Assembly (NCBI GenBank): GCA_022539475.1
Contig: VCMS01000329.1
Span: 1 to 64,000, forward strand
Direction of reading: 5' to 3'
DNA from: Gracilaria domingensis
Lineage: Eukaryota; Rhodophyta; Florideophyceae; Gracilariales; Gracilariaceae
DNA length: 64,000 bases
Shown here: positions 1 through 64,000 of the stretch, piece after piece
Layout of the letters: the number at the start of each line of letters is the position of its first letter
How positions within the stretch are numbered: the stretch's first letter is position 1
Translations under genes and position numbers: made by a program
Notes under the pieces: model-generated
Seen by the model: the letters and a program-made list of their open reading frames with translations, nothing else
Database searches by the model: none
Told to the model about the DNA's origin: nothing

Positions 1-371
1 TTTCCAACCAAAACTTTCGTAGCTCCCCATATTCTGCTACCTGCGACATGATACCTTTTTATGTAGATCTCAGACCGCTGAATCGTATGATGGCGGTTTC
101 AAGATCTGTAACGTTACGAAAGTGCCTCAAAATTGCGTTTTACTGCAGCAGGTCAAAACTTAACTTTTGCGAAAGACGGGCCCTTTCCAACGAGCTCCTA
201 TTGGAGTGAGCGTGGACCAGCGTCGTACTGCGAAAGCATGCCGTATGTATAAGATGTGGGAGGGGTTTCTGCTCCTCATCATGCTCGAACCCGTTTCCAC
301 AGCCAAATCATTACTACGTATCGATTTGGACGCGCGTCAGTGATTTCACATTGCTCTAAAAGCTGCTTCGC
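1..371. other. left flank without a recognisable gene
   Basis: I see no coding region, RNA gene or repeat here. This is the only part of the window left of the inverted duplication that carries no reading frame. Confidence 0.4.
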
Positions 372-854
372 ATGAGGAAATACATTGGCACCGAACGGCA
401 ACGGATTGTAATGTTACCAGACGCCCGAGGGGTCCAGGATGTACCGGAGTTCCGGGATGCTTCGCCAGAATGTGTGGCGTGGAAGGCTTGCTACGAGAGC
501 CTGTTACGTGGTTTTGGTTTCGGGATGAACATGGTCGATCTTAATTTCCATGACATCCAGTGCATGTCTAAGTATTCCGAGATCAGAGAGGACGCTGGTG
601 ATGTACTTAGTATGCCTAGTTCTGCACAGTGTTCAATTGGTATGGAAGAGGAGTACGTTGGAGTTACGGACGCGTGTGAGTTATACTGCATTGCAGCACG
701 GAATAAGTGCGATGATCTCTTCGAGTCAATGAGGGTCTCACATCAACATGTGTTATGTACTGCGTTGGAAAGGGTTACAATAACTATACAGGGCGGATTC
801 AGGCCCGGACTTTTCAGATACACGCTTCTGGATTCTTGTTTTTCACAGATTTAG
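372..854 (+). CDS. hypothetical ORF spanning the inverted-repeat junction
   Basis: A 160-codon ORF with no recognised domain. It has many cysteines and no obvious signal peptide or membrane segment. Its first 400 nt lie in left-flank sequence and its last ~83 nt lie inside the inverted-repeat arm, which begins at about 772. The last ~26 residues are therefore also encoded on the minus strand near 37,765-37,847, where an upstream stop closes the frame. If the duplication is real, this ORF may be a chance fusion made at the breakpoint. It could also be no gene at all. Confidence 0.25.
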   Translation: MRKYIGTERQRIVMLPDARGVQDVPEFRDASPECVAWKACYESLLRGFGFGMNMVDLNFHDIQCMSKYSEIREDAGDVLSMPSSAQCSIGMEEEYVGVTDACELYCIAARNKCDDLFESMRVSHQHVLCTALERVTITIQGGFRPGLFRYTLLDSCFSQI

Positions 855-1619
855 GATTCAGGATACATTGTCATTTCTACTCTGTTTAATCCATGAATCC
901 ATGACATTTCCAAGTCCCTGAATCCTTTCATTCTACAAGTACCTGAGAACCCTAAACCAAAAGTACCTGAGAACCCTAAACCTAAATCTTCTGAGCATCC
1001 ATTCTCTTTAAACTTCTGGTTTCTCTAAAAGCCCTTCTCTCAGAGTTGCTCTGCCAAGAGCGTCTTTCATCGTATTCCAACGCCCTCTCTAGCAATCCCA
1101 TCGCGCACTGTAGCAAGTGTCATTCATCAGATTCAAGCCTCCCACTATACTCCTGGGTTTTATTAGAAATCTTTCCATCCCTGACGGATTCAGGTATTCA
1201 TGGATTTATGTCATTCATGAGGCTTTCAGATTACATACACACACACACCCACACAGATTAACACAGATTTCGGGTGACACGAAGGGTTTCTGAGAAAACA
1301 ATATTTCTAGAATAGGGTGGGGTATAGTTTCAGAGTTCGTCATATATTCATTGTAGAATTGCTCAGTTTTATTATAAGCATTCTGTTTCTATAAATCTTC
1401 GAGCCATTGCGCCAAGACGTATCAAAGTAATATCCAGCCTATTTTCTTACTCGCCTTCATTCGCATGCAAGCCAATAGCATCAAATTTAGTTGCCACCAC
1501 TGCTGTCAGTGCGCGTCTTAGCTTCTTTCTAAATGGTGTCTGACAGTTCATTATAGAAATTCCCACATTTGTAATATAACTCTTATGTATAAGTTAACTG
1601 CGCATTCTTGTCCTTTCCT
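855..1619. other. non-coding stretch with small repeats
   Basis: No convincing gene. It contains two copies of a 22-mer (aagtacctgagaaccctaaacc) at 937-958 and 961-982, separated by two bases, and a CA-rich microsatellite at about 1,234-1,258. An ORF across the microsatellite looks like chance. The same sequence is mirrored at about 37,000-37,765. Confidence 0.6.
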
Positions 1620-4600
1620 CTCTTAAAACGGACTTTATCGGTGGTGTGTTCTGCTTGTAACACTGCTATTACTCTGCTCCTTACAATCCGGAATTCTGAT
1701 TGCTGCAGTTTCGGAAAGGGCGCTTTGTAGATTCATTGTAGCAATGCCTAGATTTATGATAAATCTCAAACATGTTTGCATCGCAGAGCTTATGGGATAC
1801 GACGAAATAGAGAAAATAATCCTGTACTTCATCGCTGGTGTTTCCTGCATAGAACACTGCTGTTACTCTGCTCTCTAGATTCCGGAATTCCCATTGCTAC
1901 ATTTTCGGTAAGGGCGCTTGATAGATTCATTGTAGCAATGCCCAGATTTATGATAAATCTCAAATATGTTAACAGCGAATTCTTGTCCTTTCCTCTCTTA
2001 AAACGGACTTTATCGGTGGTGTGTTCTGCTTGTAACACTGCTGTTACTCTGCTCCTTACAATCCGGAATTCTGATTGCTGCAGTTTCGGAAAGGGCGCTT
2101 TATAGATTCATTGTAGCAATGCCTAGATTTATGATAAATCTCAAACATGTTTGCATCGCAGAGCTTATGGGATACGACGAAATAGAGAAAATAATCCTGT
2201 ACTTCATCGCTGGTGTTTCCTGCATAGAACACTGCTGTTACTCTGCTCTCTAGATTCCGGAATTCCCATTGCTACATTTTCGGTAAGGGCGCTTGATAGA
2301 TTCATTGTAGCAATGCCCAGATTTATGATAAATCTCAAATATGTTAACAGCGAATTCTTGTCCTTTCCTCTCTTAAAACGGACTTTATCGGTGGTGTGTT
2401 CTGCTTGTAACACTGCTGTTACTCTGCTCTTTACAATCCGGAATTCTGATTGCTGCAGTTTCGGAAAGGGCGCTTTATAGATTCATTGTAGCAATGCCTA
2501 GATTTATGATAAATTTCAAACATGTTTGCATCGCAGAGCCTATGAGGTACGACATAATAAAAACAATAAACACGGACATTATCGGTAGTGTGTCCAGCTT
2601 GGAACACTGCTCTTACTCTGCTCTCTACCTTCCGGAATTCCCATTGCTGCAGTTTCAGGGAGGGGGATTTCCGGATTCATTGTAGCAATGCCCTGATTCA
2701 TGATAAATCTGAAATATGTTTGCATCGCAGAGCTTATGAGGTACGACATAATAAAAACTTTGCATCGCAGAGCTTATAGGATACGACATAATGAAAACAA
2801 TAAACAGGCACTTAATCGGTAGTGTGTCCAGCTTGGAACACTGTCCTTACTCTGCTCCCTACCTTCCGGAATTCCCATTGCTGCAGTTTCGGAAGTGGAT
2901 TTCCGGATTCATTGTAGCAATGCCCTGATTTATGATGAATCTCAAATCTGTTTGAATCGAAGAGCTTATAACATACGAGATGATAAAAACAATGATATAA
3001 ATCTTATGTATATGTTAACAGCGCATTCTTGTCCTTTCCTCTCGTAAAACGGATTTTATCGGTGGTGTGTTCTGCTTGTAACACTGCTGTTACTCTGCTC
3101 TTTACAATCCGGAATTCTGATTGCTGCAGTTTCGGAAAGGGCGCTTTATATATTCATTGTAGCAATGCCTAGATTTATGATAAATCTCAAGTATGTTTGC
3201 ATCGCAGGGCTTATGGAATACGACAAAATAAAAAAAATAATCCCGGACTTTATCAGTGATGTTTCCTGCTTAGAACACTGCTGTTACTCTGCTCTCTAGG
3301 TTCCGGAATTCCCATTGCTACATTTTAGGAAAGGGTGCTTGATAGATTCATTGTAGCAATGCCCAGATTTATGATAAATCTCAAATATGTTTGCATCGCA
3401 GAGCCTATGGGGTACGACATAATAAAAACAATGAACAACGACTTTATCGGTGATGTGTCCTGCTTGAAACACTGCTTTTACTCTGCTTTCTACAGTTCGG
3501 AATTTCTATTGCTGCCGTTGCCGAAAGTGCGCTTGATAGATTCATTGTAGCAATGCCCAGATTTACGATAAATCTCAAATATGTTTGCATCCTAAAGCTT
3601 ATTGGATAAGACATTATAAAAAGAATAAACATCTCAGACCTGTGCGTGCCTTCTTCAGCTTCCGTCTAATCAATATTTTATCTTTTTTCGATCAATGCTT
3701 CAATGGTTCAACCCTTCAACGCTACCTTTTACGTTCCTGATGTACGTTTATCACGCTCTTGGGAAGATCGCTTGATAGACTCATTGTAGCAATGTCCAGA
3801 ATTATGATAAATCTCAAAAATCTTTGCATCGTGGGGCTTGTGGAGTACGACATTTCGAAAAGAATAAACAGTCCAGAGTTGTACGGATTAATGATAAATC
3901 TCCAATATCTTTAGCTCGTGGGGCTTATGAGATACGACATACCAAACCATAAACAGCTCACATCCGTAAGTTCCTTCTTGAGCATCCTTCTAATCAATAT
4001 TGTATCTTTTTTCGATCAGCCCTTCAACTCCGCGTTTTACGTTCCTGAGAAGACGTTGTCATTCTCTCGGGAAAAGCACTTGACAGATTCATTGTAGCGA
4101 TTCCCAGATTTATGATAATTCTCAAATATCTTTGCATCGTGGCTCCGATGGGATACGACATACCCAGATAGTAAATGGCCTTGTCATCTACGTGCCTTCT
4201 TCAGAATGTGTTTAATGAATATTGTATTTTGTTTCGATCATGAGCTTAAATCTTCTTTCTCTGTTCCCGGTTTCACGTTGTCACTCTCTCGAGAAGGGCG
4301 CTTGATAAAGTCATTGTATTAACCCCCAGATTTATGATAACGTTGATGTCTCTTTGTATTGTGAGCTCTCTGTCGTGTTTGGCTCACTCCTTCAGCTCCG
4401 TTCTCTGCCTACCTGACCTCATGTCGTTACTCTTTCCGAAATAGAGCTTGGGAGATTGATTATAGCAAGGCCCAGATTTGTGATAACTTTTGCCTCTCCT
4501 TACATCGTGAGGCTTATGTGATAAGAAATACCCATCCAGTAGACAGACCAGTCTTGTACATGCCTTCTTCAGAAAACTTTTGATCAATATTGTGTCTTGT

Positions 4601-5788
4601 TAGAATCATTGCTTCAACTCTGCTTTCTCCATTTTTGATCTCACGTTACCACACTTTAGGCAAGAGAACTTGAGAGATTTATTGTAGAAATGCCAGAGTT
4701 TATGATACCTCTTACCTATCGTTGCAACGTGAGCCTTTTCAGCCGAGACTTACAAACGTAATGAGCAGCAAACGCTTGGTCTACCCTTCATCAGCATCCG
4801 TTTTATCAATATTCTCTCCTGCTGCGCTTGCTTCAACTCTGCTCTACAAATTCGTGACCTTACGTTGGTACTCTTTCGAGAAGGGCTTTTGATACATTCA
4901 TTGTACTAATGCCCAGAGTTCTGACGCCTCTCACCAATCGTTCCATACTGAGTCTTTGCGTCATAAGCTAACAAAGTAGTAAACAGCGCATTTTTGCACT
5001 TTTTCCTATAAGAACGCACTTTATCGGTAGTTTGTCCTGCTTGGAACAGTGCTATTACTTTGCGTCCTACAATCCGGAATTCACATTGTTGCAGTTTCAG
5101 AAAGAGCGCCTGATAGACTCATTGTAGCAATGCCCGGATTAATGATAAATCTCAAACATCTTTACCTCGTGGGGCTTATAAGATATTACATACAAAATCA
5201 TAAACAGCCCAGATCCGTACGTGTCTTCTTCAGCATCCGTCTAATCATTATTGTGTCTTGTTTCGATCAATTCTTCAACTCTGCTTTTTACGTTCCTGAT
5301 TTAACGTTGTCGGGAAGAGCTCTTGATAGATTCAATGTAGCAATGTTCAAATTTATGATAAACCTCAAACATCTCTGCATCGTGATTCCTACGGGATATG
5401 ACATACCAAACCATAAACAGGCCAGACCTTTACGTGCCTTCTTCAGCATCCGTCTAATCTACATTGTGTCTTTTTCTGATGAGTACTTCAACTCTGCTTT
5501 TTACGTTCCTGATATAATTTCGTCACTCTGTAGGGAAGAGCGCTTGATAGATTCATTACAACAATGCACAGATATATGAGAAATCTCAAATATTCTTTGC
5601 AGCGTGGTTCTAATGGGATGAGACATACCAAAATAATGAATTGTGCGGTCTTGAGCGTGCCTTCTTAAGAATATGTTTAATGAATATTGTATCTTGTTTC
5701 GATCTTGGTGTCAACTCTGCTTTCTTTGTTCCTGACTTTACGTTGTTACTCTCTCGTGAACAGCGCTTGATGAAGTCATTGTATCAAC
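1620..5788. repeat. tandem satellite array, 190-225 bp monomers, left arm
   Basis: A head-to-tail array. Two features recur in most monomers: a CATTG-tag-CAATG dyad (for example 1,734-1,746) and, a few bases on, the odd palindrome AGATTTATgATAAATCT (for example 1,750-1,766). Near the left end monomers are ~190 bp and group into a nearly identical 375 bp dimer (1,733-2,107 and 2,108-2,482). Toward the right they diverge and lengthen to ~220 bp. A longer-range order is visible: the monomer at about 5,648-5,788 best resembles the one at about 4,190-4,340, a period near 1.45 kb. ORFs within the array repeat with the monomers and I do not regard them as genes. The array could be centromeric, subtelomeric or simply heterochromatic. 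Confidence 0.9.
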
Positions 5789-5955
5789 CCCTTGCTGCTA
5801 ACTAGCAAAACGCGAACACAGACGTGGGAAAGCCGTACAAAAGTAACCTCCAAAATTGGGTCCCACTCATACATTGGGAGTGCATCCTCCTATACTCATC
5901 CCTGACTTTATGAGTTGCATCATCCCGATTATCACGCGGTATGCGTTGCTCTACA
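5789..5955 (-). repeat. 3' LTR remnant of element 1
   Basis: It begins TGTAGAGCAACG (reading leftward from 5,955) just after the polypurine tract. The 5' LTR begins TGTGGAGCAACG at 15,267. The two are recognisably homologous but clearly divergent over the following ~100 bp. The remnant stops after GCTAGTTAG, a motif also present inside the 1 kb 5' LTR, and then joins satellite. It is therefore truncated rather than a full short LTR. Confidence 0.7.
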
Positions 5956-5974
5956 TCTCCCCCTCCTTGGAGCC
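5956..5974 (-). other. polypurine tract of element 1
   Basis: On the minus strand the bases just before the 3' LTR are a purine run (aaggagggggaga). In LTR retroelements this is the plus-strand DNA primer and lies against the 5' edge of the 3' LTR, as here. The run agggggag is also seen elsewhere within the coding region, so position rather than sequence makes the call. Confidence 0.65.
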
Positions 5975-6474
5975 GAGAACGACTTCGAGGCAGACGTTTT
6001 GCGCAAACGTGAATAGGTAAATACGTGACGACGATGAGCGGTACCGACTTCACGGTTTCCATACCTCGCAAGCGCGATATGCACTCAGGCAAACAGAGTT
6101 CCCTGACATCAAGACTGGATCACAGTACAGCATCCGATACGATTTCGAAGAACCCGAACCAGTTTCCTCATCACCCACCGGGTCAGGCGAGCGCATCGCA
6201 CCACCCTCACCCGGGTTCTGCGATGGCTCCATTGCCTCAGTCCCAACCGATGGTTCCGGTGAACGTCTCGTTATGGAATTTTGTGCAAGCGATGGCGCTG
6301 ATGGCAAACCAAGTTGGTTGGATATCGAAGGAATCTCTCGCACTACGCGATCCACTCCGCGATGGGTTTGCGTTCAGCCCCGCACCGTGGTTCCATCCGC
6401 TCTTCCGAGCTGCTGACTTCTTTCTTCCAACCGCAAGGCGGGCACGAGTACAATAGAGCACACCGGTAAGCGAG
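5975..6474 (-). other. 3' untranslated region of element 1
   Basis: About 500 bp between the chromodomain stop codon and the polypurine tract. Several ORFs of about 100 codons lie on both strands, but none shows a recognisable domain and they overlap one another. I treat it as 3' UTR or decayed tail. Confidence 0.5.
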
Positions 6475-6855
6475 CTACCCGACCATCGCGTTATCCAATG
6501 TTGGAGGCAATGGCGTCCGAGTACGGCGGTGATACGACATGACCTTGGACCTAGGGAGGTGTTCAATTGGCTCCCAAGTGTCCTCGTCAGGCGGATAGCC
6601 GTACCAACGGATTCTATACAATAGTTTCCCTTCGGGGCTTTCCTTGTGTTCCACGATACGATCTAACACGAATTCTTGTGGGTATACGCCATCTTCGGCT
6701 TCTTCCTTGTCCTTACCCGACATCAGGGAGTGACAATGGGCAAAACCCAGGCGGGGTAGTGGTTCCTTCGGGTTTCGAACCGGTTCTCGGGGCGGAGGAC
6801 GTGTGGTCCGTAGTGTCTTCAGGCCGTCGCGACGAAGTGCGCTAACTCCCGACAC
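6475..6855 (-). CDS. chromodomain ORF of element 1 (left copy)
   Basis: A 126-codon ORF. Residues about 67-116 form a chromodomain: FVLDRIVEHKE, then LLYRIRWYGYPPDEDTWEP, then IEHLPRSKV. The aromatic-cage positions (Y in LLYRIRW, W, W in DTWEP) and the acidic DEDTWEP motif are present. In chromoviruses this domain sits at the integrase C terminus and directs insertion to chromatin marked by histone methylation. Here it is in a different frame from the integrase ORF and separated from it by ~585 nt, so it is either a separate product or a tail detached by frameshifts. The insertion of satellite-embedded elements fits heterochromatin targeting, but that is inference. The mirror copy at 31,764-32,144 has the same protein. 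Confidence 0.85.
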   Translation of the reverse strand: MSGVSALRRDGLKTLRTTRPPPREPVRNPKEPLPRLGFAHCHSLMSGKDKEEAEDGVYPQEFVLDRIVEHKESPEGKLLYRIRWYGYPPDEDTWEPIEHLPRSKVMSYHRRTRTPLPPTLDNAMVG

Positions 6856-7439
6856 CGGCGTCCAATTGCCTCAAAACTGAGCTCAATCGAAAGCTCTCGA
6901 TCTCCGGTTTCCGGCAAACTCTTCTCTATCCCAAACGGGCTACTAATCGACGAACGGTCGCGTCCGTGAAGCGGCAATACCTTCACATTTGTTGCGGGAG
7001 AGCCGTTGTGACGGAGGAGTGGCGTACTGCACTCCCTGCAGAGGGCGGCGGAACGTCGGGCCATGGCGCATGACCTGCGGTGCACTCCATTTTCATTGGA
7101 TATTTGGGCGCACCCGGGCGCGCGTGCGCGCCACAGGTCCCGTGAACGGTATTTACAGTGTCAGGCCCGCCAGCCGGCGGTTGCCAAGCAACGTGCACTA
7201 TCCTCCAGCAATGGCGTATGCTTACAGCAGGTAATCTCGAATCTCTCGCCGTCGGGCTGCACATGCGTACTGGATGTGGTGCCGTTCACCGTGCTTACGG
7301 GTCCAGCACCTCGGCATGTTCCGTGTGCTCCAGCGTGCCCTTCAGGGGTCTTGACTACTTCCTCCTTCAGGCTTTCCAGTATAATCCTCATGGATTCATC
7401 TTTCCTTCCTCCTGCCGCTATGGGCTGTTCCCAGGTGGG
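6856..7439 (-). other. linker between integrase and chromodomain ORFs
   Basis: About 585 bp with overlapping minus-strand ORFs of 76-93 codons in different frames (7,161-7,391, 6,983-7,264, 6,819-7,085). No known domain is seen. The likeliest reading is an integrase C-terminal extension whose frame has been broken by small indels. An extra envelope-like gene is not supported: I see no signal peptide or membrane segment. Confidence 0.45.
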
Positions 7440-9488
7440 CTATGCATCGCTCTCCATGTCGCCTCGTCCCACGAACGGGTCGGCGGAGACAGTGCGTTCG
7501 CGCGAGCGAGATACAGTACGCTCCAACGACTCGGATTGCGTCCCAACGGGGCCACTAGCCTTCTTAGCTGTAGCGCTCCCTGCGGGGGATTCTTCACTTC
7601 TTCCAACTTCATTTCTCGCCAAGGTCTCGGGTGTACGAGACTCAGCGCCAGCGCGATCATTCCCAGCGCGGGATTCTGTCTCACTCTGAGATTCAACACC
7701 TTGGTTAGGTCCAGCGGACGCCGGAGCAACCGGAGCGCGATCTACACTGTCCTCCCCCTCCTTAGGGTGCGATACGGCTTCCGTATTTGGCGCATATACC
7801 GTAGACGGGGGGTGAATCTCATACAACTCGGTAGAGGGTGTAGGTGTAACCCGTGAGAGTCCGGGGTTATCCTTGAGTAACTCTGTTGTACTAGGCAAGT
7901 CGGAGAGACCGCGCTGCGGGTGGGGCAAAACCGAAGGGCGGTTCGCGGTAGCACGCGATTTTTCGGTTTGTTGGTTCGGCGGTGAGCCATTTCCGGTACT
8001 TGTAGTAACTTCCTGGATAGGGCTTGGGGTGCGATACACTCGATCTCGCGATACCCGCTCGTGCTGATTATCGATATCGAGCACGACGGTCGTCTCCTGT
8101 ACGGATACTACCCGACAGGGGCCACTGGCGATCGGAGAGAGCTTATGCCGCTTCTCCTTCTCAGGATTATAGTACTCCTTCCTGAGGAACACGTATTCAC
8201 CAGCCCGCAGCTGCGGTAGTGGCCTGCAAATTTGACTATCGAAATTGCGCTTGTAAGCGAGTTGAGCCTTCTCCATAGAGCGTTTAGCAGTAGGCACCAT
8301 CATGGTTAACCAATTCTTCCACGCATCGCGATGTAACCTCGGTGTCGAGTATTCGTACATAGTTGGCTGTGCCTCAATGGCAAGGGGACGTAGTCTCCTT
8401 GACAGAACCAACTCAAAAGGGGACAAAGACGTAACCCGGTGTACTTGGGTATTATACGCATATGTGATTGCGTCAGTGTACAGATCCCAAGTCTTGGGGT
8501 GTTCCGCAACGTAGGATCTCAATGCACCAAGAATGGTTCGGTTAAATCTCTCTGCTTGACCATTAGTTTGGAGTTGGTACGTTGTTTTAAACGGATTCCT
8601 AATATCCAGGATGCGACACACGTCTTGAAAGAAGTTTGACGTAAACTGAGGGCCGTTGTCGGAGAGTAAATGTACCGGTGGTCCATAGACATAGACCGAG
8701 TGGGTAACAAACGCCTGAGCCACGGCGGCAGCGGTTATCCGCTTAAGCGGCACGGTCCGTGCCAGCTTCGAGAAGCGATCGGTAATCACCAGGAGGTATT
8801 GATTCCCTTGCGAGCTTTTGATCAATTCGCCTAGAATGTCAATGGCGACAGACTCGAGCGGCGCCGTTGCGGGAAACAGCTTTAACTTCTTGGAGTGCTT
8901 CCTCAGTTTGATGTCGTTCTTAGCGCATTCCTGACAGGATCGGCGTACTGCATAACAGTCAAATGCCATTGCCGGCCAGTAAAAATCCCTTCTCAGTGTG
9001 AGATACAACTTTCTTCCTCCCGGGTGGGCTCCCAACTTCACGTAGTGAGAGAGATGAAGAACGCGGCTCTGCAAGGAGTGCGGTACCACTATTTGTGGGT
9101 TTGTTGACACCTTCCTTACTAGGTAGCCTTGATCCTTCACTTGAAACGGTAAGTGATATCCACCGTTCAGACGGGCTCGTACCTGGGTACGGAAGGGATC
9201 TGTCTGCTGTTCCCATATCATCTCCTCGTGCGTGATGGGTATGAATGACCCGGCACCCGGTTCAGCGGTTCTTGTGGCGAGGATGTCGTCACACACGTCA
9301 TCCGACAGGATTTCTATGCTCCCATCGAGGTCACCAACCATAAAACATGGGATATCAGCGTCCTCGGTAGGCTCGGCTTCAGCTGCTGTGCCCAAACGGG
9401 ATAGGGCGTCCGCCTGGAGGTTGAGAGAACCTTTCTTGTACACGACTTCGAAGTCGAATTCCGACAGTCGGAGCCTCCAACGCATCAA
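7440..9488 (-). CDS. RNase H end plus integrase ORF of element 1 (left copy)
   Basis: A 682-codon ORF. Residues 1-40 are the end of the RNase H domain (EFDFEVVYKKGSLNLQADALSR). An HHCC zinc-binding domain follows at about 145-190 (HLSHYVKLGAHPGG, then CQEC). The DDE core runs from about 212 to 320, with the first Asp in VAIDILGEL, the second in LSDNGPQFTS and the Glu in GQAERFNRT. After about residue 450 there is a GPY/F-like module (KLSPIASGPCRVV) and then a long Ser/Glu/Pro-rich tail. The frame is open upstream to 9,635 apart from TAA at 9,510-9,512, so the true upstream product began in RNase H. It differs from the right copy by one visible residue (K versus T after IRNPF). Confidence 0.9.
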   Translation of the reverse strand: MMRWRLRLSEFDFEVVYKKGSLNLQADALSRLGTAAEAEPTEDADIPCFMVGDLDGSIEILSDDVCDDILATRTAEPGAGSFIPITHEEMIWEQQTDPFRTQVRARLNGGYHLPFQVKDQGYLVRKVSTNPQIVVPHSLQSRVLHLSHYVKLGAHPGGRKLYLTLRRDFYWPAMAFDCYAVRRSCQECAKNDIKLRKHSKKLKLFPATAPLESVAIDILGELIKSSQGNQYLLVITDRFSKLARTVPLKRITAAAVAQAFVTHSVYVYGPPVHLLSDNGPQFTSNFFQDVCRILDIRNPFKTTYQLQTNGQAERFNRTILGALRSYVAEHPKTWDLYTDAITYAYNTQVHRVTSLSPFELVLSRRLRPLAIEAQPTMYEYSTPRLHRDAWKNWLTMMVPTAKRSMEKAQLAYKRNFDSQICRPLPQLRAGEYVFLRKEYYNPEKEKRHKLSPIASGPCRVVSVQETTVVLDIDNQHERVSRDRVYRTPSPIQEVTTSTGNGSPPNQQTEKSRATANRPSVLPHPQRGLSDLPSTTELLKDNPGLSRVTPTPSTELYEIHPPSTVYAPNTEAVSHPKEGEDSVDRAPVAPASAGPNQGVESQSETESRAGNDRAGAESRTPETLARNEVGRSEESPAGSATAKKASGPVGTQSESLERTVSRSRERTVSADPFVGRGDMESDA

Positions 9489-9509
9489 ACGTCCCGATGG
9501 TTCGGTGAT

Positions 9510-9966
9510 TTACATGAGCCAACGGAAGCACTTGTGGTTAGTGTGCACCCTAAAGTGAGTTCCCATCAAATATGGTCTGAGAGTGAACAATGCCCAGACC
9601 ACGGCAAGACATTCCTTGTCAGACACCGAGTAATTCATTCCCTTCGTGGACGTTCAGCGATCTCGACCAGTACCCAATAGGCTGTCGTTTCCCGGTCTCG
9701 TCGGTTTGAAACAAAGCACACCCAACCTGATTCGCGCTAGCGTCGGTATCGACTTCATAAGGTAACCCAGGTTTGGAGAGAGCCAAAACTGGCGGCGACG
9801 TTACGGCGTCGACCAATGCGGTAAAAGCGGAGGCCTCTGCACCTCCAAAGGGGTCCAATTCAACAGGTTTTCCTTTCGTAAGGAGCTTATTCAATGGTGA
9901 AGCAATGTCCGCAAAGTTCGGAACGAAACGTCGGTATACGTTACACAGTCCTAAGAAGGATCGCTA
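9510..9966 (-). pseudogene. broken RNase H region of element 1 (left copy)
   Basis: After TAG at 9,964-9,966 the polymerase frame continues: FLGLCNVYRRF, the RNase H motif YEVDTDAS, and QPIGYWSRSLN. It ends at 9,619. The next RNase H motif (NYSVSDKECLAVVW) lies in the +1 frame from 9,635, and that frame meets TAA at 9,510-9,512. Two stops and a frame change thus separate RT from integrase. Comparison with the family suggests the first stop replaced a Leu codon and the second a Gln codon. The right-arm copy has the same lesions (TAG 28,653-28,655; TAA 29,107-29,109). Confidence 0.85.
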
Positions 9967-12063
9967 CTCTGTTTGAGTCCTTGGGTGCTTAGCCTCTTTC
10001 AAGGATTTGACCCGTACCTCATCGACTGAGAGTTTTCCGGGACGGATTATGTGACCCAGATACTTAACCGATTCGGTGAAGAACTCGCACTTCTTGAGTT
10101 TTAGGGTGATGCCTGCATCACGCAGTACTCTCATGACATCCCGAACATGGGCTAGATGATCATCCAGATTGTTGGAAAAAACGACGATATCGTCCAGATA
10201 CACCAAACATGTGGTCCACTTAAATCGTGCTAACAGGATATCAACCGCACGCTGAAAAGTGGCGGGTGCATTAGTTAACCCAAAGGGCATTCTCCGGAAG
10301 CGGTATAGGCCTTGGTGGCATACGAACGCCGTCTTATCCCGGTCTTTCTCCCTGATGGGAACCTGCCAATATCCCCAGTTGGCGTCAAGGGTGGTGAACA
10401 CGTTCGCGCTCCCAAGAGAATCGATATATTCGTCCAACCGGGGTATCTGATATACATCTTTCACTGTCACCACATTCAACTTTCGGTAATCGATACAAAA
10501 TCTCCACGATCCATCCGGTTTCGGAACTAACACTACTGGTGACGCCCAAGGGGATTGAGCGGCCTCAATAACGCCAGCCCTCAACATCTTCTCAGCTTGA
10601 GACTTCTCTTCCTCCCGAGCCTTCGGTCCGGCCCGATAGGGGTGTTGCGCAATCGGCCGAGTATTCGGAAGCAAGTCAATACAATGCTCAGTTACTCCAA
10701 TTGCTCCTAGATTTCCGTCCCACATGGGAGTGAATTCTCGCAGCATCTCGCGAAGCTTCTCCCGATGGGATTCCGGTACATGCTCCAAATCGAGCTTCAT
10801 CAATTCCTCAACAGGGTCCTTCAAGTCACTGCCAGGTGGCACAGAACTAACCTCCAAAGGTTTCGGATTGTTCTGACCCAAGTCCTTTTCGGTTTCCTCC
10901 GTGTCCACGGCTTCACTAACTCGCAATTCAGTGCTCTCCTCCCCCTCCTTAGGGTCTGACACTCCGAGAACCTTTGCGATATGTATCTTCGTTGGGACGA
11001 CCGCCGTCGGGTGTGGCAGCACTGTACCAATCACTTGGTTCTTTACTAGGCACTCAGTAGACTTTCCAAAATTGGCGACCATAACCTTGAAGTGTCGATC
11101 TGGTTGAATAGTTAGCACTCCATTCGCAAGAGCGATTTGGCGTTGTTCATATAAAGCCGGCAACGGTTGTACTGTGTGGAGACCCCATTGTTTGTTGGTG
11201 TCATAGATCCATACCTGGGACTCTGGTGGCAGCTGCACTGCCTTCGAGACGTGTAGCTTGGTCGACACCATGCCATCGTTGGAGGCTTGCTGCGCAGCTG
11301 GTAGCGGCACATGTGTCCGGGTTGCGGCTCGCAGCGGTTTCCGAACAATCTGCAGGACTGATCCGTCTTCCATTTCCACTTGGCGTTTCCGCGGGCGGAT
11401 AGCTCCCACGAAGCGATCACAAAAATCACAACCGAGGATAATCGGGGCAGACAATGAGTCGCAGACGACAAAGTTAAGTTGTACCAAACAAGTTTCTATT
11501 CGTACAAGGAGTGTAATGTAACCAGCCGTTCTCAACGAATTATTGTTCGCGTCGGCGAGGTTTAGGGCAGGGCCGAAACGGATCGTTCCCCGAAGAGCGG
11601 GCGGAATTAACTTCTTGTTGATTACGTTAGGAGCAGCTCCTGTATCTAGGACAGCTAATTGCCTAACCATGAATTGGATGGACAGGTCAAGGTCAACATA
11701 TACCTTGTAGTTCCTCTTGGCCATTACCAGGATTCTATACGGCGCACGGAGATTTCGGGACCGTACCCACGGGCGACGAAGAACACCACAGTGTTCTGAA
11801 TCCACGTCTGTGGCAGCCATCTTCCTCTTCAGGATTCTAACAGCCGGGGAGTGAAGCGGAGGCGCCTCGGGCGTCTTCAACTTCAGCTTAGAAGACGATC
11901 CTCCACAGGGGAGACTCCCAAGTTTAGGTTTTCGGAGCAGGACCCACCTGTTGGGGGCGGTTGCCATCCTGGGCATCATGCTGATGACCGTTCGCGGGTT
12001 CGAATTTTCCCACCATGTTCTGGGCTGCCGTGTGGGCGGCCTGACCAATATTTGATCCTCCAC
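9964..12063 (-). CDS. protease-reverse transcriptase ORF of element 1 (left copy)
   Basis: A 699-codon ORF. A retropepsin-like aspartic protease with active site LDTGAAPN is near residue 140, with IILGCDFCDRF downstream. Reverse transcriptase occupies about 440-690: SPVVLVPKPDGSWRF, CIDYRKLN, DANWGYWQVP, FRRMPFGLTNAPATFQR, the catalytic LVYLDDIVVFS and VKYLGHIIRPG. The ORF overlaps gag by 140 nt (11,924-12,063) in the +1 frame, so a +1 ribosomal shift or an independent start would be needed. It ends at an in-frame TAG, not at a domain boundary, so this is a truncated polyprotein. Confidence 0.92.
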   Translation of the reverse strand: MEDQILVRPPTRQPRTWWENSNPRTVISMMPRMATAPNRWVLLRKPKLGSLPCGGSSSKLKLKTPEAPPLHSPAVRILKRKMAATDVDSEHCGVLRRPWVRSRNLRAPYRILVMAKRNYKVYVDLDLSIQFMVRQLAVLDTGAAPNVINKKLIPPALRGTIRFGPALNLADANNNSLRTAGYITLLVRIETCLVQLNFVVCDSLSAPIILGCDFCDRFVGAIRPRKRQVEMEDGSVLQIVRKPLRAATRTHVPLPAAQQASNDGMVSTKLHVSKAVQLPPESQVWIYDTNKQWGLHTVQPLPALYEQRQIALANGVLTIQPDRHFKVMVANFGKSTECLVKNQVIGTVLPHPTAVVPTKIHIAKVLGVSDPKEGEESTELRVSEAVDTEETEKDLGQNNPKPLEVSSVPPGSDLKDPVEELMKLDLEHVPESHREKLREMLREFTPMWDGNLGAIGVTEHCIDLLPNTRPIAQHPYRAGPKAREEEKSQAEKMLRAGVIEAAQSPWASPVVLVPKPDGSWRFCIDYRKLNVVTVKDVYQIPRLDEYIDSLGSANVFTTLDANWGYWQVPIREKDRDKTAFVCHQGLYRFRRMPFGLTNAPATFQRAVDILLARFKWTTCLVYLDDIVVFSNNLDDHLAHVRDVMRVLRDAGITLKLKKCEFFTESVKYLGHIIRPGKLSVDEVRVKSLKEAKHPRTQTE

Positions 12064-14098
12064 TCAGGTGGACAGCCATCGCGTGCTTCGCGCCTTCATA
12101 GGAAGTTCTCGGCACACGAGCTTGATTCTCTGGCGAGAGGGACTCGAACTGAGCGATAATTCTCAATCTTTCCCGTGCTGGGAGTGTACACTGCCTCGAG
12201 ATATGCCCAAATTGGTAACACTCGTAGCAGATAACTGAGGTTGGTTGGTCTTGCGGACCTCTGTCCACACGACCCTGCAGGTTATTTTCCCTCCATCCTG
12301 GGCGACTGAATCTCATCCCATGACCTCCATAAGGAATAGGTGCTGCGGGCACTCGCTGTCCCTGTGCATAAAATGCAGGGTCAGTCTCCGATGACGGAGC
12401 TGACGTGGACGGTAGTTCCGAAGTACTAACTGAGTCGGGGTTGCTAGCCACGAGGTTGATGTTGTCATGATCCAAATGGGAGTCGTTCGCATTGCATTGG
12501 GCGGATGAATAGTCAGATTCCTCAGCGAATAGTACCTTACGAGGCTTTGACCTAGAGGGCCGCCGAGCTCGGAGCGTTTCCCCTTCGGCTTGGGCGTATT
12601 GTACTAATTCAAGGTAGGTCATCTTTCTATTATCCTCCCGATATCGGGCTACCAGTGCCCGTATTTGGGGATCCAACCCATCCACGAACATGGAACATCT
12701 CTCTCCAGACGGATGAACATTACCACAGCGGTGGAAAGCCTTATTCAGGCGCGTTGAGTAAGCGGTTTCCGTTTCTCCCGGACGTTGTTTCGTATCCCTC
12801 AGGGCTGACGTAGCCTTTTGAATGGCGTGACCAGTAGCGTATGACCGTAAAAGGTAGTGTACTGCTTCAGGCCAACACGTAACTCCTCCTTCCGAGGCTC
12901 TCGACGATCCGCGGACGGAATTGAATTGATCTTCGGCCAGACCTTTGAGGTAATCCGGGAGGGCTACATACGCCTGTCCCTCACTCATTCCGAGTATATC
13001 GGCTTCTTGCACGAACCTTGCGAGGAAATCCAGAACCAGAATGGGGTCTTCTCCTGTAAACTCCCCCTTGTTTAGAGTAACGCCGAGTCTTCGGATAAAA
13101 TCCCTAACTTTTCCAGTTCCTCTCGAGGTCCGAACTTCGGAGGTATCCTGAAGTCGATAATATCGATATGAAAGCCACTTCCGATATAACGGATTGGATG
13201 GCTTCAACTCCTTCAAGCCATAATGCTTCTCTCCCTCCTTCCGACTGCCGATAGCCCTTTGAGAGGTAAAGGTAGCTTTAGACCGTGACTTTGACGAACG
13301 GGAACGCCGGCGGCGGCTATCATCCGAGGAATCGGAGAATGACGACGATGACGAGCTGTCCGAACTACTTCCGGAGACGGAGTCAGACACATCCGAATAA
13401 TTACGAGATTCCTTCATGGAATTTCGACGGCCCCTCTTACTAGATCTACGAAGGGAACTTTCGGCATCCGAACGATTCCGCTCGGAGGCTTCTGTCTCCT
13501 CTTCCATCCTAATAGTGGCTTCGAGGGTATCCAAACGTGCATGGACTCGCTCCATGGCGGTTCGGGTTTCCTCTCTTTCGAGGCAAGAGTCCTCTACATA
13601 TGCCCTTGGGAGACCAAAGCACTCCATGATGGAATTCATCTCCTGTCTCAGGGTACGAACTTCTACCGAGACATCCTTATCTAGGAGTTTATAGACCTGT
13701 CGACGCAGTTCCTCGACTGACTCGATGAGGGATACGTGTGCTGCATTAGCGATGCGGCGGGCGCTCAGATTACTGTACTCCTGAGAGTCAAGCTTTTCCG
13801 GCGGTGCGGTTGAGGGTATCTCCACGACTGGATCTTCCTCCTCTGGTTGCGGTGCAGCCTGCGAAGGAAACTCTACAACCTCCTGTGCATCAATTGGCGC
13901 GTCCGGGCTCTCGGAGTTTTCACGATTACTTCCAGGTTCGGGGACCGATGTCCTCGAACGCGTACCACCCGAACGAGCGGAGGCGTTTGACGTAACCGAT
14001 CTTCCTTTCGAGGACGGCGCCTGGCGCGGCATACTGCAGGTAGCCAACTGGACTCCGGGATAATTACGTGAGAAATCACGAGACTTCCGAACAACCAA
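11924..14098 (-). CDS. gag ORF of element 1 (left copy)
   Basis: A 724-codon structural protein that would form the virus-like particle. The N terminus is Ser/Pro/Glu-rich. A coiled-coil-like stretch with EELRRQVYKLL lies near 130-210. A striking Ser/Arg/Asp tract lies near 230-280. A retrotransposon gag capsid-like region spans about 300-500, and a CCHC zinc knuckle (CYECYQFGHISRQC; C-x2-C-x4-H-x4-C) near 625 binds RNA. The start at 14,098 lies ~140 nt downstream of the candidate primer-binding site. The frame is open throughout, unlike pol. Confidence 0.88.
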   Translation of the reverse strand: MVVRKSRDFSRNYPGVQLATCSMPRQAPSSKGRSVTSNASARSGGTRSRTSVPEPGSNRENSESPDAPIDAQEVVEFPSQAAPQPEEEDPVVEIPSTAPPEKLDSQEYSNLSARRIANAAHVSLIESVEELRRQVYKLLDKDVSVEVRTLRQEMNSIMECFGLPRAYVEDSCLEREETRTAMERVHARLDTLEATIRMEEETEASERNRSDAESSLRRSSKRGRRNSMKESRNYSDVSDSVSGSSSDSSSSSSFSDSSDDSRRRRSRSSKSRSKATFTSQRAIGSRKEGEKHYGLKELKPSNPLYRKWLSYRYYRLQDTSEVRTSRGTGKVRDFIRRLGVTLNKGEFTGEDPILVLDFLARFVQEADILGMSEGQAYVALPDYLKGLAEDQFNSVRGSSRASEGGVTCWPEAVHYLLRSYATGHAIQKATSALRDTKQRPGETETAYSTRLNKAFHRCGNVHPSGERCSMFVDGLDPQIRALVARYREDNRKMTYLELVQYAQAEGETLRARRPSRSKPRKVLFAEESDYSSAQCNANDSHLDHDNINLVASNPDSVSTSELPSTSAPSSETDPAFYAQGQRVPAAPIPYGGHGMRFSRPGWRENNLQGRVDRGPQDQPTSVICYECYQFGHISRQCTLPARERLRIIAQFESLSPENQARVPRTSYEGAKHAMAVHLSGGSNIGQAAHTAAQNMVGKFEPANGHQHDAQDGNRPQQVGPAPKT

Positions 14099-14221
14099 AA
14101 AGGGGATGGGAGAAATCTAATTACAACCCAAAGAAGGGGCTATAACTGTCACTCTCGCGAAAAGGGAATTCCAAGGGTCCAGATTCCAACTAGCACAACA
14201 ACCCGGTTATGGTCCGCTACC

Positions 14222-14240
14222 GTTCTAAGTCGGGAGACCA
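14222..14240 (-). other. candidate primer-binding site of element 1
   Basis: Three bases (ttt) after the end of the 5' LTR (…GCTCTACA), the minus strand reads TGGTCTCCCGACTTAGAAC. Element 2 has TGGTCTCCCCCGACTAGAAC three bases (aaa) after its LTR end. Position, the initial TGG and conservation between the two elements support a tRNA primer site. I cannot match it to a canonical tRNA 3' end, so the primer is unknown. Confidence 0.5.
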
Positions 14241-14243
14241 AAA

Positions 14244-15267
14244 TGTAGAGCAAAACCCTGTGGTGAACGCTATGGGGAATCTCCTCTAGGATGTCCGAGT
14301 CCTACTCCCTATGGGAGGTAGGCTCAGCGATAGAACCCTCTGTCCGTGCTCGAGTCGAGTGACAAACCGGGTGTAAGACCGGAGACGGTGACTGGCTATA
14401 CCTACAGAGGTGGAACGCAAAGAACGATGCAGATCCAGAGATGGAGTGTGATCCAAACCTGAACAAAGGGAAGAGAAAGGGGACCGTGTAAACGAGAGAA
14501 AGCTCACGGTAGAAACCACCGGAGCGGAGCTACGGACCGTGGCAACCGGCGGGAACAGGTCCGACAGCGGAGCGACGCACTCAAAGGCGCCAAATATAAA
14601 CTCAATACTGGGGCGGAAGCGATACCTGAATCAGGTGAACAAGTGCAAACAGCAAGACTCAACAGAGTGACAACAACAAGAATTAACAACAAAAACAAAA
14701 CAAGAAACAACAAAAGACAACCGACGCGACGGTAACCACAATCAAAGATCCAAAGATGGCAAGACAAGTGCTTCCTTAGTGACCCTGAGGGGTAGTAGTG
14801 CCGATACCAATCGTGTTCACTCTCCGTTTAGAGTCGTAGATCTACGTAGGCAGCAAGCTACTATAGCCCGATTCTGAACAGGATTCGACTTGAACGTCAG
14901 CTCAGTTGTCCATTTACTTGGAGGCTCCAGGGTGAGATCACCCGAGCATATATACTATTACTACTACGGTATCTACAATGCACACCTCCCGAGGATCATA
15001 CACGTGGACGAACCACTGTCAGGGTGCAGGGTATTTCCCAACGGGCGTGGCACAAATATCTAACTAGCCAGCTCCACCACGCGGCCTACTATCACACCTG
15101 CTAGGCACTTCCCATGCAAGGTCCACCTATTAAGGGTCCAACCAAACCATCCCAACAATACCCAAAATTAAAGGAAGTTTTCATAACTTAGCCACGTCAC
15201 CGGTCATCGGTACCATCTCATTATGAGCGGCATGATGCATCCGATAGCGGAAAGCCGTTGCTCCACA
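14244..15267 (-). repeat. 5' LTR of element 1
   Basis: About 1,024 bp beginning TGTGGAGC (from 15,267) and ending GCTCTACA (to 14,244), giving near-perfect terminal inverted repeats of the LTR. It lies against the candidate primer-binding site. A TATA-like tatatatg is near 14,950 on the minus strand. Minus-strand ORFs of 77-87 codons rich in Leu/Val (14,286-14,767) reflect T-rich leader sequence and are not genes. The flank just outside the LTR is CTACC, the expected 5 bp target site. Its partner is lost with the truncated 3' end. Confidence 0.8.
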
Positions 15268-16183
15268 GGTAGGTGGTCGTAAATAGATTCTTGACACTCA
15301 AGATCCGACAGAACTCCTGGAAAAACTTCGACGTGAGCTGTGAACCGTTATCTGATAATAGAGGAACCGGTGGAGCGTACACAAAGACCCAGTCGGTGAC
15401 AAAGGCTTGTGCAACTACGGTGGCCGTAATCCGTTTCAACGGGACTGTCCGTACCAGCTTAGAGAACCTATCGATAATCACCAAAAGGTATCGCTTACCT
15501 CTAGCGGTCCGGATCAATTCGCCTAAGATATCGATGGCGACACGCTTACGGATTGGAACTTGCCAGTATCCCCAATTGGCATCTAAGGCAGTGAACACTG
15601 TAGCACTCCCTAGTGAGCCAATGTATTCATCCATTCTGGGTATAGGATACAAGTCCTTGACGGTGACCGAATTAAGACGACGGTAGTCGATGCAGAATTG
15701 CCATGATCCATTGGCTTTCGGAACTAGCACCACTGGTGAGGCCCAAGCGGATTGTGCCGCCTCAATGACGCCAGCGCGTAACATCTTCTCGACCTGAGAT
15801 CGTTCTTCTTCCCTTGCTGTGGGACCAGCTCGGTACGGGTGTTGCGAAATGGGGCTAGTACCTGGAAGTAGGTAAATACGGTGTTCCGTGATTCCAATTG
15901 TCCCAAGGGATCCGTCCCACATGGGTGTGAATTCCCTTAGCATTTCTCATAATTTATCTCTATGAGATTCAGGTACATGATCAAAATTCAACTGTTCCAG
16001 TTCCTTGACAGGGTCTGTGTCTGCTGTTTCTGGTGGTAATGCTTTACTCTCGGTGGGTGCCAGTGACTCAGTAATTGGGTTCGCTGGGTTAACCGATGCA
16101 GTAAGAGCGTTCACCGCTGTTCCCTTCCCCTCCTTAGCATCGGTTATATCGAGAACATCCGCAACTGGTATCTTCGTTGGCAC
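15268..16183 (-). pseudogene. element 2 RT fragment fused in frame to integrase
   Basis: One frame runs from 16,183 to 15,268 with a single internal stop (TGA 15,944-15,946, within SHRDKL*EMLREF, where element 1 has Arg). It encodes the RT N-terminal half (CIDYRRLN, LDANWGYWQVPI). After KR, near 15,540-15,550, it passes directly into the integrase core (VAIDILGELI, LLSDNGSQLTS). The catalytic YLDD box, the rest of RT, RNase H and the HHCC domain are deleted with the frame kept. The integrase is cut at TTTYL by element 1's LTR, which supplies the final ~15 codons down to 15,221. Confidence 0.8.
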
Positions 16184-16219
16184 GATGGCAGCAGGATGTG
16201 GGAGAGTGGTACTAAGGAT

Positions 16220-17560
16220 TTAGTTTTTTGCTAACCACTGTCGGGTTTTGCCAAAGTTAGCGACCAGAACTCTGAATGGTTTGTCGGGTTTCACCGAAAT
16301 TACTCCGTTGGCTAAAGCGAGTTGGTTCTGATCATACAATGACGGCAACGGTTTTACCACGCGTAGACCGGACTGCTTGGTGGTTATGGTGACCCAAACT
16401 TGGGATTCTGCAGGGATGGCGAGAGACTTTGCCACACGCAGTGTCGACGATACCGGACTGACGGTTGGGACTTCCTGTGCAGCAGAGAGCGAAACGAGCT
16501 TGCGTGTAGCTCTCTTCAGCGGTTTCCTTACAGTCGGGATTTCGAAACCATCATCCATGGTAAGAACTCGAGCTCGAGGGCAAAAAGCTTCAACAAAACG
16601 ATTACAAAAGTCACAACCGAGTATTACCGGTGCGGAAATGCTTTTGCAAACCATGAAATCCACTTTAACCATACAGGTTCTTAATCGCACCATGGGAGGT
16701 ACGTACCCAAGAGTACGCAAAGGGTTGTTATTGGCATCCGCGATGTACAGTCCTGGGCCATGGCGAATTTCATCCCGTAACGCGGGTGGTACCAACTCAA
16801 GGTGAATCAGGTTTGGGCTAGCCCCTGTATCCAACACAGACAACTGTCGAACCATGAACTGGTTAGACAAGCCAAGATCGGCATAAACTTTGTAGTTTCT
16901 CTTAGCCATAACAAGAACTCTTTCCAGAACACGGAGATTACGGGACCGTATCCACGGACGACGTAGAACCGAAAGATGTTCTGAGTTCGCGTCAGATTTA
17001 GCGGCTATCCTTGAAAGAATTTTAACAGCTGGGGAGCGAAGCTGTGACGCCTCGGGCGCCTTCAAGTTCGGCTCGGAACGCGCCTCTTCTGTAGAGGGAA
17101 CTACCAAAGTCACTTTTTTCGGAACGGGGCTCACCGCGTTTGGTATGTGAACTCCATTCTGGGAGCTTAGCTGAACTACATGCGTGGGTACTTCGCTTTG
17201 AACCTGATTCGAAGGTATCTTTGCCGGAATGGCGGGCTGAGCATAAACCGGAACCGGTAATCCCAGCTCTGCTCTTGCCCGATCATATTCCTTTCGCCGA
17301 ACAGATTCCTTTTCCTCGGGCGTGAGGGCTTCGTAATACGCAATATTTTTCGGCGTGTGCGACGGCGGAAATACGCACTGCGTTGATACATGACCTGGAA
17401 GGTAGCAATGGTAACATATGAACGAGGCTGGTTTGTCGTGAGGATGAGTGTCCAGCCGACGTTGTGTCGTAGTGTCTTTCCAACCTGAACGGTTCAGACG
17501 CGACGACTTCTTAGCGTAGGGCAGCGGGGCTGCAGGCACCCGGGCGCCTTGTGCGTACAA
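16220..17560 (-). pseudogene. element 2 gag C terminus and protease
   Basis: A 446-codon open stretch. Near residues 30-45 is a CCHC knuckle (CYHCYLPGHVSTQC). The aspartic protease motif LDTGASPNLIH is near 240, and VILGCDFCNRF follows. Downstream it ends at TAA in AKN*, where element 1 has Gln (codon CAA), so the stop is a C-to-T change. Unlike element 1, the knuckle and protease lie in a single frame here, joined to the upstream gag fragment (17,570-17,902) across one TAA. Confidence 0.8.
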
Positions 17561-17569
17561 TGCAGGGTC

Positions 17570-18947
17570 TTATTCCATACACGGAATCGAAGTTGTAGGC
17601 AGGTCCGTAAACCTGTAAGAATCGGGATTACTTCCAATGAAGTGAACGTTATCAGCGTCGCCAACACCGATTCCCCTTTTCAAAACCGATACGGACGATG
17701 AAGAACTCTCCGCGAGTAGCGCTATCGAATGGTGCCGGTGCGGGTGCCGTGCCCGATACCTCTCTCCTTCCGCCCGGGTGCAGTTAACCAACCCTAGATA
17801 CGTCATTCGGCGTTTTTCCTGGCACTGGCGAGCGACCAACGATCGAATGGCGGGGTCCACACCATCAACAAACATGGTACACCGCTCCTGTGCGGAATAC
17901 ACATTATCACATCGGTAAAACGCTTGTTTAAACGCGTTGAATAACCCGTTTCGGTTTCTCCACTCTTCTGTCTAGTTTTGCGTACAGCAAGGGTTGCACT
18001 TTGAATCGCGTTGGAAGTCGCGTATGACCTGAGAAGGTAATTCACGGCTTCGGCCCAATACGTGACTCCTCCCTTCGAGGCCCTCGAGGTTCCTCGAACA
18101 GAATTGTACTGATCTTTCACAGATCCTAACAGGAAATACGGCAGTGCTACGTATGCCTGTGCTTCACTCATACCAAGTATATCGGACTCCTGCACAAACC
18201 TAGCAAGAAAATCCAGAATAATGATAGAATCCTCTCCCGAGAACTTCCTCGTTTCGAGTGTAACATTCATCCTGCGAATATAATCCTTGACCTTACCGGT
18301 TCCTCGCGAGAAGCGGTTCGAAGCGACATCCTCCAACCGATAATAGCGGCACGACAACAGTTTCCTGTAAAGTGGGTCCGTGGGCTCTAACTCCTTGAGT
18401 CCTAAGTGGCGCCGTCCTTTCGCACATGAACGCATCACTGCTTGAGTAGACTGCGTCGCTTTCGACCTTGTCGAACGAGACCAGTCACGGTTATCATCGC
18501 TATCAGATGAGCTTGACGAACTGTCTTCAATCACAAAATACTGGAGCTAGAGCTCGACGAATCCGAATTATAGTGAACTCGTTTTGGGTGTCGACGCCTA
18601 TGTTTTACCGAGCGGTGGTCTTCATCTCTGGATCGGATCTCCCGTAGAACCTGTGCGTCCATAGCTTCATCCATGCGGATTGTTTCCTCAAGTGTATCCA
18701 GACGCGAACGAATTCGGCCGATATTAAAACGCATTTCATCGACAAATGCTCGGCACTCCTGAACAAAGGTGTCTGGAGTGCCCAGATTTTCCATAATAAA
18801 ATTCACGTCCTTTCTCAGAAGACCTAAGTCACCTGAGATATCCCTCACTTGGGCATCATCGACACGTGTCCTCAGCGTAGTAACGTCCTGTAGGAGTTCC
18901 ACGTCAGCAGCGTGATTAATATCCAAGCGGGATTCTAACCTAGCCAA
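17570..18947 (-). pseudogene. element 2 gag N-terminal and central fragments
   Basis: Three fragments in three frames: 18,947-18,531 (coiled-coil-like, ending in a Ser tract), 18,534-17,803 (capsid-like, matching the element 1 region HLGLKELEPTDPLYRK and DFLARFVQESDILGMSE) and 17,902-17,570. Frame changes occur near 18,532 and near 17,850. The order matches element 1 gag, but the Ser/Arg tract is shorter. Confidence 0.8.
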
Positions 18948-19400
18948 CTCGGCTACGGTAGCAATGCTAGCAGTAAATGTGGGATGTATCTGAGCGACAG
19001 GTTGGGTGAACCCACGCTTTTTCTGGGTGCTTCCGTAACTGAACGCGCTCTCCGGGAACCGGGTACGACCTCAAGAGGTGGCGCCACATCTGGGTTAGAC
19101 CGGAGTGCCGGTGCAGTAGAGGGTACCGCAGCCGACAACCGCGCAGAACCGATCGAGATCTACGAGTCGGTGCGGCATACTGAACATCAGTAACCAATCC
19201 AATCCTATGATGCAGTCAAACTCGTTTACAATTCTCCGAAGAACTATAAAAACTCAAAAACCTTCTCGGTAAACCACCAAGTTGACGATTTACGTTCAAA
19301 CGTTGCCAACCTCCAAAACCGCAAAGAATCTGCTGATCGTTGTCAGAAAACGTTAATGCGTCAATAATCCAACCTAATCGACAACTTGTACCTGGCTCGG

Positions 19401-19419
19401 TTCTAGTCGGGGGAGACCA
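19401..19419 (-). other. candidate primer-binding site of element 2
   Basis: TGGTCTCCCCCGACTAGAAC begins three bases after the LTR end. It is the counterpart of the element 1 site, with a two-base difference in the C run. Confidence 0.45.
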
Positions 19420-19423
19420 TTTT

Positions 19424-19767
19424 GTGAGGCAAACTCGGAAGATTGAAAAACCGACCAGACTGTCCGAAGGTCCGCTCTCTTGCGAGATGGTAGACTAGTG
19501 ACAGAGCCCTCTGTACCACCAATACTCGGGTGTAAGACGGAAGTGGCACTGGCTATACCTACAGAAGGTGCCAGGTACAGTCGTGGGGGGAAACGATGAG
19601 AAACTCCAGAGATGACGTGGTATCGGCAACAATGCGACGCGACCAATAGCAGGTGTAGTACCGAGAGGAAAAGCAACACACAACAAGAACAAACAACCAA
19701 CACCCATACGCGACGGATAGAGCCTCCTCGTCACTGTGCCCGGAGCGGAGCGAGATTCTCCAACAGT
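19424..19767 (-). repeat. truncated 5' LTR of element 2
   Basis: It ends GCCTCACA just before the candidate primer site. It shares blocks with the element 1 LTR, for example tctgtaggtatagccagt followed by a shared ttacacccg. Only ~344 bp remain before the satellite junction, so the U3 promoter and the LTR start are missing. Confidence 0.65.
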
Positions 19768-20430
19768 CTTGAGCGTGCCTTCTTAAGAATATGTTTAATG
19801 AATATTGTATCTTGTTTCGATCTTAGCGTCAACTCTGCTTCTTTGTTCCTGACTTTACGTTGTTACTTTCTCGTGAAACAGCGTTTGATGAAGTCATTGT
19901 ATCAACCCCTATATTTATGAAAACGTTGACGAAGCTTTACATGTGAGCTTTGCGTGTTGTTTAGCTCATTTCCTCAGCTACGCACTCTACATCATTGACT
20001 TTACGTCGGTACTCTTTTGGAGATTGCGCATGAGAGATTCATTATTGCAATGCCCAGATTATGATATGTTTTGCCTCTTCTACATTGTGTGGCTTATGTG
20101 ATAAGAAATACCAAGAGTAGAGAGACCAGTCTTGGTGCGTGCCCTCTACAGAATATTTTTGATCAATATGTGCTTGTTAGGATCATTGCCTCAACTTCCG
20201 CTTCGCTCCCCTGTTTTTGATTTCACGTTGCTACACTTTAAAAAAAAGAACTTGAGAGATTCAGTGTAGAAGTGCCAGGGTTTACAATAACTCTTAACTA
20301 TCGTTGCATCGTGAGCCTTTTAGCCGAGACGTACAAACGTCATGACTATCTACTTGTCTTTCCTTCATTAGCATCTGCTTCATCAATATTTTGTCCTGCT
20401 GCGATTACTGCTTAAACTCTAATTCTCCCA
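19768..20430. repeat. satellite segment right of the retroelement block
   Basis: The first ~141 bp (19,768-19,909) repeat 5,648-5,788 at about 96% identity. The following ~520 bp follow the monomer order of 4,340-4,860 at lower identity. This is what would come next in the array after 5,788, so the retroelement block appears to interrupt one continuous array. Homopolymer-type differences suggest imperfect base calling here. Confidence 0.75.
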
Positions 20431-20437
20431 AAGACAG

Positions 20438-20740
20438 ATGATGCCGGGCGCCAGTTTGTGCATGGACATTAAGCACTTGATGCCATTTATCGAGGCTTTA
20501 GAAAGATGGCGATCCCAAGAACGTTTTTGGTGGTTGTTTGGGATGTTGGAGACCCTCATGTTTGAAATTAGGGCAGAGATACTCGGAGTTGTAAGTTTTG
20601 TCTATTTGAGAGGATTGAGAAGGAGCATATTTGGATACGTCACTGCACAAAAGCACTTGCTTTCCCTTGAATTTCTCGAAGATGCGAATTCTTTACGTAC
20701 GAACGTTATGTTGATTGTATATGAGCCGTTGTATGTGTAG
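20438..20740 (+). CDS. hypothetical ORF
   Basis: A 100-codon ORF with no recognised domain, starting MMPGASLCMDIKHLMPF. It lies between satellite and the gap, in sequence whose base accuracy is doubtful. It could be a fragment of a larger gene. I give it little weight. Confidence 0.2.
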   Translation: MMPGASLCMDIKHLMPFIEALERWRSQERFWWLFGMLETLMFEIRAEILGVVSFVYLRGLRRSIFGYVTAQKHLLSLEFLEDANSLRTNVMLIVYEPLYV

Positions 20741-21669
20741 GGCGTTTCTAACTTTATGAAACCGTTCATGAGCGAAAACGAGAAGAAATCTTTTAAGATT
20801 TTGGTGACGATGTTGGTGCCATACAATTTTCATTCCAGGACAGACATTGCCTAAAAGCTTAGCAGGGACTTTGGAACTTGAAGCATATGAACACAAAAGG
20901 ACTGAGGCTGTAAGGAAGCAATTCTCCTCTTCGTAAGGAGAGGTATTAGCTTGTCGGCCGGGTTCTTATCTGTTCCTTGTTTAAGTCTTCTCGATGGTAA
21001 GTATTGAAGTACATGCCCGTATTTTCGACTCCACGACTACGCCAGATATTGTAATGACTATGACTACATGACTACAGCAATTCTGTAGTATTCACTTAAA
21101 ATAGTCATAGACTTTTCCTGATCTTTCACTGATACATAAGACAACCTGCACGCACCATGAGATAATCTAAAGAATAAAAGCTCTGCAGAGCAAACAATTA
21201 GAGCCCTCGTCGACTACAACATAGATACATGTAACAGAGTTAATCTTTGCCGACTTTTCAAGTTTACTTAGTTAGCCCAGTTCCACTGAATGGGGTAGCA
21301 AGAGCTGCAATATCTGCCAGGTCTCTTCTGCCTTCGTTGAAAGGCTTTTCAGTGATCCAGGTTGCCTCGAAGGCAATCAAAGGCAATCACTACTCTCCGG
21401 AACTCTAGAAATGACGGAGACTATCCACTTTGTTCATTCTGAGACAAAAAAGCATAAAGTATCACAGCAAACTTTGATGCATCTTAGAGCTACAGCATTT
21501 GCTGGACATTCATCAAAGTAGCTCGCAAAATTTTAGAGAGCTCTCTGTCCGAAACTGAGTAAAGTACCATTACCTTCGTCTCGATGCTTCTTGACTACTG
21601 TTCGACTACAGAGGCGACTACAGCCATATTAAGCATGACCACTTGACTTCTTAAAGCCGGTCAAATATC
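20741..21669. other. non-coding stretch left of the gap
   Basis: No supported gene or repeat family. A short run of imperfect gactac/gactatg repeats occurs near 21,035-21,080. Confidence 0.5.
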
Positions 21670-22491
21670 NNNNNNNNNNNNNNNNNNNNNNNNNNNNNNN
21701 NNNNNNNNNNNNNNNNNNNNNNNNNNNNNNNNNNNNNNNNNNNNNNNNNNNNNNNNNNNNNNNNNNNNNNNNNNNNNNNNNNNNNNNNNNNNNNNNNNNN
21801 NNNNNNNNNNNNNNNNNNNNNNNNNNNNNNNNNNNNNNNNNNNNNNNNNNNNNNNNNNNNNNNNNNNNNNNNNNNNNNNNNNNNNNNNNNNNNNNNNNNN
21901 NNNNNNNNNNNNNNNNNNNNNNNNNNNNNNNNNNNNNNNNNNNNNNNNNNNNNNNNNNNNNNNNNNNNNNNNNNNNNNNNNNNNNNNNNNNNNNNNNNNN
22001 NNNNNNNNNNNNNNNNNNNNNNNNNNNNNNNNNNNNNNNNNNNNNNNNNNNNNNNNNNNNNNNNNNNNNNNNNNNNNNNNNNNNNNNNNNNNNNNNNNNN
22101 NNNNNNNNNNNNNNNNNNNNNNNNNNNNNNNNNNNNNNNNNNNNNNNNNNNNNNNNNNNNNNNNNNNNNNNNNNNNNNNNNNNNNNNNNNNNNNNNNNNN
22201 NNNNNNNNNNNNNNNNNNNNNNNNNNNNNNNNNNNNNNNNNNNNNNNNNNNNNNNNNNNNNNNNNNNNNNNNNNNNNNNNNNNNNNNNNNNNNNNNNNNN
22301 NNNNNNNNNNNNNNNNNNNNNNNNNNNNNNNNNNNNNNNNNNNNNNNNNNNNNNNNNNNNNNNNNNNNNNNNNNNNNNNNNNNNNNNNNNNNNNNNNNNN
22401 NNNNNNNNNNNNNNNNNNNNNNNNNNNNNNNNNNNNNNNNNNNNNNNNNNNNNNNNNNNNNNNNNNNNNNNNNNNNNNNNNNNNNNNNNNN
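21670..22491. other. assembly gap (822 N)
   Basis: A run of 822 N. Apparent ORFs across it are artefacts. The true distance and even the orientation across the gap are not shown by the sequence. Confidence 1.
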
Positions 22492-23010
22492 GCACCAATC
22501 CGCTTGGCCTCACCAGTGGTGCTAGTCCGAAAGCCAATGGATCATGCAATTCTGCATCGATATCCGTCGTCTTAATCTCGGCACCGTCAAGGTGTATCCT
22601 AACCCCAGAATGGATAATTACATTGCTCACTTAGGGAGGGCTACATGTTCACTCGCCTTAGATGCCAATGGCTACTGGCAAGTTCCATCCGGCTTGAAGC
22701 GTGATTTCGCCAATCGATACTGCTCTATGCGCGCATTTGATGCCCTGTCCCCTAGAGTAAGCCGATACCTTTTGTGATTATCGATAGGTTTCTCTAAGCT
22801 GCGTACGGACAGTCCCGTTGAACGGATTACGGACCACCTGTTTGCACAAGCCCTTTGTCACCGACTGGTCTTTGTGTACCGCTCCACCTTTCCCGCTATT
22901 CATCACGATACACGGTTCACAGCTGCACGTCGAGTTGTTTCCAGGAGTTCTGTCGCGATTCCTGCAGTGTCAAGACATCATTTACGACCAACCTACCTGT
23001 GGAGCAACGC
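22492..23010 (+). pseudogene. degraded copy of element 2 RT-integrase fragment
   Basis: This mirrors 15,268-15,760 with many small indels: FCIDIRRLNLGTVK and LALDANGYWQV are readable, and integrase pieces appear in several frames. It shows that the right arm includes the element 2/element 1 junction. Confidence 0.75.
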
Positions 23011-24099
23011 TTTCCGCTATCGGTATGCATCAGGGGGCCCTCATTAATGACGATGGTACCGGATGACCCGGTGACGGAGGCTAATAATGAAACACAGTGT
23101 TCCCTCAATGACATTGTGTCCGTATTGTTGGGCCGAAATGGTTGGCTGGGCATCGTTACATAGCGCCTCTGACATCGCTGGATGGAACCCTAGGCTAGGT
23201 GTGATAGTACACTGGTAGAGACTGGCGAGTTGATATTGTGCCACGCCCGTGGGAAATACCCTGCACCCTGACAGTGGTCGTCCCCCGTGTATGATCCCGG
23301 GAGTGTGCATTGTAGAATACCGTAGTAGTAATAGTAAAGATGCTCGGTGATCTCACCCTGGAGCCTCCAAGTTAAATGGACAACTGCAGCTGACGTTTTC
23401 AAGTGAATCCTGTTCAGAATCGGGCGCTATAGTAGCTTGCTGCCTACGTAGATTACGACTCTAAACGTAGAGTGAACACGATTGGTATCGTACACTACCC
23501 CTCAGGTCACTAAGGAAGCACTGTCTTGCCATCCTGGATCTTTTGATTGTGGTACCGTCGCGTCGGTCTTTTGTTGTTTCTTGTTTTGTTTTTGTTGTTT
23601 AATTCTGGTTGTTGTCACTCTGTGAGTCTTGCGTTGCACTTGTCACCTGATTTCAGGTATCGCTTCCGCGCAAACTGTATTGAGTTATATTTTGGCTCCT
23701 TTGAGTGCGTCGCTCCGCTTGTGGACCTGGTTCACCGCTCATCGGCTGCCACTCTGGTCTCTCCGTTCAGCTCCGCTCCGGTGGTTTCTACCGTGAGCTT
23801 TCTCTCGTTTACACGGTCCCCTTCTCTCCTCTACTTCAGCTCGCTTGGAAGAGCTACCTCTGTAACGAATCTGCATGCGCAGTTCATCTAACTCACTACG
23901 ATCGTATCTCTCTCTATAACTCGTCCTCTCCCACCTCTCGTGCTTGTGTCGTTCTCCTCGAGCACGCGAGAGGTTCCTCAATCGCCTGAGTCTCCCTCCC
24001 ATAGCCGTGACAGAGGCAGACACGCGACCTATCCTTATGAGGTACACATTCCCCATTAGCCGTTCTCCACCACAGTGGTGACGGTTTCGTGGCCTCTGT

Positions 24100-26950
24100 A
24101 AGCAATTTATCAACGCCGACGGTCTGCGTCCTCTAGAAGCACCGGATTAGGACGCGCAGCCCACCCCGATAATGCCCATTGTCTGATTTCGGCTGTCTAT
24201 TGCAATTTGGACTCTCGGAAATCCTCTCGCTCGTGCTGAACTTACTAACGCCCCTCTAGGTTGTTACCATATATGAGCGGTTCTTGCCCATCCCACATGT
24301 GTGATTGTCCTCGGCTCTACGCCGTCTGAGTTCTCGTAAGTAGTATCCCGAGCCTCAGTTGACGTCCTCACTCTGCTCATTATGCCGCGCTCCACGCGCG
24401 ATCCTCGCGCGCATCATGTAAGTGAACAATCAGAGTCGCACTGTTCCACGTCCAAATACAGCTCCTCCGCAGCCTCCGTCGCGGTGTATCGCCGTTCGAC
24501 GGACAATCGGTCTCGACCTGAAGTAATCGTGAAAAACTCCGAGAGCCCGACGCCGACCAATTGGCAATCCCACAGGAAGTGTGTGATGACGATTCTCCCT
24601 TCGCAAGGCCTGTCATACCCGCAGACCAGAGAGCGAGGTAGTGCGAGTCTGATAAGCATTACCCTATCCGCACACGCCAGGGACCTTGCAACTCTGCAGG
24701 GACGCTCAAATCCTGAACGGCGCCACGTCGCTCATCGCGTAATGCAGCACCACTATCCCTAACAGTGCGCAGTTCTGTTCGTAGGCACATGCCGTGTACG
24801 ACAACGACGCTACTTATAAACTCCTTAGATACAGTGCAACTCTCCGAGCTGTCGCTAGAGAGTGTCCTCCTAGACACGCGCGACGAGGATGATTCACTAG
24901 TTCGATCTCTCCACAAGTGCTACGTTACTAGTTATATACCTCTTGCTCCGACAAGAGAGGAACCCGTAACCGCCATGGAGCCGAGTCCATGCACGTTTGG
25001 ATACCTCGAAGCCACTATTAGCATGGAAGAGGAGACAGAAGCCTCCGAGCGGAAATCGTTCGGATGCCGGAAAGTTCCCTTCGTAGATCTATAAGGAGGG
25101 GCCGTCGAAATTCCGATGAAGGAATCTCGTAATTATTCGGATGTGTCTGACTCCGTCTCCGGAAGTCGTTCTCTGGACAGACTGCAGTCATCGTCGTCAT
25201 TCTCCGATTCCTCGGATGATTAGCCGCCGCCGGGCTTTCCCGTTCGTCGAAAGTCACGTCTAAATGCTACCTGTTACCTCTCAAAGCCTATCGGCAGTCG
25301 GAAGGAGGAGAGAAGCATTATGGCTGAACAGCGAGCAGCTTGAACTAGGCCTCATCCAAGTCATACCTAACACGTCAGTCGTGGCTCTGTGTCTACTCAT
25401 GCGCAGTCTGGATTACGACCTTGCTACGATCACGGCCTCGCTGAGAGCGGACCTACGAGTCGACCAAGAGGAAACACTGGAAAAGATTAGGATTGATAAA
25501 TCACCCGAGCTCGGCGGCCGTTAGTCTACAACTCACCACGGTGTCATAGAGCATGTTACAAGAAGACCTTTTCGCCCTCACACGGGATCCCTAGTCACGC
25601 AAAGCCGATAAATACACATCATGAGTGAGAGACAAGCCTGTACCATACCCTCCACGGATTCCACCTCACCGGATCTGGTCACCCGGCAGAATCAATTCTT
25701 ATCCGTTCCGCGGGATCGTCGAGAGCCTCGCGAACAAGGAGGAGTTACGTGTTGGCCTGAAGCAGTACACTACCTTTTACGGTCATACGCTACTGGTCAC
25801 GCCATTCAAAAGGCTACGTCAGCCCTGAGGATACGAAACAACGTCCGGGGAGAAACGGAAACCGCTTACTCAACGCCCTGAATAAGGCTTTCCACCGCTG
25901 TGGTAATGTTCATCCGTCTGGAGAGAGATGTTCCATGTTCGTGGATGGTTGGATCCCCAAATACGGGCACTGGTAGCCCGATATCGGGAGGATAATAGAA
26001 AGATGACCTACCTTGAATTAGTACAATACGCCCAAGCCGAAGGGGAAACGCTCCGAGCTCGGCGGCCCTCTAGGTCAAAGCCTCGTAAGGTACTATCGCT
26101 GAGGAATCTGACTATTCATCCGCCCAATGCAATGCGAACGACTCCCATTTGGATCATGACAACATCAACCTCGTGGCTAGCAACCCCGACTCAGTTAGTA
26201 CTTCGGAACTACCGTCCACGTCAGCTCCGTCATCGGAGACTGACCCTGCATTTTATGCACAGGGACAGCGAGTGCCCGCAGCACCTATTCCTTATGGAGG
26301 TCATGGGATGAGATTCAGTCGCCCAGGATGGAGGGAAAATAACCTGCAGGGTCGTGTGGACAGAGGTCCGCAAGACCAACCAACCTCAGTTATCTGCTAC
26401 GAGTGTTACCAATTTGGGCAATCTCGAGCAGTGTACACTCCCAGCACGGGAAAGATTGAGAATTATCGCTCAGTTCGAGTCCCTCTCGCCAGAGAATCAA
26501 GCTCGTGTGCCGAGAACTTCCTATGAAGGCGCGAAGCACGCGATGGCTGTCCACCTGAGTGGAGGATCAAATATTGGTCAGGCCGCCCACACGGCAGCCC
26601 AGAACATGGTGGGAAAATTCGAACCCGCGAACGGTCATCAGCATGATGCCCAGGATGGCAACCGCCCCCAACAGGGGGTCCTGCTCCGAAAACCTAAACT
26701 TGGGAGTCTCCCCTGTGGAGGATCGTCTTCTAAGCTGAAGTTGAAGACGCCCGAGGCGCCTCCGCTTCACTCCCCGGCTGTTAGAATCCTGAAGAGGAAG
26801 ATGGCTGCCACAGACGTGGATTCAGAACACTGTGGTGTTCTTCGTCGCCCGTGGGTACGGTCCCGAAATCTCCGTGCGCCGTATAGAATCCTGGTAATGG
26901 CCAAGAGGAACTACAAGGTATATGTTGACCTTGACCTGTCCATCCAATTC
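24100..26950 (+). pseudogene. gag of element 1, right copy, error-rich
   Basis: Recognisable pieces of the left gag appear in all three frames, for example EATISMEEETEASER near 25,030, IRALVARYREDNRK near 25,970 and ENNLQGRVDRGPQDQP near 26,340. The zinc knuckle near 26,390-26,440 has two one-base losses. Upstream of about 25,900 the frame breaks every few dozen bases. The spacing of breaks looks like sequencing error more than decay. Confidence 0.85.
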
Positions 26951-27083
26951 AGGTTAGGCAATTAGCTGTCCTAGATACAGGAGCTGCTCCTAACGTAATC
27001 AACAAGAAGTTAATTCCGCCCGCTCTTCGGGAACGATCCGTTTCGGCCCTGCCCTAAACCTCGCCGACGCGAACAATAATTCG

Positions 27084-28655
27084 TTGAGAACGGCTGGTTA
27101 CATTACACTCCTTGTACGAATAGAAACTTGTTTGGTACAACTTAACTTTGTCGTCTGCGACTCATTGTCTGCCCCGATTATCCTCGGTTGTGATTTTTGT
27201 GATCGCTTCGTGGGAGCTATCCGCCCGCGGAAACGCCAAGTGGAAATGGAAGACGGATCAGTCCTGCAGATTGTTCGGAAACCGCTGCGAGCCGCAACCC
27301 GGACACATGTGCCGCTACCAGCTGCGCAGCAAGCCTCCAACGATGGCATGGTGTCGACCAAGCTACACGTCTCGAAGGCAGTGCAGCTGCCACCAGAGTC
27401 CCAGGTATGGATCTATGACACCAACAAACAATGGGGTCTCCACACAGTACAACCGTTGCCGGCTTTATATGAACAACGCCAAATCGCTCTTGCGAATGGA
27501 GTGCTAACTATTCAACCAGATCGACACTTCAAGGTTATGGTCGCCAATTTTGGAAAGTCTACTGAGTGCCTAGTAAAGAACCAAGTGATTGGTACAGTGC
27601 TGCCACACCCGACGGCGGTCGTCCCAACGAAGATACATATCGCAAAGGTTCTCGGAGTGTCAGACCCTAAGGAGGGGGAGGAGAGCACTGAATTGCGAGT
27701 TAGTGAAGCCGTGGACACGGAGGAAACCGAAAAGGACTTGGGTCAGAACAATCCGAAACCTTTGGAGGTTAGTTCTGTGCCACCTGGCAGTGACTTGAAG
27801 GACCCTGTTGAGGAATTGATGAAGCTCGATTTGGAGCATGTACCGGAATCCCATCGGGAGAAGCTTCGCGAGATGCTGCGAGAATTCACTCCCATGTGGG
27901 ACGGAAATCTAGGAGCAATTGGAGTAACTGAGCATTGTATTGACTTGCTTCCGAATACTCGGCCGATTGCGCAACACCCCTATCGGGCCGGACCGAAGGC
28001 TCGGGAGGAAGAGAAGTCTCAAGCTGAGAAGATGTTGAGGGCTGGCGTTATTGAGGCCGCTCAATCCCCTTGGGCGTCACCAGTAGTGTTAGTTCCGAAA
28101 CCGGATGGATCGTGGAGATTTTGTATCGATTACCGAAAGTTGAATGTGGTGACAGTGAAAGATGTATATCAGATACCCCGGTTGGACGAATATATCGATT
28201 CTCTTGGGAGCGCGAACGTGTTCACCACCCTTGACGCCAACTGGGGATATTGGCAGGTTCCCATCAGGGAGAAAGACCGGGATAAGACGGCGTTCGTATG
28301 CCACCAAGGCCTATACCGCTTCCGGAGAATGCCCTTTGGGTTAACTAATGCACCCGCCACTTTTCAGCGTGCGGTTGATATCCTGTTAGCACGATTTAAG
28401 TGGACCACATGTTTGGTGTATCTGGACGATATCGTCGTTTTTTCCAACAATCTGGATGATCATCTAGCCCATGTTCGGGATGTCATGAGAGTACTGCGTG
28501 ATGCAGGCATCACCCTAAAACTCAAGAAGTGCGAGTTCTTCACCGAATCGGTTAAGTATCTGGGTCACATAATCCGTCCCGGAAAACTCTCAGTCGATGA
28601 GGTACGGGTCAAATCCTTGAAAGAGGCTAAGCACCCAAGGACTCAAACAGAGTAG
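27084..28655 (+). CDS. protease-reverse transcriptase ORF of element 1 (right copy)
   Basis: A 523-codon ORF identical in protein to the left copy over its length. It includes protease-proximal IILGCDFCDRF and all RT motifs up to YLDD and VKYLGHIIRPG, ending at the same TAG. It starts later than the left ORF because one-base losses near 26,951 and 27,029 shift the frame across the protease active site (LDTGA is readable upstream in another frame). Confidence 0.88.
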   Translation: MRTAGYITLLVRIETCLVQLNFVVCDSLSAPIILGCDFCDRFVGAIRPRKRQVEMEDGSVLQIVRKPLRAATRTHVPLPAAQQASNDGMVSTKLHVSKAVQLPPESQVWIYDTNKQWGLHTVQPLPALYEQRQIALANGVLTIQPDRHFKVMVANFGKSTECLVKNQVIGTVLPHPTAVVPTKIHIAKVLGVSDPKEGEESTELRVSEAVDTEETEKDLGQNNPKPLEVSSVPPGSDLKDPVEELMKLDLEHVPESHREKLREMLREFTPMWDGNLGAIGVTEHCIDLLPNTRPIAQHPYRAGPKAREEEKSQAEKMLRAGVIEAAQSPWASPVVLVPKPDGSWRFCIDYRKLNVVTVKDVYQIPRLDEYIDSLGSANVFTTLDANWGYWQVPIREKDRDKTAFVCHQGLYRFRRMPFGLTNAPATFQRAVDILLARFKWTTCLVYLDDIVVFSNNLDDHLAHVRDVMRVLRDAGITLKLKKCEFFTESVKYLGHIIRPGKLSVDEVRVKSLKEAKHPRTQTE

Positions 28656-29109
28656 CGATCCTTCTTAGGACTGTGTAACGTATACCGACGTTTCGTTCCG
28701 AACTTTGCGGACATTGCTTCACCATTGAATAAGCTCCTTACGAAAGGAAAACCTGTTGAATTGGACCCCTTTGGAGGTGCAGAGGCCTCCGCTTTTACCG
28801 CATTGGTCGACGCCGTAACGTCGCCGCCAGTTTTGGCTCTCTCCAAACCTGGGTTACCTTATGAAGTCGATACCGACGCTAGCGCGAATCAGGTTGGGTG
28901 TGCTTTGTTTCAAACCGACGAGACCGGGAAACGACAGCCTATTGGGTACTGGTCGAGATCGCTGAACGTCCACGAAGGGAATGAATTACTCGGTGTCTGA
29001 CAAGGAATGTCTTGCCGTGGTCTGGGCATTGTTCACTCTCAGACCATATTTGATGGGAACTCACTTTAGGGTGCACACTAACCACAAGTGCTTCCGTTGG
29101 CTCATGTAA
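28653..29109 (+). pseudogene. broken RNase H region of element 1 (right copy)
   Basis: The same TAG, frame change and TAA as at 9,510-9,966, with the DTDAS motif between (frame open 28,725-29,000). Identical lesions in both copies place the duplication after inactivation. Confidence 0.85.
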
Positions 29110-29130
29110 ATCACCGAACCATCGGGACGT

Positions 29131-31179
29131 TTGATGCGTTGGAGGCTCCGACTGTCGGAATTCGACTTCGAAGTCGTGTACAAGAAAGGTTCTCTCAACC
29201 TCCAGGCGGACGCCCTATCCCGTTTGGGCACAGCAGCTGAAGCCGAGCCTACCGAGGACGCTGATATCCCATGTTTTATGGTTGGTGACCTCGATGGGAG
29301 CATAGAAATCCTGTCGGATGACGTGTGTGACGACATCCTCGCCACAAGAACCGCTGAACCGGGTGCCGGGTCATTCATACCCATCACGCACGAGGAGATG
29401 ATATGGGAACAGCAGACAGATCCCTTCCGTACCCAGGTACGAGCCCGTCTGAACGGTGGATATCACTTACCGTTTCAAGTGAAGGATCAAGGCTACCTAG
29501 TAAGGAAGGTGTCAACAAACCCACAAATAGTGGTACCGCACTCCTTGCAGAGCCGCGTTCTTCATCTCTCTCACTACGTGAAGTTGGGAGCCCACCCGGG
29601 AGGAAGAAAGTTGTATCTCACACTGAGAAGGGATTTTTACTGGCCGGCAATGGCATTTGACTGTTATGCAGTACGCCGATCCTGTCAGGAATGCGCTAAG
29701 AACGACATCAAACTGAGGAAGCACTCCAAGAAGTTAAAGCTGTTTCCCGCAACGGCGCCGCTCGAGTCTGTCGCCATTGACATTCTAGGCGAATTGATCA
29801 AAAGCTCGCAAGGGAATCAATACCTCCTGGTGATTACCGATCGCTTCTCGAAGCTGGCACGGACCGTGCCGCTTAAGCGGATAACCGCTGCCGCCGTGGC
29901 TCAGGCGTTTGTTACCCACTCGGTCTATGTCTATGGACCACCGGTACATTTACTCTCCGACAACGGCCCTCAGTTTACGTCAAACTTCTTTCAAGACGTG
30001 TGTCGCATCCTGGATATTAGGAATCCGTTTACAACAACGTACCAACTCCAAACTAATGGTCAAGCAGAGAGATTTAACCGAACCATTCTTGGTGCATTGA
30101 GATCCTACGTTGCGGAACACCCCAAGACTTGGGATCTGTACACTGACGCAATCACATATGCGTATAATACCCAAGTACACCGGGTTACGTCTTTGTCCCC
30201 TTTTGAGTTGGTTCTGTCAAGGAGACTACGTCCCCTTGCCATTGAGGCACAGCCAACTATGTACGAATACTCGACACCGAGGTTACATCGCGATGCGTGG
30301 AAGAATTGGTTAACCATGATGGTGCCTACTGCTAAACGCTCTATGGAGAAGGCTCAACTCGCTTACAAGCGCAATTTCGATAGTCAAATTTGCAGGCCAC
30401 TACCGCAGCTGCGGGCTGGTGAATACGTGTTCCTCAGGAAGGAGTACTATAATCCTGAGAAGGAGAAGCGGCATAAGCTCTCTCCGATCGCCAGTGGCCC
30501 CTGTCGGGTAGTATCCGTACAGGAGACGACCGTCGTGCTCGATATCGATAATCAGCACGAGCGGGTATCGCGAGATCGAGTGTATCGCACCCCAAGCCCT
30601 ATCCAGGAAGTTACTACAAGTACCGGAAATGGCTCACCGCCGAACCAACAAACCGAAAAATCGCGTGCTACCGCGAACCGCCCTTCGGTTTTGCCCCACC
30701 CGCAGCGCGGTCTCTCCGACTTGCCTAGTACAACAGAGTTACTCAAGGATAACCCCGGACTCTCACGGGTTACACCTACACCCTCTACCGAGTTGTATGA
30801 GATTCACCCCCCGTCTACGGTATATGCGCCAAATACGGAAGCCGTATCGCACCCTAAGGAGGGGGAGGACAGTGTAGATCGCGCTCCGGTTGCTCCGGCG
30901 TCCGCTGGACCTAACCAAGGTGTTGAATCTCAGAGTGAGACAGAATCCCGCGCTGGGAATGATCGCGCTGGCGCTGAGTCTCGTACACCCGAGACCTTGG
31001 CGAGAAATGAAGTTGGAAGAAGTGAAGAATCCCCCGCAGGGAGCGCTACAGCTAAGAAGGCTAGTGGCCCCGTTGGGACGCAATCCGAGTCGTTGGAGCG
31101 TACTGTATCTCGCTCGCGCGAACGCACTGTCTCCGCCGACCCGTTCGTGGGACGAGGCGACATGGAGAGCGATGCATAG
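29131..31179 (+). CDS. RNase H end plus integrase ORF of element 1 (right copy)
   Basis: 682 codons, the mirror of 7,440-9,488. It has the same HHCC and DDE motifs and tail. It has Thr where the left copy has Lys after IRNPF. Thr matches the same motif in element 2 (NLFTTTY), so the left copy carries the derived base. Confidence 0.9.
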   Translation: MMRWRLRLSEFDFEVVYKKGSLNLQADALSRLGTAAEAEPTEDADIPCFMVGDLDGSIEILSDDVCDDILATRTAEPGAGSFIPITHEEMIWEQQTDPFRTQVRARLNGGYHLPFQVKDQGYLVRKVSTNPQIVVPHSLQSRVLHLSHYVKLGAHPGGRKLYLTLRRDFYWPAMAFDCYAVRRSCQECAKNDIKLRKHSKKLKLFPATAPLESVAIDILGELIKSSQGNQYLLVITDRFSKLARTVPLKRITAAAVAQAFVTHSVYVYGPPVHLLSDNGPQFTSNFFQDVCRILDIRNPFTTTYQLQTNGQAERFNRTILGALRSYVAEHPKTWDLYTDAITYAYNTQVHRVTSLSPFELVLSRRLRPLAIEAQPTMYEYSTPRLHRDAWKNWLTMMVPTAKRSMEKAQLAYKRNFDSQICRPLPQLRAGEYVFLRKEYYNPEKEKRHKLSPIASGPCRVVSVQETTVVLDIDNQHERVSRDRVYRTPSPIQEVTTSTGNGSPPNQQTEKSRATANRPSVLPHPQRGLSDLPSTTELLKDNPGLSRVTPTPSTELYEIHPPSTVYAPNTEAVSHPKEGEDSVDRAPVAPASAGPNQGVESQSETESRAGNDRAGAESRTPETLARNEVGRSEESPAGSATAKKASGPVGTQSESLERTVSRSRERTVSADPFVGRGDMESDA

Positions 31180-31763
31180 CCCACCTGGGAACAGCCCATA
31201 GCGGCAGGAGGAAGGAAAGATGAATCCATGAGGATTATACTGGAAAGCCTGAAGGAGGAAGTAGTCAAGACCCCTGAAGGGCACGCTGGAGCACACGGAA
31301 CATGCCGAGGTGCTGGACCCGTAAGCACGGTGAACGGCACCACATCCAGTACGCATGTGCAGCCCGACGGCGAGAGATTCGAGATTACCTGCTGTAAGCA
31401 TACGCCATTGCTGGAGGATAGTGCACGTTGCTTGGCAACCGCCGGCTGGCGGGCCTGACACTGTAAATACCGTTCACGGGACCTGTGGCGCGCACGCGCG
31501 CCCGGGTGCGCCCAAATATCCAATGAAAATGGAGTGCACCGCAGGTCATGCGCCATGGCCCGACGTTCCGCCGCCCTCTGCAGGGAGTGCAGTACGCCAC
31601 TCCTCCGTCACAACGGCTCTCCCGCAACAAATGTGAAGGTATTGCCGCTTCACGGACGCGACCGTTCGTCGATTAGTAGCCCGTTTGGGATAGAGAAGAG
31701 TTTGCCGGAAACCGGAGATCGAGAGCTTTCGATTGAGCTCAGTTTTGAGGCAATTGGACGCCG

Positions 31764-32144
31764 GTGTCGGGAGTTAGCGCACTTCGTCGCGACGGCCTGA
31801 AGACACTACGGACCACACGTCCTCCGCCCCGAGAACCGGTTCGAAACCCGAAGGAACCACTACCCCGCCTGGGTTTTGCCCATTGTCACTCCCTGATGTC
31901 GGGTAAGGACAAGGAAGAAGCCGAAGATGGCGTATACCCACAAGAATTCGTGTTAGATCGTATCGTGGAACACAAGGAAAGCCCCGAAGGGAAACTATTG
32001 TATAGAATCCGTTGGTACGGCTATCCGCCTGACGAGGACACTTGGGAGCCAATTGAACACCTCCCTAGGTCCAAGGTCATGTCGTATCACCGCCGTACTC
32101 GGACGCCATTGCCTCCAACATTGGATAACGCGATGGTCGGGTAG
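31764..32144 (+). CDS. chromodomain ORF of element 1 (right copy)
   Basis: A 126-codon mirror of 6,475-6,855 with an identical protein, including LLYRIRWYGYPPDEDTWEP. Comments on the left copy apply. Confidence 0.85.
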   Translation: MSGVSALRRDGLKTLRTTRPPPREPVRNPKEPLPRLGFAHCHSLMSGKDKEEAEDGVYPQEFVLDRIVEHKESPEGKLLYRIRWYGYPPDEDTWEPIEHLPRSKVMSYHRRTRTPLPPTLDNAMVG

Positions 32145-32663
32145 CTCGCTTACCGGTGTGCTCTATTGTACTCGTGCCCGCCTTGCGGTTGGAAGAAAGA
32201 AGTCAGCAGCTCGGAAGAGCGGATGGAACCACGGTGCGGGGCTGAACGCAAACCCATCGCGGAGTGGATCGCGTAGTGCGAGAGATTCCTTCGATATCCA
32301 ACCAACTTGGTTTGCCATCAGCGCCATCGCTTGCACAAAATTCCATAACGAGACGTTCACCGGAACCATCGGTTGGGACTGAGGCAATGGAGCCATCGCA
32401 GAACCCGGGTGAGGGTGGTGCGATGCGCTCGCCTGACCCGGTGGGTGATGAGGAAACTGGTTCGGGTTCTTCGAAATCGTATCGGATGCTGTACTGTGAT
32501 CCAGTCTTGATGTCAGGGAACTCTGTTTGCCTGAGTGCATATCGCGCTTGCGAGGTATGGAAACCGTGAAGTCGGTACCGCTCATCGTCGTCACGTATTT
32601 ACCTATTCACGTTTGCGCAAAACGTCTGCCTCGAAGTCGTTCTCGGCTCCAAGGAGGGGGAGA

Positions 32664-32830
32664 TGTAGAGCAACGCATACCGCGTGATAATCGGGATGAT
32701 GCAACTCATAAAGTCAGGGATGAGTATAGGAGGATGCACTCCCAATGTATGAGTGGGACCCAATTTTGGAGGTTACTTTTGTACGGCTTTCCCACGTCTG
32801 TGTTCGCGTTTTGCTAGTTAGCAGCAAGGG
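32664..32830 (+). repeat. 3' LTR remnant of element 1 (right copy)
   Basis: TGTAGAGCAACG directly follows the polypurine tract aaggagggggaga (32,645-32,663). It ends at the same satellite junction as in the left arm. Confidence 0.7.
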
Positions 32831-35800
32831 GTTGATACAATGACTTCATCAAGCGCTGTTCACGAGAGAGTAACAACGTAAAGTCAGGAACAAAGAAAGC
32901 AGAGTTGACACCAAGATCGAAACAAGATACAATATTCATTAAACATATTCTTAAGAAGGCACGCTCAAGACCGCACAATTCATTATTTTGGTATGTCTCA
33001 TCCCATTAGAACCACGCTGCAAAGAATATTTGAGATTTCTCATATATCTGTGCATTGTTGTAATGAATCTATCAAGCGCTCTTCCCTACAGAGTGACGAA
33101 ATTATATCAGGAACGTAAAAAGCAGAGTTGAAGTACTCATCAGAAAAAGACACAATGTAGATTAGACGGATGCTGAAGAAGGCACGTAAAGGTCTGGCCT
33201 GTTTATGGTTTGGTATGTCATATCCCGTAGGAATCACGATGCAGAGATGTTTGAGGTTTATCATAAATTTGAACATTGCTACATTGAATCTATCAAGAGC
33301 TCTTCCCGACAACGTTAAATCAGGAACGTAAAAAGCAGAGTTGAAGAATTGATCGAAACAAGACACAATAATGATTAGACGGATGCTGAAGAAGACACGT
33401 ACGGATCTGGGCTGTTTATGATTTTGTATGTAATATCTTATAAGCCCCACGAGGTAAAGATGTTTGAGATTTATCATTAATCCGGGCATTGCTACAATGA
33501 GTCTATCAGGCGCTCTTTCTGAAACTGCAACAATGTGAATTCCGGATTGTAGGACGCAAAGTAATAGCACTGTTCCAAGCAGGACAAACTACCGATAAAG
33601 TGCGTTCTTATAGGAAAAAGTGCAAAAATGCGCTGTTTACTACTTTGTTAGCTTATGACGCAAAGACTCAGTATGGAACGATTGGTGAGAGGCGTCAGAA
33701 CTCTGGGCATTAGTACAATGAATGTATCAAAAGCCCTTCTCGAAAGAGTACCAACGTAAGGTCACGAATTTGTAGAGCAGAGTTGAAGCAAGCGCAGCAG
33801 GAGAGAATATTGATAAAACGGATGCTGATGAAGGGTAGACCAAGCGTTTGCTGCTCATTACGTTTGTAAGTCTCGGCTGAAAAGGCTCACGTTGCAACGA
33901 TAGGTAAGAGGTATCATAAACTCTGGCATTTCTACAATAAATCTCTCAAGTTCTCTTGCCTAAAGTGTGGTAACGTGAGATCAAAAATGGAGAAAGCAGA
34001 GTTGAAGCAATGATTCTAACAAGACACAATATTGATCAAAAGTTTTCTGAAGAAGGCATGTACAAGACTGGTCTGTCTACTGGATGGGTATTTCTTATCA
34101 CATAAGCCTCACGATGTAAGGAGAGGCAAAAGTTATCACAAATCTGGGCCTTGCTATAATCAATCTCCCAAGCTCTATTTCGGAAAGAGTAACGACATGA
34201 GGTCAGGTAGGCAGAGAACGGAGCTGAAGGAGTGAGCCAAACACGACAGAGAGCTCACAATACAAAGAGACATCAACGTTATCATAAATCTGGGGGTTAA
34301 TACAATGACTTTATCAAGCGCCCTTCTCGAGAGAGTGACAACGTGAAACCGGGAACAGAGAAAGAAGATTTAAGCTCATGATCGAAACAAAATACAATAT
34401 TCATTAAACACATTCTGAAGAAGGCACGTAGATGACAAGGCCATTTACTATCTGGGTATGTCGTATCCCATCGGAGCCACGATGCAAAGATATTTGAGAA
34501 TTATCATAAATCTGGGAATCGCTACAATGAATCTGTCAAGTGCTTTTCCCGAGAGAATGACAACGTCTTCTCAGGAACGTAAAACGCGGAGTTGAAGGGC
34601 TGATCGAAAAAAGATACAATATTGATTAGAAGGATGCTCAAGAAGGAACTTACGGATGTGAGCTGTTTATGGTTTGGTATGTCGTATCTCATAAGCCCCA
34701 CGAGCTAAAGATATTGGAGATTTATCATTAATCCGTACAACTCTGGACTGTTTATTCTTTTCGAAATGTCGTACTCCACAAGCCCCACGATGCAAAGATT
34801 TTTGAGATTTATCATAATTCTGGACATTGCTACAATGAGTCTATCAAGCGATCTTCCCAAGAGCGTGATAAACGTACATCAGGAACGTAAAAGGTAGCGT
34901 TGAAGGGTTGAACCATTGAAGCATTGATCGAAAAAAGATAAAATATTGATTAGACGGAAGCTGAAGAAGGCACGCACAGGTCTGAGATGTTTATTCTTTT
35001 TATAATGTCTTATCCAATAAGCTTTAGGATGCAAACATATTTGAGATTTATCGTAAATCTGGGCATTGCTACAATGAATCTATCAAGCGCACTTTCGGCA
35101 ACGGCAGCAATAGAAATTCCGAACTGTAGAAAGCAGAGTAAAAGCAGTGTTTCAAGCAGGACACATCACCGATAAAGTCGTTGTTCATTGTTTTTATTAT
35201 GTCGTACCCCATAGGCTCTGCGATGCAAACATATTTGAGATTTATCATAAATCTGGGCATTGCTACAATGAATCTATCAAGCACCCTTTCCTAAAATGTA
35301 GCAATGGGAATTCCGGAACCTAGAGAGCAGAGTAACAGCAGTGTTCTAAGCAGGAAACATCACTGATAAAGTCCGGGATTATTTTTTTTATTTTGTCGTA
35401 TTCCATAAGCCCTGCGATGCAAACATACTTGAGATTTATCATAAATCTAGGCATTGCTACAATGAATATATAAAGCGCCCTTTCCGAAACTGCAGCAATC
35501 AGAATTCCGGATTGTAAAGAGCAGAGTAACAGCAGTGTTACAAGCAGAACACACCACCGATAAAATCCGTTTTACGAGAGGAAAGGACAAGAATGCGCTG
35601 TTAACATATACATAAGATTTATATCATTGTTTTTATCATCTCGTATGTTATAAGCTCTTCGATTCAAACAGATTTGAGATTCATCATAAATCAGGGCATT
35701 GCTACAATGAATCCGGAAATCCACTTCCGAAACTGCAGCAATGGGAATTCCGGAAGGTAGGGAGCAGAGTAAGGACAGTGTTCCAAGCTGGACACACTAC

Positions 35801-36999
35801 CGATTAAGTGCCTGTTTATTGTTTTCATTATGTCGTATCCTATAAGCTCTGCGATGCAAAGTTTTTATTATGTCGTACCTCATAAGCTCTGCGATGCAAA
35901 CATATTTCAGATTTATCATGAATCAGGGCATTGCTACAATGAATCCGGAAATCCCCCTACCTGAAACTGCAGCAATGGGAATTCCGGAAGGTAGAGAGCA
36001 GAGTAAGAGCAGTGTTCCAAGCTGGACACACTACCGATAATGTCCGTGTTTATTGTTTTTATTATGTCGTACCTCATAGGCTCTGCGATGCAAACATGTT
36101 TGAAATTTATCATAAATCTAGGCATTGCTACAATGAATCTATAAAGCGCCCTTTCCGAAACTGCAACAATCAGAATTCCGGATTGTAAAGAGCAGAGTAA
36201 CAGCAGTGTTACAAGCAGAACACACCACCGATAAAGTCCGTTTTAAGAGAGGAAAGGACAAGAATTCGCTGTTAACATATTTGAGATTTATCATAAATCT
36301 GGGCATTGCTACAATGAATCTATCAAGCGCCCTTACCGAAAATGTAGCAATGGGAATTCCGGAATCTAGAGAGCAGAGTAACAGCAGTGTTCTATGCAGG
36401 AAACACCAGCGATGAAGTACAGGATTATTTTCTCTATTTCGTCGTATCCCATAAGCTCTGCGATGCAAACATGTTTGAGATTTATCATAAATCTAGGCAT
36501 TGCTACAATGAATCTATAAAGCGCCCTTTCCGAAACTGCAGCAATCAGAATTCCGGATTGTAAGGAGCAGAGTAACAGCAGTGTTACAAGCAGAACACAC
36601 CACCGATAAAGTCCGTTTTAAGAGAGGAAAGGACAAGAATTCGCTGTTAACATATTTGAGATTTATCATAAATCTGGGCATTGCTACAATGAATCTATCA
36701 AGCGCCCTTACCGAAAATGTAGCAATGGGAATTCCGGAATCTAGAGAGCAGAGTAACAGCAGTGTTCTATGCAGGAAACACCAGCGATGAAGTACAGGAT
36801 TATTTTCTCTATTTCGTCGTATCCCATAAGCTCTGCGATGCAAACATGTTTGAGATTTATCATAAATCTAGGCATTGCTACAATGAATCTACAAAGCGCC
36901 CTTTCCGAAACTGCAGCAATCAGAATTCCGGATTGTAAGGAGCAGAGTAATAGCAGTGTTACAAGCAGAACACACCACCGATAAAGTCCGTTTTAAGAG
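32831..36999. repeat. satellite array, right arm
   Basis: The mirror of 1,620-5,788, with the same 375 bp dimer and dyads in inverted orientation. Two base differences from the left array were seen by eye (36,166 and ~35,961). Confidence 0.9.
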
Positions 37000-37868
37000 A
37001 GGAAAGGACAAGAATGCGCAGTTAACTTATACATAAGAGTTATATTACAAATGTGGGAATTTCTATAATGAACTGTCAGACACCATTTAGAAAGAAGCTA
37101 AGACGCGCACTGACAGCAGTGGTGGCAACTAAATTTGATGCTATTGGCTTGCATGCGAATGAAGGCGAGTAAGAAAATAGGCTGGATATTACTTTGATAC
37201 GTCTTGGCGCAATGGCTCGAAGATTTATAGAAACAGAATGCTTATAATAAAACTGAGCAATTCTACAATGAATATATGACGAACTCTGAAACTATACCCC
37301 ACCCTATTCTAGAAATATTGTTTTCTCAGAAACCCTTCGTGTCACCCGAAATCTGTGTTAATCTGTGTGGGTGTGTGTGTGTATGTAATCTGAAAGCCTC
37401 ATGAATGACATAAATCCATGAATACCTGAATCCGTCAGGGATGGAAAGATTTCTAATAAAACCCAGGAGTATAGTGGGAGGCTTGAATCTGATGAATGAC
37501 ACTTGCTACAGTGCGCGATGGGATTGCTAGAGAGGGCGTTGGAATACGATGAAAGACGCTCTTGGCAGAGCAACTCTGAGAGAAGGGCTTTTAGAGAAAC
37601 CAGAAGTTTAAAGAGAATGGATGCTCAGAAGATTTAGGTTTAGGGTTCTCAGGTACTTTTGGTTTAGGGTTCTCAGGTACTTGTAGAATGAAAGGATTCA
37701 GGGACTTGGAAATGTCATGGATTCATGGATTAAACAGAGTAGAAATGACAATGTATCCTGAATCCTAAATCTGTGAAAAACAAGAATCCAGAAGCGTGTA
37801 TCTGAAAAGTCCGGGCCTGAATCCGCCCTGTATAGTTATTGTAACCCCATGTCAGGTTCAGATCGGTG

Positions 37869-38950
37869 ATTATTACAAAAGAAGGAAGGAAAACATCCAC
37901 AAAAGTTCTCTGTCAAGAAGGATCGACAGTCTGTGGAGTTGCATCTTGGATGGTTGTCCGCATATTGTCAGGGGATCACGTTTTCGAGCATCGATTTGTA
38001 CAAGAAAGAGGGAAAAATGCTTCAACATCAATGGAACGACGATTTGGAATGGAGCGCAGCACAGTTCTTCGATGCGATGAGGAGCACACCATCCGCATGT
38101 TTAGAATTGCCAGTTATGGTACTGCTCTCGTTTCTCATGCACGCCGTGATTTTCAAGACCGACAAGGCGGAGCCCGACACGGAGCGTACGATCGCCGTGC
38201 TTAAAACAGCGTTGTCGCCTTGGACATCTGAATTGTCCAATGCTGTCACGCTTTTCAGGTCTTGAGAATCCATTTTCCCTGCCAGATATGTGTATATCAG
38301 CGATTTGCGATACATAACTATGCGGGCATGGGACACAGAAATCGGAGGAGAAAACGTAAAAGTTCCCGAAGGTGATGTGGTTTATGAACGACACATAGAT
38401 TGGGTGAAAACCGCCCAAGATTTGGGTGATGGTCCGCTCCCGGGTTACCTGCGGGAAACCGCTCGTATTTAAAACCAATGTCGGCTGTTCTTATCAGTCG
38501 ACGCAGACAGAGCAAGGACGGAAAGTGATATATTAAAGTCCTTCATATGCTACAAAGACAAACAGTATCGTACAGTGCAGATACGCGACAGTCATCTGCA
38601 AACCATAATCGCAGGATTATGGGAACAGTGCTCGGAGCTGGCCCAGCGGGTCGCGGTAAGCATACGAGAGCAAGTAGATCGCTCCGAGGACTCCATCGAA
38701 ACAGTTCTGGAGACGACGATCGCTGAACTTGTCTCCAGCGCGAAGGTGGTTTGCGAATTTTTCCTAAACCGCAAAACTGCCTTCTGGGAAAGACACGAAG
38801 CCATGTGAGGATTCCTTGCGCACGGAGTGTTGGAAGATGATGGAAACTGTGAGAAACCGGGAAACCCCTCAGGCTATGAACGTTCTATCGCGGGCTCTGA
38901 GAGCACCTCGATTTCCAAAATAACGTCTCAGGGAGGGGACAGGACGTAGT
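37869..38950 (+). pseudogene. unknown gene with three in-frame stops, cut at the inverted-repeat edge
   Basis: A single frame stays coding-like for about 1.08 kb from just outside the inverted-repeat edge. It is broken only by TGA (38,263-38,265), TAA (38,470-38,472) and TGA (38,806-38,808). Readable pieces include MLQHQWNDDLEWSAAQFF, LELPVMVLLSFLMHAV (hydrophobic), AWDTEIGGENVKVPEGD and an acidic helix-like stretch VDRSEDSIETVLETTIAEL. I do not recognise the family. The frame opens only ~20 bp from the breakpoint, so the 5' end may have been removed by the rearrangement. It may be a recent pseudogene. Introns removing the stops are possible, but no clear splice pairs were seen. Confidence 0.5.
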
Positions 38951-39098
38951 AAAACATTTGGATTCGTGGTTAACGAGCTTCAATTACTTGCAAGATTGTA
39001 ATCAACCTCGCAATCCGTTGGTCTATTCCAGAAAAGCTATGGCTTTCTTCACCCCGTACTTTCTGTTGCCATTGTATGGTGTGATGGAGGTCCAAGAA

Positions 39099-40273
39099 CT
39101 AGTAACAAAGACCAGCAATGTGCAACATCCGTTTGAAGTAAACAATTGGCATTTTCCACCTCCATATGTGCATATATCGGTCGAGAGTCCGGTCCATATC
39201 CTCTGTGTTTGTCTCCATGCCACCCAAAAGCACATAGACGTCGAGAAGCGGGTTGCCCAGAAATGCCGATCCCCAATCAAAGATACGGTAGGTCGGTGGC
39301 GAACTTGGCGGGTTTTGTTGCTTCGCAATGTTGCCAAGGTGAATATCTCCATGTACTAAAGTGATTGGGAGATTTTCGTAGTCCAGTTCCTGAAATAGCC
39401 GTCTAATTGACCAGACGTGTTGGGCAAAAACATCTTCAAATGTCTTTTCGTAGTATTGCGAACCTGGATATCGCAAGACTTTCTCCACGTTGGCTATTGT
39501 CCACTCCATGCTGAAAGACTTCATGCCAGATTCCATAAGATCTTCAAAGTGCGACATTGAATACGATGCATCCGTGCCAGCCTTGTTAGCAGCAGAACGG
39601 GGTCCGGTGAAAAATTCGTACTTCCGGACCTGTACTGCACGAAGGACTTCCAGTTGTCGCTGGTCGCAACTACCTCTGGAACGAAATCCTTTGCGAAGGT
39701 CGATATCTTGTATGTAACAAGTGCTTCTCGAGAATCCTGCACGCAAGTCTTGACGAAGAATCGTTGCTTCAGATTCTTGGCATTGTTCGTAGGCACTCCT
39801 TCCGCACCAGCGTCGACTACGAGAATCGAAGAACTTTCTGTATTCCGCGCGACGCCAATTTCTAATTGATCGTACCGCTGTGATGCCAATACATCAAAAA
39901 CCCTTTTTTTTGCGCAACGAAACCATCCAAATGTTCTCCACACGGGATAGTACAGGTCTGCTCGAGTAGATGTTTGCGTGTGGAAAACGTCCAGTAGTAT
40001 CTGCATGGTTTGAACATGAGACTTAACTGGCTTCCATGCGAAGTTGCATACGTCTTTCTCCGAGATCCATGTCTTTCTGTCGGCCTCGTTCGAGTTGACG
40101 ATGCGGTCGAAATCAAACAAGAGTATCAGTTCTTCATTCCCATGATCATTTGTTTGAAGCCTCCTTAACGAGCTGAGAATTGTGCCCTCTACTCCGAATT
40201 CCTTCTCGACCATTTTAGTAAAAGCACCACAATCGAACTCCCATCCGCAAATTGCCGATGTCGACGGCGTCAC
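39099..40273 (-). pseudogene. APH/choline-kinase-like phosphotransferase, frameshifted
   Basis: Two overlapping minus-strand frames join into one protein of about 390 residues. The first (40,273 to about 39,560) holds an N-lobe: RFFVKTC with a candidate ATP-binding Lys, then FVPEVVATSDNWKSFVQYR, a hinge-like segment. The second (to 39,099) holds the C-lobe with the catalytic loop LVHGDIHLGNIA (Brenner-type HGDxHxxN) and the metal-binding FDWGSAF. These are hallmarks of the APH family of small-molecule kinases. Substrate cannot be inferred: the family includes aminoglycoside, choline, homoserine and fructosamine kinases. The frame changes near 39,560-39,600, so it is a pseudogene or a one-base sequence error. 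No resistance function is implied. Confidence 0.8.
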
Positions 40274-41298
40274 CGCAGGAAGTACTAGCTCCCCCGATAT
40301 TTAACGTAGAGCAAGGAGCTTCTGCATATCAGGGCTGTACATAATAAAGTAGTACGTATCTCTCTCCATCGAATTCAGAGAACCGGACGAGATATCCGAC
40401 TCACTCATATCTGAATGATCAAATCTTTGTCTCGCAGACAGACGAAACGTGAGACCTCAGCGCAAGTCACAAGGACTTCCTGGAGCCCTGAATTATCCAG
40501 CTGATAAAGGCAATTCTAAGTAGATTGGGCTGCGCCCGCGAATCCGCTGGAGCAAACACAATCTCACCTTTAGATCCCGTTTCACCCCTCACACCTGCGT
40601 TTAACAACACTGCTATGTTTCGGAAGGAGCGAATATACTCGTAATACGATGGGGATAGGACTCTTCTTGACTTTGTTTCCGCAGGGCAAATGACGGGACC
40701 ATGCGGGGACATGATGATGATGATGATCGCTTTAATTTAGAGCGGTCTACACTGAGAAAGAGAAACGCACAAATTGCACACGTGTGCAAAAAAACTTCAA
40801 ATAAAATCTACGTCCTGGATAGTAAATTAAAAACAAATCTGATAGAACGATAGTCAAGTGTCTCGTTCATGGGGTCGCTCAAATAGCGACCCCAATATTG
40901 TGGACATGCAACACTTTGCAAAATTGTCTTCGTCCCAGTATAGACACCTTAGGGGACGTGAAAGCGCCTGTGATTTACTGTTGGTTGCCGCGTGTTCTGT
41001 AAAATTGTATGATACGTTCAATACAAGGAGGCATTGTTTATCGTACCTCGAAATTTCATGTTTTGAAAATCTGGAAACATAGCGACTTGATGATGCATCA
41101 TCGACGGACAGGTCAAGCCTTTGTAATCCTCACAAGTCTGGACCCCTTCGGATGCGTGCGTGAGCAGCTCCCTCTTTCTCTTTCTTCTACTCGGAAAGGG
41201 TTCGGAAAAACTTTGGGGCGATATTGGCTTTCCTTTCGTAGTTTGTCAGCAGTTCTCGCTATCTCTCTTCTATTCATACCCTCTCCTCTGCCAACCTG
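40274..41298. other. mostly non-coding, with a weak ORF and two small motifs
   Basis: A minus-strand ORF of 81 codons (40,467-40,712) has plausible codon content but no known domain. A short (ATG)n run lies near 40,712-40,727. A perfect 9 bp stem with a 5 nt loop (ggggtcgct / agcgacccc) lies at 40,871-40,893. Confidence 0.4.
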
Positions 41299-42136
41299 AT
41301 GGGAAAAGTTTGCGAGCTGTGTTCCGCGGAAGAACACAGAGTACGCCGATGTATTCGATTTCCCGAACAGCTTTGCAGCCAATGCTCGAAACGATATCGC
41401 TCAAAAAAATACCAGTTTATCTGATAGAAGGTAAGGTTTCGTGTAAACCGTTCGAAGGGGGTATTCAACATGACGTTGCCGGATTCAATCGGTACAAAAA
41501 TGGAAAGCTTAACTACAGCTCGCGAGTACTTGAGCCATCGGCGCAAGGAGAGCGAGAAGGTTTAGAAGCAGATGGCCTTCCCAGGCGGAACTATCTGTCA
41601 TTAGCTTTTCAATCCGATTCCTATATGTGCCAATTTTTTCTTAGTACTCCAATATCTTTTCAATGGCAATTACATGTCAAATTTTTTGGCTTGCTATCTC
41701 TCAATAGAAATTCAATATGTTACCGTTTTCTTCAATTAACAGAGTTCCTAAAGGATTCTTCTTGAAACGTGAATGAAATATTAATGACAAAAGCACTCAA
41801 GTATTTCCGCTTTAGCTTTCTCTAACCGAAGAGCTGAAGCGCAAGGAACAATTGGTCTTCAAACTCTCAAAAAAAATGGAGGAGATGCGCAAAGAATCAG
41901 AAATGGCCTGTGCTCTACGAGGGGTGATAACACATAAGAAAAAGGAAGAAGCAAAGCTCATAGAACAGGTTAAAGCTTTACAAAACAAGAACAAGAATCT
42001 CATAGGAAAGTTTGAAGCACTAGTAAACGAGAACTCGTGTCTCAAGGCCCAGAAGCGACGAACCTTGGACTTGCTTTCCACGATCGTTCCAGATGTTGCT
42101 TTGTTAAGCGATCTCCGCCAGCAAAATAGTGGCTGA
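41299..42136 (+). pseudogene. GATA-type zinc finger plus coiled-coil gene, split by a MITE
   Basis: An ATG at 41,299 opens MGKVCELCSAEEHRVRRC, and LCSQCSKRYRSKK follows. Cys spacing is C-x2-C-x17-C-x2-C, as in GATA-type DNA-binding fingers. A run of seven A (41,403-41,409) then shifts the frame, and the open frame goes on from IPVYLIEGKVS to EREGLEADGL at 41,579. The 236 bp MITE plus one 3 bp target copy follow. Removing those 239 bp restores the frame, which continues SLTEELKRKEQLVFKLSKKMEEM. That enters a ~90-residue coiled coil ending at 42,136. A zinc finger plus coiled coil suggests a transcription factor, which is inference. The A-run shift could be a base-calling error. Confidence 0.55.
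41580..41815. mobile_element. MITE copy 1 (236 bp, 3 bp target duplication)
   Basis: It starts cccaggcggaa and ends ttccgctttag, a partly decayed inverted repeat of the start. It is flanked by direct CTT (41,577-41,579 and 41,816-41,818). It aligns without gaps to copy 2 at about 94% identity and has no coding capacity. It interrupts a zinc-finger/coiled-coil reading frame. Confidence 0.85.
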
Positions 42137-42372
42137 CCGTGTCTCTTTCTAGTAGCCTTGCATTCGTCCTCAAGCTCCATCCGTAAACCAGCCCGTCCAT
42201 CGTTCCAATTACCAGCAGGTCTCCCTCTACACTGAAAGCTAAAGAGAAAACTCGTCGTGCATTTTCATCATGCTATATCTGCTTGCAATCTAGCACTTCA
42301 CCACCCTCATTCACTCTCCACACACGCACGGCGCAATCCTCTATACGAGTGCGGCTGCGCAAGTCTCAGACG
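42137..42372 (-). pseudogene. WD40-repeat fragment
   Basis: One minus-strand frame reads EDCAVRVWRVNEGGEVLD, a TAG at 42,273-42,275, then ARRVFSLAFSVEGDLLVIG and TMDGLVYGWSLRTN. The VRVW and VYGWSL strands with FSLAFSVEGDLLVIGTMDG between them are typical of one WD40 blade. Only about 1.5 blades remain. It abuts a fragment of an unrelated enzyme upstream, so it is a relic. Confidence 0.55.
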
Positions 42373-42805
42373 CGAATCAAGCGGCAGCATAACAGTCTTG
42401 TTACCAGCGTGACGCGCGGCCTCGCGCAAGGCCAGCACGGAGTTGTGGTTGTCGGCGGCCAGGTACAAGGTGGAGCACGAGAAAAACGGAAACGTCTGTG
42501 CTACCAGATGAATGGCAGCAGACGCGTTGGCGGTGAAAATAACTTCATGTTAGCGCACGTTCCATGGCGGCAGTGGCGTGCTCAGAGGGCAGGGAGGATG
42601 AGTGAGGGTTGGCGTACACATGAGTTGAAAGCAGCTCGGCATGCTTGAGCGGGGGGATGCGCGGAACCGGACAGGTGCCGGTGTGATCCAAGTACACGAC
42701 TTTAGAGCGGTCAAGCTGCGCAAAGGTTTTGCACCGGAAGCCTGAGAAGGACTCGTTCATGGAGGAGGAAGACGGCAAAAGAAATCCAAGCGACGAAAGC
42801 GGCAT
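42373..42805 (-). pseudogene. MOCOS-like class V aminotransferase-fold fragment
   Basis: The minus strand from 42,805 encodes SKVVYLDHTGTCPVP, then STHVYANPHSSSLPSEHAT. After a one-base frame change near 42,547 it continues EVIFTANASAAIHLVAQTF and LYLAADNHNSVLALREAA. The order YLDHxG, YxNPHS, ExVIFTxxxxxAxxLV and DNHxSVxxxR matches the N-terminal PLP-dependent desulfurase domain of molybdenum cofactor sulfurases. The Schiff-base Lys region and the C-terminal MOSC domain are missing. It breaks off near 42,380, where WD40 sequence begins. Confidence 0.65.
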
Positions 42806-42986
42806 AAAAGAAAAAGCGACGAGTAGTACAGTAGTAAAGTGCGAAGCATGCGGCGCAGCGCACCCGAGGCGACGGATGCGCTCGCGCGAGCGCCTTTATG
42901 CGCAGAAGCGAACGTTGGCGCACAGCGCCGCGGCAAGACGCACTTCGCGCCGCGCTAAGCTCCTCTCTGTGTCGTCACTCGTTTCT

Positions 42987-43459
42987 TCAAACGATTCTCG
43001 TCATGGTTGCCGCACGTTCTTGTGCTTGATTCTCTTGGCGCTCCAACGCACGAACTAAGTGTTCAATTCGCTTAGCTTCAGCCTTTCTTCGTTCTTTCTC
43101 CCTCCTTTCGGACTCCAAATCGCGCTTCACTTGTTCGAGTTCCTCTACCCGTTCCATAATATCTTTCACCTTCTTTACAGCATTGCCCATTCTTCGCTCC
43201 TCTTCACGGATCTGGTTTATCAAGTCCTGCTCTTTTGCTCTTGCGCAGATAAACTCTCCGCGAAGAAGCGGCCCGATTGATTTGCAAACGAATTTTCCAT
43301 GCAGAGATTCCGCACATTCCTGTCATATCGAGAATTGATCACACCTATCTGTGCTTTAGGGGTATACCAAGCGACTACGCTATCCTCCCATTTCAATCCA
43401 TCGATGCTACGCTGTGTCGCAGGTCTCTCCATACCGGTATGGAGGGAGCTGCGACACAT
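42987..43459 (-). pseudogene. unknown gene with C-terminal coiled coil, frameshifted
   Basis: A minus-strand frame from 43,459 (WYTPKAQIGVINSRYDR, then NLCMENSFANQSGRFF) stops at 43,220. The adjoining frame (EQDLINQIREEERRMGN) carries a strong heptad-rich coiled coil to 42,987 (VEELEQVKRDLESERREKE, AEAKRIEHLVRALERQ). The two fit end to end, so a one-base change near 43,240 is likely. I cannot name the family. Confidence 0.45.
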
Positions 43460-43889
43460 GCATTGTAAAAGAGCTTTATATCAGATCAAAGAAACTCGTG
43501 AGTTATTCAATTGTTTTTAAATCTTGCGTAATTATCCAAAATAAAGCCTGTCAGAAGGGTAGGATAACTCCACGAGCGCCGCGTTGATGCAATTTATTTC
43601 AGGGAATCCACAGCGGCCCGCTGTGGATTCCGTGAAATAAATTGCATTTGTTCGTTCGTTTTCTCCCCCTCGTGCTGGGCAGATGTAGGAAGTTGCCAAC
43701 TTTCAAGTTGGTGCAATGCTGGTCCGTTCAACCAACGCCGTTAACACCTACACGCTCTTCCGCCCTCTCACCGGCCGAAGCTTAAGAGTGAATTTACCTC
43801 CAGTTTTTCTCCCATGCCGATGGATGAACGAGGTAACACATCTGGTTGTGGCAAGCGGAAACGTCGAGGTTCAGATTCCTCTTCGTATT
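43460..43889. other. non-coding stretch
   Basis: Short ORFs only. The notable content is the hairpin at 43,587-43,647. Confidence 0.5.
43587..43647. repeat. near-perfect 30 bp hairpin
   Basis: The arms 43,587-43,616 and 43,618-43,647 are reverse complements over 29 of 30 bases, with a one-base centre. An AT-rich outer part (atgcaatttatttca) surrounds a GC-rich inner part (atccacagcgg). It could be a tiny palindromic mobile unit, a transcription or RNA-processing stem, or a small-RNA precursor. Confidence 0.85.
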
Positions 43890-44654
43890 TTAATCAAAGA
43901 GTCTTGGACCTTCAATTGGGCTTGCCAAAAGCCGCTGCAACCTGCAACAAATTGAAATATACTCATATGTGGCAGGGTTTGCACCACTCGACTGAGAACA
44001 GTAGCCACAACTGGTGACAGAATAATCCATTCTCACCCGAAGTGCCTTGTAAAACCTCCCACAGCACCGATGCTCACTCGACTCAACACCAGAATTGCGC
44101 AGCAGTGCTTCTCTTATGCTTTTGAATGAAGTATAGCGAAGATGTGGCTCATCTTCAGATGTTAAATCTCTGATGCAATCCTCCATGAAACTGTCAGAAA
44201 CAGCATGCTTGATCCCTAATCCTAGTATCTTGGAGTGCTTCTCCATAAACATTCTGAACTTGAAGTCTCTGCAAACTGGATAAGCACTACGTAGAAGAGC
44301 ATCTGAGTCACGATTGGAATTCTGAACAGGATTGGTGGCTACAGAGTTGGTTGTGCTGCTCGAGTTGAGGCTAAACTCTGAGGTCGCATAGTTGTCATAC
44401 GGTTTTCCTGTACTTTCATCGTCAAGATCTGCTCCACGATCGTGTGAAAGAGTTTCAGTAGAACTTTGAAAACTAGAATGAGAATACGCTGGTGAAACAG
44501 ATTCATGTTGGTTGAGAAAATTCCCCTCCGCATCTGACATACTGCTCTTATTTGAGTCGGCTAGGTCCTTAAGAGCATCCCAGATGGCTTGCAACTGTGG
44601 TATGTCATTAATAGCTTCTGGAAGTGGTAGAAAGATTGTCCTTCCCGATTCCAA
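43890..44654 (-). pseudogene. CACTA-like (Tnp2-family) transposase fragment
   Basis: A 254-codon open stretch. The N-terminal ~110 residues are Ser/Asn-rich. Near 140-230 are HSKILGLGIKHAVSDSF, RCCGRFYKALR, SCGYCSQSSG and YEYISICCRLQRLLASP. A zinc-ribbon-like Cys pattern followed by a Y-x-x-I-x-x-RLQRL-x-ASP motif resembles the region ahead of the catalytic domain of CACTA transposases. The frame reads on upstream across MITE copy 2 for about 20 codons (DLYEAQNSCANEALESG) once the MITE and one CAT are removed, stopping at a TGA near 44,960. The catalytic part is absent, so the call is moderate. Confidence 0.45.
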
Positions 44655-44670
44655 TGCCTCATTTGCGCAT

Positions 44671-44906
44671 CCCAGGCGGAACTATCTGTCATTAGCTTTT
44701 CAATCCGATTCCTATATCTGCCAAAATTTTCTTAGTACTCCAATATCTTTTCAATGGCAATTACATGTAAAATTTTTTGGCTTGCCATCTCTCAATAGAA
44801 ATTCAATATGTTACCGTTTTCTTTAATTACCAGAGTTCCTAAAGGATTCTTTTTGAAGCGTGAATGAAATCTTAATGACAGAAGCACTCCAGTATTTCCG
44901 CCTGGG
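44671..44906. mobile_element. MITE copy 2 (236 bp, 3 bp target duplication)
   Basis: Perfect 11 bp terminal inverted repeats (cccaggcggaa … ttccgcctggg), flanked by direct CAT (44,668-44,670 and 44,907-44,909). Same length and orientation as copy 1. It lies at the 5' end of the CACTA-like frame. Confidence 0.9.
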
Positions 44907-44959
44907 CATGAGTTCTGTGCTTCATAGAGGTCTGCTTGGACACTATCTTGCCCGGATCA

Positions 44960-46823
44960 CAACGACAATGGTAACTGGAATGGCAGATATAACCGAGGGC
45001 AACCATAATTGTAACTGTTCTGAATCAGAATTAAGGAAGAACATGAATATACGGTGTATTATGACGTATCGAAGTATTTGGAAGGCATTAGAGATTGGGA
45101 TTGTCACGGAACTCAGACAAGCAAATAAGACACCCGAACGAAGGGATCTCGATCGGGAACAATGCGGGGCTATGAACCATTGGCGACTTTAAGCGAAGAG
45201 ATTATCCAAATTAAAATGGCGTTGCAGTTTCGTTTCGACAAGAACAAATCAAACGCGAGTACAAACCGTCGAGAATCGATACTTAACTTTTCAGAACTTC
45301 ACGGATATGTATGTCTCTTTCAGGACCAGAACCCGGGTTTAAGTTTGCCGAACGCTGGACGACAGTCACTCTCATTTCAACATCACGCACTGAGACGTAT
45401 CCCATTCAAACCATTTCAACGCTACCATCCATTATGGTGATTCTAGGTGGGAACAAGTTCTCCTTGACCCTCATAGGACCGCACTGTGAAGGATACCAGC
45501 AGTTTCAGCATCGAGAAGATGATGGAGCTCGCGATACATGCTCACAACCACAGTCTTGATGACGGCGACGAAAATCGTCTTGATTTCTCGTCAACGCCCA
45601 GGAAGTACTCCATCAATGTGTTGGCAACAGTAGGCCGGAAGTTGCAGACCTGTGGAGTATTCGCAGAGCACATTGGAAAGAAAAGCTACCCTACCATTCA
45701 GAAGTGCACAGCACCCCACCTCTTCAACGAAGCCGTTGAACAGATAGTACTGCACATCAACCGGAAGCACAGGCTCCTGGAGTATACAGAGGGTGACTGC
45801 GGGGCTTCGAAGTCTATCATCCAGAAGCTCAGGAACGCTGTTACTCATTCCAATGCTGATAAGAAGGCAGCTTCAGGTAAAGAGAACAAAGGACATCGAA
45901 AGCCAGGCCACACGAAGACAAACATTACCACCTTGCCTAGCACGAAAGGTAATTAGATGAAGCGCAACAAAGATAGGAACGGTGGCACGCGATCAGCAGC
46001 GAGAGAAATGTCACAGGACCAAGGTAACTCTACTGTCCGTAGAGTTATAAATAGCAGCTGTACTCAAGCAGATGAAAGAATGGAGAAGGATAGGAGTGGA
46101 AAACGAATCGGTCGCAAGAGAAAAAGCAGTTTAAGAAGCGACAGTTCTTCCAAGCATCCAATTGCGGAACCTAGGGCGAAGATGAGACGCCTTACTCCCA
46201 GTTTCACCCGGAAGAAAAGAGTGTCTCCAATCATAGAACACTCATCAGATGATGATATAGAATTCGACAACCGGGAAAACGGATGCCGATCTCATTCCAC
46301 TCGAAATTCAAGATTGGACAAAGAGAACAGCTGCTTGTCAAATGAGAGCTCTATGAATCATTATTCACAAGATGTCTCGAAAAAGCACAATGACAGAACG
46401 GGCGATCTGACTGCACAATCTTCTGTCCTGAACAAGAGTGCGGGAAGAACACAAAGACGCACTGAGTCACCACCCAATCAGGAAATAAACACACTTGAGG
46501 AAGATGATGAAGTTACTCCAATTCATAAGGAATCAAAGAATAGAAATAAGAGAGCGATCGCTCGCAATGATGGTACCACTGAAAACCGTTGCCGTATTGA
46601 AGGCTGCAGGATGAGTGGCGCAACAGCTCATAAGTGCCAGATATGTAAGAAGCCAATGCACAATTTTTGCGGTATGCGAGCTTTTCGCGAAGCATATGTG
46701 GAACGACAGTTCATCTGTTCTCTCAAGTGTTTAGGACTTCGCTTGCTTCCGATTACTCTGAATTCAGACTCGCTTGATCGTAAACAAAGTCCTTTCGATC
46801 CTCGAAGAAGAGTGCTTCCATGA
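44960..46823 (+). pseudogene. unknown gene ending in a cysteine-rich zinc finger
   Basis: Plus-strand coding-like sequence changes frame from about 44,960-45,192 to 45,162-45,300, then 45,311-45,480, then 45,486-46,823. The last frame is open except for TAG at 45,954-45,956. Pieces include KFAERWTTVTLISTSRTE, IEKMMELAIHAHNHSLD and CTAPHLFNEAVEQIVLHI. After that comes a ~230-residue Lys/Arg/Ser/Asp-rich linker. Near the end is CRIEGCRMSGATAHKC, followed by CKKPMHNFC and ICSLKC. The C/H spacing suggests a cross-braced zinc finger of the kind found in transposon-linked proteins. The basic linker suggests nuclear location. I do not recognise the family. Confidence 0.45.
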
Positions 46824-47602
46824 GTTTCCACTTGAGTAATAAATTGTAACGTTCAATCTGTCTTACCGCTTTTTTCGTAACAAACCTTTCTTCCAAGCTG
46901 GCAAGCTCAGTACAAAGCACTGCAATATATGTCGAGACAACACCGTATGAAGCATAGAACCGTGAGGCAAGAGTTCAAACATAGGGCAGCGGAATCCCTG
47001 AAAGCATAATGAGAGCTCTGTGATGAGATGGATACGATTATGATCGCAACAATTGCGGTCGTGTAGGAAAAATCCCTGTGTTGGATAGGAATCGTGCAGA
47101 TATTACAAAAGGTACAATGCACTGTTAAAAACCAAGTTTTCGTCAAAATGAAAACTGCGTCCTCCATCAAGAAAGTTTCTTCCTAAAATATAGCCGTTTC
47201 GGTGTACATAGATAAATGATCTCTCCTTCAGATCATTAGTGTTTCAGAGCCAAACCCATCGCTTTGCATGCACAAGCAGATATCTGACAATAATTCAATG
47301 TCGCAACATGTCAATTAATTAAAACCTAACACAACTTACAACACGAAAGAGGTAAGCATATTCAAAGACACTGCTCTGTGGTCTACACAACAGAGTAAAC
47401 TCTCAACCGTGCTTGAGCTCTAAATAAAGGTGTGGAATCTGACGAGCAAAAAGCTGCAACGTTTGCAGTGCGCCATATTATAACCCTCCAGCTCCACTGG
47501 ACGTGATCAACGGTACCCTCAGCCGCCCTATCTCTCTACTTCAAAGAGCCTCCGCCTCTTTTTTACAAGACGCACATACCTTCTTGTTCTGACCACAAAC
47601 TA
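46824..47602. other. non-coding stretch between broken genes
   Basis: AT-rich sequence without a supported gene. It may hold the 5' end of the hAT element. I could not find its terminal inverted repeats. Confidence 0.5.
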
Positions 47603-49926
47603 ATGGAACAGAATCGTTGCGCTATCAGCTCAAATGCCGAATCCTCATCTGCATCTAGAAAAGGAGGACGGCCGAAGAAATGGTGGATGGAAGAGAACTT
47701 TGAGCTTCATCGATCTATTTTAAACAATGGGCCTATGGTGTGGAAATGAAAGTCTTGTCCATCTCAAATTCGCTCTGCAAGAGCAAATGCCCCCAAGTTT
47801 GGAGCATATCTTCTTCGTTGCAAGGGAATAGACAAACCTACATGACAAAGGCTCCTGCAAGAGGAAAGACTGAAGAAGTTGCATTCTGAAATGGGGCATG
47901 TGTCCACCGTCTTCGGATACCATCTTACACCAATTCGAAGAGGAAAGCCAGAAGACAACAATATTCTGGAAAGCGGTATTCCGGTTGTCCGAAAGTCGTT
48001 GAAGTTGGAAGATACTGTCGAGAATGATGAGGTTGCTACGGACATTGGCACCGAGTTTCATGAAAGGATTACAAAGCTTATGGTAGCTCGCTTGCTTCCG
48101 TTTTCGTTGTTAAGTAGGTGTCCAGGAGAGGACCACTTCTACCAAATATTGACGTGTTTGAACCCACGAATGGCAGAGGAACTACCAACGCCTTCGAAAA
48201 TGAGTGAAGTGCATCTCACTAACTACTTCAAGCACATGAATCTAACCGTTTCCCAATCCATTTCCAACGCATTAAGAGATGGCTTTGGGACTTTAATATT
48301 TGACGGATGGGCAGATTGCACTGGCGCAAGCGTTGTTAAGATGCTACTTTCAGTTATTGGCAGTCATGAAGCCGGACGAACGTATTTTCTCAAGTCCATT
48401 ATGACCGGTTTTCAGCGTTGTGATGCTACATTTTTCGCGGATGCTCTCCAGCAGTCAATGTCTGAATTTGGCAGTATGAGTAACATTTGCGCTGTTGTTA
48501 GTGGCAACTCCAGTAGCTGCGTAAGCGCGAAAGCAGAATTGAAGCGCAGGTACGATCACCTAATTTCTTGTCAAGATCAGACGCACTTAGCAAATCTTCT
48601 AATGCGGGACTTCGGATGACTGGCGTCGGTCGAGAAAGTACTTCGAGAGGTGAGCTTCGTTTCCGCCGAGATCCGCAACAGATCTAAGCTATACCACGCT
48701 TTGAAGATAGCGAAGGAAGCTCACAATGCTGCGTTATTTCTCCGAGGGGAGATTGTGAGCGGCGAGGAATTTGATCAGCACAATCGCGTTCGCCTGCCAA
48801 GGTCGGCAATTGTACCAAAGCGAATGGCAGCCACGAGGTTCGCTTCATGCGAGTCCATGCTCTTTGCGTTTCTGAGATTCCGCGAAATAGTGAAAGAACT
48901 GACCATTCGCCCAGACTTTGGAAGCAACTTGTTTGGTGCAAGAGACCCTGGCCGTCGACAGTCCTTCATCTCTTCTATTTTTGATGATGACTTATATGAA
49001 AGCGCGTTAGATGTATACCATGTAATGAGACTCGTAAGGCAATATTTGCGTTTCTTTGATGATGAATCCTCTTCCTAATATCTGAGGTTCTGCCTCTAAC
49101 ATTTGTCCTCCGCAAGAAGCTTGGCTTATTACCTACTAGAACATTTTATACAGTGAACGTCGTCTCGAGGTTATGGAAGTGTTTGACAACGTTTCAATCG
49201 GAAGGAAGATACCGCTCTTGCAAAGCGTTCAATATGTTTCCTTCTTTCTTGATCTTCGCAGTTCGCTACTACACACTACGTCCTACGACGAGCAAATAAT
49301 GAAAGCAATTGAGTGCTTCGTTCGTTCGTCCGTGTTTCCGGACTACGAGAAATCTGACGATCATGGTGGAGTAGCGGGTGCTATTCAAACTATTTTCAGG
49401 GAGCTAATATTTCTCCGAGCTAGCTGAAAATCTGATTTGCAAGGAAGCGGATCCCCGTTAACGTGCTGTCTATGTTTTTCTTGATGCTAATTGTCTACTG
49501 GGTTAAGTACAAGAGGTGCTCACTGCTCAGAGCATTTGCCTTGCGATTTCTTTGCACCGGCCCCTCATCCGCGAGTGCTGAGCGGAGCTTCAGTCTTCAA
49601 CAAAGGGTTCGAACTCAGACTAGAAACAGGCTCTTGGATGAGAAGGTACAAAACGTGGTTTTCTGAGCAATGAACGACCGCTCTTCAAAGTTTGCGTCAA
49701 CTGGGAAGGAAAAGAAGTGAAGAAAATGTCTAAGCAGAGAGTGGGATAAAGGTTTACTAAGTAATGCTGTTTCCTCGAACTCAAACGTAAACGGGATTGG
49801 CGTTGATGTGTTCTTAGATGCTTCAGCGGAAGAAGAGACTTTACACTACGATTCAGATGATGACATTGCTTTTGCTCCTACCCCTGATCGTATAAGTACA
49901 CAGTTACTCCACTGGTATATCGAATG
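47603..49926 (+). pseudogene. hAT-superfamily transposase remnant (DUF659 type)
   Basis: The frame from ATG 47,603 runs to 49,078 with no indel. It is broken by TGA at 47,747, 47,843 and 48,617. The N terminus has an AT-hook-like KGGRPKK and a BED-like zone. The RNase H-like core has LIFDGWADCTGASVVK, a likely first catalytic Asp, then SCQDQTHLANLLMRDFG, the C…H motif. After 49,078 the frame changes: 49,173-49,427, then 49,463-49,666. The last holds the hAT dimerisation motif SSASAERSFSLQQR, which normally ends these proteins. An acidic tail (EEETLHYDSDDDIAF) follows to 49,926. At 48,617 the stop sits where Trp would fit (FG*LASVEKV). Confidence 0.85.
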
Positions 49927-49964
49927 AAAGACATTTCTTCAGTACTCAGGTTCAGGATTATTCG

Positions 49965-50903
49965 CTATCTTCCTCGCAAGTTACTTTTCGAACTGGCCTT
50001 CCATTTCAGCGTTGCACCCTTCGTTTCTTGAGTAGCCTTTCCCGTTGATATCTTTTTATTCATCTTACGCTTTCGTCCACTCTTGTTAGTTTCGGTTTGA
50101 CCTTGCCTCTCTACTTTCCGTATGTCCACAATGTGAGAGAATGTAAATGATTCAACAACGCATATATTGAAAATCCTCTTGCTAATCCTAAGTGCAATCC
50201 TCTCAAGGCAGTCTAGCACGATTCCATTCGAACAGTCAAACACCACTACATGATCAGAGTGTTCTCCTTCTTTATCCACACCGCTTAGTTGCAAAATGAA
50301 GACGCCTTCTGAACAATTTAATAACCAGTTGCTCAAATCCTCTCTTTTTGGTAGCCCTCTCACTTTAAATGTCTTCATGTTCTGCTCAAGCCATGTCCCT
50401 ACGTTTCGAACATGAGAGAAAGGCAATGGTCCAAAGCTGAGTAAAGTCCGAGCACCCTGATCGTCAGAGATGGCATGGACGGCATTCGCCAAAGGCCGCA
50501 CGCAGACACTCGCCTTCTTGGTTCATGCAAAATACTTGTGTGTCGCGCAAAATATCTCTTTCAGAAAGCACACTGGGCTCCCGAGCTCCTGGTCTACCAA
50601 GATCGATAAACTTGTCCTGATTGGCTCGATAGTACTCATACAGACGCGTTTTGAAGAGGTCGTAAGCCCACGGTTTGTACTGCAGTCTGACGGAGACATT
50701 TTGATTGCAACTGTTCTTTATCGTCTCAAGTTCCGAATGGATGGTTGATTGTAGCATTCCAAGAGAATTGTTGATTCTGACATCAAGAGACTGGTATTCA
50801 AACTTCCAGAATTACTGCTTTCCTCCTGTTCGAAGAGAAGAGGCGTAATATGCGGAACGTTCAAAGCCCTTGATTGTACCGGTAGACCACATGATACGAG
50901 CAA
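49965..50903 (-). pseudogene. unknown gene with thiol-peptidase-like Cys and His motifs, frameshifted
   Basis: Three minus-strand frames fit end to end: 50,903-50,718, 50,757-50,464 and 50,501-49,965. A joined reading around 50,480 gives EGECLRAA followed by ANAVHAISDDQG. Downstream are GVFILQLSG, EHSDHVVVFDCSNG and IVLDCLERIAL. A Cys at the start of a helix, an H-x-VVFD strand and a later Asp resemble the layout of papain-like or OTU-like folds. That is inference from pattern alone. The C terminus is Lys-rich. It lies 3' to 3' with the hAT remnant and might be an accessory gene of a transposon. Confidence 0.4.
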
Positions 50904-51276
50904 TTCCGTACGGCCTTTGGTCGTCCATTTCTTCCTTTCTACCGGATTGTAGTGTTCACGATTGTTTCTCGCTCGCTTCGGTCGCTTGTATCTAGCGATA
51001 CTACGGCCCCCAGGAGCAGATATGATGTCCGGCCTTCAACGAGCTCTCTCGCTCGCTGCAAATACAATCGCTTCTTCTACTTCCCGCAGATGAGGGAGAG
51101 GGAGGAGCTGCGTTGCGACGATTGGGTTTCATCCAACTCGCCCCGAAGCTCAGGTCATATACACCCCCAAGCAGTAGCCACGCAATCTTATGAAGTGCAG
51201 CACTGCTCTTTGCGGCCTGTTTCCGCTTCTCGAAACGCCGGTTCCCTACCTAGACCACTTTGACATGCAGTCAGGT
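50904..51276. other. short intergenic stretch at the edge of the GC-rich island
   Basis: A 103-codon plus-strand ORF (50,952-51,263) shows no domain and is probably chance. Confidence 0.35.
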
Positions 51277-52330
51277 TCAACCGTGATTGAATCCACCAAG
51301 TTGTGATCTTCGTCGCCCCCCACCCTGCTGCCAAACGCTTAGCAGCCATCGCGCCCATTCCCACCCGCCGCCATTACCTCCGCCGCCGTCGCGGGCACTC
51401 GTCCCGTTCGAGACAGCCTGCCCCTCCTGTGGAGCTTCTCGCTTCCGCGAGCGCAGTCCGCAACACACAGCTGCGCAGCCGCGTGAACGACGAAGACTGG
51501 TGGCTGGTAGAGCGAAGACAGGCGCAGCTGGCGGCGCTGGGAGAGTCGGACAAAGAGCGCGAGTAGCGTGAGGTGGGAGGTATTGCGGCGCGATGGCGGC
51601 ACCAAGGTGGCCAGGTGGCCGCGCGCGCGTGCGGCACGGCACCCAGCACGCGCGCGGCCAATGGAAAGAAGATCTCGGGCACGTGCAGGAAGGTGGCGCC
51701 ACGCCGGCGTAAAACGCAGTCGCGTGCCCACGCGAGCCGCTGCGGGGCCAAGCGCAACAGCGCTTCCGCGTCGCCCAGGCGCCCGTAGTGCACGGCTAGC
51801 ACGCCGCGGCCGCACGGTAAGCCGCGCAGCAGCCGCAAGCGCAGCGCAGTGCCCGCAGCGCACGGCGCGCCCAGCTGGCCATGGTGGTTAGCAGCGGCGT
51901 GCCGTCCACTAGCTGCGGAATAAGCACGCAGCGCACCGCGCGCCGCGCCGCGATGCGCTAGCCAGGCGTCGGCGGCAGCGGTGGGGTGTGCGGCGCTGCA
52001 TGCGAGCGCAGCGACAGCGGCGTGGCCGCCAGCGCGCCCAGAAGTGGCAACGTGAGCCCGTCCGACAGCAGCACTAGCCATGAGCGCGCCGCATTGGCGG
52101 CGCCGTTTGCCGCATTGGCGGCGTCGTTTGCTGCAATAGCAGCGCCGTCTTGGCGCCCAGCGCCGTCGATGCGAACGACGCTAGATAGCTGCGGCCGCTG
52201 CAAACCAAGTGCCGCTTGCCGTCGCGACGCTGCCACCAGCGCGCACCGTATGCAGAACGCCACCGCCGCCCGCGCAAATCGATTAAATTTGCGGTGACGT
52301 GTGAGAGTGGGGCCGCCACTGCGCTACCGC
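51277..52330 (-). pseudogene. GC-rich unknown gene, copy 1
   Basis: Minus-strand reading from about 52,263 gives ALGLQRPQLSSVVRIDG, WLVLLSDGLTLPLLGALA, a TAG near 51,959, then LVDGTPLLTTMASWARRAL, RGLPCGRGVLAVHYG, RLAWARDCVLRRRGATFLHV. Copy 2 at 58,330-59,040 encodes a clearly related protein, so the minus strand is the coding strand. There are Ala/Asn repeats (NAANGAANAA). GC and third-position GC are very high. Family unknown. At least one stop and probable frame changes suggest decay. Confidence 0.5.
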
Positions 52331-52349
52331 CTTTTTAATCGATTTGCGC
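52272..52349. repeat. 16 bp inverted repeat at the GC-rich gene/GCN1 junction
   Basis: gcgcaaatcgattaaa (52,272-52,287) and tttaatcgatttgcgc (52,334-52,349) are exact reverse complements 46 bp apart. A related ttattcgatttgc stands at about 59,020 beside copy 2 of the GC-rich gene. It may be part of a duplicated promoter, with a TATA-like gattaaaa on the minus strand. Confidence 0.7.
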
Positions 52350-53030
52350 CCGCGTCCCGCACCGCGCCTTCTCCCAACCTACCTGTCTCGAAGGCCGCTA
52401 GTATTCAAGCCCAAAAATCGGAGCGAGCCTTTCGTCATGCCAGAGCTCTGCTGATGACACTTTCAGATCCAGCGTCTGTTGCACCGCAGGGTATGCACGA
52501 CATGATTAGCAGGGTTTTATCTTTGTTCTTATCTTTCGCGAACTTCGAAATGTTAGAAGCATCGTGTCGTCGATCAATTTCCGCTCTAACCAGTACAGTT
52601 AGTCGAATATTGAAGTCCGTTGATGACGAGATCCCGGGGTGTCTGTACGGCCTTGAAAAGGGGGAAGATGTCAGTAGTATTATTACAAGAATCGTTCTCT
52701 TCCTGCAATCGATAGTCCCGCCAGCTCTGGAAGCTGAAGACTTCGCATGCGTTCTGCCCATTATTCAGGCTTCTCTTCTTCGCGACCCTAGCAATTCAGA
52801 GCAGAGTGAATTGTCGAGAAGAGTGGGAGCGAGAAAAGAAAAAAAGCAGTCGTAAAGGCGGCCTCTCAAGTTCTTCTTGAACACTGCAAACCGGAAGCCG
52901 TCCATGCCGCTGTTGCAGCTGCCAGGTCAAAAGCTTGATTGTTGATCTTGAAAGTCCTGGAAAGAGAAGATGGTGCCTTCACCGCAGCGGCTGATGCACT
53001 AGCTTTCCTCACTGGCACAGCCCTGAGTCC

Positions 53031-53182
53031 TGCTGCCGACGCCCTAATTCAGGCCTACCATGGCATTGTTTCTCGGAAGTCATCGGTTCGAGATGCGGTC
53101 TTAGCGTGCTGCCGACGCCCTCTGTCAGGCCTACCATGGCATTGTTTCTCGGAAGTCATCTGTTCGAGATGCGATCTTAGCG
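53031..53182. repeat. 76 bp tandem duplication inside GCN1
   Basis: 53,031-53,106 and 53,107-53,182 are about 93-95% identical (tgctgccgacgccct … ttagcg). Because 76 is not a multiple of three, the reading frame moves from frame 1 to frame 2 across it. This matches the frames on either side. Confidence 0.9.
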
Positions 53183-54103
53183 TCGTTAACAAGGCTTTTT
53201 CCGCTGCCATCTTCTACTATTGATTGCCCTCGTGATGCATCGTTAGGAAGAGCTTTGTGGCTAGCTCGTTTTGATCCAGACGATGCCAATGCAGAACTTT
53301 CAAGTGAACTGTGGGAGAATTACAATCATCCATTGAACATTCACGAGGATGTGTTGATCTTGATGGATCTGATTACTCGGAGGGAGCCAGATGTTCGCCT
53401 CATGGCTGCCAAGGCAATAGCGTCTGCTCCTCACGGAAAGGAAACTGAAATTACTCGAAACGAATGTCTTCTAAGAATTTTTGACACCTACACAGCACAC
53501 TTGCCAGCCCAACGTGAGGATACTGACTCAAAGACTTTATCTGTCAAAAAGAGAATTTTACCAGCATTAAAGAGGGGGTGAGATCGATCAGATTCGGAAA
53601 AAGCTGAAGACGAGAGATGGACTGCCGGTGAAGGAGTCGCGCTGGCAATCGAACATACTGCGCTGAAGAAGTCTTTCACTGCTAAAGAAACAATCATAGT
53701 ATTTTCGTTTCTTGCCGGAAGGAGTCTTGGCGATGAAAACAAGACAGTCTGGGACTACACGGAAAAAGCAGAAATGGCTGTTGTGGTTGCTGCGGATGAG
53801 CACGACCCGATGTTGCTTCTTTTCATGATATAGAAGCAGTTAAATGATTCTGTCAATGCGTCCATGACACAAGATGAGATTCTTCATACGGATCAAACGA
53901 GGGAGAACCTAGTCATGAGCCTTGGATCAGTAGCTAGCTTTTTGCCTTTGGATGATGATCGTGTGGAAAAGATAGCAAGACAGGTCATCGAGAGTGCATT
54001 GGAAACTCCATCCGAGGTTGCTCATAACGCTGCTGCTCGATGTCTCGCATCCCTCGCCAATGCAGTCATATCACGGGAAGGAGATCAAACTCTCGTGATC
54101 TAG

Positions 54104-54530
54104 CGATCCGATTTGATACCCTAATGATCCTCAGAGTCTTTGTTTGACATTAGTTGTCATAATGTTACCAAGACATGTCACGTGTGATGTCTGCCTCGTC
54201 AGTTGACGTCATGACTGACTTCATAGTTTCGGTGCCTTGCTGGAATTTCTACAAATGGACACGTTGCAGGAACTTCTAGAAGCTTCTAGAAGACTCCACT
54301 GTCAATTTTTACGCACAGTTTCTACACTAATTCCGACGCAAGGGCCAGTACTCATAGACACATTAGTTTGAGGGATATTCTAGAAAGCTGCGTTAGCGAC
54401 CTTATTCTCGAAGTTCCGATTCTCCATATAAACCCTGGTCGACTGCCCGAACTCTCCTCGGCAGTCACCATCGTTCACGTTCTCAACCATTGTTCAACCT
54501 CAGACCCAGTGTTCTAACAGACGGCGACAA
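54104..54530 (+). mobile_element. LTR- or promoter-like insert in GCN1 with heat-shock-element motifs
   Basis: About 427 bp of non-coding DNA replaces some 60 GCN1 residues. It has a TATA box (ccatataaacc, 54,424-54,434). Upstream are four abutting nGAAn-type units, cTTCt aGAAg cTTCt aGAAg, at 54,273-54,292. A two-unit site aTTCt aGAAa lies at 54,377-54,386, and aTTCt cGAAg plus a weak third unit at 54,404-54,418. Such arrays are the binding site of heat-shock factor. Length, TATA position and a TG…ACA outline suggest a solo LTR, but I find no clean target-site duplication. Confidence 0.5.
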
Positions 54531-57500
54531 GGGGGATTCATGTTGATCGAAACCCATGCGATCATGTTGGGGAGACTGTTTGAACCGTACACAGTTGTGA
54601 TTGTACCCTTTTTGCTTTCATGTATGAGGGATACTGTTATCGAAGTTCGAAATGCCTGTTGGGCAGCGGCGCAGGCCTCCATGGCTGAGATTTATTCACA
54701 AGAAGTGAAAATGATTCTATTATCGTTGCTTACCGGTTTACAAGAAAGGCAATGGTGAACTAAGGCTGGCAGTGCTGAAGTCCTTGGCGCAATGGCTTTT
54801 TGTGCGCCGAGACAGCTCGCACAGTGTCTGCCTCAAGTAGTCCCGAAGCTTACAGAGGCATTGGCTGATGCTCATCCGAAGGTAGTCAACGCTGCTGAGT
54901 CAGGAGTAAACAGAATCGCAGCTGTGGTCCGGAGTTCTGAGGTACGAAAACTCTCACCTTTTCTTCTCGCTGCTTTGAGGGACCCCTCCGGTAGAACAGG
55001 TGGTGCAATTGATGGCATGCTTGGATCGGAGTTCGTTCATGCTATAGATGCGGCTTCCTTGGCCCTCTTGATTCCGCCATTACATCGAGCGCTGCGCGAT
55101 AGAAATTATGAGTTGAAGAAGCGCTCAGCCGCTATCGCAGGGTCCATGTGCAACAATGTTGCAAATCATGAAGATGTTGTGCCGCACCTCCATCTCCTTC
55201 TTCCAGATATACGTACGACTCTGCCCACCTCTTTTAGGTGGATCGCGACATAATACGGATGGTTTAAGTGATCGTCCCATGGCAAGCAGTGGGATTGTTT
55301 CTTCGAGTGCTGAAAGATCTGGCGCTGCCATGGGTCACGCCGAAATATCAGCATCTATGAACGACAGGAGACTGGAAGAAGTGCTAAGCAATGTTCTCAA
55401 CGCTGGCGAGTCGTCGGCGAAGGCCCGGAAGGTGGATTGATGCTTATCGCATCTATGCAGCGCGCTCTGGGAGATAGATTTGAAGAAAGACTCGGAACCT
55501 CGCTGGCCGCCATTCTCAAAGGCCTCTCAGATGATGCTAATAGCGTGCGAGAAGCAGCCCTGGAGGTAGAACACAATCTTTTCTCTGCTTATGCCAAGAC
55601 TTCGTTGGATAATTTACTACCCGAGTTGCTATCTGCAATGTGTGAAAAGCTGTGGACTATACGTCAGGCGGCTACCCAACTGTTGGGTGATATACTTTTA
55701 GTTATTGCGGGTGCAAAGCCGGAGAACCCGGATGTCTTTGCGCCCAACCCCGCAGCAGAGAATGGTGCGGAGGAGGATGGCGAGGAGAACGGTTCAGAAG
55801 AAAGAGATGGGAAGGACAATGAAGAATAAGACGAAGAGTTTGAATCACTAGAACAAGCAGCAGCTGCAATGACCACGGAAGCGACGATGAGAGCGAATGA
55901 AGAAGTACTCGGAACTGATAGACGCAATGAAGTGCTCGCGGCGCTATATATCATTCGATGCGATGTCAGCGTGCGAGTTCGTCAGACGGGGGTACAAGTT
56001 TGGAAGTCTGTAGTCGCCAACACTCCGCGCGTTCTTCGCGAAATCATGCCTTATGCAGTATAACAAATATTTGACGGCCTTGGCGATGACGACGAGGAAC
56101 GCAGAGCTGCATCGGGACGAACACTAACTGATCTGTCACAGAAGCTGGGTGATCGAGTTGTACCGGAAGTGCTTCCTGCACTTCGCAGCCGCATTTGCAA
56201 CAGAGAGGCATCTGCGAGAATCAGACGTGAAGCATGCGAAGGCCTGGGAGAACTTGTTGGCGCAAGTCCGAAAAACCAATGGGAGGAGTATGCGAGTGAC
56301 CTCATCGACAGTGTGTATCAAGCGTTGTTTGACACACTACCTGTCGTACGCTCCGTTGCGGTAGAGGTGTTTTCACTTTTGCTTAAACCTTTGGGTACCT
56401 CTGTGGTGGTCGTGATCGTCTCCGGAGTGATTGAGAAACTTTCTTCGGACTCGGCTGAGGCCGATAGAGCGCTGGAAAGTCTGAAACTCATGTTGATATC
56501 AGGCGGACCGCGCCTCACGTCGATTGTTGTGCCTCGGCTGATTGCAACACGGCCGCTGCAAGCAGCCGCATGCAAAGATTGATCTACCGCGGCCACTGTG
56601 TCGCAGAGTGGGTTTGAACCCTACGTAAGTGATGTGGTGGATGCGGTTGTGGACACTCTTGAAGAGGTAGACGCGAGCTCCGAAACGGAAGCCATCGAGA
56701 GCGTGCTGGGAGCAATAGCAAATGCTGGAGTGGAGACACGAAAGCTGATGCTAGACGTTTTGTTCGCCAAGTATAACGAGGGATACGCTGAGCGCAGGAT
56801 TGCTGCCAGCCGTGCCATACAAGGCTTCTGTCGGAGATCATCGCCAGATGTGGTGAGCACTGCAGCAGTTTCGCTGTTGGAGGTGCTGGTACGGCAGTTC
56901 GCTGAAAGCGACGAGATGGCTGCAAAGAGCTCGTGGGAAGCGTTGAGCACGCTATCTGAAGTGGTACCGAGCGAGACACTGAGCGGTCACATTGCGGTGA
57001 CCCGACAGTCACTGCGGGCGGCAACCTCTGGCATTTCTGCGGATTCATCAACAGCCGTTACTGCACTGCAGATGCCCAAAGCAGCGGCGCCTTTTGTGCC
57101 TATATTCACGACAGGGCTGCTGGGCGGAAGCCCGGAGCTACGCGAACAATCAACACTGGGCATTGCCGAACTGGTGAAAGTGAGCAGCACCAAGGGCTTG
57201 GGCGCGTTGGTGATCAAATTGGCTGGTCCGCTGATTCGAGTGATCTCCGGTGGCTTTCCGTGGCAGGTGAAGGCAGCTATTCTGAGAGCGCTGCTGGTGC
57301 TGCTGAAGGAGGGTGACATGATGCTGCGATCGTTCGCGACGCAGCTGCAAAGCACGTTTGTGAAGAGTCTGTCGGACAACAGCCGGCTCCTTCGCGTAAG
57401 GGCGTGCGCGGCACTCGGGGCGCTCGTGAGCATCCAGAGCCAGCTGGAGCCGCTGCTGAACGAGCTTATCAACTTGAGCATAAACGGAGTGAACAGTGGG

Positions 57501-58329
57501 GCTCGAAATGCGTCGCTGCACTCGCTGTCGCAGGTTTTCAAGGTGGCGTAGAAGCTGCCGAACAGCGCGTTTGGTGGCACGGCGACGAGCATTGCAGAGG
57601 CGCTCGGCGAGGACAATGCGGAGGTGCGCGATGCGGCGGGGCGATGCCTGGGTGTGCTCGGCGGGCGGTGCGGCAGCAGCAGCGAGTACTGCGGAATACT
57701 GGACGCCGTAGTGGACAAGTACAAGGGCGAAGAGTGCGAGTACGCCCAGCGAGTGAGCTGCATCGAGTCGATGGGCTACGTGTTCAAGAAAGGCAAGCAG
57801 GTGGCGGGGATGAGCTGTGCGGACATAGAGCGCTTCGTAGAGCATGTGTACGGCGCGTTTGACAGCGGCATCTGGCAGCTGCGCGCCGGCGGGTGCTGGG
57901 CGCTCGGCAACGTGGCGGTGGCACTGCACGGCGGCGCGTGCGCACCCGGCGCGGGCGCGGGCACGGCGCGTCCTGGCGCGCTGCGGCTGAGCGAGAGCAC
58001 AGAATTTGACGAGAGCGCGGAGGTGCGCATGGCGGCGCTGAGGGCGCTCAAGGGCGCGATGGGCGCGGATGGGTCGGTGGTGGATCTTTGCCAGGCGAAC
58101 GTGGTGGCGTGCGCGGGCGCGTGCAACACCGAAGTGCTCGACGCGTTGGAGCGCGGTGTTGCGGCTCGGGGGGTTGAAGAGAGGCGCGAGGCGCTGCTGC
58201 GCGGCTGCATCGACGAGGAATACTGGCCGCTCATGGAATGGGCGGCGCTGAGCGAATCGTACGAGGAGCTCGAGTAGTGCGCAGGGACGTGTGGGAAATG
58301 AGCTTTTATATCATAAAGGCGGCGTCCAA

Positions 58330-59040
58330 GGAGGCACCTGAGGCGGCCAGCCCAGCGGCGTGCGGCTTCGGCATGGCGTGTATCACGCGCACCGCCTGGG
58401 TTGAGAACATTCGGTGCATGTGCAGGAAGGTGGCTCCGCGCCGGCGGAAAACGCAGTCGCGCGCCCACGCGAGACGGTGAGACGCAACGCGCAGCAGCGC
58501 CGCCCAGGCGCTCGTATCGTAGTGCACTGGTAGCACGGCGTGGCTGCACGGCAAGCCGCGCAACAGCCGCGAAGGCAACGCCACCGGCGCACGGCGCGCG
58601 AAGCGCGCATGGGGCCCAGCTGGCCGTAGAGGTCAGCAGCATCGTACCTTCCGCCAGCTGCAGCACATGTACGTGACGCACAAGCGCTCGCTGGGTGGAA
58701 GCGGCAGCGGCGCTGCGACCGCGCTACATCCTAGCGCAGTGACAACGTCGCAGACGCCAGTCCGCCCTGAAGCGGCGCCGTGCGCCCGTCCGACAGCAGA
58801 ACCCGCCACCTGGGCGCGGCGTCGGCGCCAAGCGCCGTCGCCGAGAACGCTGCCAGATGTGACCGCTGCACGCTCAGCGCCGCCTGCAGTCCAGGCGCCG
58901 CCGCCGCCGCCACCGCGCACCGCATTCAGGAGGCTGCCGCCGCGCGCGCACCGCAGCTGGCGCCACCCATCGCCGCCGCGGCCCACGCGCCACTCCCAGC
59001 GCCGCCGCCGCACCGCCGCCTATTTATTCGATTTGCCCGC
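58330..59040 (-). pseudogene. GC-rich unknown gene, copy 2
   Basis: The minus strand encodes ALSVQRSHLAAFSATALG and RWRVLLSDGRTAPLQGGLA, then LQLAEGTMLLTSTASWAP, RGLPCSHAVLPVHYD and RLAWARDCVFRRRGATFLHM. These align in order with copy 1, with frame changes between blocks. The upstream AT-rich box (ttattcgatttgc near 59,020) is shared too. The two copies flank GCN1 in the same orientation. Divergence is large enough that they are not a recent duplication. Function unknown. Confidence 0.5.
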
Positions 59041-60060
59041 GCGCACCTCACCCACCCTTTACTCACGCCTTACTCACTCGTGGCAACTCTGGAGCCGCCC
59101 GCGCCCGCTCCCCGTGCCGCCCCCCTCTCCATTTCGTCGCCGTGGCCGTCCACGCGGCTGGACATTCTACCACCGCTGCACAGCCCCCTACCCATCCACC
59201 GCCACCGCCACCGTCCCCCACCGCAGCCACGGCCGCCGCGCGCGCTGCCGCCCATCCGCGCGCCCCCTGCCGCACATGCTGAGCGTCGCGCCGCCGCGCG
59301 CGTACCACCTGCTGTCCGCGCTGCCTGTGGCAGGCGCACTGCGCCACGCTCCGCTACCGCCCCCGCGCTGTTGCGAGCTTCTGCCTGCGCCGTTCCCCAC
59401 GGGACTGCTGCTGCGCCCGTCGCGTTTGCTGTTCCTGCCGCCGCACTCTATGCTGCCGCCGCTGACGCCGGCTTCGCCGCTCATGCCGGCGCACGCGTCG
59501 CTGCTGCGCAACCTGTCAGCGCCGTCGCTGCGGCCGCACCAGCACGACGCGCGCACTCTCGCCACTGCTGGCGGCGTTGCGCGCCGGGGGCCCCCGGCGC
59601 GCCACTGGAAAGCGCGAAGTCGTCGAGCTACCCCTGTTTGTCGCTCTCGACGCCCGCCCGGCCACCCAGCGCGCGGGGTGCTTGCCGCGCACGCACGCGC
59701 TGCCAGCGGCGTCAGGTGCCATGACGACGTACGGCTCGCCGGCCGCCAGCTGCATGGCATGGCCGCGCTGCTCGTTCAGTTCGCCGGGATCTAACAACGG
59801 CGTGAGTGGGCGCGCCACCAAGTCGAACGGGCGGCGCGACAGATACACGCGCTTCACGGCGTAGGAGGAAGGAAGGAAGCGATGCTGCTAGACTGCGTGC
59901 GCGACGGTGGCGTGGGCAACTGGAAGAAGGTCTTGAGCAGCTACTGCTTCCGCTGGAAGCGAACCGCGGTGGACCGCGGCGGCGCTGAGGACGTGGAAGT
60001 CGTGGAAGCATTCCGCCCTGAAACGATACTGGCAAAATGTGAGCGCGACTGAACATGAAG
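59041..60060. other. GC-rich stretch with overlapping ORFs on both strands
   Basis: Extreme GC opens long frames on both strands: plus 58,667-59,794 and 58,780-59,724, minus 59,188-59,760 and 59,516-59,857. The minus ORF from 59,857 (VYLSRRPFDLVARPLTPLL, then AAGEPYVVMAPDAAGS) has the least repetitive composition and may be real. A short plus ORF at 59,881-60,052 (CVRDGGVGNWKKVLSSY) faintly resembles a Myb/SANT helix. None can be assigned. Confidence 0.35.
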
Positions 60061-60529
60061 ATCTCATTCGCTCGTGCCTTTGAGGCACCGCACTGAAGAC
60101 AAATTCATACATCGAATACAAAAAGGCATGCATCTTCCGCTCAAATGCGATATAGTAGTGAAAACACCCTCTATCTCTCCACATGATCTTTCTCACTGGC
60201 ATTCAGTAGCGAGCCGTATTCGCTGCGGTGACTTTCAATCACTCCAATCACGCCTTTGTCATCACACAGCAGCTGCTACACTGTCGTGAAGCCGTCACTC
60301 CCGGTGAAAGATGCGCGCCGGAATGCAGACCAGAGTTTCAAAGTGATTTTTGTTGCTTTGATGCAGTTTCAAAACCGTAAGGAAAACAGCTTTTTCTTTC
60401 TAAGCGCGCACCAGGATCATCACGATCGTAGATATGAGAAGTCATGTCTTCATCAAATCGGAAACGCTTTTTGTTTTGATGCTCATCATTTCTTCTTTTC
60501 TATCTCTTCCTTACGCGCGCATTTTCAGA
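60053..60529. other. non-coding stretch
   Basis: No supported gene. GC content falls back to the level of the surrounding region. Confidence 0.45.
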
Positions 60530-60960
60530 ACTTACTAGACAAGTTCCACTTCCACTTGTAGGTTCGTCCTGCTGAACGGCAGGAATGGAACGATTTTCTC
60601 GTAATTACATGATTCGCGTACAGTTCTTCTGATAGATCTGTTTAATATCTTCAATTCGAACCAGTGTGAGCTGATCCTTGTAAAATGCGCCAAACGTTGA
60701 TTCTCTTTCTTTGAAGAAGATAACCATATTCCTGAAGTCAAGATGAGCAATAGCGAGATGAATATCTGCTTTGAGATTACTAATCTTCGTAATTCCTTTC
60801 ATCCCATCCACGCACATGCTATGCTCATATTCCCTCCATTTACTAATGTCGACGTTGATTCGAACTTTGTCGCAGTACTAAGAAACCATTACAGAATGAA
60901 GAAAAGTTTTTGCAGCACGTCTCAAGGCAAGAAGTTTGAGACGGAAGTGTGCAGTTCAAG
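60530..60960 (-). pseudogene. unknown gene fragment with in-frame stops
   Basis: One minus-strand frame reads HFRLKLLALRRAAKTF, a TAG near 60,880, then KVRINVDISKWREYEHS, ITKISNLKADIHLAIAHLD, MVIFFKERESTFGAFYK and LTLVRIEDIKQIYQK, ending near 60,605. It looks like genuine coding sequence with mixed helix/strand character. I do not recognise it. The TAG and an upstream TGA near 60,958 suggest decay. Confidence 0.4.
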
Positions 60961-61017
60961 GGAGTAGAAATACCGCATGAATCTAAGCATAAAAAGTTTT
61001 GAATTCTAGAGAGATGT

Positions 61018-61311
61018 TTGTGCTGTACTTGTGTCATTGTAGAGATGAAAAAAACCCGGTCTGTTTCAGAGAGTGGTGTTCTGGTTTATATTGCTGCGTC
61101 GGGTGGCGTTCCGAGTTGCCCTCCTTTCGCGACGGGCGAGGAAAGTGACAGTACTTCGGAAAAGAATAGTAAGAGCGAAGGAAGAAGATATACATCTGTT
61201 CACGTGTGTATAACCTACTTCTGTTCTTTGCAAAGTACTTTACACTGCTATGAGAAGAAGCCTAAGAGATCTACTTTGAACGGCTATAGGGTTTATTTCA
61301 AACACCTGTAG
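61018..61311 (+). CDS. hypothetical ORF
   Basis: 97 codons with a short hydrophobic stretch (GVLVYIAASGGVPSCPPF) and a Ser/Glu/Lys-rich middle. No homologue recognised. It may be chance. Confidence 0.2.
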   Translation: MCCTCVIVEMKKTRSVSESGVLVYIAASGGVPSCPPFATGEESDSTSEKNSKSEGRRYTSVHVCITYFCSLQSTLHCYEKKPKRSTLNGYRVYFKHL

Positions 61312-61573
61312 ATTGTTGTCGCATGCCAAGGAAAGTTTCGTTTTCACAGAAACTTAGGTTAAAAAGAGCATAGCCACTGATGTGTATTGAAAACCCAAGA
61401 GAGAACCCATACCTTTTACAGAGTGTGAGCAGAAGCGATTCCGAGTACCATTTTAGCCAGCCCAATATTTGCTCTATTGTTCACGTACCCCACAATTCCC
61501 TTGTGAGTCGGTAAGATCAGCTGGTTGCGATGTTTTTGCTGCCACCGAAAACTTTCAGCGGTGCAGAAGAGTT

Positions 61574-61906
61574 TCATGCGTAGAGCTTAGTAGGAAGCAG
61601 ATTTGGGACAGTAGTGATATCGGGCCAAGCACGGTTAATGATTCTTGACGCTTCTTTGTACTGCATCAGATTTATGTGCAAGACAGGTTGTGAAACGAGC
61701 GCCCTGTGAATGCCAAACATAGCTCGAAGAGCCAACTTATGCAGCAACCACATATTGTTGATCTGTTCAGCCCATTTTGCTTCTTCTAGAAGGATATGAA
61801 GCATTGCAAGACGTAGGCCGCCTCGCTTTTGTCCTAATAACGCAGAGTCATGAGGCCTAGGTAAAGTTAAGCTTCTCCGGCGCACGAGAGGTGAATGACC
61901 ATGCAA
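61574..61906 (-). CDS. hypothetical ORF
   Basis: 110 codons, helix-rich in the middle (LAMLHILLEEAKWAEQINN, LHKLALRAMFGIHRALV). Composition looks coding. No domain recognised. It may be the 3' end of a broken gene. Confidence 0.3.
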   Translation of the reverse strand: MHGHSPLVRRRSLTLPRPHDSALLGQKRGGLRLAMLHILLEEAKWAEQINNMWLLHKLALRAMFGIHRALVSQPVLHINLMQYKEASRIINRAWPDITTVPNLLPTKLYA

Positions 61907-62091
61907 AAGATCGGAAAGAGCAGATGTATTTCAGATGGGCATCTTGCCGCAGGTCGCTGCCGTTCTGTTGTGGGTTGATAACTCAACGTCTTCTGTGGTT
62001 TGGACAAAAGCTGCATTCTTCAAATGATGGCATTAAAATTGGCTTCAATGCCCTGCAGCGGAGCTAACGACGGTAACAGTCTCAGATTGGG

Positions 62092-62649
62092 TCAATCAGT
62101 AACGAGAAAAGTCGGAACTTGCATTGGCGATTGGTTAAAAGGGGTGACGCGATTGCACCAATAACATTTGGAGACGACACCGTGAAACAAACGAAAAATG
62201 CCTGCTTTGTTGGCTGAGCACGAACGGAACCGGCTCCGCTTCACAGAGTCGAACAGACGCGCGTGACCACCATTAAGCCACTTTTGTACCAGTTGCGCGG
62301 GAGTGAGCGATGTAGTTAGCGCCACCACAGAGCTTTCGAACTTACGTGTCTTTCTCCTATTTTGCCCCAACGCCACGCATGGCAGCGGTAACCCTGACTC
62401 GCACACAGTGCGCATGATGCAATACGTTGGCGGCCGTGTAGAGGGAGCGGCGACAGAAAGGAGATGTCCGCTTTGTATGAAATGGCTGATGCGAAAGCTC
62501 GCTGTCCGAGCGTGATCTGTAGGGCGGTCGGAAGAGAAGTAAGCGGCATTGATGAGAGCTGCCAATCGCCGAGACAAATGAGCCGAAAACGGCTGTTCAG
62601 TGAGGCCTTCATCGTCAGCGATGGTTTGTGCCCTCAGTCCACCATCCAT
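62092..62649 (-). CDS. hypothetical ORF
   Basis: 185 codons with no recognised domain. Overlapping plus-strand ORFs (62,303-62,515, 62,464-62,670) are about equally plausible, so the coding strand is uncertain. Confidence 0.25.
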   Translation of the reverse strand: MDGGLRAQTIADDEGLTEQPFSAHLSRRLAALINAAYFSSDRPTDHARTASFRISHFIQSGHLLSVAAPSTRPPTYCIMRTVCESGLPLPCVALGQNRRKTRKFESSVVALTTSLTPAQLVQKWLNGGHARLFDSVKRSRFRSCSANKAGIFRLFHGVVSKCYWCNRVTPFNQSPMQVPTFLVTD

Positions 62650-62736
62650 GGGACAATTTCGAACCCTTAAGCGCTTTCAGAGCCTCAGTCTCCAAGCTCT
62701 ATCGCCATAAGCGCTCTACCTGCCAGAGGGCAGAAA

Positions 62737-63319
62737 ATGCGTTCTGTTTTGGAGGATCTCAGCCTGCCTGTCGGTCCGTTAGACGAGGAGTATCACCGCA
62801 GTGATAATTTGTTCTGGAATACTCTATCTCTCTCTATGGAAAGCATGTTGCCCGGAACGGTACAGCGTAGAGAAGGATGAATGAAAAGGTTATCACCGAC
62901 GAGTTCTACCTCCGTTATTTGAACAAAGAGGAAGACCTCAATAGACTAAAGAATGTCTCCGAAGTGACCACTGCCGATACTGCCTTTAACCTTCTTTACA
63001 CAGACGGCATGTTATGCGATATGAGAACAAACCGCGACAGGTGCTTGTAGATTACGTGTGCATCGAAGACATAGTATCACTACCCGACATACCAAAATGC
63101 CCCGCAAAGCGAAGAGTTTTCTTTCTCAACTCCATCCGCCACGTTCAATGCTGCCTGTATGACATTGACTTCTTCAAAAAGGCATTCTACAATCATCCGC
63201 TGTATATGCGGAAAGTGGAAGGCATTCAGAAGCCTATCCACTGTTCGCTCGAAGAAGAAGAAGGGCCTTTCGAAGGTCTTCTGGCCGATTCATATCAGAA
63301 GGCAAGTCTCAGCTTATGA
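62737..63319 (+). pseudogene. unknown gene in three frames
   Basis: Frame pieces fit end to end: 62,737-62,880 (VLEDLSLPVGPLDEEYHR, LFWNTLSLSMESMLPG), 62,877-63,052 (EKVITDEFYLRYLNKEEDL, TADTAFNLLYTDGMLCD) and 63,040-63,319 (LVDYVCIEDIVSLPDIP, VFFLNSIRHVQCC). The amino-acid texture is convincing, but I do not know the family. Two one-base frame changes separate the pieces. It ends 13 bp before the 3' end of the minus-strand isomerase gene, so the two are convergent. Confidence 0.45.
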
Positions 63320-63331
63320 CATTTAACCCAT

Positions 63332-63988
63332 CTAAATTTTGGCTTTGCGTGCACTTAATCGAGAAATCACGTTGCTCAAGCTTTTGACTACGTCCGCGTC
63401 GCACACTCTATACCAACCGTTCTGCGCCTCTTCACTTGCGTAGTTTCCCCACTCGTTCGCAAATTGTATTCTTTTTTCTACTTTCGTTGCGGCGCGACCA
63501 TGGGCCTCACGTCTGTCGGAGAATTTGTTTGCAGCACGGAGTGCGGAATGAATAAGTTGTTTTGAATCTCCATAAACTACATCGTCTATTAGGCCGAGTC
63601 TTTTTGCTTGGTTGACCTTGATCATGGTGCCTTTTGAGATCATGCGTTCGCCTTTCGACCGCACTGAACACAGTTTCAAAATCAGCAGCGCGTATTACTA
63701 GGGAACGCTGATACCGAGAGCCACTTCGTTGAGCCCCATGAAGATGTTTTCCAAGGCAACTCGATAATCGCAGTATAGAGACAGCACGCATCCTCCTGCT
63801 GCTGTGGCTCCACGAAGAGCAGAAATTGTGTAAAGCGGAGTGGCATAAAGACGAGCTAAAAATAACATAGATATTTTCCAGAACGTATAGAAGCGTTTCT
63901 CTGACGTGGATCGTGCATGCAGTCCTGTGAGATCGTTGCCTGCGGAAAAGATGTTTCGACGCGCGGCAGAGGAAAAGATTAGTACCAT
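63332..63988 (-). pseudogene. enoyl-CoA isomerase (crotonase fold), two tandem stops, start uncertain
   Basis: The minus strand carries crotonase-family motifs: NIFSAGNDLTGL (CoA/oxyanion site), YTISALRGATAAGGC (second oxyanion Gly), CDYRVA and GLNEVALGISVP, whose Glu aligns with the catalytic acid of the delta3-delta2-enoyl-CoA isomerases used in unsaturated fatty-acid beta-oxidation. Next come two consecutive stops in the same frame, TAG (63,698-63,700) and TAA (63,695-63,697). The frame then continues with ISKGTMIKVNQAKRLGLID, a typical family segment. The last residues are AKI, compatible with a PTS1-type peroxisomal signal. No indel is needed to read the whole. The N terminus probably lies beyond the window edge. 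Confidence 0.85.
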
Positions 63989-64000
63989 GGTTAAGGCCGG

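What the first reader, a model, noticed from the sequence alone, without database searches (positions are those of the whole stretch)
772..37847. Inverted duplication of about 15 kb arms, with outer 11 kb almost identical
All paired features in the outer arms have coordinates summing to 38,619, with only three substitutions seen by eye. If real, this is a very recent inverted duplication, or a palindrome kept alike by gene conversion, embedding satellite and two nested retroelements. If not, it is a fold-back misassembly or chimeric scaffold, supported by the N gap and the error-rich inner right arm.
Basis: partly seen in the sequence, partly recalled or inferred. Interest (0 to 1): 0.75.

Follow-up and report, generated by a model that had tools for sequence, protein, structure and literature searches.

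The report
Fold-back scaffold join of repeat copies
The apparent giant palindrome is most likely two separate copies of one repeated stretch of a (probably red-algal) genome, set head to head across a gap by the assembly software, so it should not be read as a recent inverted duplication.

Summary
The sequence observation is right. Window 772-12930 matches 37847-25691 inverted at 99.8%; 772-11587 differs by three substitutions; the inner arms, to 15757/22492, fall to 81-92% with indel-rich errors. The reading as an inverted duplication is not supported. The palindrome exists only across an 822-N gap. The left piece (1-21669) is covered by two other contigs, C275 (window 1-14388) and C181 (6177-21669), and C181 runs on past the gap point without folding back. 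The arm is a dispersed block: its first nucleotide (772) is joined to three unlike flanks: that of C275 (= window 1-771), the window's right flank, and that of C382. C382 shows a like pattern: flank C lies twice, inverted, around an N gap, and its left contig ends in a telomere-like array facing that gap. The 3 arrays examined all face N gaps inside scaffolds. Best reading: an unresolved block of at least 14 kb at three places, two copies falsely joined head to head. Real and unexplained: the shared exact end. No reads were available. The host is probably a red alga (inference).

The parts
1..771 (.). Flank A, left edge of the scaffold; duplicate of C275:58867-59635
   Evidence: Same sequence but two bases shorter in C275; 2 places found in the genome, this one and C275; colinear with C275 to window 14388
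772..15757 (+). Left arm: copy of the dispersed block, the part also found inverted at 22492-37847
1589..5792 (.). Satellite array, monomers of about 194 bp (also 181- and 213-bp spacings), inside the block
5648..5792 (+). 145-bp direct repeat, left copy, flanking the retroelement-derived insert
   Evidence: matches 19766-19910 at 95.9%, and the cleaner C181 copy at 97.2%
5793..19765 (-). Retroelement-derived insert splitting the satellite: integrase 7443-9509, RNase H 9622-9963, reverse transcriptase 9967-12063 (Ty3-like order, recalled), and a second, deleted relative (15224-15946 holds an integrase piece and a sub-threshold reverse transcriptase piece in one frame)
   Evidence: Pfam PF00665, PF17921, PF17919, PF00078
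15758..21669 (+). Inner part of the left contig, absent from the right contig; continues in C181
   Evidence: C181:1-15509 = window 6177-21669, no difference before 18 kb
19766..19910 (+). 145-bp direct repeat, right copy; the satellite resumes here
21670..22491 (.). N gap: the scaffold join that creates the palindrome
22492..25690 (-). Error-rich inner end of the right contig (looks like unpolished long-read sequence)
22492..37847 (-). Right arm: copy of the block attached to flank B
37848..64000 (.). Flank B, with genes and transposon pieces; of 37848-39400, the first 762 bp were found again only in the raw-quality contig C504
   Evidence: 2 places

Best explanation
The 15-kb inverted arms are two copies of one dispersed block (at least 14 kb) that sit in different places of what is probably a red-alga genome. 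Long reads did not span the block, so each contig ran from its own flank into the block and stopped in poor-quality sequence. The scaffolder then joined the inner ends of two such contigs head to head across 822 N, making a false palindrome. SHOWN on the assembled sequence: three unlike flanks meet the block at one nucleotide; the left contig is covered by C275 and C181; errors pile up at contig ends inside the block; a like head-to-head pattern stands in C382. INFERRED: that the window's join itself is false, that reads were too short, and what misled the scaffolder (for example fold-back long reads). The near-identity of the copies may be partly due to polishing with reads from all copies.
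For: (1) The palindrome exists only across the N gap. The stretches held of C275 (50001-73261), C181 (1-30000) and C504 (whole) have no inverted arm and no self-inverted match over 300 bp; C382 holds one block copy, on its other strand. (2) The left contig = C275:58867-73261 (window 1-14388) and C181:1-15509 (window 6177-21669); C181 goes on without an N run to 30,000, as far as fetched. (3) The first 729 bp of the block were found in 5 places: both arms, C275, C382, C504. The three flanks, 9.6-11.6 kb each, share no BLAST match at E 1e-5. (4) C504 carries flank B and runs through the block in direct order to C181:16172, past the point where the window has its gap. (5) Errors at contig ends: C275 beyond 14 kb, C382 beyond 11 kb, left contig at 19-21.7 kb, right contig from 11.6 kb inward. 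(6) C382 holds flank C twice, inverted around an N gap: 60001-63112 = 91495-88384, 99.9%, and on to 51501/99775. Its left contig ends in 19 telomere-like units facing the gap. In C2 and C9 such arrays also face N inside scaffolds: 3 of 3 examined.
Against: C504 is not one clean read: its error type changes near 4.5-5.5 kb and near 11.5 kb, so it may be stitched inside the block. At window 2453 it carries the base of the left contig, not that of the right contig, though it bears the right contig's flank; 2660 and 8587 do not decide. Only one inner neighbour (C181) was found for three outer flanks (which scored 40 of 497 candidates); a real A-B palindrome plus a C-C181 link would also fit that count. 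The scaffolder placed the join on evidence that I cannot see. Flank C's two forms differ by 13 mismatches in about 8.9 kb and a 220-bp indel, so C382 may hold two real alleles or paralogues. What lies beyond the gaps in C2 and C9 was not looked at; internal telomere-like arrays in real chromosomes are not excluded.
Confidence: 0.85

Rival explanations
1. A real, very recent inverted duplication (palindrome) joins flanks A and B, with a 5.9-kb asymmetric spacer and a gap; flank C then leads to C181.
For: 3 substitutions in 10.8 kb of outer arm; the scaffolder placed both arms together; the counts of outer and inner neighbours would balance.
Against: None of the contigs found spans it. The left contig's inner part runs on in C181, not into an inverted arm. 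C504 takes flank B straight into the inner part, though it may be stitched. The block is also at a third site. C382 shows a like inverted pattern beyond a telomere-like end.
Confidence: 0.1
2. Both are real: some nuclei or one haplotype carry the palindrome, others carry the single block.
For: Flank C is present in two forms, with and without the block, so structural variation within the sample is possible.
Against: No empty form of flank A or B was found; the 822-N gap is the only link.
Confidence: 0.05

Closest known systems
Fold-back artefacts of long reads and palindromic chimeras (PMC12870357, passages read; PMC6218980 and PMC13141652, listing and abstract starts only)
   Same: Sequence followed by its own inverse, able to tangle assemblies and give false inverted calls
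   Different: Here the fold is at scaffold level across N. PMC12870357 saw no systematic fold-backs in its three PacBio samples, so the trigger is not established
Subtelomeric segmental duplications (general knowledge, recalled)
   Same: Near-identical repeat-rich blocks next to unlike chromosome-specific flanks; flank C is 10.15 kb from a telomere-like array in its plain form
   Different: All three junctions fall on the same block nucleotide, which breakage and copying at random points would not give
Giant transposable elements (PMC6431247, listing and abstract start only)
   Same: A fixed end joined to unlike flanks
   Different: No inverted copy of the first 20 bp (up to 5 substitutions) in the left contig or in C181 to 30,000; no other end or target duplication seen

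Membership tests
Real inverted duplication / palindrome | Two arms in inverted order | tested here: met
   In the scaffold only
Real inverted duplication / palindrome | Contiguous sequence through the centre | tested here: not met
   822 N; the stretches held of C275, C181 and C504 show no inverted arm
Real inverted duplication / palindrome | Reads crossing the centre and both outer junctions | not testable with these tools
   No reads held
False head-to-head scaffold join | A joined contig is redundant with other contigs | tested here: met
   Left contig = C275 + C181
False head-to-head scaffold join | Low-quality sequence at the joined ends | tested here: met
False head-to-head scaffold join | Same kind of error elsewhere in the assembly | tested here: inconclusive
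   C382 has flank C inverted around a gap; arrays in C382, C2, C9 face gaps, 3 of 3 examined. Strongly suggestive, but real alleles, paralogues or internal arrays are not excluded
Terminal-inverted-repeat transposon | Inverted copy of the end at the far side | tested here: not met
   None in the left contig or C181:1-30000 at up to 5 substitutions; one direct-orientation match with 5 substitutions at window 20279. Genome-wide at up to 3 mismatches there were 5 places, 4 of them known block ends, the fifth in C360 without block-like sequence beside it. An end farther away is not excluded
Terminal-inverted-repeat transposon | Target-site duplication | not testable with these tools
   Far end not identified

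The most novel reading that the evidence does not exclude
The block is a mobile unit of a red alga, at least 14 kb and perhaps over 21 kb, that carries its own satellite array and dead retroelements. It has been added at three unlike sites with the same exact end (GGGTTACAATAAC...), at least once within about 10 kb of a chromosome end, by a mechanism that is neither an ordinary terminal-inverted-repeat nor an LTR insertion.
Probability: 0.28. Interest if true: 0.55.

Novelty: not a real feature. Interest (0 to 1): 0.2.

Why it matters
It removes a probably false palindrome and the gene-conversion story that would follow from it, and it warns that N-gap joins in this assembly need checking, even past telomere-like ends. 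It also isolates a real puzzle: one near-identical block with one exact end at three unlike sites.

Tried and rejected
Canonical telomere repeats: no run of three TTAGGG, TTTAGGG or TTAGGC in the genome, so an early idea that the block end GGGTTA is telomeric was dropped. The control (127 and 86 against 128 and 87) says nothing, because the repeat read backwards is the same repeat.

Dating the arms by their three substitutions was rejected: C504, which bears flank B, has the left contig's base at 2453 and does not decide at 2660 and 8587, and polishing may have made the copies alike.

Using C504 as a single spanning read was rejected after its error profile proved mixed.

A terminal inverted repeat partner was sought and not found. 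The weak hit in C360 has no block-like sequence beside it; by my own arithmetic about 0.4 such hits are due to chance. Five contig ends, 1 kb each (C181 last, C275 first, C382 first and last, C329 last), carry no telomere-like array. Rfam (gathering threshold) and tRNA scans of the window were empty. The paper searches gave nothing on such blocks in red algae that I could recognise (8 of 358 listed).

Full report
Observation. The inverted arms are in the sequence as described. The outer arms (772-12930 vs 37847-25691) are 99.8% alike; 772-11587 shows three substitutions and no indel; the inner arms reach 15757/22492 at 81-92%, depending on the stretch and the scoring. The differences of the inner right arm are indel-rich and uneven, as in unpolished long-read sequence. 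They begin with one-base indels at 11.6 kb, jump at 12.75 kb and last to the contig end at the gap, without rising steadily.

Source. The window is the first 64 kb of contig C329 (107,784 bp) in a 77.9-Mb, 680-contig genome. I read C680 as a plastid genome of red-algal size (size recalled); I did not test it further, whose rows name no organisms, neither helps nor hurts. I infer a red alga, probably that species; it was not confirmed.

The arm is a dispersed block. Window 1-771 was found once more, in C275, two bases shorter; C275 then follows the window to 14388 and ends there. C181 begins at window 6177, follows it to 21669 and runs on, with no N run in the 30 kb fetched. C382 carries window 772-11645 after an N gap. 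C504, of raw-read quality, carries flank B and the block through to C181:16172. The first 729 bp of the block were found in 5 places. Flanks A, B and C are unlike each other over the 9.6-11.6 kb compared and all end at the same block nucleotide. Away from contig ends the left contig differs from C275 by 0 substitutions and 2 indel columns (772-14000), from C382 by 1 and 1 (772-11000), from C181 by 0 and 0 (6177-18000), and from the right arm by 3 and 0 (772-11580).

Why the join is probably false. The left contig duplicates C275 plus C181, which together already give a straight path. Its inner part continues in C181, not in an inverted arm; no inverted arm is present in the stretches of C275, C181 or C504 held. 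The right contig stops at the equivalent of window 15757, 5.9 kb short of the left contig's end, and C504 takes flank B straight through that point. C504 is mixed in error type and may be stitched inside the block, so this is support and not proof.

Precedent in the same assembly. Scaffold C382 carries flank C twice, inverted around an N gap at 73261-77499: 60001-63112 equals 91495-88384 with 3 mismatches of 3,112, and the match goes on to 51501/99775 with 10 further mismatches in 5.8 kb and a 220-bp indel. The one stretch tested farther out (36001-37100 against 114446-115445) did not match. The left contig ends in 19 units of AGGGGATT(T), G-rich strand toward the gap, as at a chromosome end. 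The same repeat stands against N inside C2 (643 kb) and C9 (500 kb), in both cases with the G-rich strand toward the gap (C9:72631-72899 was not seen). So 3 of 3 arrays examined face scaffold gaps. One search counts 215 overlapping pattern places and lists only the first, all in C2 and C9; other arrays were not looked at, nor was what lies beyond the gaps in C2 and C9.

What the block holds. A satellite of about 194-bp monomers (1589-5792) is split by a retroelement-derived insert (5793-19765, coding on the minus strand: integrase, RNase H and reverse transcriptase, and a second deleted relative) and resumes at 19766. The insert is bounded by a 145-bp direct repeat (97.2% against the cleaner C181 copy), far longer than an ordinary LTR-element target duplication (recalled). 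Beyond the window, C181:17734-28406 looks like an LTR element with about 1.78-kb terminal repeats 99% alike; its inside matches nine further places at 89-91% (9 of 531 candidates scored).

What stays open. One exact block end at three unlike flanks is real on the assembled sequence, and for flank B it also appears in the raw-quality C504. It looks more like an insertion end than like random breakage. The far end was not found, the only inner neighbour seen is C181, and there is no terminal inverted repeat in reach. A mobile unit, or a subtelomeric block spread by a recurrent break, both remain possible. Whether flanks A and B are near chromosome ends is not known; flank A shares one 868-bp stretch at 80% with the plain end of C382 (C275:51845-52707, C382:65121-64260). 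The trigger of the false joins is unknown: fold-back reads are known artefacts, but PMC12870357 (passages read) reports none of note in three PacBio samples.

Literature. On telomeres, PMC7046594 (passages read) names candidates for Cyanidioschyzon, Galdieria and Porphyra among red algae; the main text of PMC10767889 (passages read) does not hold TTAGGGGA. My searches for the motif (listings only, 8 of 8 and 10 of 127 listed) showed no paper that I could recognise as describing it in red algae. This is not a proof of absence in print.

Noticed in passing
C382:73100-73260 (L032), C9:71870-72940 (L057, L059; 72631-72899 not seen), C2:597699-598640 (L058 for its first bases): Telomere-like arrays that mix GGGGATTA and GGGGATTTA units about 1:1 (28:28 in C9:72130-72630; 9:9 in C382:73090-73260), with no canonical TTAGGG, TTTAGGG or TTAGGC run of three in the genome: a candidate telomere repeat of this, probably red-algal, genome.
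   Followed up: partly
window 5648-5792 and 19766-19910: 145-bp direct repeat on both sides of a 14-kb retroelement-derived insert that begins (C)TG and ends CA, far longer than a usual target duplication.
   Followed up: partly
C382:51501-63112 and 88384-99775 (L031, L056, L033, L034): Flank C exists in two forms, about 0.15% different with a 220-bp indel: one leads after 10.15 kb to a telomere-like array, the other into the block. An allele pair or a paralogous chromosome end.
   Followed up: partly
C382:65422-71175 minus strand (L031, L032): A frame of 1,918 codons without a stop near the telomere-like array; 1,526 codons of it, scanned, match no Pfam family at E 0.01.
   Followed up: partly
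C275:51845-52707 and C382:64260-65121: An 868-bp stretch, 80% alike, shared by flank A and the telomere-side end of C382; in C382 it overlaps a frame with 36-bp proline-rich tandem repeats.
   Followed up: no
C231:117878-120718: Diverged relative (86-90%) of the block's inner part, window 20418-21010 with C181:15544-17733.
   Followed up: no
window 54759-57548: Frames with EF3/GCN1-type HEAT repeats in flank B, perhaps one GCN1-like gene in pieces.
   Followed up: no
window 41579-41810 and 44670-44901: A 232-bp direct repeat, 95% alike, in flank B.
   Followed up: no
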